Shown here: in pieces, positions 1-64,000 of the stretch
Numbering within the stretch: the first letter of the stretch is position 1
Layout: every line of letters begins with the position of its first letter
Assembly (NCBI GenBank): GCA_017513095.1
Contig: JAFWDJ010000020.1
Coordinates: 81,996 to 145,995, forward strand
Length of the DNA stretch: 64,000 nucleotides
Source: Clostridia bacterium
GTDB lineage: Bacteria > Bacillota > Clostridia > Oscillospirales > RGIG577
Reading direction: 5' to 3'
Translations under genes and position numbers: made by a program
The notes under the pieces: generated by a model
Database searches by the model: none
What the model saw: the letters and a program-made list of their open reading frames with translations, nothing else
What the model was told of the DNA's origin: nothing

Positions 1-534
1 TCCGTAAGAGCAGTAATAAAACTCTGCCTTCCTGCCGCGGCTTATCGCCTCGTCGAGAATCTCTATGGTATAGAAAAGCTGCTTGTTTTCCGAATAGTTT
101 CTCGGCATGGAACGGATGTGCTTTACTCTCGACCTGAAATATGTGTTCGACAGCCCCTCAAGCTTTTCTACAAGCTCCCTGCACCTGTTGTACGGGATAT
201 GCTTTGAGAAAAGAAGCCCGTCGATGAGGAGCCTCAGCTCCGCGTCGGTAAAATCGCGCACGAGATAGAAATCCGACCAGATATAGCTCTCCTCCGGCTC
301 CCCCGTTTTTCTGTTCTGCACCATTCGCACGGATTCGCTGTATTCGATGTCATAGCCGCACTCCTTTAAACTTAAAATATTGCGGCGGACTGTCTTTCGC
401 TCCACGGTCATATCGTATTCCTTTTTCAGTATGTCCGCAATTTCCCGCTGACTGAGGCGGTGATCCTCGTCACTGTACCGCCGCAGAATATCAAGAATAT
501 TTATTATGGTCGTCTTTTTACCGGAACCGTACAT
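1..534 (-). CDS. WYL-domain, DeoR-like transcriptional regulator (3' end outside window)
   Basis: The 178 codons visible read from an ATG at 534 to the window edge with no stop. The first 60 residues form a winged helix-turn-helix (ILDILRRYSDEDHRLSQREIADILK, then a basic recognition helix TVERKTVRRNILSLK). The next part is the beginning of a WYL sensor region (DFYLVRDFTDAELRLLIDGL). Such proteins bind DNA and sense ligands or nucleic acid. The start is supported by a strong GGAGGTGG a few bases upstream. The C-terminal WYL core lies beyond the window, so the regulated pathway cannot be inferred. Confidence 0.85.
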   Translation of the reverse strand, partial: MYGSGKKTTIINILDILRRYSDEDHRLSQREIADILKKEYDMTVERKTVRRNILSLKECGYDIEYSESVRMVQNRKTGEPEESYIWSDFYLVRDFTDAELRLLIDGLLFSKHIPYNRCRELVEKLEGLSNTYFRSRVKHIRSMPRNYSENKQLFYTIEILDEAISRGRKAEFYYCSYG

Positions 535-621
535 ATTACCACCTCCGACAAAATCATTTTATCCGTTCCGATTAGATAATACAACACCCCATGGAACATT
601 TTTGTCCCATGCCGCGGCTTT

Positions 622-658
622 TGAGCAAAAAACTCCCGCGCTTTCGCACGGGAGTTGA
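622..658 (-). terminator. Intrinsic terminator downstream of the small membrane gene
   Basis: An 8-bp stem (AACTCCCG / CGGGAGTT, 631-656) is followed on the minus strand by a T-run. It ends the transcript of the small membrane gene and separates it from the WYL regulator. Confidence 0.6.
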
Positions 659-718
659 AATGTTTTTCAATTATTTAATTTTTTTCGGCGGTCCGGCCCT
701 TTTTTGGCCGTCCCGAAT

Positions 719-967
719 CTATTTTGGGAAGTATGCGCCCATACTAAAGCCCGTCGGCAGCGGTATGGTGAGCATATATATCGTGCCTATCACGAGAAGG
801 GCTATCGCGACCCAGAACACGAGTACGCGGTTCGGCAGGCGCTTGAACACGCCGACGATGCCCAAAAGGAAGAGCACCACGGAATAAATGACGCTGACAA
901 GACCGAACTTGTCGCCGTTCATGTTATCCTGCTGTCCCTGCTCAAGCAGCGCCTGAGACTCGGCCAA
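719..967 (-). CDS. Small two-helix membrane protein, possibly a C-terminal remnant
   Basis: The open frame encodes a short polar, glutamine-rich segment followed by two hydrophobic helices (about VSVIYSVVLFLLGIVGVF and VLVFWVAIALLVIGTIYML). The TTG at 967 has no convincing ribosome binding site. An internal ATG at 922 with AGGA upstream would give a 67-residue protein. The frame stays open upstream to about 990 and reads an acidic segment with no start codon, while a well-placed ATG just upstream is in another frame. This looks like a shortened or frameshifted descendant of a longer coiled-coil/membrane protein. Function is unknown. Confidence 0.4.
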   Translation of the reverse strand: MAESQALLEQGQQDNMNGDKFGLVSVIYSVVLFLLGIVGVFKRLPNRVLVFWVAIALLVIGTIYMLTIPLPTGFSMGAYFPK

Positions 968-1148
968 AAGGGCGTTTGCGTCCTCTTCATTACCTCAATT
1001 CTTTCTTTTTGATGTGTTGAACATGCGTTTAACAGTATATGCCTGCGATTCGGTATTTTCAAGTGACTCGTGAAAAAAAGTCGTTTTTTAAGGTGCTTTT
1101 TTCCATTATGCACAAACGGTTTTTGTGATTTGTCCATATGTTGTGCAT

Positions 1149-2165
1149 TTATGAATTATCCGTATCAAAATCTTCGTTTGCGGTCTCGCCGTACTCGTCG
1201 TTATATAAACCGTTCGCGCCGTCAATTATAATATCGCCCGCTTCGCTCCCGTCGGCCGTATCCTCACCAGCATCGGAAGCCTCGTCCGCGTCCTCCTCTG
1301 CGGTATTTTGGACCTTCGGACGGTCAAGAAAACGCACTACGGCGTTGAAGATGGCCTCGGCCTCCTTCTCGCGCTTCTTGTCGGTGTCAATAAGCTTTAA
1401 ATCGGTCGAATTGTCGATGAAGGCAAATTCCGTGATGACGGCAGGGATGCCCACGCTCGCCGCGGCGCGAAGCACGCCGTAATAGTCGCCCTCCGATCCC
1501 CTTCTGTAAATGCTTCCGAGATAAGTCTGGCCTATGTTTTCAAATTCCTCGCGAAGAAAGCCCGCAAGGTTCGCCGTGCGGCCGCCGTTCTTGTCGTCCA
1601 CCTGGCAGATGACATACGCGCCGTGACGCGAGGCGTCGTCGGAGGCGTTGTGATGTACGCTTATATAAAGATCGGGGCGGCGGGTGATTATCATGTCCAT
1701 TCTGTCGCTTACGGAGAGCGACTCGTCGTCCGTGCGCGTCATTGCGACGATAAAGCCCTCGTCCTTTAACATCTTCGCAAGCTTCAGCGCAACGCTCAGG
1801 TTTACGTCCTTTTCGTAAAGATCAAGCTTTTTATTTATCGCGCCGGGGTCCCTTCCGCCGTGGCCCGGGTCTATTATTATGAATACGGTAGTGGCGATTA
1901 TGGGCTTGTCTGATACCGTGATCTTCTGAAGCGCGTCGTCCCACGCGACGTAAAAGCCGAGCGCGTCGATGATATCGCGCAGCTTGAAGTAGTTGTACCC
2001 GTTTATGTTGTACGCCTCAAGGTCGGCCTTTTTGCCCATTATTTCTATATTATGCTTCGAGGGCTGCACCGTAAGCGTGTCGCCCGCCGCATACGCCGCT
2101 ACTCCGGCAGCCGCGAACGCGGCCAGAAGAAATACGGTCAATATTCTGTAAAATCCGTGCTTCAT
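1149..2165 (-). CDS. Secreted N-acetylmuramoyl-L-alanine amidase with stalk domain
   Basis: A 338-residue exported cell-wall hydrolase. Residues 1-28 are a signal peptide (hydrophobic core ILTVFLLAAFAAAGVAA). About 35-90 resembles the copper amine oxidase N-terminal 'stalk' domain (YNYFKLRDIIDALGF). About 95-280 is an Amidase_3 zinc domain: DPGHGGRDPGA (first zinc His), E before KDVNLSVALKL, SVHHNAS (second His) and the catalytic Glu in AVITEFAFIDN. The tail is acidic and low-complexity. It should cleave the MurNAc-L-Ala bond of peptidoglycan. The ATG at 2165 is chosen over an upstream in-frame start because it has AAGGAGA and begins the signal peptide. Confidence 0.88.
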   Translation of the reverse strand: MKHGFYRILTVFLLAAFAAAGVAAYAAGDTLTVQPSKHNIEIMGKKADLEAYNINGYNYFKLRDIIDALGFYVAWDDALQKITVSDKPIIATTVFIIIDPGHGGRDPGAINKKLDLYEKDVNLSVALKLAKMLKDEGFIVAMTRTDDESLSVSDRMDMIITRRPDLYISVHHNASDDASRHGAYVICQVDDKNGGRTANLAGFLREEFENIGQTYLGSIYRRGSEGDYYGVLRAAASVGIPAVITEFAFIDNSTDLKLIDTDKKREKEAEAIFNAVVRFLDRPKVQNTAEEDADEASDAGEDTADGSEAGDIIIDGANGLYNDEYGETANEDFDTDNS

Positions 2166-2351
2166 GGAAAATCTCCTTTTCAAAAGACAGTCAGGATAGC
2201 CTTTAGATTTACATAATACCATAAACTCCGCGGTTAGTCTATATAAATTTACAAAAAGGTCGCGGTACACCTTGCGTGTCATTCCGAGGCGCGGCGCGTT
2301 TTAGAATCTTTACGCATCTCTTTCACAGAAGCCGGCGTTGTGCGGCAAAAA

Positions 2352-2408
2352 GCCTTCCCCTTCGATTTTATGGCCTCAAAATCATTTATCCACATAAGGC
2401 GATGTAAT
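2352..2408 (+). repeat. Degenerate fragment of the long intergenic element
   Basis: About 55 bp resembles the core of the long elements near 8895 and 35797: the 'tgattttatggcctc' block followed by a decayed 'atcattt...gatg.aatc' block. It is not coding and appears to be a relic. Confidence 0.4.
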
Positions 2409-2410
2409 CT

Positions 2411-2450
2411 CAAAAAAGGGATACGCGCCAAAACGCATATCCCTTTTATA
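2411..2450 (-). terminator. Terminator of the ilvC-leu operon
   Basis: Inverted arms AAAAGGGATA.GC (2414-2426) and GC.TATCCCTTTT (2435-2447) form a long hairpin with A/T runs on both sides, 14 bp beyond the leuB stop. It can work in both directions. Confidence 0.85.
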
Positions 2451-2463
2451 ATAATTATCTCTC

Positions 2464-3534
2464 TTAAAGCTTGCCGAGAACAAGCGCGCCCATTTCGGTG
2501 CAGGAAACGCGCTTTGCGCCCTCCTGCATGATATCCGCGGTGCGGTATCCCTCGTCGAGCACGTCGTTTACGGCCGCTTCGATGTCGTCGGCCTCCTTCG
2601 CCATATCAAACGAATAGCGAAGCATCATCGCAACGGAAAGTATTGTTCCAAGCGGATTTGCCAAATCCTTGCCCGCGATGTCGGGCGCGCTGCCGTGTAT
2701 CGGCTCGTACATGCCGCGCGTTCCCGATGAGAGCGACGCGGACGGCATCATGCCGATGGAGCCGGTGAGCATCGACGCCTCGTCGGAGAGGATGTCGCCG
2801 AACATATTTTCGGTCACGATAACGTCGAACTGCGTCGGATTCTTTATGAGCTGCATTGCGGCGTTGTCAACGAGCACGTCGCTGTACTGCACCTCGGGAT
2901 ACTCCTCGCTGAGTCTGTGCATCACTTTTCTCCAAAGGCGCGACGTCTCTATTACGTTCGCCTTATCGACGCTTGCGAGCTTCTTGTTTCTCTTCATTGC
3001 CGTCTCGAAAGCAACGCGGCCTATGCGCTCTATCTCATGCTCCGAATAGGGCATAACGTCGGTCGCAACGAGCTCTCCGTTCACTTCCTCGGTCTTTTTG
3101 GGGCCGAAGTATACGCCGCCCGTAAGCTCTCTGACTATAAGCAGGTCTATGCCGTTCTGTGTTATCTCCTTCTTTAACGGCGACGCGTCGGCAAGCTGCA
3201 AAAACAGCTTGGTGGGACGTAAGTTCGCAAAGAGCTCAAGCTCTTTTCTTACTGCCAGAAGCGCCTTTTCGGGGCGGATATTCGCGGGGCAGCCGTCCCA
3301 CTTGGGGCCGCCCACGGCGCCGAGAAGCACGCTGTCGGAGGCCTTGCACTTTTCCATGCCCTCGTCGGTTATCGGCACGCCGTACTTGTCTATCGAGCAG
3401 CCGCCGATGTCAACATAGGTGTATTCAAACTTATGGCCGTATTTTTCGCCTATTTTGTCGAGCACCTTTATGGCCTGAGCCATGATCTCGGGGCCTATGC
3501 CGTCGCCCGACAGCACCGTTATCTTCTTGTTCAT
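2464..3534 (-). CDS. leuB: 3-isopropylmalate dehydrogenase
   Basis: A 356-residue NAD-dependent oxidative decarboxylase that converts 3-isopropylmalate to 2-oxoisocaproate, the last dedicated leucine step. Family marks are GDGIGPEI at the N terminus, RELTGGVYFG, the YSDVLVDNAAMQL substrate/metal region, the nucleotide loop around EPIHGSAPDIAGKDLANP, and LGTILSVAMMLRYSF. Length is normal. It is the last gene of the operon and begins directly after the leuD stop codon with no gap, so translation is probably coupled. Confidence 0.97.
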   Translation of the reverse strand: MNKKITVLSGDGIGPEIMAQAIKVLDKIGEKYGHKFEYTYVDIGGCSIDKYGVPITDEGMEKCKASDSVLLGAVGGPKWDGCPANIRPEKALLAVRKELELFANLRPTKLFLQLADASPLKKEITQNGIDLLIVRELTGGVYFGPKKTEEVNGELVATDVMPYSEHEIERIGRVAFETAMKRNKKLASVDKANVIETSRLWRKVMHRLSEEYPEVQYSDVLVDNAAMQLIKNPTQFDVIVTENMFGDILSDEASMLTGSIGMMPSASLSSGTRGMYEPIHGSAPDIAGKDLANPLGTILSVAMMLRYSFDMAKEADDIEAAVNDVLDEGYRTADIMQEGAKRVSCTEMGALVLGKL

Positions 3535-4023
3535 TTATTCCTTCTCCTTCAGCGACTTTAATAGTCCGCCCTTTTCGATTATATTCTGGATAAATTCGGG
3601 GAAAGGCTGAGCCTTGTACGTCTTGCCCGTCGTGATGTCGGTTATAACGCCCGTCGTAAAGTCAACGCTTACCTCGTCGCCCGCCGCGATCTCCTCGGCC
3701 GCCTCGGGGCACTCCAAAATCGGAAGGCCGATATTTATCGCGTTTCTGTAGAATATGCGCGCAAAGCTCTTTGCTATAACGCAGCCAGTCTCGCACGTCT
3801 TTATAACGAGCGGAGCGTGCTCGCGCGAGGAGCCGCAGCCGAAGTTCCAGCCGGCCACCATAACGTCGCCCGCCTTTACTTTATTTACGAAATCCGCGTC
3901 GATATCCTCCATGCAGTGCTGCGCGAGCTCCTTTGCGTCAGAGGTGTTTAAGTAGCGCGCGGGGATGATAACGTCGGTGTCGACGTTATCGGGATATTTG
4001 AAAACTTTTCCCTGTGTATTCAT
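3535..4023 (-). CDS. leuD: 3-isopropylmalate dehydratase, small subunit
   Basis: A 162-residue partner of LeuC in isopropylmalate isomerase. It carries the swivelling-domain signature ([13 protein letters not shown] near residue 14, then [14 protein letters not shown]) and [11 protein letters not shown]. This is the short archaeal/clostridial type of small subunit. It lies 2 bp after leuC and directly before leuB. Confidence 0.96.
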
Positions 4024-4025
4024 TA

Positions 4026-5285
4026 TTATACCTCCTTAGGAACGGTAATATAGCCCGTGAGCGCACTCGTTGCCGCCGTCTGCGGGCTTGCGAGGTATAC
4101 CTCGCTGTCAACGTGTCCCATGCGTCCGACGAAGTTTCTGTTCGTCGTCGCAACGCAGCGTTCGCCCGCCGCAAGTATGCCCATATAGCCGCCGAGGCAC
4201 GGGCCGCAGGTGGGCGTCGATACAACGGCGCCCGCCTCCATAAAGGCGGTAACGTAGCCTTTCTCTATGCAGTCCTTCATTATCTGCATCGTCGCCGGGA
4301 TTATTATGCAGCGAACGCCGTCGGCCACCTTGTTGCCCTTTAAAATCTTATAGGCGTTCTCCATATCCTCCATGCGGCCGTTCGTGCAGCTGCCGATGAC
4401 TACCTGGTCTATCTTTATATCCGAAAGCTCGGCTGCCGGACGCGTGTTCTCGGGAAGATGCGGGCAGCTTACCGTCGGACGGATAGCCGAAAGGTCGATG
4501 TCTATCGTCTTTTCGTATTCCGCGTCGGGGTCCGCCGCGTATATAACGGGCTCTCTTTCGCTTCTGCCCGTAAGGTATGCCATAGTCACGTCGTCAACGG
4601 GGAATATGCCGTTCTTCGCGCCGGCCTCGATCGCCATGTTGCAGATGCAGAGGCGGTCGTCCATCGTGAGCGTTTTTACGCCGTCGCCAACGAACTCCAT
4701 GCTCTTATAGAGCGCGCCGTCAACGCCGATCATGCCGATTATCGTAAGTATTACGTCCTTGCCGCCGCAGTTCTTCGGAAGCTTTCCCGTAAGATTGAAC
4801 TTTATCGCCGACGGCACCTTGAACCACGCCATGCCCGTGGCCATGCCGGCCGCCATGTCGGTGCTGCCTACGCCGGTCGAGAACGCGCCCAAAGCGCCGT
4901 AGGTGCAGGTGTGGCTGTCCGCGCCGATGATGCAGTCGCCCGCGGTAACGACGCCCTGCTCCGGAAGAAGCGCGTGCTCTACGCCCATCTTGCCCACGTC
5001 GTAGAAGTGGCTTACGCAGTGCGAGCAGGCGAAATCGCGGCACTGCTTCGACTGAGTCGCGGCCTTTATGTCCTTATTCGGTACGAAGTGGTCCAAAACT
5101 ATAGCCACCTTGTCCTTGTCGAAAACCTTATCGAATCCGGCCTTGTTGAACTCGTTTATCGCAACGGGCGTCGTTATGTCGTTTCCCAGCACGATGTCGA
5201 GCTTCGCGTTAATGAGCTGTCCTGCGACAACGCTCGAAAGCCCCGCGTGCGCGGCCAGGATCTTCTGAGTCATGGTCATTCCCAT
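4026..5285 (-). CDS. leuC: 3-isopropylmalate dehydratase, large subunit
   Basis: A 419-residue aconitase-family protein that binds a [4Fe-4S] cluster and isomerises 2- to 3-isopropylmalate with LeuD. Visible marks are [20 protein letters not shown], the cluster Cys in VIGSCTNGR, and the paired cluster cysteines in [10 protein letters not shown]. The length matches the short HacA/LeuC2-type large subunits that pair with 160-residue small subunits. A GGAGG precedes the ATG at 5285; downstream starts (MTMTQK) are also possible. Confidence 0.96.
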
Positions 5286-5299
5286 ATGTTTTTTCCTCC

Positions 5300-6958
5300 T
5301 TATTTATCTCTGCGGTTAAGTGCGGAGAAGAGCGCGTTTATCGACGACGCTATGATATCGTCGTTAATGCCTGCGCCCCAGACCTTCTTTCCGCCGGGGA
5401 GAGTGATGCTTAAGTACGTTATGGCCTGAGAGAACGAGCCCTTCGAGAGCGCGTGCTCGTCGTAGGTCATCTGCGAATACTTTATGCCGAGCTGCTGCTT
5501 AATCGCGTTGCTCACGGCGTCAAGTCTGCCGTTGCCCGTGGCCGTTATATCCTTTACTATGCCGTCCTGTTCAACGGTGACTACTACGTGTATTTCGGGC
5601 GTGCGCTTAAAGTGATAATCTATGAGCTTAAGCGGCGCGTTTATGTTTACGTATTCCTTCGTGAATACGTCGAGCACCTCCTTCGGGGAAAGCTCCGCGT
5701 GCGCGATGTCCGACGCGCGCTTTACGGTGTAGCCTACCTCCTCGCGCATAGCCGCGGGGAGCACGTATCCGAAGTTGTTCTCGAGAAGGTATCCTATGCC
5801 GCCCTTGCCGGACTGCGAATTTATGCGGATAACGTCGGTCTCGTACACTCTGCCCACGTCGTTCGGGTCGAGCGGCAGATACGGCACCGTCCACGTTTCG
5901 ATGTTCTTCTCCTCGCGCCACTTCATGCCCTTCGCTATGGCGTCCTGATGCGAGCCGGAGAACGCCGCGAACACGAGCTTGCCCGAATACGGCTGGCGGT
6001 CGTATACCTGCATCCTCGTTACTCTCTCGTAGAGGCTTGCGATGGACGGCATATCGGTAAAGTCGAGCCCCGGCTCAACGCCGTGGGTGTAAAGGTTAAG
6101 CGCGAGCGTAACTATGTCGACGTTGCCGGTGCGCTCGCCGTTTCCGAAGAGCGTGCCCTCTATCCTGTCGGCGCCGGCAAGAAGGCCGAGCTCCGAATCG
6201 GCCACGGCGCAGCCGCGGTCGTTATGCGGATGGAGCGAAACTATCACATTTTCCCTGTACTTTAAGTTGTCGCACATATATTCCACCTGGTCGGCGTAAA
6301 CGTGCGGCGACGAAAGCTCGACCGTTACGGGAAGGTTTATTATCGCCTTTCTGTCGGCGGTGGGCTTCCATACGTCCAAAACGGCGTTGCATATCTCGAG
6401 CGCGAACTCGGGCTCCGTGCCCGTGAACGACTCGGGCGAATACTCGTAGCGGTATTTCGCGCCCGTCTCGGCGGCTATTTTTTCAAAAAGCTGCGCGCCC
6501 TCGATGGCAATCTCTATTATTTCCTCCTTCGGCTTTTTAAAGACCTGCTCGCGCTGTGCCAGAGAGGTGGAATTGTAAAGATGCACTACGGCGTTCTTGC
6601 AGCCTTCGAGCGCCTCGAACGTCTTTCTTATGATGTGCTCGCGGCTCTGCGTTAAGACCTGCACGGTCACGTCGTCGGGTATCATGTTTTTCTCTATGAG
6701 CGTTCTTAAGAATAAATATTCCGTATCGGATGCCGCCGGGAAGCCGACTTCTATTTCCTTAAAGCCGATTTTCACGAGCAGCTCGAAAAAGTCAAGCTTT
6801 TCTTCGAGGCTCATCGGCGTTATGAGCGACTGGTTGCCGTCGCGAAGGTCTACCGAGCACCATATGGGCGCCCTGTCAACGTACGGTTTATCCGCCCATT
6901 TTCTCGTCGGATTCTTCACCGGGAAGAACTGGCGGGTATATTTTTTTGCGTTTACCAT
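5300..6958 (-). CDS. leuA: 2-isopropylmalate synthase (LeuA type 2)
   Basis: A 552-residue enzyme that condenses acetyl-CoA with 2-oxoisovalerate, the committed leucine step. The TIM-barrel starts with the N-terminal block [14 protein letters not shown] and contains [39 protein letters not shown], which holds the metal-binding HxH-like residues. About 430-552 is the LeuA allosteric dimer domain, the usual site of leucine feedback. The long N terminus and total length fit the type 2 (actinobacterial/clostridial) group. AAGGAGGT precedes the start. Confidence 0.96.
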
Positions 6959-7034
6959 GCTTTTACCTCCTTATCTGTGCCCGAAAGCGGCAGGCTTATG
7001 CGAAGGGAACGTTTTTTCGTCCCCGTGAAGCGTT

Positions 7035-8057
<1,023 letters not shown>

Positions 8058-8101
8058 TTATCTCCTTTAAAGTAATATATTTAATAAAATTATTTTTTCA
8101 A

Positions 8102-8156
8102 CAAAAAACGCCTTCATCTCTCCGTTATCAGATGATAATTCAAAGAGACGAAAGCA
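8102..8156 (-). terminator. T-box regulated terminator
   Basis: Long arms GCTTTCGTCTCT (from 8155 downward) and GGAGAGATGAAGGC (8110-8123), followed on the minus strand by a run of T, lie just after the T-box sequence and about 50 bp before ilvC. Uncharged tRNA should prevent its formation. Confidence 0.85.
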
Positions 8157-8400
8157 TCAAAATAAAAATATTTTTGACCTTCCGCGGTACCACTCTTTTT
8201 CGCCCCGAAAAGGGACGCACTCGGGCGCCATCACGCCTTAACTCTGTTACGGGAGTTCCCGTCTGCAGCTACTCTCTTTTTAAAATTTCATTGCAGCCGC
8301 TCCATGGTGAGTTTGGCAATCCTCCGCCGATGCCTCGCACCTTCCGGCATCTCTCTGTACGCTGAAAGCTTCTGCCTACTATTCCATATCATCGCGTTTA
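8102..8400 (-). promoter_or_regulatory. T-box riboswitch, probably tRNA-Leu responsive
   Basis: The minus strand carries the T-box core AGAGTGGTACCGCGG (8182-8196), which pairs with the tRNA 3' end, upstream of a long terminator. A Stem I region lies upstream, with a GAGAG-type distal element and GGTGCGAGGC. A CTC triplet at 8309-8311, followed by ACC in the usual specifier context, suggests a leucine specifier. That fits control of ilvC-leuACDB by leucine-tRNA charging. The T-box itself is seen directly; the specifier assignment is inferred. Confidence 0.9.
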
Positions 8401-8413
8401 TTCAGATGAAATT

Positions 8414-8442
8414 ATTATATTACCTATTTTTTCGCTTGTCAA
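8414..8442 (-). promoter_or_regulatory. Promoter of the ilvC-leu operon
   Basis: A consensus housekeeping sigma promoter on the minus strand: TTGACA (8437-8442), 17-bp spacer, TATAAT (8414-8419), just upstream of the T-box leader. Confidence 0.9.
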
Positions 8443-8526
8443 CAGTTTGGACGGTTTTTAGTGCTTTCGCCGCACTAAAAAGGCGCTTTTTATGCGAAAA
8501 CGCCTTCGGCGCATGCGTACTCTAAA

Positions 8527-8626
8527 GGCTCCCTTGTTCAATCCACCCCAACAACCACCCCGAAAAATGCAAGCATTTTTGGGGGACTCCGGCGGGAGCT
8601 GTCTGCGAAGCAGACTGAGGGATTGT
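8527..8626 (+). repeat. REP1 palindrome interrupted by a small GC palindrome
   Basis: REP1 units read GGCTCCCTTGT...GGGAGCTGTC...GAGGGATTGT. Here the first hairpin is split: about 50 bp (8543-8592) of the small GC palindrome lies where intact copies (35343, 35482, 56772) have five or six bases. Confidence 0.8.
8543..8592 (-). repeat. Small GC palindrome (P45 family), copy 1
   Basis: On the minus strand it begins CCGGAGTCCCCC, has an A-rich/T-rich hairpin around ATGCTTGCAT, and ends CGGGGTGGTTG, followed by a further TTGGGGTGG. It resembles copies at 24784, 36449, 57089 and 57550. Confidence 0.75.
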
Positions 8627-8648
8627 CACTGCTACGCCTTATTATTTT

Positions 8649-9402
8649 TTAAGCTCAAAATAAGCTTCAGCGCCAAGTATTTAACCTATCTCCCCCCTAC
8701 CCACGCCTTCCCGTCCTGCTTCAACATTTATTTTTTTTAGAACTCCGTTCTAAAGACTTTTGCCTCCTGCCGGAGGGGCCTACTTTTGGAAACAAAAGTA
8801 GCAAAATTTCCGGGGGACCGCGGCACAGGCTCGCGGGGTTTGTGCTATATGCAATCTTCCTGCAGCGCTTAGGCCGCCTTCCCCCCGTCCCCTTTGATTT
8901 TGCGGCCTCGATATCATTCATCAACAGAAGATGACGCAATCAAAATCAGACGGGCGCACGATGCGCCCGACACGGCTTGGCCTATGGGGGGCTTTGTTTT
9001 GCAGAAAGCAGCTCTCAGCGGGCGCGAAGGCTTGTAGCGGCTCGGCCGCGGAATTTGATGACGCGCGAAGATATCTCGAATGATGCCTCATATCGAGGCA
9101 ACTATAAGTAATGGAGTAAATTGCGCCCTTGTTCGGAGGAGAAGCGTCGTAAAAACGCGAAGTAACGCCGAGCGGAGAGGCCCGCGCGAGCGTGGCCGGG
9201 AGCGAGGGAGCGGAGAGACGGAGAGGCGGCGAGTCTCTCAGAAATTTTGGTTCTTTTGTTTCCAAAAGAACCCCCGCGGGAGGCGACAAAAGTCTTTAGA
9301 ACGAAGTTCTAAAAAGAAATGAGTTGAAGCAGAATGCAAGCGCGAAAGTTAGAGGGAAGGCAGGTTAAAAACTTAGCGGTGATGCTTGTTTTGAGCTTTT
9401 AA
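8649..9402 (+). repeat. Long intergenic inverted-repeat element, copy A
   Basis: A non-coding element of about 750 bp. Outer arms begin TTAAGCTCAAAA and end TTTTGAGCTTTTAA. Inside are paired blocks GTTCTAAAGACTTTTG / AAAAGTCTTTAGAAC and the hairpins CTTTTGGAAACAAAAG and TTCTTTTGTTTCCAAAAGAA. The centre carries GGGCGCACGATGCGCCC. The same order occurs near 35564-36310 and, inverted, near 56930-57751. No conserved reading frame is convincing. Confidence 0.8.
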
Positions 9403-9408
9403 GACGCC

Positions 9409-9540
9409 CCTCATCCGTCACGGCTTGCGCCGTGCCACCTTTCCCCGAGGGGGAAGGCTTTGGGGACGCACACGCCATGGCGGCGCTGCACCTCATCCGG
9501 CCGCACGGCGGCCACCTTCCCCTCGGAGGGGAAGGCTTTA
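9409..9540 (+). repeat. Two REP2 palindromes
   Basis: Two tandem units of the form CCTCATCCG..CACCTTCCCC..GGGGAAGGC (9409-9460 and 9491-9538). Each has an inner G/C hairpin and an outer CTTCCCC/GGGGAAG hairpin. The second is followed by the TTATGTAAACC motif that recurs at several repeat borders. Confidence 0.75.
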
Positions 9541-9673
9541 TGTAAACCGCCATGCTCTGCAAAGAAGAAGCTTTAAGATTCTTCGGAGCTTTCGCTCCCC
9601 GGAATGACACGGGGGGACATAGGGGGCTGCCCCCCTCCTCCCTGCCCCCTGCCAAAATAACCTTATAAAAAAA

Positions 9674-9702
9674 TTGAAAAAGGCAAAAATAAGTGTTATA
9701 AT
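9674..9702 (+). promoter_or_regulatory. metG promoter
   Basis: TTGAAA (9674-9679), 17-bp spacer, TATAAT (9697-9702) with an extended -10 TG, about 40 bp before the metG start. Confidence 0.8.
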
Positions 9703-9740
9703 ATTTTTTACATACAGTTTTTAATTGGAGGTAGACATTC

Positions 9741-11312
9741 ATGGGAGAGAAATTTTACATCACCACGCCGATATATTTCCCCTCGGCCAAGCTGCACATA
9801 GGCCACTCATATTCCACCGTGGCGTGCGACGCTATCGCGCGCTACAAGCGAATGCGCGGCTATGACGTGATGTTTCTTACCGGAACGGACGAGCACGGTC
9901 AGAAGATCGAAAGAAACGCTCAGGCCGCCGGAGTCACGCCCAAGGAATACGTTGACGATATAGTTGCATCAATAAAGGACCTGTGGAAGCTCTTCGATAT
10001 CTCGAACGACCGCTTCATCCGCACGACGGACGAATATCACGAGAAGGCCGTTCAGAAAATATTCGAAAAGCTCTACGAAAAGGGCGATATCTACAAGAGC
10101 ACCTACGAGGGCTGGTACTGCACGCCGTGCGAGTCCTTCTGGACGGAGCATCAGCTCGTGAACGGCAAATGCCCCGACTGCGGCCGCGACGTTGAGCTTA
10201 CAAAAGAGGAAAGCTACTTCTTCAAGCTCTCGAAGTACAACGACAGGCTCATCGATTTGATCGAGAACAACCCGAACTTCATCCTGCCTCAGAGCCGCGC
10301 CAATGAAATGCTTCAGAACTTCCTGCGTCCGGGACTTGAGGACCTCGCCGTTTCGCGCACCTCGTTCAAATGGGGCATAAAGGTGCCGTTCGACGAGAAG
10401 CATATAATATATGTATGGATCGACGCGCTTTCCAACTACATCACCGCTATGGGCTACCTGTCGGACGACGACTCCGACTTCAAAAAATACTGGCCCGCCG
10501 ACGTTCACGTTATGGCGAAGGAGATCGTGCGCTTCCATACGATAATCTGGCCCGCAATGCTCATGGCGCTCGATCTGCCGCTTCCGAAGCAGGTGTTCGG
10601 CCACGGCTGGCTCGTGCTCGACGGCGGCAAGATGAGCAAATCGAAGGGCAACGTGGTAGACCCCGTGCTGCTTTGCGACAAGTACGGCACGGACGCGATA
10701 AGATACTTCCTGCTTCGTGAGGTGCCGTTCGGTCAGGACGGCGTATTCTCAAACGAGGCGCTCATAAACCGCATAAACTCCGACCTTGCAAACGACCTCG
10801 GAAACCTCGTTTCGCGCACAGTCGCAATGGTGATAAAATACTTCGGCGGCACGCTGCCCGAGATGAGAAAAGCCGAGCCGATAGACGACACGCTCGCGGC
10901 TTTAGCGAAGGAAGTCAGAGAAAAAATGTGCGAGCAGATGGACAGCTTCAATTCGCCGCTTGCGCTCACCGAGATATGGCGCTTCGTTTCGCGCACCAAC
11001 AAATACATCGACGAGACCGCGCCGTGGGTGCTCGCAAAGAACGAGGATGACCGCGCAAGGCTTGCGTCGGTGCTCTATAACCTCTGTGAGAGCATCCGCC
11101 ACATCGCCGTTATGATCTCGCCGTTCATGCCCTCGACCTCGAAGAAAATACTCGAGCAGATAGGCGCAGACGGCGAAGCGCTTACGACGTTCGACAGTCT
11201 CGGCACGTTCGGCGCATCCTCCCCCACGCTGACCGTTAAGAAGGGCGAGGTGCTCTTCCCGCGCATCGACCTTAAAAAAGAGCTTGCCGAGCTTGAGGCC
11301 GCAAAGAAGTAA
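9741..11312 (+). CDS. metG: Methionyl-tRNA synthetase
   Basis: A 523-residue class I synthetase that charges tRNA-Met. It has the HIGH signature (KLHIGHSYS, about residue 14), a single-knuckle zinc region (CTPCESFW...CPDCGRD, about 128-150), the metal/substrate region, and KMSKS (GGKMSKSKGNVVDP, about 298). It lacks the C-terminal tRNA-binding EMAP domain found in longer homologues. GGAGG precedes the ATG. The tatD gene follows at 34 bp, a common pairing in Firmicutes. Confidence 0.97.
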   Translation: MGEKFYITTPIYFPSAKLHIGHSYSTVACDAIARYKRMRGYDVMFLTGTDEHGQKIERNAQAAGVTPKEYVDDIVASIKDLWKLFDISNDRFIRTTDEYHEKAVQKIFEKLYEKGDIYKSTYEGWYCTPCESFWTEHQLVNGKCPDCGRDVELTKEESYFFKLSKYNDRLIDLIENNPNFILPQSRANEMLQNFLRPGLEDLAVSRTSFKWGIKVPFDEKHIIYVWIDALSNYITAMGYLSDDDSDFKKYWPADVHVMAKEIVRFHTIIWPAMLMALDLPLPKQVFGHGWLVLDGGKMSKSKGNVVDPVLLCDKYGTDAIRYFLLREVPFGQDGVFSNEALINRINSDLANDLGNLVSRTVAMVIKYFGGTLPEMRKAEPIDDTLAALAKEVREKMCEQMDSFNSPLALTEIWRFVSRTNKYIDETAPWVLAKNEDDRARLASVLYNLCESIRHIAVMISPFMPSTSKKILEQIGADGEALTTFDSLGTFGASSPTLTVKKGEVLFPRIDLKKELAELEAAKK

Positions 11313-11346
11313 AAACCGACACCGCAATCGTTTTGAGAGGTAAAAA

Positions 11347-12108
11347 ATGCTTTTCGATACACACGCGCATTACGACGACCGAAAATTCGACCCCGACCGC
11401 GACGAGCTTCTGTCGTCCATGCCCGCGCACGGCATATCGCTTATCCTAAACCCCGGCTGCGACGCCGAATCCTCCAGGGCGGCCGTCGCGCTGGCCGAAA
11501 AATACCCCTTCATGTACGCCGCCGTCGGCACTCATCCGCACGAGGCGGAGGCGGCCTCGGAGGAGGATATGGCGCTTTACGCAGAGCTTTCAAAGCACGA
11601 AAAGGTAAAGGCTGTCGGCGAAATAGGGCTTGACTATTATTACGATATGTCGCCGCGCGACGTACAGAAAAAATGGCTTGAAAGACAGCTCTTGCTTGCG
11701 TCAGAGCTTTCGCTGCCCGTGATAATCCACGAGCGCGACGCCGCGGCGGACGTGTTCTCCGCGATAAAGCGCCATTCGCCCGCGGTGCGCGGCGTTTACC
11801 ACTGCTATTCCGGCAGCTGGGAGATGGCGCGCGAGATAATGAAGCTGGGGTATTACATCTCGTTTACCGGCTCGATAACCTTCGCAAAGGCCGACAGGCT
11901 GCGCGAGGTCGTAAAAAAAGTGCCGCTCGAACGCATGATGATAGAAACGGACTCGCCGTATCTTACGCCCGCGCCGTTTCGCGGCAGGCGCAACGACTCA
12001 ACGCGCGTCCATCTCGTGGCCGAACGGATAGCCGAGCTTCACGGCGTATCATACGAGGAAGTCGTGGAAATTACAATGAAAAACGGAAAAGAATTGTTCG
12101 GGATATAA
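11347..12108 (+). CDS. tatD: TatD-family metal-dependent DNase
   Basis: A 253-residue TIM-barrel hydrolase. Metal ligands are visible in LFDTHAHYDDRKFD (HxH near residue 5), AVGEIGLDYYY (Glu), VIIHERDA (His), GVYHCYSGS (His) and MIETDSPYLTPAPFRG (Asp). Family members act as 3'-5' exonucleases or nucleic-acid phosphoesterases in DNA repair and RNA turnover. It is probably co-transcribed with metG and ends at a strong terminator. Confidence 0.95.
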   Translation: MLFDTHAHYDDRKFDPDRDELLSSMPAHGISLILNPGCDAESSRAAVALAEKYPFMYAAVGTHPHEAEAASEEDMALYAELSKHEKVKAVGEIGLDYYYDMSPRDVQKKWLERQLLLASELSLPVIIHERDAAADVFSAIKRHSPAVRGVYHCYSGSWEMAREIMKLGYYISFTGSITFAKADRLREVVKKVPLERMMIETDSPYLTPAPFRGRRNDSTRVHLVAERIAELHGVSYEEVVEITMKNGKELFGI

Positions 12109-12137
12109 AAAAATCCGCCCTCACGGGCGGATTTTTT
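12106..12137 (+). terminator. metG-tatD terminator
   Basis: AAATCCGCCC / GGGCGGATTT hairpin starting at the tatD stop, followed by T6. Confidence 0.9.
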
Positions 12138-12325
12138 GCATAGCAAACCGCCGATATAACCGTCAGCATTCTATTGAACATTTTGCGAATTTTCGCACAA
12201 ATGCTCAATAGCGCATCCTTTTCGTATCTTTTCAAGTTCATGCTTCTTGCGTCGGGACGGGCAATAACAAAAATGCCCGAACATGTCGATTCGGGCCAAA
12301 AACGTTGAGGCCGCCAAATATGATG

Positions 12326-14607
<2,282 letters not shown>

Positions 14608-14900
14608 TAAGCTTTTTTCTCCTAATGCGTACTTGCCGCTGCAGTCTGCCGCAAAAGGGCCGGACCGCCGAAAAAAAGAGAATTTTTAAAAGCTGAGTGT
14701 CGCGTGCTTCATTAGTGCTTTGCGCCAATTTTCAGCGCACCGATCCAAAGCCTCTTATGCGCCGTAAACCGAAAGGTTTACGGCGTTTTTCGGCTATTGC
14801 CGATTGCCTCGCTGCCGTATTTAATACGCCGACGCTCACCAATCTGCAATTCCAACCTCTTTTTGCCATCCTGCCGATACTTTTATCCTCCGTATCGAGA
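14608..14900 (+). repeat. Intergenic repeat with terminator (copy 1)
   Basis: This 3' region shares a block order with 24608-24890: GGGCCGGACCGCCGAAAAA, a variable stretch, a GCCGTAAACC/GGTTTACGGC terminator hairpin, TTTTTCGGCTAT.TGCCGATTGCC, and CGCCGAC.CTC.CCAATC. No gene is seen. Confidence 0.65.
14758..14791 (+). terminator. Terminator after gap
   Basis: Hairpin GCCGTAAACC / GGTTTACGGC followed by GTTTTTC, about 150 bp after the gap stop, within the intergenic repeat. Confidence 0.75.
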
Positions 14901-15024
14901 TAATTATAATACAAATTATCGCGTTTTGTGTACTTTTTCTCTGATAATTCAAAATTTTTTTACAAATTTCGACATCTGCCCTTTTAAATCAGACGAATAT
15001 ACTCCGTATTTTGTATATAAGATA

Positions 15025-15053
15025 TTGACAAGACCATAATTACCGGCTATAAT
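15025..15053 (+). promoter_or_regulatory. Promoter of the fatty acid operon
   Basis: TTGACA (15025-15030), 17-bp spacer, TATAAT (15048-15053): a full consensus promoter just upstream of the operator palindrome. Confidence 0.92.
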
Positions 15054-15060
15054 CAAGATA

Positions 15061-15079
15061 ATTAGTTTATCTAACTAAT
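15061..15079 (+). promoter_or_regulatory. Operator palindrome of the fatty acid operon
   Basis: ATTAGTTTATCTAACTAAT has perfect 7-bp arms (ATTAGTT/AACTAAT) and covers the expected transcription start. It is the likely site of autoregulation by the MarR protein encoded next. Its TTAGT-N7-ACTAA layout also resembles the Bacillus FapR box, although no FapR gene is seen here. Confidence 0.75.
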
Positions 15080-15098
15080 CATTATGCGGGGGATAGAG

Positions 15099-15551
15099 AT
15101 GGACAAATATTCGGAGGCGCTCAATCAGGCACTGACCGAAACGTATAACAACGTAATGTGTGTGGAATCCGAGGCGCTCAAGCGGTCCGGCCGGATACAC
15201 CTTTCGATAAACGAAATGCACCTTATCGAATGCGTGGGAAAAACGAAGGACGGCTGTACCCTAAGCGAGATCGCAAGCGGGCTTAATATCGCGCGCCCCT
15301 CTGCTACGGTAGCCGTAAACAAGCTTGCCAAAAAGGGCTACGTCACAAAGACTGCGTGCGCCGACGACGGGCGCTCCGTCAAGGTGTTCTTAACGCGCGA
15401 GGGGCAGAAGATCGACGCATACCACCGTTACTATCACCGCCATATGGTGCGAGAACTTACAAGGGACTTAAGCGACGAGGAAAAGGCAGTGCTTCTCTCC
15501 GCCGCAAAAAAGCTCAACGAATTTTTTAAACAAAGTATAGGAGAGTTTTGA
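15099..15551 (+). CDS. fabT: MarR-family regulator of fatty acid synthesis (FabT-like)
   Basis: A 150-residue winged-helix repressor. The DNA-binding part is LSEIASGLNIARPSATVAVNKLAKKGYVTK, followed by the wing DDGRSVKVFLTREG. Helices at both ends form the dimer. FabT proteins repress fab genes when bound to long-chain acyl-ACP. Its place as first gene of the operon, behind a palindrome at the transcription start, supports this role. The second ATG (15099) is preferred because GGGGGA sits 6 bases before it. It ends just before fabH. Confidence 0.85.
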   Translation: MDKYSEALNQALTETYNNVMCVESEALKRSGRIHLSINEMHLIECVGKTKDGCTLSEIASGLNIARPSATVAVNKLAKKGYVTKTACADDGRSVKVFLTREGQKIDAYHRYYHRHMVRELTRDLSDEEKAVLLSAAKKLNEFFKQSIGEF

Positions 15552-15553
15552 AC

Positions 15554-16504
15554 ATGAGTTTTAAAATCCTGGGGACGGGCAGATTCATCCCGCCCAAAAT
15601 CGTTACGAACGACGACCTGTCAAAGTTCATGGATACCTCCGACGAATGGATCGTCGAACGTACCGGCATCCGCGAGCGTCACGTCTGCACCGAGGAAACC
15701 ACGGTCGACATGGCGGTAGAGGCGGCAAAGAACGCGCTTGAAAACAGCGGAGTTGACCCGTCCGAGCTTGATATGATACTTTTCACCACCTCGAGCGGCG
15801 ACTACACGACGCCCGCCAACGCCTGCCTCGTTCAGGCGCGCATAGGCGCTACCTGCCCCGCTATGGACGTTGTATCGGGCTGCCCCGCGTTTCTTTTCAT
15901 GCTCGACTGCGCGGCAGGCTACTTCGCGCGCGGCAGAGTAAAGAAGATGCTTTGCATAAGCGCGGAGCGCATGTCGAGAGTGCTTGACTGGGACGACCGC
16001 AACACCGCCGTTATCTTCGGCGACGGCGCGGGCGCAGTTGTTCTGGGCGAGGGCGACAGCTACCTTACGTCGCGTCTTTACGTTCGCGGCAGCACCATCA
16101 TCCAGATACCCAACTACGACGGCAAGTCCCCGTTCTATACGAGCCACGCCGAAACGCCGTGGGTACATATGAAGGGCCAGGAGACGTTCAAGTTCGCGGT
16201 AACGCGCCTTGTGACCGATATAAAGGACGTGCTTTCGGACACCTCTCTTTCGATGGACGATATCCGCCACATCATCCCGCATCAGGCCAACTTAAGAATA
16301 ATCGACGCGGCAAGAAAGAGATTCAAGACGAGAGAAGACCTGTTTTATGTAAACATAGACCGCTACGGCAACACCTCGTCGGCAACCATACCGATAGCGC
16401 TCGACGAATTAAACCGCGCGGGCAAAATAGAAAAGGGCGACTATCTCATACTCTCCGCGTTCGGCGCGGGACTTTCAAGCGCATCGTGCGTGATACGCTG
16501 GTAA
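15554..16504 (+). CDS. fabH: 3-oxoacyl-ACP synthase III
   Basis: A 316-residue initiating condensing enzyme that joins acyl-CoA primer to malonyl-ACP. The active-site triad is visible: Cys in DVVSGCPAFLF, His in IIPHQANLRII and Asn in YGNTSSATIPIAL. The N-terminal GTGRFIPPKIVTNDDLSKFMDTSDEWI is typical. The ATG at 15554 is used, with GGAG about 8 bases upstream and 2 bp after the regulator stop. Confidence 0.95.
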   Translation: MSFKILGTGRFIPPKIVTNDDLSKFMDTSDEWIVERTGIRERHVCTEETTVDMAVEAAKNALENSGVDPSELDMILFTTSSGDYTTPANACLVQARIGATCPAMDVVSGCPAFLFMLDCAAGYFARGRVKKMLCISAERMSRVLDWDDRNTAVIFGDGAGAVVLGEGDSYLTSRLYVRGSTIIQIPNYDGKSPFYTSHAETPWVHMKGQETFKFAVTRLVTDIKDVLSDTSLSMDDIRHIIPHQANLRIIDAARKRFKTREDLFYVNIDRYGNTSSATIPIALDELNRAGKIEKGDYLILSAFGAGLSSASCVIRW

Positions 16505-16535
16505 CGAAAAAATCCGCCTTCCGGCGGTAAAAAAT
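16505..16535 (+). other. Hairpin between fabH and acpP
   Basis: ATCCGCCTTCCGGCGG forms a short GC hairpin followed by A-rich rather than T-rich sequence. It is more likely an RNA processing or stability element than a terminator. Confidence 0.4.
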
Positions 16536-16570
16536 AAAATATAAAATATTAAATACAGGAGGAAATTATC

Positions 16571-16801
16571 ATGGCAGCAGATATTTTTGAAAAGATTAAG
16601 GGTTTACTTGAGGAGCACACCGACGTAGACGTTGACACCATCACTTTGGAGACTCCCTTCGCGGATCTCGGCATTGACTCTCTTGACACCGTTGAAATGG
16701 TAATGGAGCTTGAGGACGACCTCGGCGTAGAGCTTGAGCTCGAAGAAAAGGTTGCTACCGTAGGCGATCTCGTTAAGTTCATCGAGTCCAAACTGGCATA
16801 A
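16571..16801 (+). CDS. acpP: Acyl carrier protein
   Basis: A 76-residue acidic four-helix protein. The phosphopantetheine attachment serine lies in DLGIDSLDTVEMVMELED. It carries growing acyl chains for all enzymes of the operon. A very strong AGGAGG sits 5-10 bases upstream, suiting its high expression. Confidence 0.97.
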   Translation: MAADIFEKIKGLLEEHTDVDVDTITLETPFADLGIDSLDTVEMVMELEDDLGVELELEEKVATVGDLVKFIESKLA

Positions 16802-16814
16802 AGGCGGGATAAAA

Positions 16815-17762
16815 ATGATAAGCACCCCCATATGCGGCCTTCTCGGCATAAAATACCCCATCTTTCAGGGCGGTATGGCGTGGATAGCCGACGGCAGGCT
16901 TGCCGCGGCTGTATCCAACGGAGGAGGGCTCGGCATAATCTCCGCCATGAACGCTAATGCGGAATATCTGCGCGGTCAGATAAATATCGCGCGCTCCCTT
17001 ACCGACAAGCCGTTCGGCGTGAACATCATGCTTATGAGCCCGTTTGCCGACGAGGTGGCAGAGGTCGTCGCGCAGGAGAAGGTGCCCGTGGTGACTACGG
17101 GCGCGGGCAATCCCGCAAAGTATATGAAAATGTGGCATGCGGCGGGTATAAAGGTTATACCCGTCGTTGCCTCGACCGCGCTTGCGAAGCTTATGACGCG
17201 CGCGGGCGCGGCCGCTATAATCGCCGAGGGCGGCGAATCGGGCGGCCATGTGGGCGAAATAACCACTATGGCGCTCGTGCCGCAGGTCTGCGACGCGACC
17301 GACCTTCCCGTCATCGCGGCGGGCGGCATCGGCGACGGACGCGGCGTTGCGGCCGCGTTTATGCTGGGCGCAGTGGGCGTTCAGCTCGGCACGCGCTTCC
17401 TTCTCGCAACGGAGTGCGGCGTACATCAGAATTATAAGAACAAGATAATAAAGGCCAAGGATATCGACACGATAACGACGGGCAAGCGTCTCGGCCATCC
17501 CGTAAGAAGCTTAAAGACGCCGTTCTCGCGCGCGTATTTCAGGGCGGAATACGACAGCACGATCTCCGACGAGGAGCTTGAGAAGATGGGCGCGGGCGCG
17601 CTGCGTCTCGCCGCAGTCGAGGGCGACGAAAAGCGCGGATGCTTCCTCTCCGGTCAGATAGCCGGACTGTGCAGCCGCGAGCAGCCCGCGGCGGATATCA
17701 TAAAGGAGATATTCGACGAGGCCGAAATAATACTGAACGGAGCTTCAAAATGGGTAAAATAG
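16815..17762 (+). CDS. fabK: Enoyl-ACP reductase II (FMN-dependent)
   Basis: A 315-residue TIM-barrel flavoprotein that reduces trans-2-enoyl-ACP with NAD(P)H, replacing FabI. Marks are PIFQGGMAWIADGRLAAAVSNGGGLGII at the N terminus, AEGGESGGHVGE with the catalytic His, and PVIAAGGIGDGRGVAAAFMLGAVGVQLGTRF (phosphate-binding). No fabI or fabL gene is nearby, so this is probably the main enoyl reductase. It overlaps fabD by 13 bp. Confidence 0.96.
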   Translation: MISTPICGLLGIKYPIFQGGMAWIADGRLAAAVSNGGGLGIISAMNANAEYLRGQINIARSLTDKPFGVNIMLMSPFADEVAEVVAQEKVPVVTTGAGNPAKYMKMWHAAGIKVIPVVASTALAKLMTRAGAAAIIAEGGESGGHVGEITTMALVPQVCDATDLPVIAAGGIGDGRGVAAAFMLGAVGVQLGTRFLLATECGVHQNYKNKIIKAKDIDTITTGKRLGHPVRSLKTPFSRAYFRAEYDSTISDEELEKMGAGALRLAAVEGDEKRGCFLSGQIAGLCSREQPAADIIKEIFDEAEIILNGASKWVK

Positions 17763-18658
17763 CTTTTGTATTCTCGGGACAGGGCGCGCAGAAGCCCGGC
17801 ATGGGTCTTGAACTCTATGATGCGAGCGCCGCTGCGCGCGAGGTCTTTGACATGACCGAGCGCGTTCGCCCCGGCACGAAGGAGCAGTGCTTTTCGGGCA
17901 CAAAGGAAGAGCTTTTAAAAACGGTAAACACCCAGCCCTGCCTTTACGCGGTAGACCTTGCGGCGGCAGCCGCACTTTCGGAGGCCGGCGTAAACGCCGA
18001 TATGGCGGCGGGCTTCTCATTGGGCGAGGTGGCCGCGGCGGCCTTTACGGGCGTATACACGTATGAAGAGGGCTTCAGGCTCGTTATAAAGCGCGGCGAA
18101 TATATGCAGGACTCCGCCGATAAGACGGACGCCGCAATGGGCGCCGTTTTAAAGCTTGACTTTAAGGCGGTGGAGGACTTGTGCGGCGGCTTTAAGGCGG
18201 TATATCCCGTAAATTACAACTGCCCCGGACAGCTCGTGGTCGCGGGCGGCCGCTCGGAGCTTAACGATTTCAAGGCGGCCGTAAAGGCGGCGGGCGGCAG
18301 ATTTCTGCCGATAGCCGTAGGCGGAGGCTTTCACTCCCCGTTCATGGCCGAGGCGGCCGTAAAATACGCGGCCGAGCTTGAAAAAATGAGCTTTAAGGCT
18401 CCCGAAATCCCGCTTTACGCAAATTACAACGCGCTTCCCTACGGCGACGCGAAGACGCTTCTTTCGCTTCAGATAGAAAATCCCGTGCGCTGGCAGGAGA
18501 GCGTGGAGAACATGATAAAAGACGGCGCGGATACCTTTATCGAGGTAGGCTGCGGCAACACCCTCACGGGGCTGATTTCAAAAATATCGAGCGAGGTGCG
18601 CGTTTTCAATGTCAATGACGCTGCAACGCTCGCCGAAACGATAAAGGCGGTAAAATAA
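17750..18658 (+). CDS. fabD: Malonyl-CoA:ACP transacylase
   Basis: A 302-residue acyltransferase that loads malonate onto ACP. It begins KIAFVFSGQGAQKPGMG. The nucleophile Ser lies in AGFSLGEVAA and the catalytic His in VGGGFHSPFM. The ATG at 17750 lies inside the end of fabK, with CGGAG 7 bases before it, so the two are translationally coupled. A longer upstream extension is not FabD-like. Confidence 0.95.
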   Translation: MGKIAFVFSGQGAQKPGMGLELYDASAAAREVFDMTERVRPGTKEQCFSGTKEELLKTVNTQPCLYAVDLAAAAALSEAGVNADMAAGFSLGEVAAAAFTGVYTYEEGFRLVIKRGEYMQDSADKTDAAMGAVLKLDFKAVEDLCGGFKAVYPVNYNCPGQLVVAGGRSELNDFKAAVKAAGGRFLPIAVGGGFHSPFMAEAAVKYAAELEKMSFKAPEIPLYANYNALPYGDAKTLLSLQIENPVRWQESVENMIKDGADTFIEVGCGNTLTGLISKISSEVRVFNVNDAATLAETIKAVK

Positions 18659-18660
18659 CA

Positions 18661-19398
18661 ATGCTTACAGACAGAACTGCAATAGTAACGGGCGGTTCGC
18701 GCGGCATCGGACGCGCCATCGCCGTGGAGCTTGCCAAAAACGGCGCGAACGTTGCGATAATATACGCCGGAAACGAGGCGGCGGCAAACGAGACCGCCGA
18801 GACGATACGCGCTCTCGGCCGCGAGGCGCGCACGTATAAGTGCAACGTGGCGGATTACGACGCCGTAAAGGCTACCGTTTCCGCCGTTACGAAGGAGATG
18901 GGCGTGCCCTATATCCTCGTAAACAACGCGGGCATCACGCGCGACAAGCTCATCTTCTCCATGAAGGAGGAGGATTACGACGCTGTACTCGACACGAATT
19001 TAAAGGGCGCCTTCAACTTCATAAAGCACTGCTGCGCGGGCTTTATAAAGAAGAAGGAGGGACGCATCGTGAACATCGCCTCCGTAGCGGGCACGATGGG
19101 CAACCCCGGCCAGGCAAATTACAGCGCGTCCAAGGCGGGCATTATAGGTCTTACGAAATCGGTCGCAAAGGAGCTTGCGGGACGCGGCATATGCTGCAAC
19201 GCCATAGCTCCCGGCTTTATCGCGACCGACATGACGAGCGACCTTCCCATAAGCGAGGACGACATAAAGGCTCAGATCCCGCTTGGACACGTGGGTCAGC
19301 CCGAGGACGTCGCACGTCTTGCCGCATTCCTTTGCGGCGACGGCGGACGCTATATCACAGGCGAGGTAATACGCATAGACGGCGGGCTTGCCATGTAA
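18661..19398 (+). CDS. fabG: 3-oxoacyl-ACP reductase
   Basis: A 245-residue short-chain dehydrogenase that reduces 3-oxoacyl-ACP with NADPH. The cofactor motif is TGGSRGIGRAIA near residue 9, NNAGITRD near 87, and the catalytic Ser/Tyr/Lys lie in NIASVAGTMGNPGQANYSASKAG. The C-terminal YITGEVIRIDGGLAM is typical. It starts 2 bp after fabD. Confidence 0.97.
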   Translation: MLTDRTAIVTGGSRGIGRAIAVELAKNGANVAIIYAGNEAAANETAETIRALGREARTYKCNVADYDAVKATVSAVTKEMGVPYILVNNAGITRDKLIFSMKEEDYDAVLDTNLKGAFNFIKHCCAGFIKKKEGRIVNIASVAGTMGNPGQANYSASKAGIIGLTKSVAKELAGRGICCNAIAPGFIATDMTSDLPISEDDIKAQIPLGHVGQPEDVARLAAFLCGDGGRYITGEVIRIDGGLAM

Positions 19399-19415
19399 TT
19401 TTGGAGGAAAAACTA

Positions 19416-20651
19416 ATGAGAAGAGTTGTTGTAACGGGTCTGGGCGCCGTAACTCCCGTAGGGCTTGACGTTCCCTCGACGTGGGACAGCCTTATCTCGG
19501 GACGTCACGGCATCGCCAGGATAACCCGCTTCGATCTCGAAGGCTTCAAGGCAACATTGGCCGCCGAGGTGAAGAATTTCGACCCGACCTTATATATGGA
19601 TAAAAGCGAGGCCAGAAGAAGCGACCTGTTCACGCAGTTCGCGCTGGCCGCAGCCGTTCAGGCAGTTGCCGACAGCGGCATCGAGGGGACCATCGCACCC
19701 GAACGCTTAGGCGTTTATTCGGGCAGCGGCGTGGGCGGCCTTATCACGATATCAAACGAGATAGAGAAGCTCATAACGAAGGGCCCGAAAAGGGTATCCC
19801 CCCTCTTTATCCCCATGATGATCGCCAACATCGCAACGGGCACAATAGCCATCCGCTTCAACGCGAAGGGGCCGAGCCTCCCCGTAGTTACGGCGTGCGC
19901 GACGAGCACCAACGCCGTGGGCGAGGCATACCGCGCCATTGCGCACGGATACGCCGACGCGATAATCGCGGGCGGCAGCGAAGCCACGATAACGCCGATA
20001 GGCATCGCCGGCTTTACGAACTGCATGGCGCTTACCACGTCCGAGGACCCCGACACGGCCTCTATACCGTTCGATAAGAGAAGAAACGGCTTTCTTATGG
20101 GCGAGGGCTCGGGTATGCTCGTTTTGGAGGAATACGAGCGTGCGAAGGCGCGCGGCGCAAAGATCTACGCGGAGCTTTCGGGCTACAGCTCGACGAACGA
20201 CGCGTACCACATCACGGCTCCCGCTCCCGACGGAGAGAGCGCGGCGCTTGCAATAGCGCAGACTATACAGCAGGCGCACGGCGAACGCGCCCGGTGCATC
20301 TACATAAACGCGCACGGCACCTCCACCCCGATGAACGACAAGACCGAGACGGCGGCCATAAAGAAGGCGCTGGGCGAGGAGCGCGCGAGAAAAGCCGTAA
20401 TAAGCTCGACGAAGTCGATGACGGGCCATATGCTCGGCGCGACGGGCGCGCTTGAGGCCATCGTTGCCGTACTTGCGTTAAAGGAGGGCGTGGCTCCGCC
20501 CACCGTGGGCTTAAAGGAGCCCGATCCCGAGTGCGACCTCGACTACACGCCCGGCGTAAAGCGCGAGGCCCCCTTCGACCTTGCACTTTCCAATTCGCTC
20601 GGCTTCGGCGGTCACAACGCCTGCCTTGCTTTCACCCGCGCGGAGGACTGA
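19416..20651 (+). CDS. fabF: 3-oxoacyl-ACP synthase II
   Basis: A 411-residue elongating condensing enzyme. The nucleophile Cys is in VVTACATSTNAVGEA and the two histidines in NAHGTSTPMNDKTE and SMTGHMLGATGALEA. The ATG at 19416 has TGGAGG upstream and begins the typical RRVVVTGLGAVTPVG. It is followed by accB after 2 bp. Confidence 0.97.
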   Translation: MRRVVVTGLGAVTPVGLDVPSTWDSLISGRHGIARITRFDLEGFKATLAAEVKNFDPTLYMDKSEARRSDLFTQFALAAAVQAVADSGIEGTIAPERLGVYSGSGVGGLITISNEIEKLITKGPKRVSPLFIPMMIANIATGTIAIRFNAKGPSLPVVTACATSTNAVGEAYRAIAHGYADAIIAGGSEATITPIGIAGFTNCMALTTSEDPDTASIPFDKRRNGFLMGEGSGMLVLEEYERAKARGAKIYAELSGYSSTNDAYHITAPAPDGESAALAIAQTIQQAHGERARCIYINAHGTSTPMNDKTETAAIKKALGEERARKAVISSTKSMTGHMLGATGALEAIVAVLALKEGVAPPTVGLKEPDPECDLDYTPGVKREAPFDLALSNSLGFGGHNACLAFTRAED

Positions 20652-20653
20652 AA

Positions 20654-21109
20654 ATGAAAATAGACGATATACGAGCACTTGCAAAAATAATGAAGGAAAA
20701 CGGCCTTACGTCGCTTAAAATAGACGAGGACGGCGTAATTATAGAATTGGGACGCGAGCCGTCGCAAAAGGCCGTGATTGTACCCGCCGAGGCGCCGCAG
20801 GCGCAGACCGCGGCTGCCGCTGAGGCACCCGCAGACGTCGTGACCGAAAGCCCGCCCGACGAGGCCGATACCGTTACGGTAACGGCTCCGATGGTGGGCA
20901 TGTTCTACTCGGCGCCCAATCCCAAGGATAAGCCCTACGTAACCGTGGGCGCTAAAGTAAAGGCCGGGGATATACTCTGCATAATCGAGGCCATGAAGCT
21001 TATGAACGAAATCACAAGCGAGGTCGACGGCACGATAGAGAGCATCTTCGTCGGAAACGAGCACGTCGTTGAATTCGGCCAGCCGCTTTTTTGCATAAGG
21101 AGAGACTGA
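20654..21109 (+). CDS. accB: Biotin carboxyl carrier protein of acetyl-CoA carboxylase
   Basis: A 151-residue protein. The N-terminal helix region (IDDIRALAKIMKENGLTSLKIDEDG) is followed by an Ala/Pro/Glu-rich linker (about 45-75) and the biotinyl domain with the modified Lys in IIEAMKLMNEI. It carries CO2 between AccC and AccAD. It overlaps the fabZ start in an ATGA. Confidence 0.95.
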   Translation: MKIDDIRALAKIMKENGLTSLKIDEDGVIIELGREPSQKAVIVPAEAPQAQTAAAAEAPADVVTESPPDEADTVTVTAPMVGMFYSAPNPKDKPYVTVGAKVKAGDILCIIEAMKLMNEITSEVDGTIESIFVGNEHVVEFGQPLFCIRRD

Positions 21110-21528
21110 TGAATAAAGAAGAGATAATGAAGATAATCCCCCACCGCGACAGAATGCTGCTCGTCGACGAGGCCGAGGTCCGCGACGGCGAGGCGATAGG
21201 CAGATACACGGTGCGCGGCGACGAGCATTTCCTCTGCGGCCATTTTCCGGGCAATCCGGTCGTGCCGGGCGTAATTCTCTGCGAAATGATGGCGCAGGCC
21301 TCGTGCGTGCTTTTGTCAAATCTGAGCGCGGAGGCGACTACGCCGTACTTTACCGGCCTTGACCGCGTGCGCTTTAAAAAGAGCGTGCTGCCGGGCGATA
21401 CGCTTGAAACTCACGCCGTAATAACGAAGTCTAAGGCGCCGTTCTACTTCGCGTCCGCGAAGGGCTACGTTGACGGCAGGCTCTGCGTTTCGGCCGAGTT
21501 CTCGTTTGCCCTTGTGGCGAATAAATAA
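21109..21528 (+). CDS. fabZ: 3-hydroxyacyl-ACP dehydratase
   Basis: A 139-residue hot-dog-fold dehydratase. IIPHRDRMLLVDE at the start, the catalytic His in GHFPGNPVVPGVI, and Glu in ILCEMMAQAS are as expected. It removes water from 3-hydroxyacyl-ACP. The ATG overlaps the accB stop (ATGA), indicating coupling. No separate fabA or fabM isomerase is visible in the window. Confidence 0.95.
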   Translation: MNKEEIMKIIPHRDRMLLVDEAEVRDGEAIGRYTVRGDEHFLCGHFPGNPVVPGVILCEMMAQASCVLLSNLSAEATTPYFTGLDRVRFKKSVLPGDTLETHAVITKSKAPFYFASAKGYVDGRLCVSAEFSFALVANK

Positions 21529-21534
21529 GCTATG

Positions 21535-21570
21535 ACGTGCCGCGTTAGTTTATGCGGCGGCGTTTTTTCT
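21535..21570 (+). terminator. Possible internal attenuator between fabZ and accC
   Basis: An imperfect GCCGC...GCGGC stem followed by T6 sits in the 88-bp fabZ-accC gap, the only sizeable gap in the second half of the operon. It may lower acc expression relative to fab genes. Confidence 0.45.
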
Positions 21571-21616
21571 ACTATCGGGGAATGGATTTTGATTCCGACC
21601 CCAAGGAAGTGAGCAC

Positions 21617-22930
21617 ATGTTTTCCAAAATACTCGTAGCCAACCGCGGCGAGATCGCGGTGCGCATAATTCGCGCCTGCAAGGAGATGGGCATAAGCACC
21701 GTCGCGATATATTCGAAGGCGGACGCCGAAGCGCTTCACGTTTCGCTGGCCGACGAATGCATCTGCGTCGGGCGCGCCACTCCCGCGGAAAGCTACTTAA
21801 ATCAGAAGAATATAATAAGCGCCGCGCTCGTTACGGGCGCACAGGCCATACATCCGGGCTACGGCTTTCTCTCGGAGAACGCCGAATTTGCCGCGCTCTG
21901 CCGTGAGAACGGCATCGTATTCATCGGCCCCGACGCCGAAACGATAGCGCGCATGGGCGACAAGGACGCCGCCCGCCGCCTTATGCGCGAGGCGGGCGTA
22001 CCTACGGTGCCCGGAAGCGACATCATCGAGGATGAAGAGACGCTTCGCTCGGAGGCCGCGCGCATAGGCTATCCCCTGCTCATAAAGGCGCGTTCGGGCG
22101 GCGGCGGCAAGGGCATACGCCTCGTAAACGGCGAAGACGAGCTTATAAACGCATACCGCACCGCCTCGGGCGAGGCCCTTGCGGCCTTCGGCGACGGCGG
22201 CGTATATATGGAGAAGTTTCTCTCCCCCACAAAGCACATCGAAGTTCAGCTTCTGGCCGACGAAAAGGGACACGTCGTGGCGCTGGGCGAGCGCGAATGC
22301 TCGATACAGCTTAATAACCAGAAGCTCATCGAGGAATCGCCGTCCCCCGCCGTAACGCCGGAGCTTCGCAAAAGCATGATGGAGGCCGCGATAAAGGCGG
22401 CGAAGGCGGCGCGCTACACAAACGCGGGCACTATTGAATTCCTTCTTGACAAGGATAAGAACTTTTACTTCATGGAGATGAACACCCGCCTTCAGGTGGA
22501 GCATCCCGTAAGCGAATATACGACGGGCGTTGACATCGTAAAGTGGCAGATACGCATTGCGGCCGGCGTGGAGCTCGCCTTCCGTCAGAAGGACATCCGC
22601 ATCGGCGGCGCGGCGATAGAATGCCGCATCAACGCGAAAAGCGCCGGAACGCTCGGCTTTATGCACGTTCCGGGCGGCCCGTGGGTGCGCTTCGACACGG
22701 CTCTTTATTCGGGCTACAGCGTGCCCGTGTTCTACGATTCGATGGTGGGAAAGCTCATAGTATTCGCAAAAACGCGCGAGGAAGCGATAAGAAAAATGCA
22801 CTCCGCGCTTTGCGAGCTCGTGCTTGAGAACATACCGAGCAACCTCGACGAGCAGCTTAACATCTTAAACGACAGCGATTTTAAAGCCGGTGACTATTAC
22901 ACCAACTTTATGACTACAAGAGGATGGTGA
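21617..22930 (+). CDS. accC: Biotin carboxylase subunit of acetyl-CoA carboxylase
   Basis: A 437-residue ATP-grasp enzyme that carboxylates biotin on AccB. Marks are KILVANRGEIAVRIIRACKEMGI, the ATP-grasp glycine loop KARSGGGGKGIR, the active-site region ECSIQLNNQKLIEESPSP, and MEMNTRLQVEHPVSE. The length is a few residues shorter than typical (about 445-450). accD follows after 4 bp. Confidence 0.96.
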   Translation: MFSKILVANRGEIAVRIIRACKEMGISTVAIYSKADAEALHVSLADECICVGRATPAESYLNQKNIISAALVTGAQAIHPGYGFLSENAEFAALCRENGIVFIGPDAETIARMGDKDAARRLMREAGVPTVPGSDIIEDEETLRSEAARIGYPLLIKARSGGGGKGIRLVNGEDELINAYRTASGEALAAFGDGGVYMEKFLSPTKHIEVQLLADEKGHVVALGERECSIQLNNQKLIEESPSPAVTPELRKSMMEAAIKAAKAARYTNAGTIEFLLDKDKNFYFMEMNTRLQVEHPVSEYTTGVDIVKWQIRIAAGVELAFRQKDIRIGGAAIECRINAKSAGTLGFMHVPGGPWVRFDTALYSGYSVPVFYDSMVGKLIVFAKTREEAIRKMHSALCELVLENIPSNLDEQLNILNDSDFKAGDYYTNFMTTRGW

Positions 22931-22934
22931 TACT

Positions 22935-23810
22935 GTGGATTTAAGGGGTTTATTCAAAAGGCCGGCAAACGAGCTTGAAAAGGGCGGCCGCACTCCCGCC
23001 GAGGCTACCGCCGCGGATACCTTCGAGGTAAAGCGCGAATGTCCCGACTGCGGAAGAAAGATTGCGGAAATCGACCTGCCCGAAATGTATTACGTCTGCA
23101 CGTGCGGCCACCATTTCCGCATGAACGCCAGACAACGCATAGACCACATTTGCGACGAGGGCAGCTTTACGGAGATGTTCTCGGAGCTTGAAACGAAGGA
23201 TATAATAAACTTCCCCGGCTACGAAAAGAAGTTAAGAGAAGCGCGTCTCAGCTCCGGCGAGGAAGAGGCCGTTATCTGCGGCACGGCGACGGTGCTGGGC
23301 CATAAATGCGCCATGTTCGTCATGGAGTCGCTCTTTATGATGGGCAGCATGGGCACCGTTGTGGGCGAAAGAGTGACGCGCCTTTTCGAATACGCGACCG
23401 AAAACGGTCTGCCCGTCGTGGGCTTTACCGTATCGGGCGGCGCGCGTATGCAGGAGGGCATACTTTCGCTTATGCAGATGGCGAAAACGAGCGGCGCCGT
23501 AAAGCTCCACTCCGACGCGGGCAACTTTTATCTCACCGTACTCACCGATCCCACGACGGGCGGCGTTACGGCAAGCTTTGCGATGCTCGGCGACGTGATA
23601 ATGGCCGAGCCGGGCGCGACCGTGGGCTTTGCGGGCGCGCGCGTTATAGAGCAGACAATAAGAAAGAAGCTGCCGCAGGGCTTTCAGACGGCGGAATTTC
23701 TGCTTGAGCACGGCTTTATCGACCTTATAACGCCGCGCTCGGAGCAAAAGCGCGTTATATCCACACTTCTTTCGATGCATGAAAAAAAGAACGGAGGCGA
23801 CAAAGCATGA
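22935..23810 (+). CDS. accD: Acetyl-CoA carboxylase carboxyltransferase beta subunit
   Basis: A 291-residue subunit that, with AccA, transfers the carboxyl group to acetyl-CoA. It has a four-Cys zinc ribbon near residues 35-55 (CPDCGRK...CTCGHHF), then the crotonase-like core (SGGARMQEGILSLMQMAKT, TDPTTGGVTASFAMLGD). The start is GTG. It overlaps accA by 4 bp. Confidence 0.95.
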   Translation: MDLRGLFKRPANELEKGGRTPAEATAADTFEVKRECPDCGRKIAEIDLPEMYYVCTCGHHFRMNARQRIDHICDEGSFTEMFSELETKDIINFPGYEKKLREARLSSGEEEAVICGTATVLGHKCAMFVMESLFMMGSMGTVVGERVTRLFEYATENGLPVVGFTVSGGARMQEGILSLMQMAKTSGAVKLHSDAGNFYLTVLTDPTTGGVTASFAMLGDVIMAEPGATVGFAGARVIEQTIRKKLPQGFQTAEFLLEHGFIDLITPRSEQKRVISTLLSMHEKKNGGDKA

Positions 23811-24607
23811 GCGCCAATACTCCGTATGATAAAGTGATGCTGGCGCGCGCAAAGGGACGCGCGACGGCAGCGGAATATATAAGCCGCATATTTACCGATT
23901 TCATCGAGCTTCACGGCGACCGCCATTTTGCCGACGATACGGCCATAGTGGGCGGCGTGGCATACCTTGGTGATATGCCCGTTACAGTAATTTCGATGGA
24001 GAAGGGACGCGACACGAAGGCGAAGATCTACCGAAACTTCGGCGCGCCCAATCCCGAGGGGTACAATAAAGCGCTCAGACTTATGCGCCAGGCGGAGAAG
24101 TTCTCGCGCCCCGTAGTGTGCTTCGTCGATACGGCGGGCGCGTTCTGCGGGCTCGGCGCCGAGGAGCGCGGTCAGGGACGCGCGATTGCACAGAATCTGG
24201 CCGAGATGATAACGCTTAAAACGCCAATAGTCTCCGTATTCATCGGAGAGGGCGGCTCGGGCGGCGCGCTTGCGCTTGCATGCGCCGACGAGGTGTGGAT
24301 GATGGAGAACGCGATATACTCCGTCATATCGCCCGAGGGCTGCGCAAGCATTCTCTGGAAGGATTCAAAGAAAGTAAGAGCCGCGGCACAGAGCTTACGG
24401 CTCACGGCGCAGGATATGAAGAAGCTTCAGGTGGCCGAAAAGGTGATCCCCGAGAAGGGCACGTTCGACGCCTGCTGCCGCACGATGGCGAAAGACCTGC
24501 GGGCGGCGTTCACCGCACGCATGGCGCTGCCGAAGGACGAGCTCGTCCGCCAAAGGTACGAACGCTTCAGAAAATACGGCGCGCAAATAGTCCCCGAGGA
24601 CTTTTAA
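23807..24607 (+). CDS. accA: Acetyl-CoA carboxylase carboxyltransferase alpha subunit
   Basis: A 266-residue subunit with the core FVDTAGAFCGLGAEERGQGRAIAQNL, FIGEGGSGGALALA, and VISPEGCASILWKD. Shorter than the 310-320-residue proteobacterial forms, as in many Firmicutes. It is the last gene of the operon and overlaps accD in an ATGA. Confidence 0.95.
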   Translation: MSANTPYDKVMLARAKGRATAAEYISRIFTDFIELHGDRHFADDTAIVGGVAYLGDMPVTVISMEKGRDTKAKIYRNFGAPNPEGYNKALRLMRQAEKFSRPVVCFVDTAGAFCGLGAEERGQGRAIAQNLAEMITLKTPIVSVFIGEGGSGGALALACADEVWMMENAIYSVISPEGCASILWKDSKKVRAAAQSLRLTAQDMKKLQVAEKVIPEKGTFDACCRTMAKDLRAAFTARMALPKDELVRQRYERFRKYGAQIVPEDF

Positions 24608-24729
24608 GAATATCCGACCGCCAAAAAAGGGCCGGACCGCCGAAAAAGGAAATTGAAAAATTTTACTAACCGCGTGCATTTATTTATCGAAGCAAATTTT
24701 TAATGCATAATGTTTCCAATAATCTTTTT

Positions 24730-24761
24730 GCGCCGTAACCCCAAGGGTTACGGCGTTTTTC
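24730..24761 (+). terminator. Terminator of the fatty acid operon
   Basis: Hairpin GCCGTAACCC / GGGTTACGGC with a T5 run, 120 bp after accA. Confidence 0.8.
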
Positions 24762-24783
24762 GGCTATGTGCCGATTGCCGAGT

Positions 24784-24823
24784 CCGGGGCCCCCAAAAAA
24801 TGTACGCGTTTTTTGGGGTGGTT
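24784..24823 (+). repeat. Small GC palindrome (P45 family), copy 2
   Basis: Starts CCGGGGCCCCC, A6, a short turn TGTACGCG, T6, and ends GGGGTGGTT. The paralogous repeat at 14608-14900 lacks it, giving an empty-site comparison. Confidence 0.75.
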
Positions 24824-24977
24824 CAACCGTATACCGATACGCCGACACTCGCCAATCGACAATTCCGACCTCTTTTTTGACGCCTTCTTGTGCCTCTGTT
24901 TGTTTTCGGGTGCTTGTGTTTACATAACTTTGCGGCGTCTCCCCGCTTTGCCGATCGTTTTATCTTATAATTTTTTG

Positions 24978-25006
24978 TTTCAAAACCTATCGAAATCATG
25001 TATAAT
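24978..25006 (+). promoter_or_regulatory. Possible promoter of the M20 amidohydrolase gene
   Basis: TTTCAA, 17-bp spacer, TATAAT (25001-25006), about 37 bp before the gene. The -10 is perfect, the -35 weak. Confidence 0.5.
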
Positions 25007-25042
25007 AAAATAAAGCAACCGAAAATGAAAGAGGGCGTTTCA

Positions 25043-26182
25043 ATGAACGAAAACTCGCAAAAATACCTTGATCTGCTCACCCGTCACCGCCGGTATCTCC
25101 ACACGATACCCGAAGCCGCGTACAAAGAGACAGAAACGTGCGCCTATATCGAAAAAACGCTCGACGAACTCGGCGTGCCGCACGAGCGCATACTCGACAC
25201 GGGCATACTTGCGCATATCACGGCGGACGAAAGTCTTCCCACATTAGCGTTTCGCGCCGACATGGACGCGCTGCCCTTCACGGAGAACACGGGGCGCGAT
25301 TTCGCCTCGAAAAATCCGGGCTTTATGCACGCCTGCGGCCACGACGCGCACATGGCGGTGCTTCTTACGTTCGCGAAGTTCCTCTGCGACAGCCGCGGCC
25401 GCCTCAAAGCGAACGCCGCGCTCATATTCCAGCCCGCCGAGGAGGGCTACGGCGGCGCGCTTCGAATGATAGACGCGGGCGTCATAGAAAAAACGTGCGC
25501 CTCCGAAATTTATTCGTTCCACGTTGCGCCGTTCTTTCCGGCGGGGAAGGTTTACATAACGCCGGGCCCCGCCACGTCGTGCGACCTTGCGTTCGACGTT
25601 GTCGTGCGCGGTAAGTCGGCGCACGGCGCGACGCCTCAGAACGGCCGCGACGCGATAATCGCGGCAAGTGCGCTTGTTTGCGCGCTGCAGAGTGTGGTCT
25701 CGCGCGAGAACGACCCGAACAATCCGCTCGCGCTCACGGTCGGCACCTTCAACGCCGGAACGAAACGGAACGTAGTGGCCGAAGAAGCGCGCCTTGAATG
25801 CGCCGTGCGCTGCGCGCACACGGAGGACGCGGCGCGGGACGCCTTTGATAAGGCCGTGCGCATCTGCGGCGGCATCGCCGCCGCCTACGGCGTCGAAATC
25901 GAGGCCTCCATCCACCATTTTTACGGCTCCGTATTAAACGACGCTCGCTGCGTAGAGCGCATAGAAAACGCCTTCGCCCCGGGCGAGGTCGTGCACGTAC
26001 CGACGCTCGTCGTATCGGAGGATTTCTCCGCGTTTACGAAAAGGCTGCCCGCCGCAATGTTCCTCTGCGGCGTGCTCGACGAGGAGCGCGGATTTACTCA
26101 CCCGATCCACTCCGACAAATTCGATTTAAGCGAGGACGCGCTTTTATGCGCGCTCGAAACGTATATACGGCTCGTGATTTAA
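25043..26182 (+). CDS. M20 family amidohydrolase (aminoacylase/carboxypeptidase type)
   Basis: A 379-residue di-metal amidohydrolase. Metal-binding motifs are AFRADMDALPF, HACGHDAHMAVLL, the Glu pair in QPAEEGYGG, and His in the late HPIHSDKFDLSEDAL region. The dimerisation domain has the usual GKSAHGATPQNGRDAI. Family members hydrolyse N-acyl amino acids, hippurate-like amides or N-acetyl-diaminopimelate; the exact substrate cannot be read from sequence. The start is set by GAGGG before the ATG at 25043. It stands alone between terminators. Confidence 0.9.
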   Translation: MNENSQKYLDLLTRHRRYLHTIPEAAYKETETCAYIEKTLDELGVPHERILDTGILAHITADESLPTLAFRADMDALPFTENTGRDFASKNPGFMHACGHDAHMAVLLTFAKFLCDSRGRLKANAALIFQPAEEGYGGALRMIDAGVIEKTCASEIYSFHVAPFFPAGKVYITPGPATSCDLAFDVVVRGKSAHGATPQNGRDAIIAASALVCALQSVVSRENDPNNPLALTVGTFNAGTKRNVVAEEARLECAVRCAHTEDAARDAFDKAVRICGGIAAAYGVEIEASIHHFYGSVLNDARCVERIENAFAPGEVVHVPTLVVSEDFSAFTKRLPAAMFLCGVLDEERGFTHPIHSDKFDLSEDALLCALETYIRLVI

Positions 26183-26224
26183 GCAAAAAAAGCCGTCGGA
26201 CGACCGTCCGACGGCTTTTTTTAT
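26183..26224 (+). terminator. Bidirectional terminator between the amidohydrolase and maf
   Basis: A long perfect stem AGCCGTCGGAC / GTCCGACGGCT, A7 on the left and T7 on the right, lies between convergent genes. Confidence 0.92.
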
Positions 26225-26228
26225 TCTC

Positions 26229-26801
26229 TTACTTCTCCGGCATTATCTCCATGCCGAACTCTTCTCTCATTACCTCCCCGAACGTTGCTATGGGGAAGCC
26301 CACGACGTTCCAGAAGTCGCCCTCCACTCCCGAAATGAGCAGCGCGCCGAGTCCCGATATGCCGTAGGCGCCCGCCTTGTCAAGCGGCTCGCCCGTTCTT
26401 ACGTAGCGCTCTATCTCCGTATCGGAAAGCTCCCGGAATCGCACCGTCGTGCGGCAGGCGCGCGAAACGGTCTTTTCGGCGTTTTTAACGCAGATGCCCG
26501 TATATACCTCGTGCGCGCGCCCCGAAAGCGCGCGAAGCATCCGCCGCGCGTCCGCTTCGTCCTTCGGCTTTCCCATAATCTGTCCGTCGAGTACGACTAT
26601 TGTATCGGCCGAAACCACCGTTTTGCCCGTGCGCGAAAAAACGTTCTCTGCCTTCTGCCGCGAAAGCGCCATAACTGCGCGCGAGGGCTCGCGCTCGGAT
26701 GTGTTTTCGTCCGCGTTTGACGGCACTATCTCAAAATCAAGGCCCAAATCGGTAAATATGGCCTTTCGTCTCGGCGAGGCCGAGGCTAAAATAAGTTTCA
26801 T
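26229..26801 (-). CDS. maf: Maf-family nucleoside triphosphate pyrophosphatase
   Basis: A 190-residue house-cleaning pyrophosphatase that hydrolyses dTTP/UTP or modified NTPs. It begins LILASASPRRKAIFTDLGL (substrate loop). VSADTIVVLDGQIMGKPKD and HEVYTGICV follow, then VEGDFWNVVGFPI near the C terminus. The ATG at 26801 has GGGTGG 6 bases upstream; a GTG 9 bases earlier is an alternative. It lies upstream of, and in the same direction as, the SLH gene's end, separated by a terminator. Confidence 0.93.
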   Translation of the reverse strand: MKLILASASPRRKAIFTDLGLDFEIVPSNADENTSEREPSRAVMALSRQKAENVFSRTGKTVVSADTIVVLDGQIMGKPKDEADARRMLRALSGRAHEVYTGICVKNAEKTVSRACRTTVRFRELSDTEIERYVRTGEPLDKAGAYGISGLGALLISGVEGDFWNVVGFPIATFGEVMREEFGMEIMPEK

Positions 26802-26821
26802 GAAATCCACCCCGTTTTTTA

Positions 26822-26857
26822 AAATAAAGCCGCGCGTAGAACGCGCGGCTTTATCTG
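26822..26857 (-). terminator. Terminator of the 1290-residue SLH gene
   Basis: AAAGCCGCGCG / CGCGCGGCTTT hairpin followed on the minus strand by TTATTTT, 14 bp after the stop. Confidence 0.85.
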
Positions 26858-26870
26858 TGATGCTGTATTT

Positions 26871-29800
26871 TTACTTCGTTATGATCCTGTAAAGCAGTAC
26901 CGCCATCTCCGCGCGGGTGATGTTGGACTTGGGATTGAGCTTGCCGTCCGAGCCGAGTATGTATCCGGCGCGAACGAGCGTTGCCACGGCGTCTACCGCG
27001 TATGCGGCCACGTCGTTCCTATCGACGAACGCGGCGATGTCGGCCGCGGTGCCCTTCTGCGGACATTCTCCCGCATTTTCAAGCACGCGAACAACGAGCA
27101 CCATTGCGTCCTCGCGCGTAAGCGAAGCCTCGGGGTCAAAGAGATTGTTGCCGCCGCCGCGCGCTATGTCGTTCGACTTCGCCGCAAGTATCGCCGCCGC
27201 GTAATACGATGTGGGCGGAACGTCGATGAACTGCTCCGTGCCCTCGGTCGCCTCGAATCTGAACGCGCGCTGGAGCATGAGTATGAAGTCGCCGCGCTTT
27301 ATGTTGTTCATCGGGCTGTACATCCTCTCGGACGTGCCCGTAACGATGCCGTGCTCGTAGAGGTAATCAATGCCCTGTACCGCCCATGAAAGATTGCTGC
27401 CCACGTCGTCGAAGTACGCCGAGCCGCCGCTTTGCTGCGCGCCGGCCACGGTTATTACGACGCTGCCCGTATACGACGAGCCGTCGGTCGAGTAGCCCGT
27501 ATAGCTTACCGTCGCGCTGCCCGTAAAGTCGGAGTTGGGTACGAACGTTACGGACGAGATGTTCGGCGAGGTGTTGAAATAGTAGTTGGTTCCCGCCGTT
27601 ACGGACGTTCCCGAGCCGGTCTGCGACGAATAGTCGGTGTAAAGCGCGCCTACCGCAGCGTTGGGTATCGAGAACGTGATGTACGACAGCGTCTTGCCCG
27701 TCGCAGCGTAGCATGCCGTGTTGAAGTCGTTCACAGCGAACGTTACGGGCGCCCCCTTGTCGGTCTTATACGATATTCTCGTAGCCGAGGTGTTCGTGTT
27801 CTCCTGATTCGTCGTATTGCCGCTTCCGCGCGTTACCGTTATGCTTATCTTTCCCGTGAAGCGCTGGCCCTCCACGTCGAAGCCCGTAAACGCTATCTCA
27901 AACGTTCCGACGTAGTCGGAATTGGGCACGAAGGTTATATCTCCGATGAGCGGAGTCGAGCCCGAACGGTAGTAATTCGTGCTGGCGTTTACAAGCACGC
28001 CGGGCGAGGACGCCGAGCTGTAGTTTACGTAAAGCTGGCCGTATACCGAGGACGGAGGAGTAAATCTCACGTAATCGAGTATGTCGCCTGTTACCTCGCG
28101 CGACATTACGTTGAAGTCGGACGCGTTAAGCTTTATCGTCGAGTCGTTTCTTACGGTATAGGTTATAACGTCATTGTCGTCCGAGGTGTCGGAGCTTGAG
28201 CCGGTTATCTTTATCTTAATTTCGCCGGTGTACGTGTCGCTGTATTTGTCATAGCCCGTATACTTGAACGTTACCGTAGCTGCGGAGCTTGAATTGGGCA
28301 CGAACGTGATGTTCGAGATTAAGTTGTTGCCGCTGCCCGAGTAGTAGTAATTCGTACCCGTGCTTACGGCCGTATTGCTGCCCGAGGACGTGTAGTCGTA
28401 ATACAGCTTGCCGTACGACGAGCTTATGCTCGTAAATCTGATGTGGTCGAGCGTTTCGCCCGTTTCGTTGTTGCACACGTTCTGGAAGTCGGCCTTTTTG
28501 AAGGTGACCTTGCTTCCGTTAGCAACGGTGTACGTTATTATCGAGCTGTCCGTCTCATTTACGGTCATCTCAATGTAGCCGGTATACGATTCGCCGTCCA
28601 CGCTCACGCCCGTATACTCTATTGTGAACGTGCCGTAATAGCTGTCGTTCGCAACGAACGTAACGCTGCCAATCTTGGGCGAGGTCGTGCGGTAGTATCT
28701 CGTGCTTGCGCTTACCGCCGTACCCGACGAATTGCTCTGCGAGTAGTTAAGGTACAGTCGGCCTCTCGACGTGGACGGAAGCTTGAACTGTACGTAGTTT
28801 AAATTGGAGCCCGTCGCGTCGAGGCAGGCGTTGTTGAAGTCGGACGCCGAGAAGGTAACGTAGTCGCCCGAGCTTACGTCGTAGTTTACGTCACTCGCCG
28901 TGCCCGAATAATTCGACGAGGAGCTTGACACCGTTATTTCGATAACGCCGTCGTAGATTACGCTGCCGTTGCTCTCATATGCAGTAAACGGTATCGCAAG
29001 ATCGCCCAAAAAGCTGTTTCTCGCCATGAAGGAGAGGTTTGAGATATACTTCGTTCCCGTGGTCGTGTAATAATACCTCGTTGAGCCCACGTCGTTCGTA
29101 GTAAGCTTGTTGCTCGTCGAGTTCGTGGAGCCGCAGTAGATATAGCCCTGAGACGACTGCGGAAGCTCGTCTATCGTAATATACGCGGGCGTCTTCCATA
29201 CGGAGGAGGAATCGCGGTACCTGAAATCGCTCGCGGCGAATTTCACCGTGGAGTTCTTATTGCAGCTGTACTTTATCGTACCGCTGCTGCCCTGAAGCTG
29301 TACCTTTATGATTATCTCTCCGTCGTAAAGCTTATGGCTCGACGTATCGTACGCGCTGTACATTATGGATATGTTCTGCGCCGCAAGCGAGGACAGCGGC
29401 ACGAAAGCCACTCTGCTTATCTGCGTTGCGGTGGAGCCGCTTACGAAGAGGTTGCCCGTGTCGGTAGCGGCGTTTATTCTCGTGCCGGGGTTCGATGCGG
29501 ACGAGTAGTTCTTATAGAGGCTGCCGTACTTGGCAAGCGGAGCCGTTATTATAACGTGATGGAGCGTCGCGCCGGAGTCGTAATTGTTGAACACGCGCGT
29601 AAAGTCGCTCGCGTTGAACATTACCGCGCTGCCCGCCTCGGTCGTATACGTTATCGTGTCGGGGTCCTTGGATGTCACGGTTATCTGCACCGAGCCGGAG
29701 ACCTGCGCGCCGTTCTCGGTGTACGCGGTATATCCGAAGGTGTCCGTTCCCGTGCCGCCCGTCGCCCTGTATACTATGTTCGCGATCGCGGGACCTTCGT

Positions 29801-30743
29801 TTCCGTCAACGTAGTAGTCGGTCGAGGTGGTCACCGACGAGCCCGAGCATGTAAGCGTGCCCATCGCCGGATACGAATTGAATCTTATGCGGTTTAAGGA
29901 GTCGCCCGAGGACAGGTTCTTTAACGCCGCGCCGAAGTCTGCCGAGGCGAAGGAAACGTTATTGCCCTCTCTTACGCTGTACGTTACCGCGGACGACGTG
30001 GGAACGAGGCTTTCGGCCGTTATCTTGAGCGTTACCTCGCCTATCGGGGAGCCCGTTCTTACGTCTTCGTATGCGTACGCTCTGTAGGTCACGCTGCCGC
30101 CGCCCTTGGCCTCGAAGCTTAAATTGTTAAGCTCGGAGGTGTTAAGCACTCTGCCGTCGTACTCGCCCGAGCCGAGCTTAAGCGCGCCCCACGAGGGGTT
30201 CGTGCCCGATATCTTTATGCCGGCAAGCGCATTGCCGTCGTTCTGTATATAAAGCGGCGAAAAGTCCGACAGGGAAATCTTTACGCTGCCGCCCTCGGTA
30301 ACGCTTTTCGTTACCGTGCCCTCGAATACGGGATCAACGGACGACGCGCGCATGACGGATACCGTATACACGCTCGTATACGTCGTTTCGCTGTCGTCGG
30401 AGTCTACCGTATAGCTTGCGGTAAGCTCAACCGATTTTCCGTCAACCGTCGCGGGACCGGAAAACTCAATCGATACGTTTGAAAATCCCGGATTTGCCGT
30501 AAAGTCCGTGCCGCTCGAAAGCTTGACCGTCTTATCCTTATAGGAATACGGCACGGTAAGCAGTATCTCATCGTCGGGCGAGGATACGCCGACCGTCGGC
30601 ACGACAAGGTCGGAGCGCGACAGGCTTCGAAGCACGCTCATACCGTCCTGCGGCGCATCGGCGGCCATCGCTATCGGCACGGCGCACAAAAGCATTGCCG
30701 CCGTCACAATAAGGCACAGCGCCTTCTTCATTGAAATTTTCAT
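26871..30743 (-). CDS. SLH-domain surface protein with about eight internal repeats
   Basis: A 1290-residue exported protein. Residues 1-27 are a signal peptide (ALCLIVTAAMLLCAVPIAMA). An N-terminal beta domain follows (about 40-135). From about 137 to 1100 there are roughly eight repeats of 105-125 residues, each with V.Y.V..G..V.F.ASDF, G.LY.NYSS, TNYYY, I..ITFVPNS and YTGYS..G..YTG.I.ITV. This pattern recalls cadherin/CSPG-like beta modules. About 1105-1290 holds three SLH motifs (YFDDVGSNLSWAVQGIDYL, FIDVPPTSYYAAAILAA, FVDRNDVAAYAVDAVATLV) that anchor to cell-wall polysaccharide. AAGGAGGGG precedes the ATG. It is probably an S-layer or surface structural protein; no catalytic motif is seen. 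Confidence 0.88.
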   Translation of the reverse strand: MKISMKKALCLIVTAAMLLCAVPIAMAADAPQDGMSVLRSLSRSDLVVPTVGVSSPDDEILLTVPYSYKDKTVKLSSGTDFTANPGFSNVSIEFSGPATVDGKSVELTASYTVDSDDSETTYTSVYTVSVMRASSVDPVFEGTVTKSVTEGGSVKISLSDFSPLYIQNDGNALAGIKISGTNPSWGALKLGSGEYDGRVLNTSELNNLSFEAKGGGSVTYRAYAYEDVRTGSPIGEVTLKITAESLVPTSSAVTYSVREGNNVSFASADFGAALKNLSSGDSLNRIRFNSYPAMGTLTCSGSSVTTSTDYYVDGNEGPAIANIVYRATGGTGTDTFGYTAYTENGAQVSGSVQITVTSKDPDTITYTTEAGSAVMFNASDFTRVFNNYDSGATLHHVIITAPLAKYGSLYKNYSSASNPGTRINAATDTGNLFVSGSTATQISRVAFVPLSSLAAQNISIMYSAYDTSSHKLYDGEIIIKVQLQGSSGTIKYSCNKNSTVKFAASDFRYRDSSSVWKTPAYITIDELPQSSQGYIYCGSTNSTSNKLTTNDVGSTRYYYTTTGTKYISNLSFMARNSFLGDLAIPFTAYESNGSVIYDGVIEITVSSSSSNYSGTASDVNYDVSSGDYVTFSASDFNNACLDATGSNLNYVQFKLPSTSRGRLYLNYSQSNSSGTAVSASTRYYRTTSPKIGSVTFVANDSYYGTFTIEYTGVSVDGESYTGYIEMTVNETDSSIITYTVANGSKVTFKKADFQNVCNNETGETLDHIRFTSISSSYGKLYYDYTSSGSNTAVSTGTNYYYSGSGNNLISNITFVPNSSSAATVTFKYTGYDKYSDTYTGEIKIKITGSSSDTSDDNDVITYTVRNDSTIKLNASDFNVMSREVTGDILDYVRFTPPSSVYGQLYVNYSSASSPGVLVNASTNYYRSGSTPLIGDITFVPNSDYVGTFEIAFTGFDVEGQRFTGKISITVTRGSGNTTNQENTNTSATRISYKTDKGAPVTFAVNDFNTACYAATGKTLSYITFSIPNAAVGALYTDYSSQTGSGTSVTAGTNYYFNTSPNISSVTFVPNSDFTGSATVSYTGYSTDGSSYTGSVVITVAGAQQSGGSAYFDDVGSNLSWAVQGIDYLYEHGIVTGTSERMYSPMNNIKRGDFILMLQRAFRFEATEGTEQFIDVPPTSYYAAAILAAKSNDIARGGGNNLFDPEASLTREDAMVLVVRVLENAGECPQKGTAADIAAFVDRNDVAAYAVDAVATLVRAGYILGSDGKLNPKSNITRAEMAVLLYRIITK

Positions 30744-30760
30744 AATACCCCTCCTTAAAG

Positions 30761-30790
30761 GCTATACTCATTTGACGTATAAATCGTCAA
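30761..30790 (-). promoter_or_regulatory. Possible promoter/operator of the SLH gene
   Basis: On the minus strand TTGACG, 18-bp spacer, TATAGC. The -35 lies in a perfect palindrome TTGACG-N7-CGTCAA (30772-30790), which could be an operator. Confidence 0.45.
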
Positions 30791-31128
30791 ACATGTTCAA
30801 AAAAGTTATGTATACCCGGGCTTAATATCTCCCCCCCGCCTTGCTTTCGCGTCCGGCGCGCGGCCGTGTTTTCGGGGGGACGGCCGCCCAAAACGGATAT
30901 TCGTAGATATTATATAATAAAAATATAAAAAACACAATTAAAAACATATAAGTATATTATTTATTTTTAAAAATCTATATAAAAGGTTGCATTTGTGTTA
31001 TATAAAACTTATGTAAAACGGTAAAAGGGGCGTTCTGCGGATAAAAAACTGCCGAAAACGGCAAATAATATTAACGCGGTTTAAAAATTGTTTATAAATA
31101 CGCAATAGATTTTTTCTGAAGCGTGTAA
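30791..31128. other. AT-rich divergent intergenic region
   Basis: This gap separates the divergent SLH and secA genes. It has a C/G-rich patch (30830-30895) followed by very A/T-rich DNA. Apart from promoter-like signals near each end I see no gene, repeat family member or RNA. Confidence 0.5.
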
Positions 31129-31134
31129 TATAAT
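31129..31134 (+). promoter_or_regulatory. Likely secA -10 element
   Basis: TATAAT 43 bp before the secA start; the matching -35 is poor, so only the -10 is proposed. Confidence 0.4.
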
Positions 31135-31176
31135 ATTTTTTAACAGAACAATAAGCACTGTACAACGGAGGATAAA

Positions 31177-33918
31177 ATGGGATTTTTAGACAAGTTATTC
31201 GGCACTTCCAGCCAAAAAGAGCTGAAGCGCATGAATCCTACGATAGATAAGATCGAAGCACTTGACGCAAAGTTCTCCGCGATGAGCTCCGAGGAGCTTC
31301 GCGGCATGACCGAAAAGCTAAAGGCGCGTCTTGCCGCGGGCGAGACCACCGACGACATACTGCCCGAGGCGTTCGCCACCGTGCGCGAGGCGTCGTGGCG
31401 CGTGCTCGGCTTAAAGCATTACCGCGTGCAGCTCATCGGCGGCCTCGTACTCTATCAGGGACGCATCGCCGAGATGAAAACGGGCGAAGGCAAAACGCTC
31501 GTAGCAACGCTGCCCGCGTACCTTATGGCGCTGACGGGAAACGGCGTTCACATCGTAACCGTAAACGACTACCTCGCCAAGCGAGACAGCGAGTGGATGG
31601 GCAAGATATACCGCTATCTGGGCTTAAGCGTCGGCCTTGTAATAAACGGGCTTGAGCATTCCGTAAAAAAGGCGGCCTACGCCGCCGATATCACCTACGG
31701 CACGAACAACGAATACGGCTTTGACTACTTAAGGGACAACATGGTGACGCGAAAGGAATCGATGGTGCAGCGCGGTCACGCCTTCGCCATCGTCGACGAG
31801 GTCGACTCGATACTCATAGACGAGGCGCGCACGCCGCTTATCATCTCGGGCCAGGGCGGCGATTCGACGGAGATCTTCACCCGCGTCAACCGCTTCGTAA
31901 AGGGACTTCGTCCCATGCGCATGGTGGAGCTTAACGATAAGGAGTCCTACGACGACGTCGACGCCGACTATATCGTGGACGAGAAGGCAAAGAACGCGAC
32001 TCTCACCCCGCGCGGCGTTAAAAAGGCGGAGCAGACGTTCGCCGTCGACAACCTTATGGACCCCGAAAACATGCGCCTTCTTCACCACATAAACCAGGCG
32101 ATCCACGCCCACGGCGTAAAGGTGAAGGATATAGACTACGTCGTAAAGGACGGGCAGGTCCTTATCGTCGACGAGTTCACGGGACGCATAATGATGGGAC
32201 GCCGCTACTCCGAGGGCCTTCATCAGGCGATAGAGGCAAAGGAAGGCGTGCCGATAAAGAAGGACAGCCGCACGCTCGCGAGCATCACCTTCCAGAATTA
32301 CTTCAGATTATATAAAAAGCTCTCCGGCATGACCGGTACCGCCCTCACCGAGCAGGAGGAATTCCAGGAGATATACAAGCTCGACGTCGTGGAGATACCC
32401 ACGAACAAGCCGATGCAGCGCAAGGACAATCCCGACGCCATTTACCGCACCGAGGCGGGCAAGTTCAAGGCCGTAGTCGAGAAGATAAAGGCGTGCCACG
32501 AAAAAGAGCAGCCGATACTCGTAGGTACGATAACGATAGAAAAGTCGGAGATACTTTCAAAGCTCCTTCGTCAGAACGGCATACCCCACGAGGTCTTAAA
32601 CGCGAAGAACCACGAAAAGGAGGCGTATATCGTAGCGCAGGCAGGAAAGCCCGGCGCCGTAACGATAGCCACTAATATGGCCGGACGAGGTACCGACATA
32701 ATGCTCGGCGGCAACGCCGAATTCATGTCGAAGCGCGAGATGGAGAAGGAGGGCTTCGACGAGCGCCTTATCTTCGAGGCGACCGAATTTTCGGAGACTA
32801 CCGACGAGGACATCCTGCGCTCGCGCAAGCGCTACGCGGAGCTACTCGCGAAGAACAAGGAGCTCATCGCGCCCGACGCCGAAAAGGTGCGCGCGGCGGG
32901 CGGCCTTTATATCCTCGGCACCGAGCGTCACGACAGCCGCCGCATAGACAATCAGCTTCGCGGACGTGCCGGCCGTCAGGGCGACCCCGGCGAATCGTGC
33001 TTCCTCATTTCGCTTGAGGACGACATCGCACGTCTCTTCGCGGGCGAAAAGCTAAAGCCGTTCATGGAAAAGTTCGGCTTCGACGACTCCGAGCCGATAG
33101 AGAACAACATGGTCTCAAACATCATAGAAAACGCGCAGAAGAACGTCGAAAGCCAGAACTTCGGATACAGAAAGAACGTAATAAAGTTCGACGACGTTTT
33201 AAATCAGCAGCGTGAGATAATCTACAGCCAGCGCCGCCAGGTATTAAACGGCGAGAACATGCGTCCCATCATTCTCAAAATGATAGAGGACACGATAAAC
33301 GACGACGTTATGCTCTACGCGAACTCCGATATACCCGACGAGTGGAACATAAAGGGCTTAAAGACGCAGTTCGAGGGGCTTTTCCTCACGCGCGACGACC
33401 TCAATTTCACAACCGAGGACTTCGACCGCATAACGCAGAGCGATCTTCGCGACTTTCTTCAGACGCGCGCGCTCGAGGTATACGAGGCCAAGGAGAAGCG
33501 CATCGGCGAGGACATAATGCGCCAGCTCGAACGCATTATACTCCTTCAGAACGTCGACAACAAGTGGATGGACCACATCGACATGATGGACCATCTGCGC
33601 CAGACCGTAAACCTTCGCGCCTACGCGCAGAAGGACCCGCTCGTTGAATACAAATTCGAGGGCGCCAATATGTTCGACGAGATGATAGCGAGCATAAAGG
33701 CCGATACGGTGCGCTACGTCTACCTTGCCGAGATAAGGGAGAGAAAGGAGCCGCAGAGCAGTCCCGCAATGCCGCAGAACATGCGCACGAACCGCGATGC
33801 CGGAGCTAACGCGGGCGCGGGCAAGGCGCAGCCCGTAAAGGTCGGCAGGAAGGTCGGCCGAAACGACCCCTGCCCCTGCGGAAGCGGCAAAAAATATAAA
33901 AAGTGCTGCGGCGCGTAA
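31177..33918 (+). CDS. secA: Preprotein translocase ATPase SecA
   Basis: A 913-residue motor that drives unfolded proteins through SecYEG. Walker A is in MKTGEGKTLVATLPAY, the DEAD-type motif in IVDEVDSILIDEARTPLI, the cross-linking region around GYDYLRDNM-like EYGFDYLRDN, and motif VI in DNQLRGRAGRQGDPG. The C terminus carries the SEC-C zinc motif CPCGSGKKYKKCC. It starts with GGAGG and is followed by prfB after 33 bp, a pairing common in Firmicutes. Confidence 0.98.
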   Translation: MGFLDKLFGTSSQKELKRMNPTIDKIEALDAKFSAMSSEELRGMTEKLKARLAAGETTDDILPEAFATVREASWRVLGLKHYRVQLIGGLVLYQGRIAEMKTGEGKTLVATLPAYLMALTGNGVHIVTVNDYLAKRDSEWMGKIYRYLGLSVGLVINGLEHSVKKAAYAADITYGTNNEYGFDYLRDNMVTRKESMVQRGHAFAIVDEVDSILIDEARTPLIISGQGGDSTEIFTRVNRFVKGLRPMRMVELNDKESYDDVDADYIVDEKAKNATLTPRGVKKAEQTFAVDNLMDPENMRLLHHINQAIHAHGVKVKDIDYVVKDGQVLIVDEFTGRIMMGRRYSEGLHQAIEAKEGVPIKKDSRTLASITFQNYFRLYKKLSGMTGTALTEQEEFQEIYKLDVVEIPTNKPMQRKDNPDAIYRTEAGKFKAVVEKIKACHEKEQPILVGTITIEKSEILSKLLRQNGIPHEVLNAKNHEKEAYIVAQAGKPGAVTIATNMAGRGTDIMLGGNAEFMSKREMEKEGFDERLIFEATEFSETTDEDILRSRKRYAELLAKNKELIAPDAEKVRAAGGLYILGTERHDSRRIDNQLRGRAGRQGDPGESCFLISLEDDIARLFAGEKLKPFMEKFGFDDSEPIENNMVSNIIENAQKNVESQNFGYRKNVIKFDDVLNQQREIIYSQRRQVLNGENMRPIILKMIEDTINDDVMLYANSDIPDEWNIKGLKTQFEGLFLTRDDLNFTTEDFDRITQSDLRDFLQTRALEVYEAKEKRIGEDIMRQLERIILLQNVDNKWMDHIDMMDHLRQTVNLRAYAQKDPLVEYKFEGANMFDEMIASIKADTVRYVYLAEIRERKEPQSSPAMPQNMRTNRDAGANAGAGKAQPVKVGRKVGRNDPCPCGSGKKYKKCCGA

Positions 33919-33951
33919 TACGATAAAAATACACGACCGAACGAGGTATTT

Positions 33952-35067
33952 ATGATACGATTTGAAGAAATGAAGCAGAAGCTTCTTGCAATGAAGCCGA
34001 AAATTGAAGAGCTGTCCGAGGCGCTTTCGCTCGAGGACGCGAAGAAGGAAATAGCCGCGCTCGAGGAAAAGACGGCCGCGCCCGATTTCTGGTCGTCGCA
34101 GGACGGCGAAAATCAGAAGATACTGCAGCGCCTTTCGGAGCTCAAAGCGAAGGTCGAGGCGTACAAGAGCCTTTATAATAACTGGGAGGACACGCTCACG
34201 CTCACGGAGATGGCGCTCGAAGAGCAGGACGAGTCGGTTTGGGACGACGTGGAGACATCATACGGCGAGGTGTCTGAAACGCTCGACCGTATGACGCTCG
34301 AAACGCTGCTTTCGGGGCAGTACGACAAGAACAACGCAATTCTCACCTTCCACGCGGGTGCGGGCGGCACCGAGGCGCAGGACTGGGCGGAGATGCTCTA
34401 CCGAATGTACACGCGCTACGCGGAGCGCCATCATTTCAAGGTGAAGCTCATAGATTTTCTCGACGGCGACGAGGCGGGCTTAAAGAGCGCGACGGTGCTC
34501 ATCGAGGGCACGAACGCCTACGGCTATTTAAAGAGCGAGGCGGGCGTTCACAGGCTCGTGCGCATTTCGCCGTTCGACGCCTCCGGCAGGCGTCATACCT
34601 CGTTTGCCTCGCTTGAGGTAATGCCCGAGATAAACGAGGATATGAACATAACGATAAATCCCGACGACCTGAAGGTCGACACCTTCCGTTCCTCCGGCGC
34701 GGGCGGCCAGCACGTAAACAAGACGGAGTCGGCCATACGCATAACGCATATACCGACGGGCATCGTCGTGGCGTGCCAGACGGAGCGAAGCCAGCATCAG
34801 AACAGGGACACCGCGATGAAGATGCTCATCTCGAAGCTCGTTGAAATAAAGGAGCGCGAGCATCTCGAACGCATCGAGGATATAAAGGGCGAGCAGAAGG
34901 AAATAGCGTGGGGCTCGCAGATACGCTCCTATGTATTCATGCCGTATACGCTCGCCAAGGATCACCGCACGGGCTACGAGTCGGGCAATATAAACGCCGT
35001 CATGGACGGCGACATCGACGGATTTATAAACGAATACTTAAAGCAGCTAAGTCAGGGCAAGCTGTGA
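33952..35067 (+). CDS. prfB: Peptide chain release factor 2, without programmed frameshift
   Basis: A 371-residue release factor for UGA/UAA. The peptidyl-hydrolase GGQ loop is in RSSGAGGQHVNKTESA; the codon-recognition region SPFDASGRR is consistent with RF2 (SPF tripeptide). Most bacterial prfB genes carry an in-frame UGA near codon 25 that requires +1 frameshifting. Here the corresponding region (34000-34040, EELSEALSLEDAKKE) is continuous, with no CTTTGA slip site, so the autoregulatory frameshift is absent. Confidence 0.96.
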   Translation: MIRFEEMKQKLLAMKPKIEELSEALSLEDAKKEIAALEEKTAAPDFWSSQDGENQKILQRLSELKAKVEAYKSLYNNWEDTLTLTEMALEEQDESVWDDVETSYGEVSETLDRMTLETLLSGQYDKNNAILTFHAGAGGTEAQDWAEMLYRMYTRYAERHHFKVKLIDFLDGDEAGLKSATVLIEGTNAYGYLKSEAGVHRLVRISPFDASGRRHTSFASLEVMPEINEDMNITINPDDLKVDTFRSSGAGGQHVNKTESAIRITHIPTGIVVACQTERSQHQNRDTAMKMLISKLVEIKEREHLERIEDIKGEQKEIAWGSQIRSYVFMPYTLAKDHRTGYESGNINAVMDGDIDGFINEYLKQLSQGKL

Positions 35068-35073
35068 TTATAT

Positions 35074-35105
35074 TAAAAAATGACGCGTCATGCGTCATTT
35101 TTTTA
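35074..35105 (+). terminator. secA-prfB terminator
   Basis: AAAAATGACGCGTCATGCGTCATTTTT-type hairpin with T7, starting 7 bp after the prfB stop. Confidence 0.9.
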
Positions 35106-35120
35106 TGCGCCCGGATAATT

Positions 35121-35530
35121 GCCTTCCCCTTCGAGGGGAAGGTGGCACGGCGCAAGCCGTGACGGATGAGGTGTTATTGCCTCCATCCCCGAGGGAGGTG
35201 GCAGCGCCAACGGCGCTGACGGAGGGAGTCGCCTCCCCTTCGCAGGGCATATCGGTTTACATAATTTCCTCCCCCTCGGGGGAAGGTGTCTGCGGGCAGA
35301 CGGATGAGGGGCAGCACCAACGGCGCATGCGTCCCTCGTCTTGGCTCCCTTGTGCAAAGGGAGCTGTCGGCGCAGCCGACTGAGGGATTGTCGCCCTCCC
35401 CAAAGCCTTCCCCTTCGAGGGGAAGGTGGCCGCCGTGCGGCCGGATGAGGTGCAGCGCCGCCCGGCGCGTGCGTTTTTATCGGCTCCCTTGTGCAAAGGG
35501 AGCTGTCTGCGAAGCAGACTGAGGGATTGT
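35121..35530 (+). repeat. Cluster of REP1 and REP2 palindromes
   Basis: Four REP2-like units (35121-35172, 35180-35227, 35268-35311, 35405-35450) and two intact REP1 units (35343-35391 and 35482-35530) stand side by side in mixed orientation. The motif GGTTTACATAA (35253) lies between them. No gene is supported here. Confidence 0.8.
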
Positions 35531-35563
35531 AACTGCATTGCTCTATTTATACTTTAAGCTCAT

Positions 35564-36310
35564 AAAATGCTTTGCCGCCAAGTTTTCAACCTATCTTCCC
35601 TTATATTCTAAGCTTTTTGTTCTGCTTATACATCTTTCTTTTTAGAGCTTCGCTCTAAAGACTCAAATCGCCTCCCGCGGGGGTACTTTTGGAAACAAAA
35701 GTACCAAAATTTCCGGGGGAAATCGGCTGAGGCTCGCAGGGCTTCTTCTAAATGCAAGCTCACATCAGCGCTTAGCGCCGATTTCCCCCCGTCCCCCTTT
35801 GATTTTATGGCCTCGATGTCATTCTTTATCGGTAGATGACACAATCAAAATCAGACGGGCGCACGATGCGCCCGACACGGCGCGGCCGATGGGGTTGCAT
35901 TGGCTTGCCGAAAGCGACTTTCAGCGGGCGCGGAGGCTTGGAGCGGCTCTGCCGCGGAATTTGATGACGCGCAAAGTTATCTCGAATGATGCTTCATGCC
36001 GAGGCAACTATAAGTATAAGCGTAAATTGCGCCTTTTTGTCGTGGGAGAAGGCGAAGGGTATTACGTAGTAACGCCGAGCGGAGAGGCCCGCGCGAGCGA
36101 GGCCGGGAGCGAGGGAGCGGAGAGACGGAGAGGCGGCGAGTCTCTCGGAAATTTTGGTTCTTTTGTTTCCAAAAGAACCCCCGCGGGAGGCGACAAAAGT
36201 CTTTAGAACGGAGTTCTGAAAAAGAATATATGTTAAGGCAGAATGCCATGTTGTAAGTAAGGCAAAAGATAGGTTAAAAACTGAGAAAAAGGCTTTCTAA
36301 TAAGGCTTAA
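35564..36310 (+). repeat. Long intergenic inverted-repeat element, copy B
   Basis: The same layout and orientation as copy A: outer TTAAGCTCAT / AAGGCTTAA ends, the AGACT..AAATC.CCTCCCGCGG block, the TACTTTTGGAAACAAAAGTA hairpin, the GGGCGCACGATGCGCCC core, and the right-hand TTCTTTTGTTTCCAAAAGAA hairpin followed by GTCTTTAGAACGGAGTTC. It has no small GC palindrome in either arm and so serves as an empty-site reference for copy C. Confidence 0.8.
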
Positions 36311-36333
36311 GTATACATTGGTACAGAGTGCAG

Positions 36334-36382
36334 ACAATCCCTCAGTCAGCAGAGCTGACAGCTCCCTTTACACAAGGGAGCC
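36334..36382 (-). repeat. REP1 palindrome
   Basis: Reverse-oriented unit (ACAATCCCTCAGTCAGCAGA...GGGAGCC). Its ACAATCCCTCAGTCAGCAGA segment is identical to the sequence that encodes the end of the DUF559 protein at 53229. Confidence 0.8.
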
Positions 36383-36410
36383 GATAAAAACGCACACGCC
36401 GAGCGGCGCT

Positions 36411-36544
36411 GCACCTCATCCGTCACGGCTTGCGCCGTGCCGCTTTCCTAACCACACCAACAACCACCCCGAAAAATGCAAGCATTTTTTGGGGACCCCG
36501 GAATCCGCGGGCGTATTCTTCGGGGGCACCGGCGAGGGGAAGGC
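36411..36544 (+). repeat. REP2 palindrome interrupted by nested small palindromes
   Basis: The unit starts CACCTCATCCGTCACGGC and resumes CGAGGGGAAGGC. About 83 bp between the TTCC and CGAGG of the outer hairpin is foreign relative to intact copies and consists of two small GC palindromes, one inside the other. Confidence 0.75.
36449..36531 (-). repeat. Small GC palindromes (P45 family), copies 3a/3b, one nested in the other
   Basis: On the minus strand the outer copy starts CCGGTGCCCCCGAAGAATAC...GGATT. It is broken by an inner copy (CCGGGGTCCCC...ATGCTTGCAT...CGGGGTGGTTG) and continues TTGGTGTGGTT. Confidence 0.65.
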
Positions 36545-36578
36545 ATAAAAAAATGACGCTTTCGCGTCATTTTTTTAC
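36545..36578 (-). terminator. Terminator of the aromatic operon
   Basis: AAAAATGACGCTTTCGCGTCATTTTT-type hairpin that overlaps the end of aroQ; T7 on the minus side. Confidence 0.85.
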
Positions 36579-37001
36579 GTATTCCGCGACTGCGTGCATC
36601 GCGTCAACGTACCCCTGTATCCCTCGGCCCTTTATCGTGTCTATACAAGCGGCGCGGATGAACGATACGCGCCTGAAATCCTCGCGCGTGTCGGGGTCGG
36701 AGATGTGAACCTCTATCGTCGGTATGCCGACGGCCTTTACGGCGTCGAGCAGCGCCACGCTCGTATGCGTATACGCGCCGGGATTTATCACGATGCCGTC
36801 GATGCGCCCGTACGCGCCCTGTATCGCGTCGACGAGCGCGCCCTCGTGGTTCGACTGGAAAAACTCGACCGAAACGCCCATTGAGTCCGCTTCCGTCTTA
36901 ATCAGCTCTACGAGGTCATTATACGTCGTGCGGCCGTAGATTTCCGGCTCGCGCACGCCCAGCATATTAAGATTAGGCCCGTTTATCACAAGTATTTTCA
37001 C
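36567..37001 (-). CDS. aroQ: Type II 3-dehydroquinate dehydratase
   Basis: A 144-residue dodecamer-forming enzyme that converts dehydroquinate to dehydroshikimate. The signature VINGPNLNMLGVREPEIYG contains the catalytic Tyr; NPGAYTHTS and EVHISDP hold the substrate-binding Asn and catalytic His. It is the last gene of the operon and overlaps the end of the aroE-aroK gene by 29 bp. Confidence 0.97.
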   Translation of the reverse strand: MKILVINGPNLNMLGVREPEIYGRTTYNDLVELIKTEADSMGVSVEFFQSNHEGALVDAIQGAYGRIDGIVINPGAYTHTSVALLDAVKAVGIPTIEVHISDPDTREDFRRVSFIRAACIDTIKGRGIQGYVDAMHAVAEYVKK

Positions 37002-38226
37002 AAAAATCCCTCCAAATGCGCTCCGCCGCGTCCTCGGGCGAAGCGTCGTTCCTTATTGAAACGTCGCAAAACCGCTCGTACATGGGAAGGCGCTCCGCGT
37101 ACATCTTATAAAGGTCCGCGCCCTGCGAAAGCGGGCGCCCGTCGCGCGAAAGTAGTTCTATATCGCGCTCTATATGATATATGCGCCCGTTGCCGCGAAG
37201 CGGCGCGAGGTTCCTTTCGTCCTTGACGGCGCCGCCGCCCGTCATAATTATCGTGCCGCTGCCGCGTCCCGCCTCGGCCACGGCCTCGCGCTCCATGCGG
37301 CGAAATTCCGCCTCGCCGAAGCGCGCGAATATCTCGGGTATCGAAATTCCGGCGCGCGCCTCGATGAGCGCGTCCGTGTCCACGGATCTGCGCCCCGTAA
37401 GGCGTTCGAGCGCTTCGCCTATCGTCGTCTTGCCGCTGCCCGGCATACCGATGATGACGATATTCTCCGATTCGCGCGAAAGCTTCGCCGTTATGTCCCC
37501 GATGACGGCGTCGTCAAACTTTTTGTCAAAGAAATACTCCTCCGCCGCCTTCGCCTGCGCGACGAGCATAAAAAGCCCGCCCGAGCACGGGATGCCGAGA
37601 GCGCGCGCCTGCATGATAAGCGCCGTGCGCGCCGGGTTGTATATGAGGTCCAAGACACCCTCGCACGATTTAAAAATACTTAAATCTACCGGCGATGCGC
37701 CGTTATTCGGGTACATGCCGACGGGCGTCGCGTTCACGATTACCTGCGCGTCGGCGTGCTTTCCGATGTTCTCGTAATTATCCTCGCCGCTTCTCGATAT
37801 GCACACGATCTGACGCGCGCCCGCCTTCTCGGCTGCGGCGCGCACCGCAAGATACGCTCCCCCGCTTCCGAGGATCACGACCTTCTTTCCCGCAAGCGAA
37901 ATGCCCGCGCGCGCGGCCATGTACATAAAGCCGTACACGTCTGTATTATAGGCGTAAAGTCTGCCGTCGGCACGTCTTACTATCGTGTTGACGCTTCCCA
38001 CGCTTTCGGCGTCCGGCGATATGACGTCGCAGTACTTCATCACGTCGCGCTTATACGGAATGGTCACGTTGAGGCCGCCGATATCGGGGCGTGAAAGGAA
38101 CTCCCGAAGCTCTTCGGACTCCAGCTCGAACAGGCGGTATGCGCCGTTGCCCATCGCGGCGTGAATCGGCGCGGAATAGCTGTGGCCGAGCTTTCGCCCG
38201 ATAAGGCCGTACAGTTTTTCCGCCAT
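36973..38226 (-). CDS. aroEK: Shikimate dehydrogenase-shikimate kinase fusion
   Basis: A 417-residue bifunctional protein. Residues 1-250 are AroE: GLIGRKLGHSYSAPIHAAMG (shikimate binding), catalytic Lys59 in NVTIPYKRD, Asp96 in NTDVYGF, and a dinucleotide loop in VVILGSGGAYLAVRAA. About 255-417 is shikimate kinase: P-loop GMPGSGKTTIG (260-270), DTDALIE, the FGEAEFRRMERE helix and the MTGGGAV turn. It performs two consecutive steps, dehydroshikimate to shikimate to shikimate-3-phosphate. The start lies 3 bp after pheA. Confidence 0.95.
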   Translation of the reverse strand: MAEKLYGLIGRKLGHSYSAPIHAAMGNGAYRLFELESEELREFLSRPDIGGLNVTIPYKRDVMKYCDVISPDAESVGSVNTIVRRADGRLYAYNTDVYGFMYMAARAGISLAGKKVVILGSGGAYLAVRAAAEKAGARQIVCISRSGEDNYENIGKHADAQVIVNATPVGMYPNNGASPVDLSIFKSCEGVLDLIYNPARTALIMQARALGIPCSGGLFMLVAQAKAAEEYFFDKKFDDAVIGDITAKLSRESENIVIIGMPGSGKTTIGEALERLTGRRSVDTDALIEARAGISIPEIFARFGEAEFRRMEREAVAEAGRGSGTIIMTGGGAVKDERNLAPLRGNGRIYHIERDIELLSRDGRPLSQGADLYKMYAERLPMYERFCDVSIRNDASPEDAAERIWRDFCENTCDKRA

Positions 38227-38228
38227 TT

Positions 38229-39368
38229 TTACACCTCTGCGTAATTGCCGAGGAACGTAAAGCTCTCGCAGTTGCGCTCAAGCTCCTCCAGCATCGCAAG
38301 AACGCCCGGCTCATGAACGGACGCGTCGAGCTCCAAAAAGAATATGAACTCAAAATTGCTTCCCGTCACGGGGCAGCTTTCGAGCTTGCTCATATTTACG
38401 CCCGCAACCGACAGACGCGCAAGTATCTCATAGAGCGCGCCCGGCCTGTTGTCGCACGCGATGATAAGGCTTATATGATTTGCGCCCGCGTATATCTCGG
38501 GCTTCTTCGAGATGCATATGAATCTCGTGTAGTTGTTGTCGCTGTTCTGTAAATCGGAGTTTATCGTTTCAAGACCGTAAAGCTGCGCGCATCTGTGCGA
38601 GGAGATCGCCGCGCGGTAATTGCACTCCGACTCCGCCACGAGCTTTGCGGCCATCGCCGTATTGTCGCACGGTATCACCTTTACGCCGGGGCCGAGCTTT
38701 GAAAGAAAATCGCTGCACTGACCGAGCGCCTGCTCGTGCGAGTATATTTCCTTTACGTCGCTCATCTTCGTGCCGGGCTTTACCATAAGCTCGTGATGTA
38801 TAAAGAGGCGGATGCTTCTTACTATCGAGAAGTTCCTCTCCACGAGAAGGTCGTATACGGCGCGCACAGAGCCGTTCGCGCTGTTCTCTATCGGCACTAC
38901 GCCGTATTTGCAGAGTCCCGAATCAACGGCGTCGAACACCGCGCCGAAGCTCTTTAAATACATGAGTCTGCCTCTGGGGAAAAGCTTGTCGCAGGCCTCC
39001 TGCGAATTTGCGCCCTCAACGCCCTGACACGCCACGGTGCCCGTCTGCGGGAACACGTCGCCGCCGTTTTCAAGGCCGCGGTCGATTATCTTCTTTACGG
39101 CGCTGTCGCCCGCCAAAAGCTCCTCCTGACGCGCGCGCGAAAGGCCGAATATCGTTGAGAAGAGATGATAGGAATAACGCTCCATATCGCCCGATCTGTC
39201 GGTCACCTTGGCTAAAATTTCGCGCTCACGCGTCTTGTTGTATATCGCCATGGAGTTTTCCTTCTTATACTTTGCCACCTCGTCCGAAAGCGCCATGCGT
39301 TTAAGGAACGCGTCGAGCAGCGTGTCGTCCACCTTATCTATTTTCGCCCTGATCTCGTTTAAATCCAT
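38229..39368 (-). CDS. pheA: Bifunctional chorismate mutase/prephenate dehydratase
   Basis: A 379-residue P-protein. Residues 1-90 are an AroQ-type chorismate mutase (LNEIRAKIDKVDDTLLDAFLKRMALSDEVAKYK). About 105-285 is prephenate dehydratase (GVEGANSQEACDKLF, VPIENSANGSVRAVYDLL, HHELMV...). About 295-379 is an ACT domain (SLIIACDNRPGALYEILARLSVAGVNMSKLES, then FEFIFFLELD), the usual Phe feedback site. It lies 1 bp after aroC. Confidence 0.95.
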   Translation of the reverse strand: MDLNEIRAKIDKVDDTLLDAFLKRMALSDEVAKYKKENSMAIYNKTREREILAKVTDRSGDMERYSYHLFSTIFGLSRARQEELLAGDSAVKKIIDRGLENGGDVFPQTGTVACQGVEGANSQEACDKLFPRGRLMYLKSFGAVFDAVDSGLCKYGVVPIENSANGSVRAVYDLLVERNFSIVRSIRLFIHHELMVKPGTKMSDVKEIYSHEQALGQCSDFLSKLGPGVKVIPCDNTAMAAKLVAESECNYRAAISSHRCAQLYGLETINSDLQNSDNNYTRFICISKKPEIYAGANHISLIIACDNRPGALYEILARLSVAGVNMSKLESCPVTGSNFEFIFFLELDASVHEPGVLAMLEELERNCESFTFLGNYAEV

Positions 39369-39369
39369 T

Positions 39370-40452
39370 TTACTTTCCCTCCGATAATAAATTTAATATT
39401 ACGACGGCCGCCGCGGCCTCGATTACGGGCACCGCGCGGTGCGCGATGCACGGGTCGTGGCGTCCTTTTATTTCAAGTATTTCGCTCGTTTTCGCCCTGA
39501 GGTCAACGCTCCTTTGCGGCCTTGCGATAGACGGCGTCGGCTTTATCGCCGCCCGAAAGACGACGGGCATTCCGTTCGTTATGCCGCCCAAAATCCCGCC
39601 GGCGTCGTTCTTTTCGCACGTTACGTTCCCGCTCTCGTCTATTATGAACGGGTCGTTATTCTCGCTTCCGCGCATTTTCGCGGCGCGAAAGCCCGCGCCG
39701 AACTCCACGCCCTTTACGGCGGGCACGCCGAACACGGCCGCCGCGATGCGGCTCTCAACGCCGCCGAACATCGGCTCTCCGAAGCCCGCCTCAAGACCCG
39801 TGACTGCGCATTCTATTACGCCGCCCACCGAATCGAGCGACTCCGCCGCGCGCTCGATCTCGGCCTTCATACGCTCGCCCGCCTCGTCGGATATTACGGG
39901 GAAGTCCTTTTCGGCCACGGCGCGAAAGAGCGCCTCGTCGGGATAAAGCGGAAAGCGCTCGTCCTCCTCGCCGCCTATCGACCATAGGTGCGCACCCACG
40001 AAAACGCCGCGGCGCGACAGTATCTGCTTTGCAATGCCGCCCGCTATGCACAGGGGCGCCGTAAGCCTTCCCGAGAAGTGGCCGCCGCCGCGCATATCCG
40101 CCATGCCGCCCCATTTTACGTATGCCGTAAAGTCGGCGTGACCGGGACGCGGGACGAATTTTAACTTTTCGTAATCGCGCGAACGCATGTCCTTATTCTC
40201 AATCACGGCGCAAAGAGGCGCGCCGCACGTCAAGCCGTTCTCCACGCCCGAGATAAAGCGCGGCACGTCGCCCTCGTTTCGCGCCGTCGAAAGGCGGTTC
40301 TTTCCGGGCCTTCTTCGGTCCATGAACGCCTGAAGCTCGGCCTCGTCTATCCTCTCGCCCGCGGGCAGGCCGTCTATTACAACGCCAATCGCCGTGCCGT
40401 GCGACTGGCCGAATATCGAAACCTTTATCTTTTCTCCGAATTCAGACGACAT
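39370..40452 (-). CDS. aroC: Chorismate synthase
   Basis: A 360-residue FMN-dependent enzyme that makes chorismate from EPSP. It begins KIKVSIFGQSHGTAIGVVIDGLPAG; RPGHADFTAYVKWGG and RGGGHFSGRLTAPLCIAGG follow, then IARPQRSVDL and GRHDPCIAHRAVPVIEA at the C terminus. The ATG at 40452 has GGGAGG 8 bases upstream and overlaps the end of aroA by 11 bp. Confidence 0.96.
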   Translation of the reverse strand: MSSEFGEKIKVSIFGQSHGTAIGVVIDGLPAGERIDEAELQAFMDRRRPGKNRLSTARNEGDVPRFISGVENGLTCGAPLCAVIENKDMRSRDYEKLKFVPRPGHADFTAYVKWGGMADMRGGGHFSGRLTAPLCIAGGIAKQILSRRGVFVGAHLWSIGGEEDERFPLYPDEALFRAVAEKDFPVISDEAGERMKAEIERAAESLDSVGGVIECAVTGLEAGFGEPMFGGVESRIAAAVFGVPAVKGVEFGAGFRAAKMRGSENNDPFIIDESGNVTCEKNDAGGILGGITNGMPVVFRAAIKPTPSIARPQRSVDLRAKTSEILEIKGRHDPCIAHRAVPVIEAAAAVVILNLLSEGK

Positions 40453-41695
40453 GACAAACGCCTCCCAGCTTCTTAAAGTCTTCAAAAAACGTCGGATACG
40501 ATTTATTGACCGCGTGCGCGCCCTTTATCGTAACAGCCCCCGCCGCCGAAAGCGCAGCTGTCGCCGCCGCCATCGCTATCCTGTGGTCGCCCGCGCTGTC
40601 GATGGTGCCGCCCGCGATGCGTCCTCCCGCAACGGTAAGGCTGTCCGCGTCTGACGAGGCCGAAACGCCGAGCGCGCGCAGCATATTTTCACACGATGCT
40701 ATCCTGTCGCTTTCCTTTAGTCTCAGGCGCGCCGCATTAACAAACCGTGTCTCCCCCTCGGCATACGCCGCAAGGACCGAGAGAATCGGAAGCATGTCGG
40801 GCGTCTCGCCGAGGTCGACCTCGCACGCTTTAAGCGCGGCGGGCGAAACGGTTACGGCGTTACCCTTGATTTTTACGTCCGCGCCGAAGCGTCTCAACAC
40901 TTCGATTATCGCCTTGTCGCCCTGCGGCGAAGCGATATCGAGCCCCGTAACGGTGACGGGCGCGTTTATCGCCCCCGCGCAGAGGAAAAACGCCGCGTTA
41001 GACCAATCTCCCTCCACATTTACCCTTCCTGGTGATGAAAAGCGCTGTCTGCGCTCCACTTCGTATGTATTTTCGCCTTTTTTGACGTCAACGCCGAATT
41101 TTTTAAGCGCGCCCAGAGTTATGTCAACATACGGCGACGACTGAAGCTCTGTCGTAAGCCTGATAACGCCGCCCTCGCGCGTTTTCGGCAGCGCAAGCAA
41201 AAGCCCCGTTATGTATTGGGAGCTTACGTTGCCCGGAAGCTCATAATCGCCGCCAGAAAGGCGTCCCGCCGTCTCGAACGGCAGCGCGTCCGCGCTGAAG
41301 CTGACGCCGCGGCGCTTCATCTGGGACGTAAGCTCGCCTATCGGCCTTTTCGGAAGACGGCCGCGCCCCGTAAACCTTACGCGCTCGTAAAGCGCGCACG
41401 CCACGGGCAGAAGGAACCGAAACGTCGAGCCGCTTTCCATGCAGTCGAGCACGGGCGTTTCGGCCGTCTTTATTATCGGAGTTACAAGAATCGCGCCGTC
41501 TTTTCTTTCTATGCGCGCGCCGAGCGCCGAAAGGCACGAAACGGTCGCGTCTATGTCCTCGCTCGTCTTGTCCATGATAAGCTCGGTTTGCCGGTCGGAG
41601 AGCGCGGCGCATATTAAAAGCCTGTGCGCGTCCGACTTCGACGGTATCGCGCTCACCGCGCCCGAAAGGCGCGACGGTGTGACCTTTATGTCCAT
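40442..41695 (-). CDS. aroA: 5-enolpyruvylshikimate-3-phosphate synthase
   Basis: A 417-residue enzyme that joins PEP and shikimate-3-phosphate. SAIPSKSDAHRLLICAAL, DCMESGSTFRFLLPVACA, RGRLPKRPIGEL (S3P/PEP loop), and RLRLKESDRI and AGDHRIAMAAATAAL are visible. The usual GNAGT-type PEP loop reads ESGSTFR, with Ser replacing the loop Ala as in insensitive-type synthases. The ATG at 41695 with GGAGG is preferred to an upstream start. Confidence 0.95.
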   Translation of the reverse strand: MDIKVTPSRLSGAVSAIPSKSDAHRLLICAALSDRQTELIMDKTSEDIDATVSCLSALGARIERKDGAILVTPIIKTAETPVLDCMESGSTFRFLLPVACALYERVRFTGRGRLPKRPIGELTSQMKRRGVSFSADALPFETAGRLSGGDYELPGNVSSQYITGLLLALPKTREGGVIRLTTELQSSPYVDITLGALKKFGVDVKKGENTYEVERRQRFSSPGRVNVEGDWSNAAFFLCAGAINAPVTVTGLDIASPQGDKAIIEVLRRFGADVKIKGNAVTVSPAALKACEVDLGETPDMLPILSVLAAYAEGETRFVNAARLRLKESDRIASCENMLRALGVSASSDADSLTVAGGRIAGGTIDSAGDHRIAMAAATAALSAAGAVTIKGAHAVNKSYPTFFEDFKKLGGVCHVV

Positions 41696-41696
41696 T

Positions 41697-42758
41697 TTAA
41701 GCCTCCGTTCCCTTTTTAATAAAAGACTCAAGCCCGTCTATATTTATCTTCATAAGGCGGCATCTGCCGATACTCTCGGGGATTACAAGATTTATCGTGT
41801 CGCCCTTTCTTTTTTTGTCGGAGAGCGCGGCGCGCGAAAGCTCCGCCGCCGAAAAGCCGCAGCTTACGGGCAGACTGTTATTTATAAGCGCGCGCTCGAT
41901 GCGCTTTGCCGTATCATCGCCGCAGTATCCCGACGCGGCGGACGCGCGCGCAATTATGCCCATGCCCATCGCGACGGCATGACCGTGCGAAACACCGTAG
42001 GCGCTAAGCTTCTCTATCGCGTGACCCACCGTATGGCCGAGATTTAAAAGCTGCCGTTCACCGCGGTCGAACTCATCGGCCTCGACTACGCGCCCCTTGT
42101 GCGTAACGCAGCGTTCTATTATAAACGGGAGCGTGTCTTTAGAAACCCGGCCGTTTTCAAAGAGCGAAAAAAGCTCCTCGTCGAAAAGCACGCCCGTTTT
42201 TATCGCCTCGGCAATGCCGCAGGCAAGCGTTTCGCCGGGCAGCGTTTTAAGCGTATCGGTGTCGCAGATTACCATTGACGGCTGAAGGAACACGCCCGCA
42301 AGATTTTTGCCCGCTTTAAGGTCTACGGCGGTCTTGCCGCCCACGGACGAATCGACGGCCGCAAGCAGCGTCGTGGGCATTTGTATGAATTTGATCCCGC
42401 GAAGGAACACGCCCGCCGCAAAGCCCGTGATATCGCCCGCGACTCCGCCGCCCAGTGCGAGTATCGCGTCGCTTCGCGTAATGCCTCTTTCTGCCAAAAA
42501 TTCGAGTATGTCCGAAAGCGTAGTCATGTTCTTCGACTGCTCGCCCGCCGGGAAAGCGTATGAGCAGACCGAAAAGCCCGCGTCAGAAAGGCTTTTTTTG
42601 ACCGCTTCAAGGTAAAGCCGCTGTACCGTCGTATCGGTTATCACGCAAATGCGGCACGGCGAAAGAACGCTTCGCGCAAGCTCGCCCGCACGGGCGGTAA
42701 GTCCCGCGCCGATATGAACGTCGTAGGCGCGTCCCGCGTTTATTCTTACCGTCGTCAT
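41697..42758 (-). CDS. aroB: 3-dehydroquinate synthase
   Basis: A 353-residue NAD- and metal-dependent enzyme that cyclises DAHP. The glycine loop ALGGGVAGDITGFAAGVFLRGI and the block PTTLLAAVDSSVGGKTAVDLKAGKNLAG are canonical; metal ligands lie in EAIKTG-type and LNLGHTVGHAIEKLS with SHGHAVAMGM. Its start overlaps the tyrA stop (ATGA). Confidence 0.96.
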   Translation of the reverse strand: MTTVRINAGRAYDVHIGAGLTARAGELARSVLSPCRICVITDTTVQRLYLEAVKKSLSDAGFSVCSYAFPAGEQSKNMTTLSDILEFLAERGITRSDAILALGGGVAGDITGFAAGVFLRGIKFIQMPTTLLAAVDSSVGGKTAVDLKAGKNLAGVFLQPSMVICDTDTLKTLPGETLACGIAEAIKTGVLFDEELFSLFENGRVSKDTLPFIIERCVTHKGRVVEADEFDRGERQLLNLGHTVGHAIEKLSAYGVSHGHAVAMGMGIIARASAASGYCGDDTAKRIERALINNSLPVSCGFSAAELSRAALSDKKRKGDTINLVIPESIGRCRLMKINIDGLESFIKKGTEA

Positions 42759-43594
42759 CAGTTGCCACCCGCTTCGGCTTTTTTGAGCCTGCCCTCTTTT
42801 AACAGGCGTATAAGCTCGGTCGAATCCGCGGCCTTCAGAGCGTAAAGATACTCGTTTAAGTTCTTTATGAACGTTTCAAGCTCCTCTGTGAGGTTGTCGG
42901 TATTGTCCAAAAACAGCTCCGTCCACATCTCCTCGTCGAGACGTGCGACTCTCGTCATATCGCGAAAGCTTCCGCCCGAAAATCCGCGCCGCTTCTGTGC
43001 CGTGGGCGACTTTACGTAGGCGCTCGACGTGATATGCGCAAGCTGCGAGGTGAACGCTATTATCCTGTCGTGCTCGGCGGGCGTCGTAAACGTTATGCTG
43101 CCGAAGCCTATATCCGTAAAGAAGGCCTTTAATCGTTCGAGAAGCGTCGCGTCCGTGCGCTCGTCGGGCGTAAGTATCATCGACGCGCCCTCGAAGAGGT
43201 TATCGGTGGAATTTACGAATCCGCCGCGCTCGCGTCCCGCCATCGGATGGCCGCCGACGTAGGAAAAGCCGTACTTTTTCGATATGGGCACGAGCTTATC
43301 CGTAACGGCGCGCTTTACGCCGCATAAATCTATCACTGCCGCGTCCTTTGAGATGTTCTCGGCGTTCTCTATCGTCCACTTTACCGCCTCGCCGGGGCGC
43401 ACGGCGATAAGAATGATATCGCACTCGCAAATATTTTCCTTCGTAAGCGGCTCGTCTATCGCACCGCACAGGCGCGCGAAGGTCATAGTCTCCGCGTCGA
43501 TGTCGACGCCCGCCACGCTGTGAAGCGTGTGCGCCTTTATGCTCTTCGCCATCGAGCCGCCTATGAGTCCGAGCCCCACTATGCCCGCCTTCAC
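42758..43594 (-). CDS. tyrA: Prephenate dehydrogenase
   Basis: A 278-residue NAD(P)-dependent enzyme leading to tyrosine. The Rossmann loop is [15 protein letters not shown], and [13 protein letters not shown] carries the catalytic His. No ACT domain follows, so feedback control by tyrosine through that route is not expected. The start is GTG within a GTGA overlap with aroF. Confidence 0.93.
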
Positions 43595-44610
43595 GATGCC
43601 GCCTCCTCTGTCTTCATGAAGCCGTGAAGCGCGATGAGCTTTTTCGCAAGCGCGTCAAACGCTTCGGGCTTTAAGGACTGCGGGCCGTCGCACCATGCGT
43701 GCGCCGGGTCGTTGTGCACCTCTATTATGAGACCGTCCGCGCCCGTTGCAACGGCGCCCATCGCGAGCGGAGCCACGAGCGAGGATTTGCCCGTCGCGTG
43801 GCTGGGGTCTATGATTATCGGAAGATGCGTAAGCGACTTGAGCACCGGTATTGCCGCGAGGTCGAGCGTGTTTCTCGTGTACGTTTCGAACGTGCGGATG
43901 CCGCGCTCGCAGAGTATTACGTTCTGGTTGCCGTTCGCCATTACGTATTCGGCGCTCATGAGCCACTCCTCGTAGGTGGAGGACATGCCGCGCTTTATCA
44001 TAACGGGCTTATCCTGCGCGCCCAAAATCTTTAAGAGATTGAAGTTCTGCATATTTCTTGCGCCGACCTGGATTATATCTATATCGTCGAAAAGCGGGAG
44101 CTGCGAGGCGTCCATTATCTCGGTAACGATGGGAAGGCCCGTTTCCTTTCTCGCAAGCTTTAAAAGCTCTATACCCTCGGCGCCGAGTCCCTGGAAGGAA
44201 TACGGCGAGGTGCGCGGCTTGAACGCGCCGCCGCGAAGAACGGTCGCGCCGCTTGCCTTTACGGCCTTCGCAACGCCGATTATCTGATCCTCCGTTTCAA
44301 CGGAGCAGGGGCCCGCCATCATCGTAAGCGTGCCGCCGCCTATCTGCGTGTCTCTCACCTTTATTACGGTGTCTTCGGGATGGAATTTTCTGTTCGCGCT
44401 CTTGTAGGGCTCCTGAACGCGCTTTACGTCCTCTACTATGTCGAGCGCCGCGATGAGGTCTATGTCGAGCCTCGAGGAGTCGCCCACGATGCCGAGTATC
44501 TGGCGCGACGCGCCTTCGCTGCGGTGTACCTGTAAATTTTTATCCTGAAGCCAGGATATGAGACTTTCGACCTGTTCGCGGTCCGGGTTTTGCTTAAGTA
44601 ATACGACCAT
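43591..44610 (-). CDS. aroF: 3-deoxy-7-phosphoheptulonate synthase (AroA/AroF-I-beta type)
   Basis: A 339-residue DAHP synthase, the first shikimate enzyme. Residues 1-70 form the N-terminal ferredoxin-like regulatory domain ([20 protein letters not shown]). The barrel has [32 protein letters not shown] (PEP/E4P binding), [27 protein letters not shown] and a metal-binding EVHNDP. It is the first gene of the operon, behind the leader peptide and terminator, with AGGAGGAAG before the ATG. Confidence 0.96.
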
Positions 44611-44626
44611 TTTTTCTTCCTCCTAA

Positions 44627-44660
44627 CAAAAATAAAAACCGCAGCCGGCAGGGCTGCGGT
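44627..44660 (-). terminator. Attenuator terminator upstream of aroF
   Basis: A perfect 9-bp stem ACCGCAGCC / GGCTGCGGT (44638-44660) with a 5-base loop and TTTTTATTTTT on the minus strand, located between the leader-peptide stop and aroF. Confidence 0.9.
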
Positions 44661-44690
44661 GAGTTCGTGAAATGAAATTATACTCTTCTC

Positions 44691-44795
44691 TCACACGTTT
44701 TCAGCCAAACCGAAACAAGCCTTGCCGCCTCTGAAATAAAAGCTAAAGACAAAGCTAAAATAACGGTATTCTGCCGAACGGGAAAGAGCTTTCAT
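44691..44795 (-). CDS. Phe/Tyr-rich leader peptide of the aromatic operon
   Basis: A 34-residue reading frame whose residues 10-21 read YRYFSFVFSFYF, eight of twelve being Phe or Tyr. An AGGAA lies upstream and the stop is 30 bp before the attenuator terminator. Low Phe- or Tyr-tRNA charging would stall ribosomes there. A following segment (719-729 of the 44-kb block: GGCGGCAAGGC) can pair at 9 of 11 positions with the loop and flanks of the terminator (GCCCTGCCGGC), a plausible antiterminator. This is a classical transcription attenuation arrangement. Confidence 0.8.
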   Translation of the reverse strand: MKALSRSAEYRYFSFVFSFYFRGGKACFGLAENV

Positions 44796-44828
44796 AAAAT
44801 TTCGTTCCTTATATAAAAGTATATTGCT

Positions 44829-44837
44829 ATAATACCA
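44829..44837 (-). promoter_or_regulatory. Probable extended -10 of the aromatic operon promoter
   Basis: TGGTATTAT on the minus strand, about 30 bp upstream of the leader start codon; no clear -35. Confidence 0.45.
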
Positions 44838-44997
44838 CTTCGGCGGCCAAAATAAAAGCAACAAGTATAACAAATTATGTATATTTAACCTCGTGCCATT
44901 GGTCAGGTTGCACAAAAGCGCACGCGGATAATTTTTGCCGTCGTTGCAGACGCGCCGAAAGTGTGATATGCTTTATAAAAAGGCGGGATTTATTTAT

Positions 44998-46017
44998 ATG
45001 AGCGTAAAACAGCTTAAACAGGACATAAAAAACAATACGTTTTCTCATTCGTACGTGTTTTACGGCGCGGAACGCTATCTTAAGGAGTATTACTTCGCGT
45101 TTGCGAAGCGCACCTTCACGGCGGGCGACGCGCTCAATTTAAACTGCACCGAATACGACGCGCGCACGCTCGACACGGACGACCTTATGGCCGTGGCCGA
45201 CAGCTACCCCGCCATGAGCGACCGAAGGCTTATAATTATCACAGACCTTACGGCCTCGCTCTGTAAGGGCGCCCTGAAAGACACGCTTTCGTCGCTTCTA
45301 TCGAATATGCCCGATTATCTTACGCTTTTCTTTGATTACAGCGACCCGTCCTACGACCCGTCGTCGTATGCGGAGTTAAAAACGCTCTTTTCGGGCAGCC
45401 TTTTATGCGACTTTAAGCGCCCCACCGAGCGCGAGCTCGTCGTCTGGATTCAAAGGAACGTCGAGGCGCAGAATAAAACGATAAGCCCCGCGGCCGTATC
45501 GCGGCTGCTTTCGGATGTGTCGCGCGACATGTCCGCCTTAAAGCACGAGATTTCAAAGCTCTGCGCCTATGCGCCGAAAAAAGAGATCGCGCCCGCCGAT
45601 ATCGACGCCGTATGCATAACGACGGCGGAGGCGCGCGTATTCTCACTCGGCGACGCGATAATCTTCGGCCGCGCGGGCAGCGCCTATAAGATAACGGACG
45701 TGCTCATCCGCCAGAACCGCGAACAGCCCATCGCCGTTTTGGGCTATCTTACGTCGGTATTCTCAAATCTCCTGAAATTAAAGGCGGCCGAGCGGGCGGG
45801 CGTGCCGCTCGATACGGCGGCGCGTGAGATAGGCTACCGCGGCAACGTAAACAACGCCCGCCGCATGACGCAAAAGACAGACTCCGCCGCATTGAAGCGG
45901 CTTGTAAATCTCTGCCGCGAGACCGATTTCAAAATGAAGGACTCGCGCGTGAACGCGGCCGTTCTTTTGGAGCTCTTCATCGCGGAGGCGCTCACAATCA
46001 CGGGGGCGCGCCGATGA
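44998..46017 (+). CDS. holA: DNA polymerase III delta subunit
   Basis: A 339-residue clamp-loader subunit that opens the beta sliding clamp. The N-terminal SHSYVFYGAERYLKEYYF is the typical degenerate P-loop region of HolA, followed by the mid-domain (LDTDDLMAVADSYPAMSDRRLIII) and the C-terminal oligomerisation helices (ILIRQNREQPIAVLGYLTSVFSNLLKLK). It starts divergently from the aromatic operon. The ATG at 44998 is preferred although its ribosome binding site is weak; an in-frame ATG 30 bp upstream is possible. Confidence 0.9.
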   Translation: MSVKQLKQDIKNNTFSHSYVFYGAERYLKEYYFAFAKRTFTAGDALNLNCTEYDARTLDTDDLMAVADSYPAMSDRRLIIITDLTASLCKGALKDTLSSLLSNMPDYLTLFFDYSDPSYDPSSYAELKTLFSGSLLCDFKRPTERELVVWIQRNVEAQNKTISPAAVSRLLSDVSRDMSALKHEISKLCAYAPKKEIAPADIDAVCITTAEARVFSLGDAIIFGRAGSAYKITDVLIRQNREQPIAVLGYLTSVFSNLLKLKAAERAGVPLDTAAREIGYRGNVNNARRMTQKTDSAALKRLVNLCRETDFKMKDSRVNAAVLLELFIAEALTITGARR

Positions 46018-46604
46018 TAAGCATAAACGAGGTCATTATAGTCGAGGGCAAATACGACAAAATAGCGCTCGAACCGCTCGTCGACGCGACGATAATCGTG
46101 ACCGACGGATTCAAGATTTTTAAGGAGCCCGAGCGCATCGCCATGCTTCGCGCGCTTGCGAAAAAGCGCGGCCTTTTAATACTTACCGACTCCGACCGCG
46201 CCGGCTTCGTCATCCGCGGAAGGCTTACTTCTCTGATAAGCGAAGGCACGATAAAGCACGCCTATATCCCCGATATCGCGGGGCGCGAACGGCGAAAGCG
46301 TGAGCCCTCGAAGGAGGGAAAGCTCGGCGTTGAGGGCATGACGCCCGAAACGCTCTCGCGGGCGCTTATCCGCGCCGGAATAACGCCGTCCGACGCGCCG
46401 CCGAAGGCGCGCGGCGGGATAACTAAGGCGCGTCTTTACGCCGACGGCCTGTCGGGATCGGGCGGCGCGCATGAGGCGCGCGCAAGGCTCGCACGGATGT
46501 GCGGCCTTCCCGAGCGCATAAGCGCGAACGCGCTTCTTGAAGTGCTAAACGCGCTTTATACCCCCGAGGAATACGCGGAGCTTGTAAAGACCGTAAAAGA
46601 ATAA
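46014..46604 (+). CDS. rnmV: Ribonuclease M5-like Toprim protein
   Basis: A 196-residue protein. The Toprim domain has the catalytic Glu in VIIVEGKYDK and the acidic motif in LLILTDSDRAGFVIR. A DUF4093-type tail with a helical end (ERISANALLEVLNALYTPEEY) follows. RNase M5 makes the final 5S rRNA cuts in Firmicutes. It overlaps holA by 4 bp, unlike the common rnmV-ksgA pairing. Confidence 0.85.
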   Translation: MISINEVIIVEGKYDKIALEPLVDATIIVTDGFKIFKEPERIAMLRALAKKRGLLILTDSDRAGFVIRGRLTSLISEGTIKHAYIPDIAGRERRKREPSKEGKLGVEGMTPETLSRALIRAGITPSDAPPKARGGITKARLYADGLSGSGGAHEARARLARMCGLPERISANALLEVLNALYTPEEYAELVKTVKE

Positions 46605-46621
46605 AAGCTCTCCCGTCGAGG

Positions 46622-46694
46622 GAAAAAAACACCCGCCCTTTGGCGGGTGATTTATATAAAAAGAGCGGGCGAAAGCCCGCTCTTTTTATCTTCG
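46622..46694. terminator. Two hairpin terminators between convergent genes
   Basis: CACCCGCC..GGCGGGTG (46628-46650) and AAAGAGCGGGC / GCCCGCTCTTT with T-runs (46658-46687) separate the RNase M5 gene from the SLH gene. Confidence 0.85.
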
Positions 46695-46712
46695 CCTAAA
46701 GGCGCGTTTTTA

Positions 46713-49700
46713 TTACTCCGAAAGTGCGGCAGAGAAGCGCATGAGCATCGTTGCCACCTGTGCGCGCGTCGCATTACCCTGCGGCGCGAGAGTGCCGTCG
46801 CCCATGCCGCCGATAACATCGTTCATTACCATCCAGCACATCGGCTCATATGCGTATTCGGATATATCTTCGATATCGCTGTAATCGAGTCTGAACGCCC
46901 ACATGCCCGTAAATCCCTGTCCCTTCGTCTGAGCATAGCGGTAGAGTATCGCCGCGAGCTGCTCGCGCGTAAGGGGCGAATCGGGAGCGAATTCCGTTTC
47001 GGAAACGCCGTTTACTATGCCGTTTTCAGCCGCCCACGAAACCGCCTGAGCGTACCAGCTGCCGTCCGCAACGTCCGTGAACGCGGACGTGCCGCTTTCG
47101 GGCTCGCCCTCCATGCGCCAGAGCATGGTAACTATCATCGCGCGGCTCGTCTGGTCGTTCGGCGCGAACATATCGTCGCCAACGCCGTTCATAAGGCCGT
47201 TTTCAAGGCACCAGCTTATGCCGTCCATATACCATGCGTTCGGGTCGAGGTCCTTAAATCCGCCCGCCGCGTTCGTTTCGTCCTTTACGAAGTTCGGCGT
47301 TACCGTAACGTCCGACGAGGGCATCTTGAACGTATACGTGCCGTCCGGGTTTTCAAATACGGGTACTGCGTTTCCGTTCTTATCCGTAACAGATACGTAC
47401 GAAAGCTTATATCCGGGGTTAGGTCTTACGGTGAGCGTTACCATATCGCCGGCCTTCGCCGAAGCGAAATTCGCCGAAACCGTGCCGCCCTCGGAAGCCT
47501 TTGGAAGCGTTACCTCGTTCGACGCGGACGAGGACGAGCCGCCGCCTCCTCCGCCGCCTCCGCCGTTTCCGCCTCTTTGCTTCCACGATGCGGTGAGCGT
47601 GATATCGTTCGTTACGGGGGTGGAGAAATCGAACGTTCTGCCGTAGAGCGTCCAGCCCGTGAAGTCATAGCCGTCGAGGGTCGGAGTCCGGGGACGCGGC
47701 ACGAGGTCGCCGAATACGAGGCCCTGTGCGGCTGCGACAGCACTGCCGCCGTTCGAGTCGAACGTAACAGTGATCGTCGGGCCCTCGTCTACCGTAACGG
47801 TCGTGTCGGGGCTTGCGAAGTGGTTTTCGTCGCCGGGCTTTCTTACGAGATACGTGCCCGCCGGAACGTAAACGGCTTCCTGATATGCCGTCGCGTAGGT
47901 GCCGCCGTTATTCGCCGGACGGTATTCCGCCTCGCGCGGCTTGAGTCCCGAAATAACGCCGTCCGCCGCGCCCTTTACGGATTCGGCGACGGTCGTAAGT
48001 CCCGTGGGAGCCGCCTGCTCGGCCTTGTCTATGATAACGGACTTGCAGCCGCTTACGGCGTCGGTACCGTTCGTCACATAGTAGAAAACGTCGTGCATAC
48101 CCGCGCCTGCGGGGAGATTTACAAGCGTCTCAAGACCCGCGGTCTGATAATTCGACGCGTCGAGCTGAGTCGTCGTGCTGTAATAAGTCTTCGCGCCCTC
48201 GGGGGCCGTGACCTCTATATTGAAGCCCGCGTAAGTCGCTTCGTCGCTGTATACGCCGTGCTTGTCCTTCGCCGTAACGGCGAAGCTGTTCTCGGTAACG
48301 GTATACGTGCCGCAGCTTACCGCCAATACGTAATTCTGGTTCGGGTTTGTAAGCTCCGCCTTGATCTCGTAAACGCCCGCCGTCTCGGATACGGCGTCGG
48401 TCGAAAGCGCGATATCGCCGAGCGTATCGGCGCCTACGGCGCCGCTTACCGTATACGTAAGCTCCCCGATCGGTTCACCCACTGCCGACGAAGCGTCGTT
48501 CGCGCTTACGGCGGCGAGCTTCGGATTTATCGTCGTGTAAACGCAGCCCTCGCTGTCAGGGGCGCCCTCGAGCATATAATAAACGCTGTATATGCCCGCG
48601 TCGGTCGCGGTCGGAAGCTCCGCCGAATAATCGGGATCCTCGCCGCGCTTATATAAGAGCCTTCCTTCGCCGTTCACGCCGCCCGTCGTTATGAGCGTCT
48701 GCGGCTTGCCGTTGTATTCGAGGCCCTCTATCGGCGCAGGAGCCGTTATGGAGGTCGACGTGACCTCGACGGATGCGTTCGCGGCCGCCCCGGCGTTCAT
48801 CGTGCCCTCAAGGAAGAATTCATACATGACCACGTCGTTCTTTACGGGCGCGATAACGCTTGAAACATCGGTGGGAGTGTCGCCGTCGAGCGTTACGAGC
48901 GCGACCTCCTTAAAGGGATTGAGTTCACAGACGGTGAGAAGATACTGTACGTCTCTGCCGGGCATCGTCGTGTCGGCCGTTATGCTCCACGTTATAACGT
49001 CGCCGCCCTGTACCGACTGATCGGCGGGCGTAACGGTGAGCACGGGGTCGCCCGCGAAGCTCCAGATATCCGTATCGCCTACGACGATCTTGGCGCCGTT
49101 ATAAACCGCTTCGGCCCTGTCCGCGGAGCTGTTTTCAAATACGCCCGACGACTCGTCGTCCGCCTTTAAAATGACGCGGTTCTTTATGCTTCCGCTGCTC
49201 GTCACGGTGGCGTAGGTGTTAAGCGCGTTCACGCTTACGGTGCCGGAGTTCTCCATGTCGCCCAAGTTGTGCACGTCGATCTTGCTTAAAAACTTTTCGG
49301 CGGGGGCGGTGTTAAGCTCGCCCGTTCTGCCGTTGTTCACTATCTCGGCCTCGGCCGCGGTTATGGTGCCCGTATTCGTAAGCGACGCTCCCGCGCTTAT
49401 CACAAAGTAGCTCGTTACAACGGAGCCCAATTTTACGCGCTTTTCCGTTACGGTGGGCTTGTCCGCGGTGGGGAGCACGGGGATTATTGCCTCATCTACC
49501 GCGCAGACGTAGAGCGTTCCGCTGTTCTCCATTTGGCCGTAGACCTCTAAATATCCGGGTACGAGCACGACGTCGCCCGTATTTACGAGCTTCGCGCCCG
49601 CGGCGTTATCCGTATTGCCGTCCCTGTCCATGCCTACGACGAGCGAGCCCATAACGGTGGTGTTCTGCGTTACGTCGTCCTTCCACGAAAGCTGTATGCC

Positions 49701-51455
49701 CTTATGGTACGTATAATTGCCCTTGTCGGGGTCGGTCGACTTTATTAAATCGTTGTATCTTCCGTTATTTACGATGGTGCCGAGGTTGTAAAGCGAGCCG
49801 TTTATGAGAAGGCAGCCGTTGTTCGTAAGCAGAGCGCCGGGGAGTATGTTCATGATGGCGTCGCTTACGTCGCGCTGAGCGGGAGCCGCGGGGTCGATGG
49901 GCTTGCCCTCGGTGCCCTCTATCGTTATAATGCCGTTGTTCTCGATCTCGCCGCCGGCCTCGATGACGATTATGCCGTTCGTAAGGTTCGGCGCCGTCGG
50001 AGCGGGCTGACCCTCGGTCGCGGTTGTCGACGCGGCGTCGTACTCAATCTCAAGCTGGCACGTCTTGTCTATTACAAGTCTGCCGCCGCTCTTTACGCGA
50101 AGGTTTGCGTTGTTGCCCACGGCAAGCTCCGCGCCCGTCGTATTGGAGCGGTCCCGAAGCTCGAACGTCGCGTTCGATACCGTAATGGCCGCGGCGTTCG
50201 TCGACTGATGGTTCGCTACCTGTATGTCGAAGCTGTTTACGTCAAGGATGACGCAGCGCGAAGCCGCGTCCGTGCCCTCTACAACGAGGCCCTCGAGTAC
50301 CGGCACCTCGCAGATGAGCTTTATCGGCACGTTGTTGTAATCCTCCCATGCCATGGCCTTTCTAAGCGACCAGAACTCGTCCGCGGCACCGCTGTCCATT
50401 AACTCGAACTTTTCGGGCGCTATGACGGCGACGTCGGAAGTGGGTATCGGCACGGGGCTCATATACCGGCCGTCCTCCGCCGAAACCTTTACTTCTATTT
50501 CAAGGTCGGAGCCCTTAACGGTGTAGCTCGTTATATCGTCCGCCGTTACCTTGCTCTCGTCGAAGTACTTCTTCATCATGAGCTGCTCATGAGTGGGAGC
50601 GTTCGGGTCGGTGGGCGCGGGAGCGGCAGGGTCGTATACGAGCGACGGGTCGTAGTCGCCCACCTGGTCAACATAGAACGAAAGTCCCACGTCGGCGGTC
50701 GGGGTGGCCGGGTCGGTGCTGCCCGTATCGGCGCCCGCGATAACGGTGCCCGAGGATATGAGCACAACGTCGATATACGGCGTGTTCATGTCGTAGCCGT
50801 CCTTGTCCTTCAGTGAAGCGGCCGCATTGTCAAGCGAATACGCGCCCGCCTTGCTGCCCGTGGAGTCGACAAAGTACGCCGAGCCGTCGCCTATCGTCTG
50901 ACCGATGGCAACAAGCAGCGCCTTATTGCCGTCCTGCTTAACGTGGAGGTAGCTGCCCTCGGGCGCGCCCGCGATAAGCTCGCTTACGTCGACGCGCAGA
51001 ATATAGTAAGTTCCGTCGAAGCCGGACATCTTCTTATGAGTGCCGTCAGCGCCGTTCGGGTTTGCCTCCTCGATTATCTGATAGCGGAAGTAGCTGTACG
51101 GCGCATAGAGCGCGCCGCCCTCGATGGGCGTAAATTCCGTCGCACCCGTCTTTACCTCATACGGCACCGCCGCGCCCGTTATGATGGCGGGCGACTGCGT
51201 GGTGGGGCCGTCCTCGAGATTCTGCTTTGCTATCGAGGGTATGCCCATCGTAAGAGCGCGGTCGCCCTTCTGGGCCTTTACCGCATATACGCCCGGCAGG
51301 TTATCGCCGTCGATAATCCCGGCGTTCCTGTCGTACGACGTCGCAAATATAATGATATTTGCATGGGCCAGCGCCGCGCCGGGAAGAAGCGTCAGCATGA
51401 ACGCAAGCACGAGCGCAAGGCAGAGTATGCTTTTTCTCAAAGTTCGTCTATTCAT
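46713..51455 (-). CDS. Very large SLH-domain surface protein
   Basis: A 1580-residue exported protein. Residues 1-31 are a signal peptide. About 430-800 has repeated beta strands rich in N, G and T (ANLRVKSGGRLVIDKTCQLEIEY, GALLTNNGCLLINGSLYNLG) like a right-handed beta-helix. About 940-1200 holds beta modules of the MBG type (EYNGKPQTLITTGG, VGEPIGELTYTVSGAVG). About 1225-1290 is a Listeria-Bacteroides/InlB-type repeat (VTFDSNGGSAVAAAQGLVFG, DFTGWTLYG). A Gly-rich linker (about 1292-1310) leads to three SLH motifs (about 1395-1580). Probably an adhesin or S-layer associated protein; no enzyme motif is visible. Confidence 0.85.
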   Translation of the reverse strand: MNRRTLRKSILCLALVLAFMLTLLPGAALAHANIIIFATSYDRNAGIIDGDNLPGVYAVKAQKGDRALTMGIPSIAKQNLEDGPTTQSPAIITGAAVPYEVKTGATEFTPIEGGALYAPYSYFRYQIIEEANPNGADGTHKKMSGFDGTYYILRVDVSELIAGAPEGSYLHVKQDGNKALLVAIGQTIGDGSAYFVDSTGSKAGAYSLDNAAASLKDKDGYDMNTPYIDVVLISSGTVIAGADTGSTDPATPTADVGLSFYVDQVGDYDPSLVYDPAAPAPTDPNAPTHEQLMMKKYFDESKVTADDITSYTVKGSDLEIEVKVSAEDGRYMSPVPIPTSDVAVIAPEKFELMDSGAADEFWSLRKAMAWEDYNNVPIKLICEVPVLEGLVVEGTDAASRCVILDVNSFDIQVANHQSTNAAAITVSNATFELRDRSNTTGAELAVGNNANLRVKSGGRLVIDKTCQLEIEYDAASTTATEGQPAPTAPNLTNGIIVIEAGGEIENNGIITIEGTEGKPIDPAAPAQRDVSDAIMNILPGALLTNNGCLLINGSLYNLGTIVNNGRYNDLIKSTDPDKGNYTYHKGIQLSWKDDVTQNTTVMGSLVVGMDRDGNTDNAAGAKLVNTGDVVLVPGYLEVYGQMENSGTLYVCAVDEAIIPVLPTADKPTVTEKRVKLGSVVTSYFVISAGASLTNTGTITAAEAEIVNNGRTGELNTAPAEKFLSKIDVHNLGDMENSGTVSVNALNTYATVTSSGSIKNRVILKADDESSGVFENSSADRAEAVYNGAKIVVGDTDIWSFAGDPVLTVTPADQSVQGGDVITWSITADTTMPGRDVQYLLTVCELNPFKEVALVTLDGDTPTDVSSVIAPVKNDVVMYEFFLEGTMNAGAAANASVEVTSTSITAPAPIEGLEYNGKPQTLITTGGVNGEGRLLYKRGEDPDYSAELPTATDAGIYSVYYMLEGAPDSEGCVYTTINPKLAAVSANDASSAVGEPIGELTYTVSGAVGADTLGDIALSTDAVSETAGVYEIKAELTNPNQNYVLAVSCGTYTVTENSFAVTAKDKHGVYSDEATYAGFNIEVTAPEGAKTYYSTTTQLDASNYQTAGLETLVNLPAGAGMHDVFYYVTNGTDAVSGCKSVIIDKAEQAAPTGLTTVAESVKGAADGVISGLKPREAEYRPANNGGTYATAYQEAVYVPAGTYLVRKPGDENHFASPDTTVTVDEGPTITVTFDSNGGSAVAAAQGLVFGDLVPRPRTPTLDGYDFTGWTLYGRTFDFSTPVTNDITLTASWKQRGGNGGGGGGGGGSSSSASNEVTLPKASEGGTVSANFASAKAGDMVTLTVRPNPGYKLSYVSVTDKNGNAVPVFENPDGTYTFKMPSSDVTVTPNFVKDETNAAGGFKDLDPNAWYMDGISWCLENGLMNGVGDDMFAPNDQTSRAMIVTMLWRMEGEPESGTSAFTDVADGSWYAQAVSWAAENGIVNGVSETEFAPDSPLTREQLAAILYRYAQTKGQGFTGMWAFRLDYSDIEDISEYAYEPMCWMVMNDVIGGMGDGTLAPQGNATRAQVATMLMRFSAALSE

Positions 51456-51464
51456 GTCCTCACC

Positions 51465-52214
51465 TTAATCCCTTTCGTAATCTATATCCGCGTCGAGTAT
51501 ATCGCCGGTCGCCGCGTCGATGTCGTAGCTGTACTCCGTATATCCGACATAGAACTCGACCTCATAAACAAGGCGGCCGTCGTCATAATCCTGCTTCGCC
51601 GTAAGGCGCGTAACGTCCGAGCGCTTAAGTCCCGCTTGCGTGAGAGCCTTGTTTATCGCCGCCTCGCGGCCTATGTCGCCGCTTTGGTAATTCGCCGCGC
51701 TGTGGTCTATGTCGATGTCGGTTATATTGCCGGTCGCGGCGTCTATCTCATAGTCGTACTCAACGCCGCCCGCGTAAAACTCCACTTCGTAAACAAGGCG
51801 TCCGTCGTCATAATCCTGCTTCGCCGTAAGCGCGGTGACCTCGCCGCGCGAGAATCCCGCATTGGCAAGCGCCTTGTTTATCGCGGCGTCCTGGCCTACG
51901 GTGCCGGTCGTCTGTCCGCCCTGCGATGCCGCGGGAGGCATGCCCGTATAGGGCGAGCGCGACTGCATCTGAACGGCGCTGCCGTCCCAATACACGTTGA
52001 AGTTTATGACCTGTCCCACGTCGCGCAGTTTAACGTAGTTGCTGTCGTTTATAAGATACGTTTCAAGCTCGACACGGCTGCCGTCGACGAAGACCGTCTG
52101 CGTCGAGCGCTGCGCCATAACGCCGCCGATGTCGATGCCGAATGCGCTGCCCGCAAGTATGCTTCCTATAAGCACTCCGCCTAAAAACAGCACCGTTCCC
52201 TTTAGCTTTTTCAT
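51465..52214 (-). CDS. Exported protein with stalk-like domain and two PepSY domains
   Basis: A 249-residue protein. Residues 1-28 are a signal or anchor helix. About 40-85 resembles the copper amine oxidase N-terminal domain (VELETYLINDSNYVKLRDVGQVINF), also seen in the amidase at 1149. Two PepSY units follow (about 105-175, 180-249), each with AINKALA.AG, TAKQDYDDGRLVYEVEFY and YEIDAATGNI. The two repeats share long identical stretches, suggesting recent duplication. PepSY domains are thought to bind or inhibit proteases. It ends 9 bp before the large SLH gene and may be its co-transcribed partner. Confidence 0.82.
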   Translation of the reverse strand: MKKLKGTVLFLGGVLIGSILAGSAFGIDIGGVMAQRSTQTVFVDGSRVELETYLINDSNYVKLRDVGQVINFNVYWDGSAVQMQSRSPYTGMPPAASQGGQTTGTVGQDAAINKALANAGFSRGEVTALTAKQDYDDGRLVYEVEFYAGGVEYDYEIDAATGNITDIDIDHSAANYQSGDIGREAAINKALTQAGLKRSDVTRLTAKQDYDDGRLVYEVEFYVGYTEYSYDIDAATGDILDADIDYERD

Positions 52215-52372
52215 CTTCGGTTCCCCCTCTTAAGTGATTTATTTATAATACGTCGCGTATTTTTTCATAATCCCGCTACGGTATAAATTGTACCATATTT
52301 TTACCTCCCACTGCAAGGAAAATATATGCAAGGTATACGAAAAAACAAAAGCCATCTCCGCAGAAGTCTATT

Positions 52373-52437
52373 TTATGTAAACTATCTTCTCCATCGGCAA
52401 GCCGCGTCGGGGAATGAGGTTTACATAAATCAGGCAG
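52373..52437. repeat. Short repeat bounded by TTATGTAAAC / GTTTACATAA
   Basis: A 65-bp unit with inverted ends encloses CTTCTCCATCGGCAAGCCG.GTCGG, a block also found near 57830 before a truncated long element and partly near 58262. Probably a remnant of the border of a long element. Confidence 0.5.
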
Positions 52438-52465
52438 CAAGAATCGCGGTGTTGTGCCGCCCTAA

Positions 52466-52498
52466 AAAGCAAGAGAAACGCCGCAGCGTTTCTCTTCT
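52466..52498 (-). terminator. NUDIX gene terminator
   Basis: AGAGAAACGC / GCGTTTCTCT hairpin just beyond the NUDIX stop; the minus strand continues into GCTTTTTAGG. Confidence 0.7.
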
Positions 52499-52501
52499 CA
52501 A

Positions 52502-53116
52502 TTATTCATTATTTTTGAGCAGCTCCAAAAAATTATACAGCATCTCCGCCGTAAGGCCCCAGATCGCGCCGCACGGGCTGTCGTAGAAGTAGAACTTGCG
52601 CGTGGCGTAGGCGAAGGGATAATTCCTGCCGCCCGGTATCGCGTCGAACGGGAAATCGTCGCCCGGCTGCACCTGAAGTCTGCCCTTGTATATCTTCGGC
52701 GGCGTTTCGAGAAGCTCAGAGAGCGGCAGAGTGAATACGCGCTCCACCTCCGCGGGATCGGCGCCGCCCGCGTAATCGTGAAGTATGCCCACAAACGAAT
52801 GGACCTCCTTAATGCCGCGCCCCGGCAGTATATGAAGCGGCGCCAAAAGCTCTATATTCTCGATCGGCATCATAAGCTCCTCCGACGTCTCCCTGACGGC
52901 GGCCTCGGCCGGAGTCTCGCTGCCCTCCGCATGGCCCCCCGGGAAGCAGATCTCGCCGCCCTGCGGGATATGGCTCTCGCGCTTTTCAAAAAGCACGTGC
53001 ATTTCGCCGTCACGCTCCACCAGCGGCACGAGCACCGACGCTATTACCGTATTTTTCGGCCTGATGAGCTCCGCCTCGTGCCCCGAAAGCTTCTGCCGTA
53101 TATTTTTAAGTTCCAT
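52502..53116 (-). CDS. NUDIX hydrolase, CoA pyrophosphatase type
   Basis: A 204-residue enzyme. The NUDIX box GGHAEGSETPAEAAVRETSEEL (about 78-100) has the metal-binding REtxEE core. The preceding SHIPQGGEICFPGG and following region resemble the NudL/CoAse group, which cleaves CoA into 4'-phosphopantetheine and 3',5'-ADP. It ends in a Trp-Gly-Leu-Thr motif (IWGLTAEML) typical of this subgroup. Confidence 0.88.
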   Translation of the reverse strand: MELKNIRQKLSGHEAELIRPKNTVIASVLVPLVERDGEMHVLFEKRESHIPQGGEICFPGGHAEGSETPAEAAVRETSEELMMPIENIELLAPLHILPGRGIKEVHSFVGILHDYAGGADPAEVERVFTLPLSELLETPPKIYKGRLQVQPGDDFPFDAIPGGRNYPFAYATRKFYFYDSPCGAIWGLTAEMLYNFLELLKNNE

Positions 53117-53204
53117 TTATGCCACCTCGCTTGCATTATAAGTATATATTATCACGTTCGCCGCGCGAAATCCAGCTTTTCACATTATATTTATGCATAA
53201 AAAA

Positions 53205-53253
53205 GGCTCCCTTGTGTAAAGGGAGCTGTCAGCTCTGCTGACTGAGGGATTGT
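53205..53253 (+). repeat. REP1 copy at the 3' end of the DUF559 gene
   Basis: Intact REP1 (GGCTCCCTTGTGTAAAGGGAG...GAGGGATTGT). Its inner edge faces the DUF559 gene, and it encodes the last residues and stop of that gene. Confidence 0.85.
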
Positions 53254-53597
53254 TTAATCACATTATCAAGATACTCGCAAACCTCGCCAAAATTCTTATT
53301 TATCTCGTTGTTTGGAATACGAATAATTTTAAGTCCGTATTTTTTCAAATATTCATCGCGTTTTGTATCATATCTTTGCCCCGCCTCTTCATAATGCTGC
53401 GAACCGTCAAGCTCGATAATCAGTTTTGCCGAAGCGGAATAAAAATCGACTATATATTTTCCCAGCACCTTTTGACGAGAAAAACGAACGGGATAGTCTT
53501 TTAAAAATTTATACCATAAATTACGTTCTTCCTTCGTCATACTTTTGCGCAATTCTCGTGCATTTTGGACAAGGGATTTATTGTGCTTTCTGTCCAT
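53229..53597 (-). CDS. DUF559/very-short-patch-repair-like endonuclease fold protein between inverted REPs
   Basis: A 122-residue PD-(D/E)XK-fold protein. Family motifs are ARELRKSMTKEERNLWYKF, FSRQKVLGKYIVDFYSAS (catalytic Asp in VDFY), and LIIELDGSQHYEEAGQRYD (ELDGxxH with catalytic Glu and Asp), then RRDEYLKKYG-like and IRIPNNEI. It is A/T-rich for the window. The Shine-Dalgarno GGAGG (53607-53611) lies in the left inverted REP, 8 bases before the ATG. The last seven residues and stop (QSLSQQS-stop) are encoded by the right REP. Likely a small mobile cargo or repeat-associated nuclease; activity is unproven. Confidence 0.88.
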   Translation of the reverse strand: MDRKHNKSLVQNARELRKSMTKEERNLWYKFLKDYPVRFSRQKVLGKYIVDFYSASAKLIIELDGSQHYEEAGQRYDTKRDEYLKKYGLKIIRIPNNEINKNFGEVCEYLDNVIKQSLSQQS

Positions 53598-53600
53598 TTT

Positions 53601-53654
53601 ACAATCCCTCCGTCTGCCTTACGGCAGCCACCTCCCTTTACACAAGGGAGGTGG
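53601..53654 (-). repeat. REP1-like copy at the 5' end of the DUF559 gene
   Basis: Inverted relative to the copy at 53205: ACAATCCCTCCG...CCTCCCTTTACACAAGGGAGG. It supplies the ribosome binding site of the DUF559 gene. Confidence 0.8.
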
Positions 53655-53710
53655 TTTTGTTAGCGGATTTTATTATGATGAACACTCATGGCGGCTTTTT
53701 CCGCCTTGAC

Positions 53711-54280
53711 TTACGCCAGCAGCCAATCTACGATCTCATCCGCCGCCTTAACGTAATCGGCGTTGTCCATAACGCTGCCGGGCACGCCCACGCCGCCGGC
53801 CACGAACGACTTATAATCGGTAAATCCCGACGCTGCGAAATTGCGAAGGTCCGCGTCGAGCACCTTTAAATATACGTCCGCGGGGCCTACGCCGCAGCAG
53901 AGATAGCCCGCGAGCTTCTTGTCCTTGCGGCTCGCCGAGGAGTAGCCGGGGAGCTTGAAGTTAAGGAACGCGTACGTTCTGTCAACGAACGCGCAAAGCT
54001 GCGCGGGGAAGCGGCCGTAATGAACGGGGCCTATTATCACCATCGCGTCGCATTTGTCTATCGTGGGTATGAGCTCCGTGAAATCGTCCTTCTGAATGCA
54101 GAAGGGCGCGTCCTTTTTCTTGCAGGTGTCGCATGCGAGGCACGCGCGCACATCCTTTTCGCCCACGTTGAACTCTACGACCTCGGCCTTGCCCGCAAGC
54201 TTATCGGCCATATACCGCTCCAGCGCGTACGAATTGCCCTTTTTTCTCTTGCTGCCGTTTACGATAAGTATTTTCTTCAT
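53711..54280 (-). CDS. Flavodoxin-family NAD(P)H-dependent oxidoreductase with cysteine motif
   Basis: A 189-residue flavodoxin-like protein. The N-terminal ILIVNGSKRKKGNSYALERYMA binds FMN phosphate; CLACDTCKKKDAPFC (about 47-61) is the multi-cysteine insert of the iron-sulfur flavoprotein/multimeric flavodoxin group; VIIGPVHYGRFPAQLCAFVDR is the flavin loop. It may reduce quinones or electrophiles. The ATG at 54280 has GGGAG upstream and is chosen over an earlier in-frame codon. Confidence 0.87.
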   Translation of the reverse strand: MKKILIVNGSKRKKGNSYALERYMADKLAGKAEVVEFNVGEKDVRACLACDTCKKKDAPFCIQKDDFTELIPTIDKCDAMVIIGPVHYGRFPAQLCAFVDRTYAFLNFKLPGYSSASRKDKKLAGYLCCGVGPADVYLKVLDADLRNFAASGFTDYKSFVAGGVGVPGSVMDNADYVKAADEIVDWLLA

Positions 54281-54397
54281 GTTTTCATCTCCCTTTACTT
54301 TGTTTTGTCCGATTTGGGCGCCGCCGCGCGGCGCCTGTGTATATCTGTAATATATCACATTTTATCCCGAAGTGTCAATCAAAGCCCCCGAAAACTA

Positions 54398-54427
54398 AAA
54401 ACGCCCCTCGAAAAACGAGGGGCGCAC
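54398..54427 (-). terminator. Lipoprotein gene terminator
   Basis: CGCCCCTCG / CGAGGGGCG hairpin followed on the minus strand by TTTTTAG, shortly after the lipoprotein stop. Confidence 0.85.
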
Positions 54428-54438
54428 GGTTTAAAATA

Positions 54439-55092
54439 TTACTGACCGATAAGTACCATGTCGGTAACCTCGGAGCGGTCGCCTAAGTCCGTATAGATGT
54501 ATACGAACGCGTTCGCGGGGTCGCCGTTTTCATTCGTCGTCTGGCAGAAGAAGCAGTAGTTCATGCCGCCTACGACCTGTTCGGATACGAGCGCGATCGG
54601 TATGCACTCGGCGCCGTCGTATTCCTCGAACGCACGGTCAAATATAGCCTTAAGCTCATCCGTTATAACGGGGGACGAGGGGTCGCCCCAGCCGCCCGTC
54701 TCATTGCCGGAGGAAACCTGCGTCGGTACGCCCGTGTCCACCATGTCGGATACGAGCGGTATGCCCGCGTCGTCCTCGGTGAGGGATATGAGCATGAACG
54801 TCTCCGTATCGCTGCCGAGGGCCGATACGCGCGCAAGGAACGTCTTCCCCTTGCTCGTATTGCCGAAGAACGCAACGGGCTTTAAGGTTAGGCTTGCCGC
54901 ACCCTCGAACGCCTTGTCAAAGTCGGCGCGAAGCTGCGCGGAAATCTCCGGCGGATTTACCTCTGTCGCCTCTGTCTCAGCCGCAGGCTCGGACGGCTCC
55001 TCCTGTGCGGGCGTCTCATTCGACTTCTGGCCGCACGCCGTAAAAGCGAACGCCATAAGCAGCGCCAGGATAAGCGCAATTATTTTTTTCAT
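54439..55092 (-). CDS. Lipoprotein of unknown function
   Basis: A 217-residue protein with a lipoprotein signal (IIALILALLMAFAFTACGQ, lipobox Cys20) and a Pro/Glu-rich linker to about residue 48. The remaining domain has two similar halves, each starting L...FD.AFE (ISAQLRADFDKAFEGA and ITDELKAIFDRAFEEYD), followed by beta strands (LKPVAFFG..., CIPIALVSEQ). This internal duplication suggests a two-module extracytoplasmic domain. No enzyme motif is recognised. Confidence 0.75.
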   Translation of the reverse strand: MKKIIALILALLMAFAFTACGQKSNETPAQEEPSEPAAETEATEVNPPEISAQLRADFDKAFEGAASLTLKPVAFFGNTSKGKTFLARVSALGSDTETFMLISLTEDDAGIPLVSDMVDTGVPTQVSSGNETGGWGDPSSPVITDELKAIFDRAFEEYDGAECIPIALVSEQVVGGMNYCFFCQTTNENGDPANAFVYIYTDLGDRSEVTDMVLIGQ

Positions 55093-55199
55093 TGTGTATT
55101 CCTTCTTTCAAAAAAATATTGTTTGTTTCATTGGGTTTGACTTATAAAGCCCCAAAAAAGTTTCAAGTGAGGGCTTTTTTCTGCGCGGCGCGCCGTTCG

Positions 55200-55412
55200 T
55201 TATCCTCGTTTGCCGTCGGTTCGATCACTTTTCCCGCTGACGATACGAAAATGAAGATAAAACTTTATCTCGTCGGCAGCCCAAACTTCGCCCCGTTCTC
55301 CGAGAGCCGAGTATCCGTCAATGACGTATTCCCACCTATACAAGCCGCCTTCTTTAAAGGCCGTACCTTCGGGCGTATGCATACAAACGCATAAACGCTC
55401 CATATCCGTCAC
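55200..55412 (-). CDS. Small protein translationally coupled to the FAH-family gene
   Basis: A 70-residue protein that overlaps the stop of the FAH-family gene (55409) by 4 bp, so it is probably co-translated. It reads like a compact beta-rich domain (GGLYRWEYVIDGYSALGERGEVWAADEIKFYLHF) resembling the loose class of 60-80-residue cytoplasmic binding modules with a GK.Y...D..G.....S...F layout. No family can be named with confidence. It ends in a basic tail. Confidence 0.55.
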   Translation of the reverse strand: MTDMERLCVCMHTPEGTAFKEGGLYRWEYVIDGYSALGERGEVWAADEIKFYLHFRIVSGKSDRTDGKRG

Positions 55413-56275
55413 CCCTCGGGCGTTTCTACGATATTCGTAAGTCGGCCGATGCCCTCAATTTCGCATACGACCTCGTCGCCGGGGTGAAGCGTCTTCGGCG
55501 GGTCGAAGCCCGCGCCCACGCCCGCGGGCGTGCCGGTCGAGATTATCGTGCCCTTCTGAAGCGTTATCATCTGCGAAAGCTCCGATATAACGTAGGGTAT
55601 GTCGAATATCTGCTTCGACGTGTTCGACGACTGGCGAAGCTCTCCGTTTACATAAGAGCGTATATTCAGATTATTGTAAACAAGGTCGTTCTTCGTTACG
55701 ACGCACGGGCCCATCGGGCAGTAGCCGTCGAGACTCTTGCCCGCGTACCACTGAAGGTGGCGCCGCTGTATCGTGCGCGCCGTCACGTCGTTTAATATCG
55801 TATAGCCGAAAACGTAGTCGAGCGCTTCCTCGCGCGATACGCGCTTAGCGGTCTTTCCGATGATGAGCGCAAGCTCGACCTCGTAATCAAGCCTGTCGTC
55901 AACGTCGCCGTGCCACGGGATAAGCCCTCCGTCGCCCACGGCGCGGTCAACGCGCTTTCCGAAATACGCGGGATACTCGCGCGGGCCGTCGAACGCGGCC
56001 GCCTTGAAGCGCGCCGACTCCTCGGCGTGGTCGAGGTAATTTACGCCGAGGCAGATTATGTCGCGCACGGGCTCGGGTATCGGCGCAAGTATTTTCACTT
56101 TGTCATAGGGGATGTCGTCGCCCGTATAAAACGAACGTATCTTCTTTTCGTCCATGCCCAAAAGCTCCTCAAGCGAGGTCACACCCTCGAGCACGCGTAT
56201 CGTGTTTCCCTCCGGTGCGGCGGCAAGTATGCCAACGCCCGCAGTCTTTCTGTATTCGTACGTTACAAGCTTCAT
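55409..56275 (-). CDS. Fumarylacetoacetate hydrolase-family protein
   Basis: A 288-residue enzyme. The core begins DIICLGVNYLDHAEE and contains LDYEVELALIIGKTAKRVS with metal-binding Glu residues, YTILNDVTARTIQRRHLQWYAGKSLDGYCPMGP, and STGTPAGVGAGFDPPKTLHPGD near the C terminus. Members cleave or isomerise 2-keto acids such as acylpyruvates, or decarboxylate oxaloacetate. The substrate cannot be assigned. It is the first gene of a two-gene unit. Confidence 0.9.
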   Translation of the reverse strand: MKLVTYEYRKTAGVGILAAAPEGNTIRVLEGVTSLEELLGMDEKKIRSFYTGDDIPYDKVKILAPIPEPVRDIICLGVNYLDHAEESARFKAAAFDGPREYPAYFGKRVDRAVGDGGLIPWHGDVDDRLDYEVELALIIGKTAKRVSREEALDYVFGYTILNDVTARTIQRRHLQWYAGKSLDGYCPMGPCVVTKNDLVYNNLNIRSYVNGELRQSSNTSKQIFDIPYVISELSQMITLQKGTIISTGTPAGVGAGFDPPKTLHPGDEVVCEIEGIGRLTNIVETPEG

Positions 56276-56423
56276 GCTTTTCCCCTCCGATTCGGTTTAC
56301 ATAATTTTAGGGCCGCGCGATATCGCGGCTTTTTCTTCTATTTTAGCAGTACGGCCGCAAAAAGTAAATATACGGCGCGCGCCTTGTTTTTTTCTATGAA
56401 AACAGGTAAACTTTTATAAAGGA

Positions 56424-56690
56424 GTGAAAATTATGGATTTTATTTACGAAAGCGAACGCATATACGCGCTTGACGAAGGCGGGCGGCTTATTGCCGAGAT
56501 TACGTTCCCCGTGCGCGGGGACGCGGCGGTGATTGATCACACGTTCGTCGATCCGTCGCTTCGCGGGCAGAAGATAGCCGACCGGCTCGTGCGCGAGGCT
56601 TTGGCGCAGATTCGGGCGCACGGTCTTGCGCCCGGGGCCACCTGCCCCTACGCCGTGAAGTGGTTTCGGGAGCACCCGGAGGAATTTTGA
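56424..56690 (+). CDS. Small GNAT-fold N-acetyltransferase (YjdJ/CG-type)
   Basis: An 88-residue minimal acetyltransferase. It has the short N-terminal strands (RIYALDEGGRLIAEITFPV), the CoA-pyrophosphate loop VDPSLRGQKIADRLVREAL, and the conserved ATCPYAVKWFREHPEEF end. This group is small and single-domain; the substrate is unknown. AAAGGAG precedes the ATG. REP2 starts 9 bp after the stop. Confidence 0.9.
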   Translation: MKIMDFIYESERIYALDEGGRLIAEITFPVRGDAAVIDHTFVDPSLRGQKIADRLVREALAQIRAHGLAPGATCPYAVKWFREHPEEF

Positions 56691-56696
56691 CCGCCG

Positions 56697-56925
56697 CCTC
56701 CCGGCGGGGGGAAGGTGTCTGCAGGCAGACGGATGAGGGGCAGCGCCAACGGCGCATGCGTCCCCCATAATGGCTCCCTTTGTGTAAAGGGAGCTGTCTG
56801 CGCAGCCGACCGAGGGATTGTCGTTCCCCCGTCCTTCGTAGGGAGGCGTCCCCAGACGCCTCCGCGTGTCTTAGCCGTGTTTTCACGGAGGCATGAAGGC
56901 ATGCCTCCCTACGGAAGCATTATTG
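56697..56925 (+). repeat. REP2, REP1 and a third palindrome
   Basis: REP2 (56699-56741), REP1 (56772-56821) and a further hairpin element with CGTAGGGAGGC / GCCTCCCTACG arms (56836-56920) stand in a row. Confidence 0.75.
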
Positions 56926-57088
56926 ATAACTCAATGCACAAAAATGCTTCACTTCCAAGTTTTTAACCTACCTTCCCCTATACTTACAGCCTCACATCCT
57001 GCTTTAACATAATTCTTTTTCAGAACTCCGTTCTAAAGACTTTTGTCGCCTCCCGCGGGGGTTCTTTTGGAAACAAAAGAACCAAAAT

Positions 57089-57131
57089 CCGGGGCCCCCG
57101 AAAAATACGCCCGCGGATTTTTTGGGGTGGT
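57089..57131 (+). repeat. Small GC palindrome (P45 family), copy 4
   Basis: CCGGGGCCCCCG, A5, TACGCCCGCGGA, T6, GGGGTGGT. It sits between ACCAAAAT and GAGAGACT of long element C. Confidence 0.75.
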
Positions 57132-57549
57132 ATTGAGAGAGACTGCCGCCTCTCGGACTCTTCGCTCCCTCGCTCCCGGCCTCGCGAGCGGGCCTCTCCG
57201 CTCGGCGTTACTTCGCAATAGCTTTTGCCTTCTCTCACGGCAAAAAGGCGCAATTTACTCTTAACTTATAGTTGCCTCGGCATGAGGCATCATTCGAGAT
57301 AACTTCGCGTCCAATCAAATTCCGCGGCCGAGCCGCTCCAAGTCTTTGGCTCCCGAAAGAAGTGACTTCGCCGGACGCGCCGTGTCGGGCGCATCGTGCG
57401 CCCGTCTGATTTTGATTGCGCTATCTTCCGATGATGAGTGACGTCGAGGCAGTAAAATCAAAGGGGACGGGGGGAAATCGGCGCTAAGCGCTGATGTGAG
57501 CTTGCATTTAGCACAATCCCCGCGAGCCTCAGCCGATTTCACCCTCAAT

Positions 57550-57591
57550 ACCACCCCAAAAAATCCGCAAGCGTATTTTTCGGGGCCCCGG
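57550..57591 (-). repeat. Small GC palindrome (P45 family), copy 5
   Basis: Inverted relative to copy 4 and nearly identical to it. It lies in the opposite arm of the same long element, before ATTTTGCTAC. Confidence 0.75.
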
Positions 57592-57765
57592 ATTTTGCTA
57601 CTTTTGTTTCCAAAAGTAGGCCCCTCCGGCAGGAGACAATAGTCTTTAGAACGGAGTTCTGAAAAAGAATGATGTTTAAGCAGAATGCGAAGGCATAAGT
57701 ATAGGGGAAGGTAGGTTAAAAACTTGAAAGTGAAGCGTTTTTTAAGCTTTTGGGACGCACCTCAT

Positions 57766-57808
57766 CCGTCGGCTTCGCCGCCACCTTCCCCTCGAAGGGG
57801 AAGGCTTT
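57766..57808 (+). repeat. REP2 palindrome
   Basis: CACCTCATCCGTCGGCTTCG...CCCCTCGAAGGGGAAGGC, followed at once by TTTATGTAAACC. Confidence 0.75.
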
Positions 57809-57838
57809 ATGTAAACCAAAAGCTTCTCCATCGGTCAA

Positions 57839-58142
57839 GCCGTGTCGGGCGCATCGTGCGCCCGTCTGATTCTGATTGCGCTATCTTCCGATGATGAGTG
57901 TTGTCGAGGGCGCCAAATCAAAGGGGGACGGGGGGAAATCGGCGCTAAGCGCTGATGTGAGCTTGCATTTAGCACAATCCCCGCGAGCCTCAGCCGATTT
58001 CCCCCGGAAATTTTGCTACTTTTGTTTCCAAAAGTAGGCCCCTCCGGCAGGAGACAATAGTCTTTAGAACGGAGTTCTGAAAAAGAATGATGTTTAAGCA
58101 GAATGCGAAGGCGTAAGTATAGGGAAAGATAGGTTAAATGTC
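57839..58142 (-). repeat. Truncated long element, copy D
   Basis: This repeats the half of copy C from the CGGGCGCATCGTGCGCCCG core to the outer arm (GATGTTTAAGCAGAATGCGAAGGC), and lacks the other half and the small GC palindrome. It lies directly beside copy C in the same orientation. Confidence 0.8.
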
Positions 58143-58201
58143 TGAAAGCAGAGCTTCTATAATGATTATAGTATATAATCGCACGCGCCATGGCGGCGCT
58201 A

Positions 58202-58247
58202 CCCCTCATCCGTCGGCTTCGCCGCCACCTTCCCCCGGGGGGGAAGG
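58202..58247 (+). repeat. REP2 palindrome
   Basis: CCCTCATCCGTCGGCTTCG...CCCCCGGGGGGGAAGGC, followed by a GGTTTACATAA motif at 58289. Confidence 0.7.
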
Positions 58248-58337
58248 CATACCACCGCGCCCGACGCGGCGCGGCCGGCGGGGAAGCGGTTTACATAATT
58301 CCGCATTCCTCGAAGGCGGGGGTGCGTCATCATTCTA

Positions 58338-58371
58338 AACAGAAAGGAACGCCATAGGCGTTCCTTTCTGT
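58338..58371 (-). terminator. Terminator of the large secreted protein gene
   Basis: CAGAAAGGAACGCC / GGCGTTCCTTTCTG, a long perfect stem immediately beyond the stop. Confidence 0.85.
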
Positions 58372-58372
58372 A

Positions 58373-60985
58373 TTATTCATTATTCTCGCCGTCGTAGATG
58401 GTCAAAGCCTTCGTTACGGGTTTATTCTGCCCGTCGAGGGCAAAAAGCCTTACCTTCGCGGTGTCGGTGCTGCAGGTGAACGGGAAGGATACGGTGATTA
58501 TCTGCCCGCCTTCGGCCGCGGAAGGCACGGCGGGACGCGAAACGGCATCAATAAGCCTGCCGTTTTCGTCGTAGGACGCGAGTATCAACGTGAAGGGCCC
58601 GGCCTGCTCGGTGTAAACGCTTACCTCAACGGTATCGATATCGACCTGCCCCACGTCGTCGCGCGAGACGACCTCGCCGCCGCTTATAAGCTTTCCGCAA
58701 ATCGGCATAACGGCGCACTTCTCGACGTGCTCCTTTAAATAAATAAGCGTAAGATCGGAATCCGTCGCCGTTATCCTGATGGGAGCCATGCCGTATTCGT
58801 ACGAGTTCTCCGTATGCGGCGTTACAAATCCCCGCCTTACGTCCCCGAAGCTTCCTCTGTAAAAATTATAGACCTCCGACTCCGCGTTAAGCCCGTATGT
58901 AAAGAAGTCGAAACCGGAGCTTACTGTCGGCCGGTATATCCTGCTCTCGCCCTTAGGCAGTGTCTCGACAGCTATGGGCGATTCGACCGTCTGCGCATTT
59001 ACAACGCATGGGTAATATCTTAAAACGCAGCCGTCCTCAAGCGCGGTGAAGGTCATCTGCAGCGTATCGGACTCCATATACTTCAGAGTGAACGCCCTCG
59101 GCTGCATATTGCTTATGTATCCGGAGGAGTAGTCGTCCCATTCCGTCTCGACATACGCCACGGCGCCCTTCAGCGTTATGCCCGAAAGTGTCACGCCGTT
59201 TTCGACCGCCTCATCCTTCCACGTGAATTTCACGCTTTCTCTCTTTGAAAGGGAGACCGTTTCGGTAAGCGGCGCGTTTATTTCCGACCATCCGCCCGCC
59301 GTGCGGAACCGAAAGATCGTCGTGCCGCAGGATTCAAGCGCGTGCAGGGTGACGTCGTCGTATCCCTCTTCGTTCTTTTCGACCTTTAACTCCTGTACGC
59401 GGTAGGGGTGTCCCGTGCGGTGAACGCGGTCGTCGCCGACAATCACGTCCGGTGTTACGAACGTCTCCCCGGCGCGCAGTACCTTGTATTTATAGACGGG
59501 CTCGACGCCTTCGGTCACCGTGAAGTCCCCTGCCGCGAACTGAAGAGAGCATACCCCCGAAACGGCGGTGAACTTCGTCGTATCGCCCGCCTTTATGTTC
59601 ATCTTACTGCTGCTGCCCAGGCCCGTATAGCTTTTCTCAAGTATGTCGTAATAGTCTCCCTTCGCGGAGAACGTTCCGCAGAGGATAACCTCGCGCGCCT
59701 CGTCCGAATCGTTGGCAAGAGCGACGCTCTCGCCCTCGTAAACGACGACGGCTTCGACTCCCGCCTGCTTTATCGGCTCGGCCGATATTTCGAACTGTCC
59801 CGAAAGGGCCCTAAAGCTGCCGTTCACGCCCGTTATTATGACCTTGCCGCCCGTGGGCAGCATTATGCCCTTCACGCCCTCGCACTCCGTATCCGATATG
59901 ACGCCCGCGCCCAGGGCCGCGTACTTGTCGGGATTTTTCTCAAGCATGCTCGTCGTAACGCCGAAAAACGGAGCCGCTTTGCCGCTTACGTTTGTGAACG
60001 TCACCTTGAGGGTCGCCGCCGTAGTCCATATTACGGGAGCCGGAAGCTCTGCGGGCTCAAACGCCTCGTTTAAAAGCGCGTAACGCGAACCGTCAAGGCT
60101 TGCGCCGCCCATCGCAACGGTGTATCCCGCCGGCACTTCGAGGGTACCGCCCGCGTTGACCGCTTTTAGCTTATGCGCCTCCCCCGCGTAGTACACGGCC
60201 GCGCTGCCTTCGCAGTAGACCTCCTGCGTCCGTCCGGAAACGTTCTTAAAGGCCGCCGTTTCGTTAAGCCCAAGCACACCGAATACCCACGCGGGCTCTG
60301 CGTTCGCTTCCATTGTAAAATATTCGCTGCGAGCCATGCAGTAAACGTGGGGAGCGACGGCGCTTGCAAAGGAACCGGAAGAGTGTCTGAAACGATACCA
60401 GCCGTCGGTGGTCACCGCGGCGCGTCCTCCCGCGGGCACGGAAAGCACCTCGCGGCGTATACTTCCGCCGCCGTTATAAAAGAAATCCTTTTTGTTCACG
60501 GTGCCGTCGGCGTTAAAGATATAATATGCCCACGCCTCGTTGCTTTCCGTGCGCAAAAGCACATTCGCGCTGTGATCCGTAATGTTCGTGAACGCATACG
60601 TTTCGCCGAACCAGATATCGGCGTGAAGAAGGGCCGACGGCTCGTTCTTTTCGGCCGTCACTTCTCCGTTCAGTTCAAGCCTGCTTGACGACGCGTACCC
60701 GCAGTCGTGTATTATGAGCTTTCCTCCGGCGGGAAGAGTCGGGCTTTCGTTCGGATATACGGCGTAAACGTCGCGCGCCGTTACGTTTCCTTCCGCGTCG
60801 CATATAACGTAATCCATGCGCGAAAGCGAAAGCGGTATGTCCGTATCGCCGACGTTTGTGACCGTCCAGCAGTCGCCGGGGGCAATGTTAAGATAGTTCA
60901 CCCCGTCCGTCTCCGCCATGGCCGGAAGTCCTGCGACGGTTATCATAAGAAGCGCCAGCACAAGGGCGAGTATACGTTTATTCAA
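58373..60985 (-). CDS. Large secreted protein of unknown family
   Basis: An 870-residue exported protein with signal peptide residues 1-25 (KRILALVLALLMITVAGLPAMA). The rest is a string of about ten beta-sandwich-like modules, many beginning with a 'W/F x V T N V/I' strand (DCWTVTNVGDTDIPL, TYAFTNITDHSANVLL, TAAFKNVSGRTQEVYCEG, LKVTFTNVSGKAAPFFG). No SLH, LPXTG or catalytic motif is seen, so it may be secreted or held by an unknown means. The TTG at 60985 is preferred because AAAGGAG precedes it; an upstream ATG (61015) lacks a ribosome binding site. Confidence 0.7.
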   Translation of the reverse strand: MNKRILALVLALLMITVAGLPAMAETDGVNYLNIAPGDCWTVTNVGDTDIPLSLSRMDYVICDAEGNVTARDVYAVYPNESPTLPAGGKLIIHDCGYASSSRLELNGEVTAEKNEPSALLHADIWFGETYAFTNITDHSANVLLRTESNEAWAYYIFNADGTVNKKDFFYNGGGSIRREVLSVPAGGRAAVTTDGWYRFRHSSGSFASAVAPHVYCMARSEYFTMEANAEPAWVFGVLGLNETAAFKNVSGRTQEVYCEGSAAVYYAGEAHKLKAVNAGGTLEVPAGYTVAMGGASLDGSRYALLNEAFEPAELPAPVIWTTAATLKVTFTNVSGKAAPFFGVTTSMLEKNPDKYAALGAGVISDTECEGVKGIMLPTGGKVIITGVNGSFRALSGQFEISAEPIKQAGVEAVVVYEGESVALANDSDEAREVILCGTFSAKGDYYDILEKSYTGLGSSSKMNIKAGDTTKFTAVSGVCSLQFAAGDFTVTEGVEPVYKYKVLRAGETFVTPDVIVGDDRVHRTGHPYRVQELKVEKNEEGYDDVTLHALESCGTTIFRFRTAGGWSEINAPLTETVSLSKRESVKFTWKDEAVENGVTLSGITLKGAVAYVETEWDDYSSGYISNMQPRAFTLKYMESDTLQMTFTALEDGCVLRYYPCVVNAQTVESPIAVETLPKGESRIYRPTVSSGFDFFTYGLNAESEVYNFYRGSFGDVRRGFVTPHTENSYEYGMAPIRITATDSDLTLIYLKEHVEKCAVMPICGKLISGGEVVSRDDVGQVDIDTVEVSVYTEQAGPFTLILASYDENGRLIDAVSRPAVPSAAEGGQIITVSFPFTCSTDTAKVRLFALDGQNKPVTKALTIYDGENNE

Positions 60986-61073
60986 GGGGATCAGCTCCTT
61001 TTTTCGCTTTTTCATAAGTGTACCACATTCTGCGCCGCCAATCAAGAAAACGGCAGCCGCGTTTTCGGACGAA

Positions 61074-61102
61074 AAAAGGGGCTGTGAAAAAAGTCTCTGC
61101 AA
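61074..61102 (+). repeat. Solo insertion-sequence-like end
   Basis: A 29-bp sequence (AAAAGGGGCTGTGAAAAAAG...) is repeated exactly at 63876-63904 in the same direction. It resembles the terminal repeat style of IS1182-type elements. Confidence 0.6.
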
Positions 61103-61106
61103 TCGA

Positions 61107-62947
61107 GTAGGAGGAAATTCCTCGATTGAGTAATTTCCGACCTCTCACCACCGTACGTACCGTTCGGTATACGGGGGTTCAATCAACTTAACAAGTGACA
61201 CACCTTTTGGTGTAGTAGTCCAGCATAGAGATTAGTCCAAATTCGGCTAATCTCTTGTTGCTTATGGCTTGGTGAACATCCCAGCAACGGGCAGGGTTTG
61301 CATAACCATGTAAGTATGCTGTTTTCCATGCTGACCATGCTGGAATCCCAAGCTTCATTAGATTCTTTGCTCTGTTCTTTGGCGTTTTCCAATGCTTCCA
61401 GATACACATTCGAAGCCTGTACCTGATGTTGCTGTCAAGCCGTTCGCACAAACCTTTCATGCTCCCGATTTTGAAATAGTTTATCCATCCTCGGATAAGC
61501 TGGTTGAGTTTCTGCACTTTATAGGAGTTGCTTACTCCCCAACTTCTGCGCGTGAGTTTCTTCATCTGCGCCTTGAACTTCGCCACTGCCTTCGGGTGTG
61601 GTCTGGCTTTATATCCTCTGGCAAATGAGTCAAAATAAAATCCAAATCCAAGATACTTGGTACCGTTGGGCTTATCAACCTTGCTCTTTTCGGCATTTAC
61701 TTTTAATCCAAGCTTAACCTCAATAAATCGGGGCACGCTTTTCATTACTCGCTCTGCCGCCTGTCTGCTCCCGACCATGATTATCAGGTCATCTGCATAT
61801 CGGACGAAGCCCAGTCCTCTCGCTTCCAGTTCTTTATCCAGTTCGTTGAGCATGATGTTCGCTAACAGCGGTGAAATATTTCCGCCTTGTGGCGTGCCGA
61901 ATATAGTATCTTCGTACTCATCATCGATCATCACTCCGCTGACAAGAAATTTTCTTACCACCGATATGACATCTCCGTCCTTGATCGTCCGTCCGAAGAT
62001 GGTCATCAACTTGTCGTGGTCAACGGTATCAAAGAACTTTGCAAGGTCGATGTCCACAATCCAGCTATGTCCGTCATTCATCATTTCCAATGCTTTTAGG
62101 ACTGCCTGTTGCGCACACCGATTAGGTCTGAACCCATAGCTGTGATCGTGAAACTGCTCCTCAAAGATAGGAGTGAGTACCTGTGCTACCGCCTGTTGTA
62201 CAAAGCGGTCTACTACTGTTGGCACTCCCAGGTTCCTTATGCCACCGTCCGGTTTGGGTATCTCCACTCTGCGGACAGGTTGCGGCTTATACTTTCTCGT
62301 CCGCAACTGCTCCCTAATGTTTTCGCCGTTTTCCGAAAGGTATGTGCCAAGCTTCTCTACGGTCATTCCGTCTACTCCAGCCGCTCCTTTGTTCCTGACG
62401 ACTTGCAGATATGCCGCATTGAGGTTATCTTTGCTTAATATCTGTTCCATGAGACTACTTGTGTTCATGCGTTGTTTCCTCTCTGCCCCTTTTGCCTTTG
62501 CCACCTTTGAAGTTATCGACAGGTGTATGCTCCGGCTACGAAGTGGAACGTACTTCAACTGATTGATTGTTCAGCCCTTCGCTCCATCCCCATTACGGGG
62601 ACTTCTTCACTACTATGGCTTCTGCTGACTTCTCACAGTTCGTTGTTACTACGGCTAATGAGACCGCCTGTGAGACCTCCCCACTTAAGGTACTGACTCT
62701 TTCCCCTCATCTACCTGCCGCATTTACCGGTACTTCCGACAACTTTTGGACTTCATCGTCTTTTGCCGACTTATCCGTATTTCCCAGCCTTATATGCAGT
62801 TCCTGTTCGTCAGGCCAAGGGTTTGCCTACAGCTTCCTTCAGATTCTACCTCGCGATAGACACCCTTGCTGTTCAGCTATGTACTTCGTCGTTGCCTACG
62901 CGTACTCGGGACTTTCACCCGTTAGAGCCCGCCCATGGCGGGCGAAC
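61107..62947 (-). mobile_element. Group II intron, full length
   Basis: On the minus strand it runs from GTTCGCCCGCC (62947) through a structured domain I with GGTGAAAGTCCCGAGTACG, the maturase ORF, and a domain V hairpin (CCGTATACCG / CGGTACGTACGG with the usual CG bulge, about 61148-61172). A domain VI-like hairpin follows, to about 61107. The 5' end lies directly after the T-run of a terminator hairpin (62948-62982), the target typical of group IIC introns. Ends are approximate. Confidence 0.8.
61188..62468 (-). CDS. ltrA: Group II intron reverse transcriptase/maturase
   Basis: A 426-residue intron-encoded protein. RT motifs are present: KGAAGVDGMTVE, RRVEIPKPDGGIRNLGVPTVVDRFVQQA, YGFRPNRCAQQAV, IVDIDLAKFFDTVDH, GTPQGGNISPLLANI, and the catalytic RYADDLIIM (YADD). 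NAEKSKV and a maturase X domain (TPKNRAKNLMKLGIPAWSAW) follow. No HNH endonuclease domain is present, so mobility may rely on replication forks or hairpins. The ATG at 62468 has GAGAGGAA upstream; the 30 residues before it are probably intron RNA. Confidence 0.92.
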   Translation of the reverse strand: MNTSSLMEQILSKDNLNAAYLQVVRNKGAAGVDGMTVEKLGTYLSENGENIREQLRTRKYKPQPVRRVEIPKPDGGIRNLGVPTVVDRFVQQAVAQVLTPIFEEQFHDHSYGFRPNRCAQQAVLKALEMMNDGHSWIVDIDLAKFFDTVDHDKLMTIFGRTIKDGDVISVVRKFLVSGVMIDDEYEDTIFGTPQGGNISPLLANIMLNELDKELEARGLGFVRYADDLIIMVGSRQAAERVMKSVPRFIEVKLGLKVNAEKSKVDKPNGTKYLGFGFYFDSFARGYKARPHPKAVAKFKAQMKKLTRRSWGVSNSYKVQKLNQLIRGWINYFKIGSMKGLCERLDSNIRYRLRMCIWKHWKTPKNRAKNLMKLGIPAWSAWKTAYLHGYANPARCWDVHQAISNKRLAEFGLISMLDYYTKRCVTC

Positions 62948-62984
62948 AAAACGCCTGCGGACTTTTCGTCCGCAGGCGTTTTCC
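62948..62984 (-). terminator. Terminator of the flavin-oxidase gene and intron target
   Basis: A perfect 12-bp stem ACGCCTGCGGAC / GTCCGCAGGCGT with loop GAAAA, followed on the minus strand by TTTG and then the intron. Confidence 0.92.
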
Positions 62985-62995
62985 CTTGCTCCGCC

Positions 62996-63388
62996 TCAGA
63001 GATTGTATACTACCGGCGCTTCCGTCATGGAGCAGAGCGTTGCCTTGCCGCCCTTCATGTAAAGCACGGACATGTTGCTGTCCGTGGGGCTGTATACTGC
63101 CTTTAAGGGCTTGTACTCCTCAAGCATTGCCTCCCTTGCGGGGATGTTCTCGTCGTTTACAAGCTGCGTCTCAATGCGCATCCACTTGCCGCCGACTATT
63201 GCGACTATCTCTACCTTGGGATTCTTCTCTATCTGCTTATATACGTCCTTTTTCTTGCCCGTTATAAGATAAAGCCTGCCCTCGAACTCAATTACCGCGC
63301 CGAAGGGACGAACGCGGGGCTGGTCGCCGTCGACCGTTGCAAGATAGAACGTGCCTGCCTTCTTTAAGAACTCATAAACTTCCTTCAT
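62996..63388 (-). CDS. Pyridoxamine 5'-phosphate oxidase-family protein
   Basis: A 130-residue split-barrel flavin-binding protein. Typical strands are FYLATVDGDQPRVRPFGAVIEFEGRLYLITGKKKDVYKQI (flavin phosphate contacts), then VEIVAIVGGKWMRIETQLVND. Small members act as FMN-dependent oxidoreductases or detoxification proteins, not as true pyridoxine synthesis enzymes. AAGGAGA lies 9 bases before the ATG at 63388. It is divergent from an HxlR regulator, a pairing that suggests redox- or electrophile-controlled expression. Confidence 0.88.
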   Translation of the reverse strand: MKEVYEFLKKAGTFYLATVDGDQPRVRPFGAVIEFEGRLYLITGKKKDVYKQIEKNPKVEIVAIVGGKWMRIETQLVNDENIPAREAMLEEYKPLKAVYSPTDSNMSVLYMKGGKATLCSMTEAPVVYNL

Positions 63389-63431
63389 GATTTTATTCTC
63401 CTTTCGTATGTGTGCCATTTACGTTGACGTA

Positions 63432-63460
63432 TTGACTTTTTCGTCTTACGATATTAAAAT
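63432..63460 (+). promoter_or_regulatory. hxlR promoter and possible operators
   Basis: TTGACT, 17-bp spacer, TAAAAT. Repeated TACGATATT/TACGATACC blocks at 63447, 63485 and 63494 lie in the shared intergenic region and may bind the HxlR protein. Confidence 0.6.
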
Positions 63461-63537
63461 ATATCATAGGAAAGTAAATGTAAATACGATATTTTACGAT
63501 ACCGGTATCTCACGCGATACCTAAAGGAGCCAAAGCC

Positions 63538-63876
63538 ATGTCGGAAAAGCCGGATCTCTTCGGAAAATGTCCCTTCGTCACCTCCCAGAAGGTGCTCACG
63601 GGAAAATGGTCAATGTACATCCTTCATCTGCTCTGCAAATACGGCACCGTCCGCTTCAACGAGATGCTTCGTCTCATGCCGGAGGGCATGACCCATACCA
63701 CCCTGTCGCGCCAGCTCAAGACGCTGGAGGAGGAGGGGCTCATCGTAAGAAAGGAGTACTCTCAGATACCGCCGAAGGTGGAGTATTTTTTAAGCGACAT
63801 CGGGGAAAAGTTCCGCCCCGTGTCGGAGGCTCTGGGCAAATGGGGGCTTGAGTATATCGCCTATATGAAGCAGTAA
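63538..63876 (+). CDS. HxlR-family transcriptional regulator
   Basis: A 112-residue winged-helix protein. The family starts CPFVTSQKVLTGKWSMYILHLL with a conserved N-terminal Cys (CP motif, a redox/electrophile sensor in several homologues), then RFNEMLRLMPEGMTHTTLSRQLKTLEEEGLIVRKEY (recognition helix) and VEYFLSDIGEKFRPV. It probably controls the divergent flavin oxidase-like gene. AAAGGAG precedes the ATG. Confidence 0.92.
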   Translation: MSEKPDLFGKCPFVTSQKVLTGKWSMYILHLLCKYGTVRFNEMLRLMPEGMTHTTLSRQLKTLEEEGLIVRKEYSQIPPKVEYFLSDIGEKFRPVSEALGKWGLEYIAYMKQ

Positions 63877-64000
63877 AAAGGGGCTGTGAAAAAAGTCTCT
63901 GCAAAAAAGGAGAACGCAACCAAGCGAAAAACTTGGAAGCGTTCTTCTTTTTTGGTACAATTTTTGTGACATGAAAAACAGCACCAGAAAGAATTATAGT
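63876..64000 (+). mobile_element. Left end of an insertion-sequence-like element (continues past window)
   Basis: It starts with the 29-bp repeat shared with 61074-61102, then a hairpin with AGAACGC..CCAAG / CTTGG..GCGTTCT arms. An ATG at 63972 opens a basic, KN-rich frame (MKNSTRKNYS) that runs off the window. The layout fits an IS end plus transposase start; family assignment is tentative. Confidence 0.5.
63972..64000 (+). CDS. Putative transposase start (partial)
   Basis: Only ten codons are visible. A start shortly after the IS-like end, with KNYS near the N terminus, is compatible with IS1182-like transposases, but this cannot be confirmed here. Confidence 0.3.

Follow-up and report, generated by a model that had tools for sequence, protein, structure and literature searches.

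The window analysed here, a 64,000-nucleotide stretch of DNA from a Clostridia bacterium, contains several copies of a palindrome that measures 37–42 bp (about 38 letters), far below gene-coding size. This raises the question of whether such a sequence is inserted into other repeats and, if so, what kind of activity moves it. An earlier note on the window had described six palindrome copies inside other repeats, and all six were located (Table 1).

The palindrome and its copies in the window

Alignment of element copies reveals a fixed frame, CCGGGG[T/C]CCCC-stem-loop-GGGGTGG, in which the stem letters vary and pairing is retained. In this frame, CCGGGG[T/C] forms a 5′ foot that stays unpaired, CCCC and GGGG pair as a clamp (CCCC:GGGG), and TGG forms the 3′ foot. 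Across 26 aligned elements the ends CCGGGG and GGGGTGG are invariant, and the two strands carry different feet 5′ of the stem, CCGGGG[T/C] in one case and CCA in the other. The blocks of the aligned elements follow the order GGGG-CCCC-GGGG with a 1-nt linker, and the ends, CCGGGGTCCCC and CCACCCC, are imperfect repeats.

Table 1. Element copies, host repeats, and uninterrupted host copies in the window.
Feature	Position	Strand	Basis
Element copy (CCGGAGTCCCCC..GGGGTGG) within REP1	8555..8592	-	sequence
Vestige TTGTTGGGGTGG of a lost outer copy (right-end match)	8543..8554	-	comparison with intact nested copies
Host REP1 repeat, hairpin interrupted at its apex	8527..8626	-	sequence
Element copy within an arm of an intergenic palindromic repeat	24784..24821	+	sequence
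Inner nested element copy	36464..36501	-	sequence
Outer element copy, split by the inner copy, apex of REP2 hairpin	36452..36532	-	sequence
Element copy in long element; un-nested relative of outer copy 36452–36532	57089..57130	+	
Element copy, one C short, inverted end of long element	57551..57591	-	
Uninterrupted REP1 (empty)	36357..36381 (+), 35344–35368 (-), 35483–35507 (-), 53206–53230 (-), 56773–56798 (-)		
Uninterrupted long-element site CAAAATTTCCG	35705..35715 (+), 8802–8812 (+), 36146–36156 (-), 58005–58015 (-)		
Uninterrupted long-element site with one mismatch	9239–9249	-	
Uninterrupted REP2 hairpin	57784..57804	+	
Further uninterrupted REP2 hairpins	9438–9457, 9515–9535, 35122–35142, 35268–35286, 35406–35426, 58228–58247		

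The first copy, which had been given a start at 8543, begins at 8555, and the extra 12 bp match an outer copy, now lost, at its right end. An uninterrupted host copy had been claimed for each site, and this holds for five of the six: the window contains five empty copies of REP1, five of the long element (one mismatched), and seven of REP2, the last counted with the hairpin pattern of the present analysis, while the target of the nested copy is the palindrome itself, of which two un-nested copies are present. For the copy at 24784, a second copy of the host repeat is absent from the window.

Within the home genome, comparing filled with empty copies of REP1 and of the long element reveals no clean duplication, and the filled REP1 copies have a common junction with differing stems. 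Given their sequence, TTTCCGGGGG, the “empty” long-element copies might also have arisen by slippage deletion of a filled copy. These last two observations would suit a process without mobility, in which template switching (quasi-palindrome correction) alters the loops of repeat hairpins where they stand and the frame arises convergently as a binding or terminator motif. The 11-letter start alone, with at most one mismatch, has 10 matches in the window, a number reached by 5 of 100 shuffles and thus not significant; the full pattern has 25 matches in the home genome and a looser pattern 40, each against none for the control (reversed, for the full pattern), corresponding to approximately 40 copies.

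Orthologous sites and target duplication

The element inserts at new sites with a 4–5 bp target-site duplication, as seen on viral contigs and in pooled statistics. At the end of a gp27-like gene, 5 of 73 anchored loci are filled (three distinct sequences) and 68 are empty (39 distinct), 22 of the latter with the exact target TGGTGA. The empty site reads CCGTTGGTGATCGC (locus L315) and the filled site CCGTTGGT[insert]TGGTGATCGC (L313 and L314), the cleanest filled site having an exact 4-bp duplication of TGGT. A second phage site, readable in 25 loci, is filled in five, holds a decayed copy (judged by eye) in one, and is without the element in 19; here, a 5-bp duplication of ATTTT distinguishes the filled CTATTTT[insert]ATTTTGCGG (L394 and L402) from the empty ATTTTGCGG (L397), and one of ACTTT distinguishes ACTTT[insert]ACTTT (L401) from an empty ACTTT site (L404). 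In both genes examined 42 bases are inserted, namely 38 + 4 in the gp27-like gene and 39 + 3 in a gene of an acidobacterial plasmid, whose copy is flanked by a 3-bp duplication (AAG).

The earlier note had taken the palindrome for an insert mobilized in trans or produced by copying, had suggested looking for target-site duplications, and had named always-filled orthologous sites as a refutation. The viral contigs present both states, mostly empty, together with duplications of 4–5 bp, and thereby support that reading. Many empty orthologues alongside exact target duplications argue strongly against template switching as the whole story. At one orthologous site, the stems of L313, L344, and L338 differ with pairing kept, as template switching would predict, and the process may explain such later stem changes.

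Pooling 197 copies into 90 independent contexts yields a mean 4-bp flank match of 1.469, compared with 0.963 ± 0.088 in shuffles, none of 500 of which is as high; exact 4-bp duplications number 4.6 against 0.39, and exact 5-bp duplications 1.44 against 0.13. At 5 bp the mean match is not significant, 39 of 500 shuffles reaching it, and at 6 and 7 bp it is only mildly so (17 and 18 of 500); many copies match at no more than three of four flanking bases. The 90 contexts come from a stricter clustering, of which an 84-context variant gave a similar result; under looser clustering into 24 contexts, the duplication signal is weak and the exact 4-bp excess absent. Both the 24- and 90-context sets exclude copies lying within 40 bases of the end of a locus, as well as those lacking a folded stem (44 in the 24-context run).

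Folding, target preference, and distribution

The stem is paired in 98.5% of 260 cells, and 55 double-change cells were counted against 16.2 in shuffles, with a peak at slide 0 only. Two of the five covariation measures are not clearly above shuffles: pairs changed on both sides (5 against 4.2; 171 of 500 shuffles) and further pair types (16 against 13.8; 53 of 500 shuffles). Wobble pairs on the CCGGGG strand are skewed, with 54 G·T against 7 A·C pairs, or 19 against 3 when the clamp-adjacent pair is left out, as counted in the 122 of 208 distinct elements accepted by a symmetric folding filter. Sequence recognition may account for the clamp-adjacent share of this excess. The wobble pairs favour the CCGGGG strand as the one that folds; against this reading, the opposite strand of the commonest nested home variant is predicted to fold better (−9.6 compared with −7.2 kcal/mol).

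Hairpin loops are favoured targets. A perfect helix of at least 6 bp surrounds the junction in 12.9 of the 90 contexts, compared with 2.4 expected (0 of 300 shuffles as high), so that approximately 77 contexts lie outside a perfect-helix loop; at 8 bp or more, a clear excess is absent. The preference rests on the perfect-helix criterion because this test replaced a looser folding test that was uninformative (0.46 observed, 0.39 for shuffled flanks, maximum 0.56). The strand bias with wobble pairs and the hairpin-loop preference would also be expected if the element spread as RNA, its hairpin being copied into new sites by reverse transcription, but reverse transcriptase (PF00078) was found in only 10 of 29 carriers and is absent from genomes G001, G002, G196, G262, and G300, making this route very improbable.

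The frame is present in 21 genomes, assigned to six phyla by genome titles; of 295 genomes of the order, 19 carry it, among them G196 with 21 copies and G262 with 13. It also occurs on the acidobacterial plasmid and on IMG/VR contigs. Its conservation is partly built in because the loci were gathered with the frame pattern. Under an ungapped palindrome score, 9 of 142 copies fail, including the only ones found in four of the 21 genomes (L088, L117, L129, and L135), which by eye pair with a bulge. The scope of the earlier note proved too narrow, the element being special neither to this group nor to hosts that are repeats. Unrelated phyla share the 18-letter frame, whereas the 397 remaining genomes in the phylum sample have three matches, none palindromic by eye; this, too, speaks against template switching, which is highly unlikely as the source of the family.

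A BLAST search with the acidobacterial-type element returned two weak plasmid matches (E 0.03 each), a full frame in Acidisarcina and a partial one in Streptomyces, and nothing among phages; the home-type element returned nothing among plasmids. At gathering score, 4227 Rfam models searched against 12 loci and the window gave no family for the element; the matches obtained were confined to T-box, tRNA, and group II intron families, one T-box match overlapping an insert by 14 bases. The frame was not found in the literature by sequence letters or by concept, a search with subscription papers mostly outside its scope.

Candidate mobilizers and related repeats

None of six mobility-gene families is common to all carriers searched, and all six are absent from two multi-copy genomes that are 93% and 97% complete. 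The earlier note had suggested a RAYT-like partner, which would move the element as a REP in single-stranded form by a Y1 tyrosine transposase of the RAYT or IS200/IS605 type. The hairpin with its unpaired foot, the strand bias, and a single home Y1 gene approximately 430 bp from a nested copy would fit such a partner, as would the palindrome nesting reported for some GTAG and CGTC REPs (PMC3733652). However, Y1 was detected in 10 of 24 carriers (eight above cut-off) and in 4 of a further 9 (three above), and is missing from G001 (99% complete, 10 copies), G002 (97%, 14 copies), and G196 (93%, 21 copies). A GTAG tag is likewise absent, and IS200/IS605 elements are not known to leave target duplications. 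Y1 as a general mechanism is thus largely refuted, and this explanation is quite unlikely. In REPtrons, a short palindrome is recognized on one strand via a foot and hairpin, as outlined in sections of PMC8266576; the present element differs in that GTAG (or GTRG) is lacking 5′ of the stem, Y1 is missing from several multi-copy carriers, and the duplications are 4–5 bp long, and it was not assigned to the GTAG REPs.

IS1380 elements have CC ends with 4–5 bp duplications, as does the present element. Its CC...GG ends and duplications would suit a cut-and-paste enzyme, and the palindrome might be an ordinary DDE-transposase MITE that retains the short ends of an insertion sequence whose full-length partner is lost or unseen. 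Like MITEs, it is non-autonomous, has inverted repeats, and duplicates its target; the short target-site duplication of fixed length by which MITEs are recognized was found as 4 bp (TGGT) and 5 bp (ATTTT, ACTTT), with the length varying between 4 and 5 bp and reaching 3 bp in the plasmid copy. Unlike MITEs, for which parts of PMC3733652 give 70–300 bp, it is approximately 38 bp long, and its stem sequence is not conserved: the stem letters are wholly different between lineages, which is unusual for a transposase-bound terminal repeat. The transposase families searched are also sparse, with rve in 5 of 13 carriers, DDE_Tnp_1 in 1 of 13, and PF13701 (IS1380) matching in 2 of 29, where the single match above the curated cut-off is a 75-aa fragment with a stop; an IS1380-derived element was therefore rejected. 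The DNA fetched around the loci (2.6 Mb, partly overlapping) contained no parent or longer element with the same ends and no ends bracketing a gene; in a smaller set, separate ends with matching arms gave 10 pairs, all nested, tandem, or neighbouring copies, and in the 2.6 Mb no solitary left end was followed 40–4000 bp away by a right end with an exact 5-bp duplication. An all-against-all comparison of 4404 open frames (at least 70 residues) near copies produced no cluster spanning more than 5 of 23 lineage labels. A MITE origin seems unlikely.

Among other known repeats, CGTC REPs (dRS3, RPE-4, and RPE-6) are described in PMC3733652 as palindromes of 20–40 bp that bear an unpaired tag and a tail, with CGTC (TGTC, CCTC) as the tag at one end and a stem of 8–9 bp; they are spread over several phyla, in some cases lie within palindromes or genes, and have no known dedicated transposase. 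The element is likewise a short tagged palindrome of several phyla with some copies inside palindromes or genes. It differs in bearing the tag CCGGGG[T/C] and the TGG foot on the same strand and a CCCC:GGGG clamp, and its invariant ends excluded it from the CGTC REPs. It also exhibits target duplications and empty orthologous sites, and the term “target site duplication” is absent from the main text of PMC3733652. The BoxC/PIT/TMECO triplex motif is, according to parts of PMC4666352, a G/C-rich palindromic repeat found in many genomes and absent or altered between strains, with three 9-nt blocks (C-rich, G-rich, G-rich) in the form CCCTCNCCC..GGGNGAGGG..GGGNGAGGG; this candidate was dropped on geometry, as the block order and one-base linker of the element would not fit. 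For cyanobacteria, Elhai et al. 2008 are said to have described very small mobile repeats, tiny and nested in other repeats, which are reportedly shorter and confined to that phylum.

The preferred reading, with a probability of roughly three in four, is that these hairpin elements of approximately 38 bp form a new family, minimal and non-autonomous, that duplicates its target and is moved in trans by a putative enzyme. This enzyme would recognize the folded CCGGGG strand via foot and hairpin, a copy would be joined to a 4–5 bp staggered cut, and gap filling at the cut would generate the target duplication; the enzyme could be either widespread or repeatedly gained and lost. More tentatively, and at somewhat less than even odds, a widely distributed, undescribed activity may carry 38-nt DNA hairpins, each a folded single strand, into staggered cuts, with a preference for hairpin loops and reading only the seven-letter foot, the clamp, and the three-letter foot. 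If true, the elements would be among the smallest transposons known, with an interior that need only pair.

Short palindromic repeats are common in bacteria. How they spread without RAYT genes is an open question, stated for CGTC REPs in parts of PMC3733652. One family here combines a frame recognizable across phyla, sites seen both cleanly empty and cleanly filled, a duplication of measured length, and a probable folding strand, which makes the search for a hairpin-joining activity testable. As a substrate the element is minimal, at 42 inserted bases with the duplication counted in the two genes examined, and it offers an insertion marker in phages and uncultured bacteria.

The palindrome in its home genome

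All six palindromes that the earlier note claimed in the window are real, each running from CCGGGG[T/C]CCCC through a stem and loop to GGGGTGG. The 11-letter start by itself is found in the window no more often than chance would give, and the whole pattern is matched 25 times in the home genome (1.99 Mb, 45 contigs) against 0 for the reversed control. A looser pattern yields 40 matches at home, 10 in a relative of the same genus (G001) and 0 in another carrier (G002); with the stem left free, these counts are 38, 10, and 14, respectively. The hosts at home are REP1, REP2, two parts of the long element, a palindromic intergenic repeat, and other copies of the element, which are thereby nested. 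By its inverted ends, the long element resembles a large inverted-repeat element.

The claim that every host also occurs uninterrupted in the window holds for REP1 (5), REP2 (7), the long-element sites (5), and un-nested copies (2), and fails for the host at 24784, which has no such counterpart. Genome-wide, an empty AGCTCCC-TTTACACAA-GGGAGCT can be set beside a filled AGCTCCCG[insert]ATTGAACAAGGGAGCT. Because the compared home-genome pairs lack a clean target duplication, and because the "empty" long-element form TTTCCGGGGG might be a deletion, the home genome alone is no proof of insertion. Loci L029 and L031 hold copies that join a long-element flank to a REP1 flank, which suggests that element copies also recombine, and the mixed flanks of the nested copies in L029, L031, and L041 suggest recombination at the palindrome.

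New insertions with precise ends and a 4-5 bp duplication

The comparison of filled with empty orthologous sites proposed in the earlier note could be made at two sites on viral contigs, each of which is present in both states. Site A falls at the 3' end of a gene resembling Mu gp27 (PF11985, E 3.6e-7), ahead of the terminase; 80 related loci were kept, of which 78 were readable and 73 anchored. The element is present in five of the anchored loci (3 distinct sequences) and absent from 68 (39 distinct), with the exact target TGGTGA in 22 of the 68. The filled L313 and L314 read CCGTTGGT[insert]TGGTGATCGC and the empty L315 reads CCGTTGGTGATCGC, a duplication exact over 4 bp. The same position is occupied in L344 and L345, where two bases on the left are altered, and L338 carries a diverged copy.

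Site B precedes a gene for which neither Pfam nor PHROG gives a match. Among 31 related loci, 25 were readable (17 distinct upstream sequences): 5 are filled, L419 holds a decayed copy recognized by eye, and 19 are without the element, including three (L406, L412, and L418) that differ upstream and are possibly not the same site. The target A[CT]TTTGCG is kept at 13 loci (all 5 filled ones, L419, and 7 of the empty ones). ATTTT is duplicated in L394 and L402 and single in the empty L397, and ACTTT is duplicated in L401 and single in the empty L404; in L393 and L395, the two flanks disagree at one base.

The exact target-site duplications are 4 bp long at site A and 5 bp at site B, and a 4-bp excess extends over 90 contexts derived from 197 element copies. 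On average, 1.469 of the four flanking bases agree between the two sides, against 0.963 ± 0.088 in shuffles (0 of 500 as high), and exact matches number 4.6 against 0.39 at 4 bp and 1.44 against 0.13 at 5 bp; an alternative context grouping gives 5 exact 4-bp matches against 0.52. At 5 bp, the mean match falls short of significance (39 of 500 shuffles as high); it is mildly raised at 6 and 7 bp (17 and 18 of 500) and shows no excess at 8 bp.

Paired stems, strand bias, and a preference for hairpin loops

Twenty-six elements of 38 bp, picked for at least three differing stem letters, were aligned. Seventeen columns are invariant (CCGGGG, CCCC, and GGGGTGG), an invariance partly built in, as the loci were gathered using much of that frame. 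Across the ten stem pairs, 98.5% of 260 cells are paired, double-change cells number 55 against 16.2 in shuffles, and a one-column slide lowers stem pairing to 52-55%; two covariation measures (pairs changed on both sides and further pair types) are not clearly above shuffles. At one orthologous site, the stem letters vary with pairing retained. Template-directed correction of imperfect palindromes could change stems in this way, keeping the pairing without selection.

On the CCGGGG strand of 82 thinned elements, there are 54 G.T and 7 A.C pairs, or 19 and 3 when the clamp-adjacent pair is left out (p = 0.0009). Every G.T pair on one strand is an A.C on its complement, so it is probably the fold of the CCGGGG strand, as DNA or RNA, that counts; counter to this reading, the most frequent nested variant at home forms its better fold on the opposite strand.

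Outside the home genome, the host is in many cases a hairpin loop, and each lineage has its own set of hosts. In 12.9 of the 90 independent contexts, the junction is enclosed by at least 6 bp of perfect helix, where 2.4 would be expected (none of 300 shuffles is as high); from 8 bp upward, no clear excess is left. Loop insertion is therefore favored without being a rule.

Host sites by lineage and located features (positions in the window or in the named locus)
Feature	Position	Detail
Desulfarculus hosts		GGGCC-ATCC-ATGGCCC; GGGCAAAAA-CACTCTTTTGCCC
Clostridia host		GCGCCTCC-TC-GGGGGAGC
Alphaproteobacterium host		CCCCTTCTTATCAAGAAGGGG
Manganitrophus host		GGCGGAT/ATCCGCC hairpin
Shimazuella host		3' part of T-box leader (Rfam match)
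tRNA-Leu host	L131 930-1284	two tandem 5' fragments, element at D-loop place, directly upstream of intact tRNA-Leu gene
T-box leader (RF00230)	window 8141-8401 (-)	~150 bp from element copy 8555-8592
Long element	window 56990-57740	inverted ends (cagaactccgttctaaagac... / ...gtctttagaacggagttctg), element copy in each
Reverse-transcriptase frame	window 61188-62558 (-)	456 aa, adjoining the intron domains
Group II intron RNA domains (RF02001, RF01998)	window 62574-62860 (-)	
Nested copies	L029, L031, L041, around 1460-1530	REP1 flank opposite a long-element or other flank
Y1 transposase gene	L171 1036-1857	only one found in home genome; ~430 bp from nested copy
Second hairpin	L146, L162, from ~1500	2 of 3 copies read from multi-copy carrier G262; 12 bp after element, start CGGGGTCCCC, other stem

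Distribution, mobilization, and relation to known repeats

One scan of a species-genome collection with the strict pattern returned 74 stretches in 21 genomes, whose titles include Desulfarculus, Dethiosulfatarculus, Bacteroidales, an alphaproteobacterium, Clostridia, a Bacillota bin, the isolate Shimazuella soli, Nitrospiraceae, Manganitrophus, and a Chloroflexi bin; by our own placement of the titles, these represent six phyla. With the stem free, 19 of 295 genomes of the home order match, two of them through single matches that are not palindromic, and the reversed control matches 7 genomes once each. In a phylum sample of 398 genomes, three match besides the home genome, none palindromic by eye, and the control gives one genome with two matches. 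IMG/VR holds at least 120 matching stretches, and the 80 loci read contain 81 distinct matches, 56 with at least 7 stem pairs. On the plasmid of an acidobacterial isolate, the full frame lies within an annotated gene, flanked on both sides by AAG, and the 39 bp plus 3 preserve the reading frame.

The 134-kb contig IMGVR_UViG_3300035696_000011 (L201, L210, L261, L268, L276, and L428) carries at least 12 distinct copies with differing stems, and may be bacterial rather than viral. Tandem arrays with 3-10 bp spacers occur in L101, L128, L151, L237, and L259, some spacers being identical to the flanking bases (CTCG in L259, AAGC in L237). In the third copy read from G262 (L170), the second hairpin lies farther from the element.

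The co-occurring RAYT-like gene suggested in the earlier note was not borne out, as a Y1 transposase is present in only 10 of 24 carriers and 4 of 9 in a second set; the single such gene of the home genome probably neighbors a nested copy by coincidence. IS1380 is found in 2 of 29 carriers (one above the cut-off, and that one broken), reverse transcriptase in 10 of 29, Cas1 in 6 of 29, rve in 5 of 13, and DDE_Tnp_1 in 1 of 13. G002 (14 copies) and G196 (21 copies) lack every one of the six families; carriers are mostly draft genomes, in which an absence may be a gap, with several 93-99% complete. No longer element with the same ends was seen in the retrieved loci. A putative protein may bind the folded strand through its feet and clamp, and the same protein would join that strand to a 4-5 bp staggered cut.

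The element acts like a minimal MITE or REP. By its tag, it falls outside the GTAG/RAYT superfamily and, going by the CGTC definition in PMC3733652, outside the CGTC superfamily; nesting in palindromes has a precedent in both, being reported for some of their REPs (PMC3733652). The literature searched for the element's strings yielded no relevant paper. The element is best read as a new family of short palindromic mobile repeats, unusual in its breadth and size and in the clarity of its transposition scars.

Follow-up and report, generated by a model that had tools for sequence, protein, structure and literature searches.

Small enzyme genes with flanking REPs are known from the RAYT/REPIN system (TnpA-REP 'REPtrons'; GTAG REPs). 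In this system, a single small nuclease gene has REP flanks, inverted REP pairs (REPINs) are non-autonomous derivatives, copies are dispersed, and enzyme and repeat form cognate families. The DUF559 unit described here, from a 64,000-nucleotide stretch of Clostridia DNA (the window), is similar in all these respects, whereas its enzyme is different. RAYT is an HUH Y1 transposase (PF01797); the protein encoded between the window REPs belongs to PF04480 and has an unrelated fold of the PD-(D/E)XK/Vsr type. The GTAG at the hairpin foot of RAYT REPs is also absent from the window REPs, where GTGG or CTG precedes hairpin B. Unlike RAYT/REPIN, DUF559 units show long target duplications at some insertions.

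CGTC REPs, one of two large REP superfamilies, 'apparently lack a dedicated transposase' (Di Nocera et al. 2013, PMC3733652). Their CGTC tag and CCA tail are matched by REP-b of the window (CGTCTGCC-TTAC-GGCAGCCA) and by L010, L011, and L131, and the Novosphingobium DUF559 unit has CGTCATTTGC-TGGC-GCAAATGCCA on either side. CGTC REPs also form dimers, as the REPs here do. However, the described CGTC stem is 8–9 bp (PMC3733652), compared with 5 bp in REP-b and typically 5–6 bp in the family, and many DUF559-flanking REPs, including REP-a, have no CGTC tag. Clostridia are not mentioned in the text of the CGTC paper (PMC3733652). Read from its tail, REP-b bears the CGTC...CCA signature with a shorter stem, and superfamily membership is not claimed.

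EDxHD homing endonucleases (e.g. I-Bth0305I, PDB 3r3p) and Vsr have the same catalytic-domain fold as the DUF559 protein, and one cyanobacterial DUF559 gene has been placed in the EDxHD family (PMC9403480). Unlike these enzymes, the DUF559 protein consists of nothing but a catalytic domain of 122 aa and has no additional DNA-binding domains; unlike EDxHD homing endonuclease genes, its gene lies outside introns and is framed by its own terminal repeats. MITEs and their parent insertion sequences offer a further parallel, since MITEs are short non-autonomous copies with the two ends of the parent, as are the REPINs here; MITE parents encode a DDE transposase, which the gene of the DUF559 unit does not. 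Target duplications of insertion sequences are usually a few bp, and the 39–56 bp found here are far longer. No open-access paper was found that links DUF559 to REPs, and none mentioning DUF559 contains 'repetitive extragenic palindromic', most subscription papers and preprints being outside the search.

Repeat ends of the DUF559 unit in the window

The window (G000:C42:81996-145995) belongs to a host genome of 1.99 Mb. The whole unit covers ~450 bp (53205-53654) in the order REP-b, DUF559 gene, REP-a, with a NUDIX gene on one side and an FMN-reductase gene on the other. Its sole gene, DUF559 (PF04480; 53229-53597, minus strand), encodes a Vsr/EDxHD-like nuclease of 122 aa. The upstream end, REP-b (53601-53654, minus strand), and the downstream end, REP-a (53205-53253, minus strand), were delimited from sequence; each consists of two hairpins and then a conserved tail directed toward the gene. 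The inverted arms around the ORF lie at 53207-53233/53624-53650 (89%) and 53237-53258/53596-53617 (82%).

REP-b is made up of hairpin A CCTCCCTTGTGTAAAGGGAGG, hairpin B CTGCC-GTAA-GGCAG, and the tail CGGAGGGATTGT, which gives the Shine-Dalgarno; in the tail-first reading it is CGTC-stem-loop-stem-CCA. At the gene start, the minus strand reads ...GACGGAGGGATTGTAAAATGG, with GGAGG 9 nt before the ATG. REP-a contains hairpin A GGCTCCCTTGTGTAAAGGGAGC, hairpin B GTCAGC-TCT-GCTGAC, and the tail TGAGGGATTGT. On the minus strand the gene ends ATT AAA CAA TCC CTC AGT CAG CAG AGC TGA; its last codons are read inside REP-a, and repeat DNA thus supplies both the stop and the seven final residues (QSLSQQS). 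A free copy of REP-a at 36334-36382 (minus strand) is 100% identical over 49 bp, and three others on the plus strand reach 90% (35343-35391) and 88% (35482-35530 and 56772-56821). Approximately 60 matches to the window repeat are dispersed through the genome. The G+C content of the gene is 37%, against 55% for the whole window and 57–58% for the two neighbours; across 168 loci, DUF559 genes lie below their own flanks in 95%, with a median gap of 10 points. The original prediction had described a gene more A/T-rich than its surroundings, framed by inverted REPs of which the downstream one encodes the last seven residues and the stop, with the same bases free at 36334, and all of this is borne out. 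Its placing of GGAGG in the upstream repeat was also right; its spacing of 8 bases to the ATG was not.

Inverted similarity between the upstream and downstream flanks of a gene was scored, with a threshold of at least 30. Only three of 53 window ORFs attain a score of 30, and the other two sit in a different long repeat; among 916 control spans of the same size, taken from the same loci as the surveyed DUF559 genes, the threshold is reached in 0.9%. Chance is rejected for the window layout on these grounds.

A separate dispersed repeat of 300–750 bp is also present in the window (35601-36286, with copies near 8713-9376, 56958-57685, and 57828-58103; arms ...CTTTTGTTTCCAAAAGTA...). Other REP families (CTTCCCC..GGGGAAG) adjoin it.

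Distribution and polarity of the layout

Two further DUF559 genes of the same genome also lie between inverted REPs in the same orientation, giving three of three REP-framed genes with three different REP sequence families. Beyond this genome, a score of at least 30 is found at 68% of 28 top loci of the order, 65% of 40 lower-ranking loci of the order, and 74% of 78 genome contigs, as well as 57% of 14 plasmid/phage-record loci, mostly from other phyla. The layout also occurs in Deinococcus (L123, L124, L234), in Sphingomonas, Sphingobium, Novosphingobium, and Qipengyuania (L125, L129, L231, L230, L131, L232), in Sinorhizobium meliloti (L228), Azospirillum lipoferum (L227), and Pseudanabaena (L133), and in a faecal phage contig (L136).

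Not all DUF559 genes are REP-framed, since the layout was not found at L127, L128, L134, L135, L229, L233, and L235. The E. coli (L135), Photobacterium (L134), Neisseria (L233), and some Azospirillum loci are without the inverted pair and have at most one-sided or direct repeats. Within the order, no inverted pair was detected for about 30% to a third of DUF559 genes, and inverted-repeat flanks were found in none of 26 distant DUF559 subfamily members in a wider phylum sample. In the phylum sample, a DUF559-like domain also occurs within reading frames of ~1500 residues (L247, L248, L255, L262, and others), which form a different family branch without REPs. Most surveyed genomes are MAGs and are not phylogenetically independent, and the window genome's own genus and family, with three genomes only, have no power as a survey set.

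The two flanking REPs behave as distinct ends. In the REP family of the window, 37 genes have b upstream and a downstream, and none has the reverse; overall, the upstream REP is of type b in 50 of 56 genes with a typeable upstream REP. Judged by this polarity, the two REPs are distinct left and right ends of the element. The ATG lies 2 nt past GGATTG in 27 of 45 upstream REP-b copies, and the stop codon falls within the downstream REP in 46 of 60 cases, so the repeats generally carry the start signal and stop, beyond the window copy. Hairpin B sequence varies freely while its predicted pairing is kept: among 115 distinct cores with 61 different stem arms, at least 5 bp are paired in 83%, compared with 4% of shuffles. 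The original prediction that the repeats carry the expression signals thus applies generally. Its expectation that DUF559 genes usually lie between inverted REPs, which the contrary outcome would have refuted, also holds for the order (65–74%, against 0.9% of controls).

Movement of the unit and empty REP pairs

Near-identical DUF559 genes occur in unrelated surroundings. L049 and L050 (99.4% nucleotide identity) lie on two contigs of one MAG, L079 and L081 (97.2%) at unrelated sites of one MAG, and L042 and L043 (99.1%) likewise at unrelated sites. The 182 gene pairs with at least 82% identity mostly have unrelated flanks. In 173 pairs with at least 84% identity, shared sequence most commonly stops on the right at the outer end of the REP (within 10 bp in 54 pairs), the left limit being more variable. 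In some families the shared unit reaches past the REP, by ~35 bp in L042/L043 and ~150–200 bp upstream in the L072-L113 group. These copies establish, as far as comparison of sequences can, that the gene travels to unrelated sites together with its two REPs as a single unit, and that the unit is mobile is well supported.

Clean target duplications are found at two loci (four records). In two genomes of one genus (L027, L028), the unit lies between 39-bp direct repeats; the repeat is single in the congeners G064 and G029, which have neither gene nor REP at this site and so present a clean empty site. At L020/L052, a 56-bp duplication with one mismatch directly abuts the left REP, with a gap of 3 nt at the right REP. 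Read as target duplications, the repeats at these two cleanest insertions show that insertion can duplicate 39–56 bp of the target. A 56-bp repeat at L142 was excluded because it lies within an array of REP units, and L152, L165, L023, and L011 were excluded as repeat arrays. No target duplication was found at the window copy, and the window insertion is probably old.

Both congeners in the window genome's own genus lack DUF559. At the window locus (53120-53700), two congeners (L121, L122) carry a DUF4160 and DUF2442-HTH gene pair instead of the DUF559 unit, and one keeps a REP remnant at this position. At the locus of the third DUF559 gene, upstream of gyrB, congeners show a single REP or a remnant of one, without the gene. 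The search for empty-site flanks, made at several elements with intergenic flanks, was informative at the gyrB locus only. Together, the remnant at the window locus and the single REPs or remnants at the gyrB locus mean that empty and single-REP sites exist, as the original prediction had envisaged; the outcome that would have counted against it, a locus fixed in all relatives, is contradicted by the two congeners without DUF559 and by the clean empty site at L027/L028. In Sphingomonas, one REP-flanked DUF559 unit lies between sufB and sufC (L231), a position without such an insert in Azospirillum and others, and the pnt transhydrogenase operon contains a second (L129); both sit within core metabolic operons. 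Two further candidates were set aside: the insertion at L022, which many congeners lack, has decayed into a mosaic whose REP ends are not clear, and Sinorhizobium meliloti strains are uninformative as a presence/absence series, since an IS element dominates the flanks.

A pattern search of 394 genomes of the order revealed facing REP pairs at two spacings, ~100 bp (empty) and ~420 bp; several ~420-bp pairs were checked and contain DUF559. The 16 empty pairs that were read are REPINs, 15 of them at 113–124 bp (~118 bp), with facing a/b ends as in DUF559 units and an A/T-rich spacer of 20–25 nt. REPINs, so read, share the ends of the gene-bearing unit, and with a b end, a short spacer, and an a end they look like its non-autonomous derivatives. 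No convincing target duplications were found at the sampled REPINs.

Further repeats adjoin or extend some units. In L072, L079-L081, and L113, the shared mobile stretch starts sharply at CCTATAACTCGATTTTCTGTG, ~200 bp upstream of the gene and well outside the REP; the unit may be longer here, or a second repeat may be nested in it. L139, L146, L149, L153, and L160, from hosts of several families, have a palindrome in common (GCGCACTTCTATACACC..GGTGTA), a repeat of the left flank that lies immediately beyond the DUF559 unit. On pSymB of Sinorhizobium meliloti (L228), the DUF559 gene (1468-1872) lies between near-identical inverted repeats of ~114 bp, apparently a whole REPIN on each side. In E. 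coli (L135), a CCCTCTCCCTGAAAGGGCGAGGGGGC-type repeat occurs twice in direct orientation downstream of the DUF559 gene, and a long perfect palindrome lies upstream.

The nuclease and its proposed role

The window ORF (53597-53229) matches PF04480 with an E value of 1.6e-31 and 108.9 bits, against a curated cut-off of 20.6. The predicted structure (pLDDT 86) matches the uncharacterised 3hrl (Z 14.5), the homing endonuclease I-Bth0305I (3r3p; Z 12.5, rmsd 2.4 over 95) and Vsr (1cw0; Z 10.9, rmsd 2.0 over 100); the sequence relation to 3r3p has an E value of 8e-6. According to this model, the catalytic domain shares its fold with Vsr and the EDxHD enzyme I-Bth0305I. D51, E62, D64, H68, and D77 are invariant across 85 aligned sequences, by alignment only and without residue-by-residue superposition on EDxHD. 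Median dN/dS is ~0.08, which places the gene under purifying selection.

Repeat and nuclease also correspond across genomes. Across different host families, REP similarity correlates with nuclease similarity (Spearman 0.40; best of 1000 permutations 0.18), also when the gene-adjacent bases are trimmed (0.30; best permutation 0.12), and the three co-resident paralogues of the window genome have differing REPs. DUF559 is present in 75% of REP-rich genomes (at least four copies of the repeat core) and 25% of others (odds ratio 8.8, p 1e-9; genomes not independent). Y1_Tnp, of which the window genome holds one protein, is not significantly associated with REP-rich status (odds ratio 1.9, p 0.06); among REP-rich genomes, DUF559 occurs without Y1 in 11, and Y1 without DUF559 in two. 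DUF559 is lacking in 10 of 40 REP-rich genomes, which must hold relics, have a gene that the assembly missed, or have another mobiliser.

The locus is best read as a minimal REP-ended mobile element of ~450 bp that carries a Vsr/EDxHD-like nuclease and spawns MITE-like REPINs; in the absence of cleavage or transposition data, the probability of this reading is put at about three in four. The nuclease would recognise and bind its own REP hairpins and would nick or cut both these and the target, the nicks being staggered. Host repair or replication might then copy the unit, duplicating the stretch between the two staggered nicks. REPINs would arise through gene loss, and REPINs and single REPs may either persist as relics or be moved in trans. 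It remains an inference that the cutting is done by the nuclease, and that it mobilises REPs as the original prediction proposed; cognate matching, co-occurrence, and fold support the latter, and no activity has been shown.

The main rival is homing into existing REPINs. DUF559 would then be a free-standing EDxHD-type homing endonuclease gene whose enzyme cuts an empty REPIN between its REPs, so that recombination copies the gene in, while something else spreads the REPs. The nearest characterised structural relative is indeed a homing endonuclease, I-Bth0305I; the gene lies inside a REPIN with the same polarity as empty REPINs, relic REPs persist at orthologous sites of congeners, and homing would likewise yield cognate matching of REP and nuclease. 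It is nevertheless considered unlikely: at L027/L028, gene and REPs are all missing from the congeners, and the 39-bp duplication encloses the complete REP-gene-REP unit, although this evidence against homing is a single event. Moved units most often have their right boundary at the outer end of the REP, and REP abundance tracks DUF559 rather than Y1.

The co-occurrence data also bear on whether a RAYT, an IS200/IS605 (HUH Y1), or another transposase moves the REPs, with DUF559 as cargo caught between two of them. RAYT-linked REPs do exist in other bacteria (PMC3733652, PMC3116915), and a Y1_Tnp protein is present in the window genome. But REP-rich status is tied to DUF559 and not significantly to Y1_Tnp, REP sequence follows nuclease sequence, and the nuclease is under purifying selection, so that such hitchhiking is disfavoured and appears improbable. 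Least credible, to the point of being nearly dismissed, is a coincidence of niche, in which DUF559 would be a repair or defence gene of the ordinary kind that frequently comes to lie in intergenic DNA rich in REPs, the REPs there serving as terminators. Intergenic REPs are common, and Caulobacter VsrA, a DUF559 protein proposed as a mismatch-repair nuclease, has been assigned a Vsr-like role (PMC12907096). The a/b polarity is fixed, and the repeats contain the start and stop signals; these facts, the enrichment of 65–74% against 0.9%, the 0/26 result in other DUF559 subfamilies, and near-identical genes at unrelated sites all speak against it; the polarity and unit-movement data already contradict it.

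If the mobile-element reading is extended beyond this locus, DUF559 units may form a new class of tiny autonomous bacterial transposon (~450 bp), whose sole enzyme is a Vsr/EDxHD-type nuclease recognising cognate REP hairpins as ends. Such an element would make unusually long target duplications (39–56 bp seen), give rise to REPINs, and represent the mobiliser still missing for CGTC-type and related REPs in several phyla. The balance tips only slightly in favour of this wider proposal. In Clostridia, Alphaproteobacteria, Deinococcus, and Cyanobacteria alike, REPs flank a cognate nuclease in the same layout; this nuclease is a direct candidate for the missing transposase of CGTC REPs and brings the question within reach of a test. 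It could be the enzyme, long missing, to which some of the short palindromic repeats scattered through bacterial genomes owe their spread. If this is true, a non-HUH, non-DDE enzyme would join the movers of bacterial DNA, DUF559 proteins now labelled Vsr-like or 'endonuclease domain-containing' would gain a function, and a very small element would become available for the study of how hairpin repeats originate and spread.
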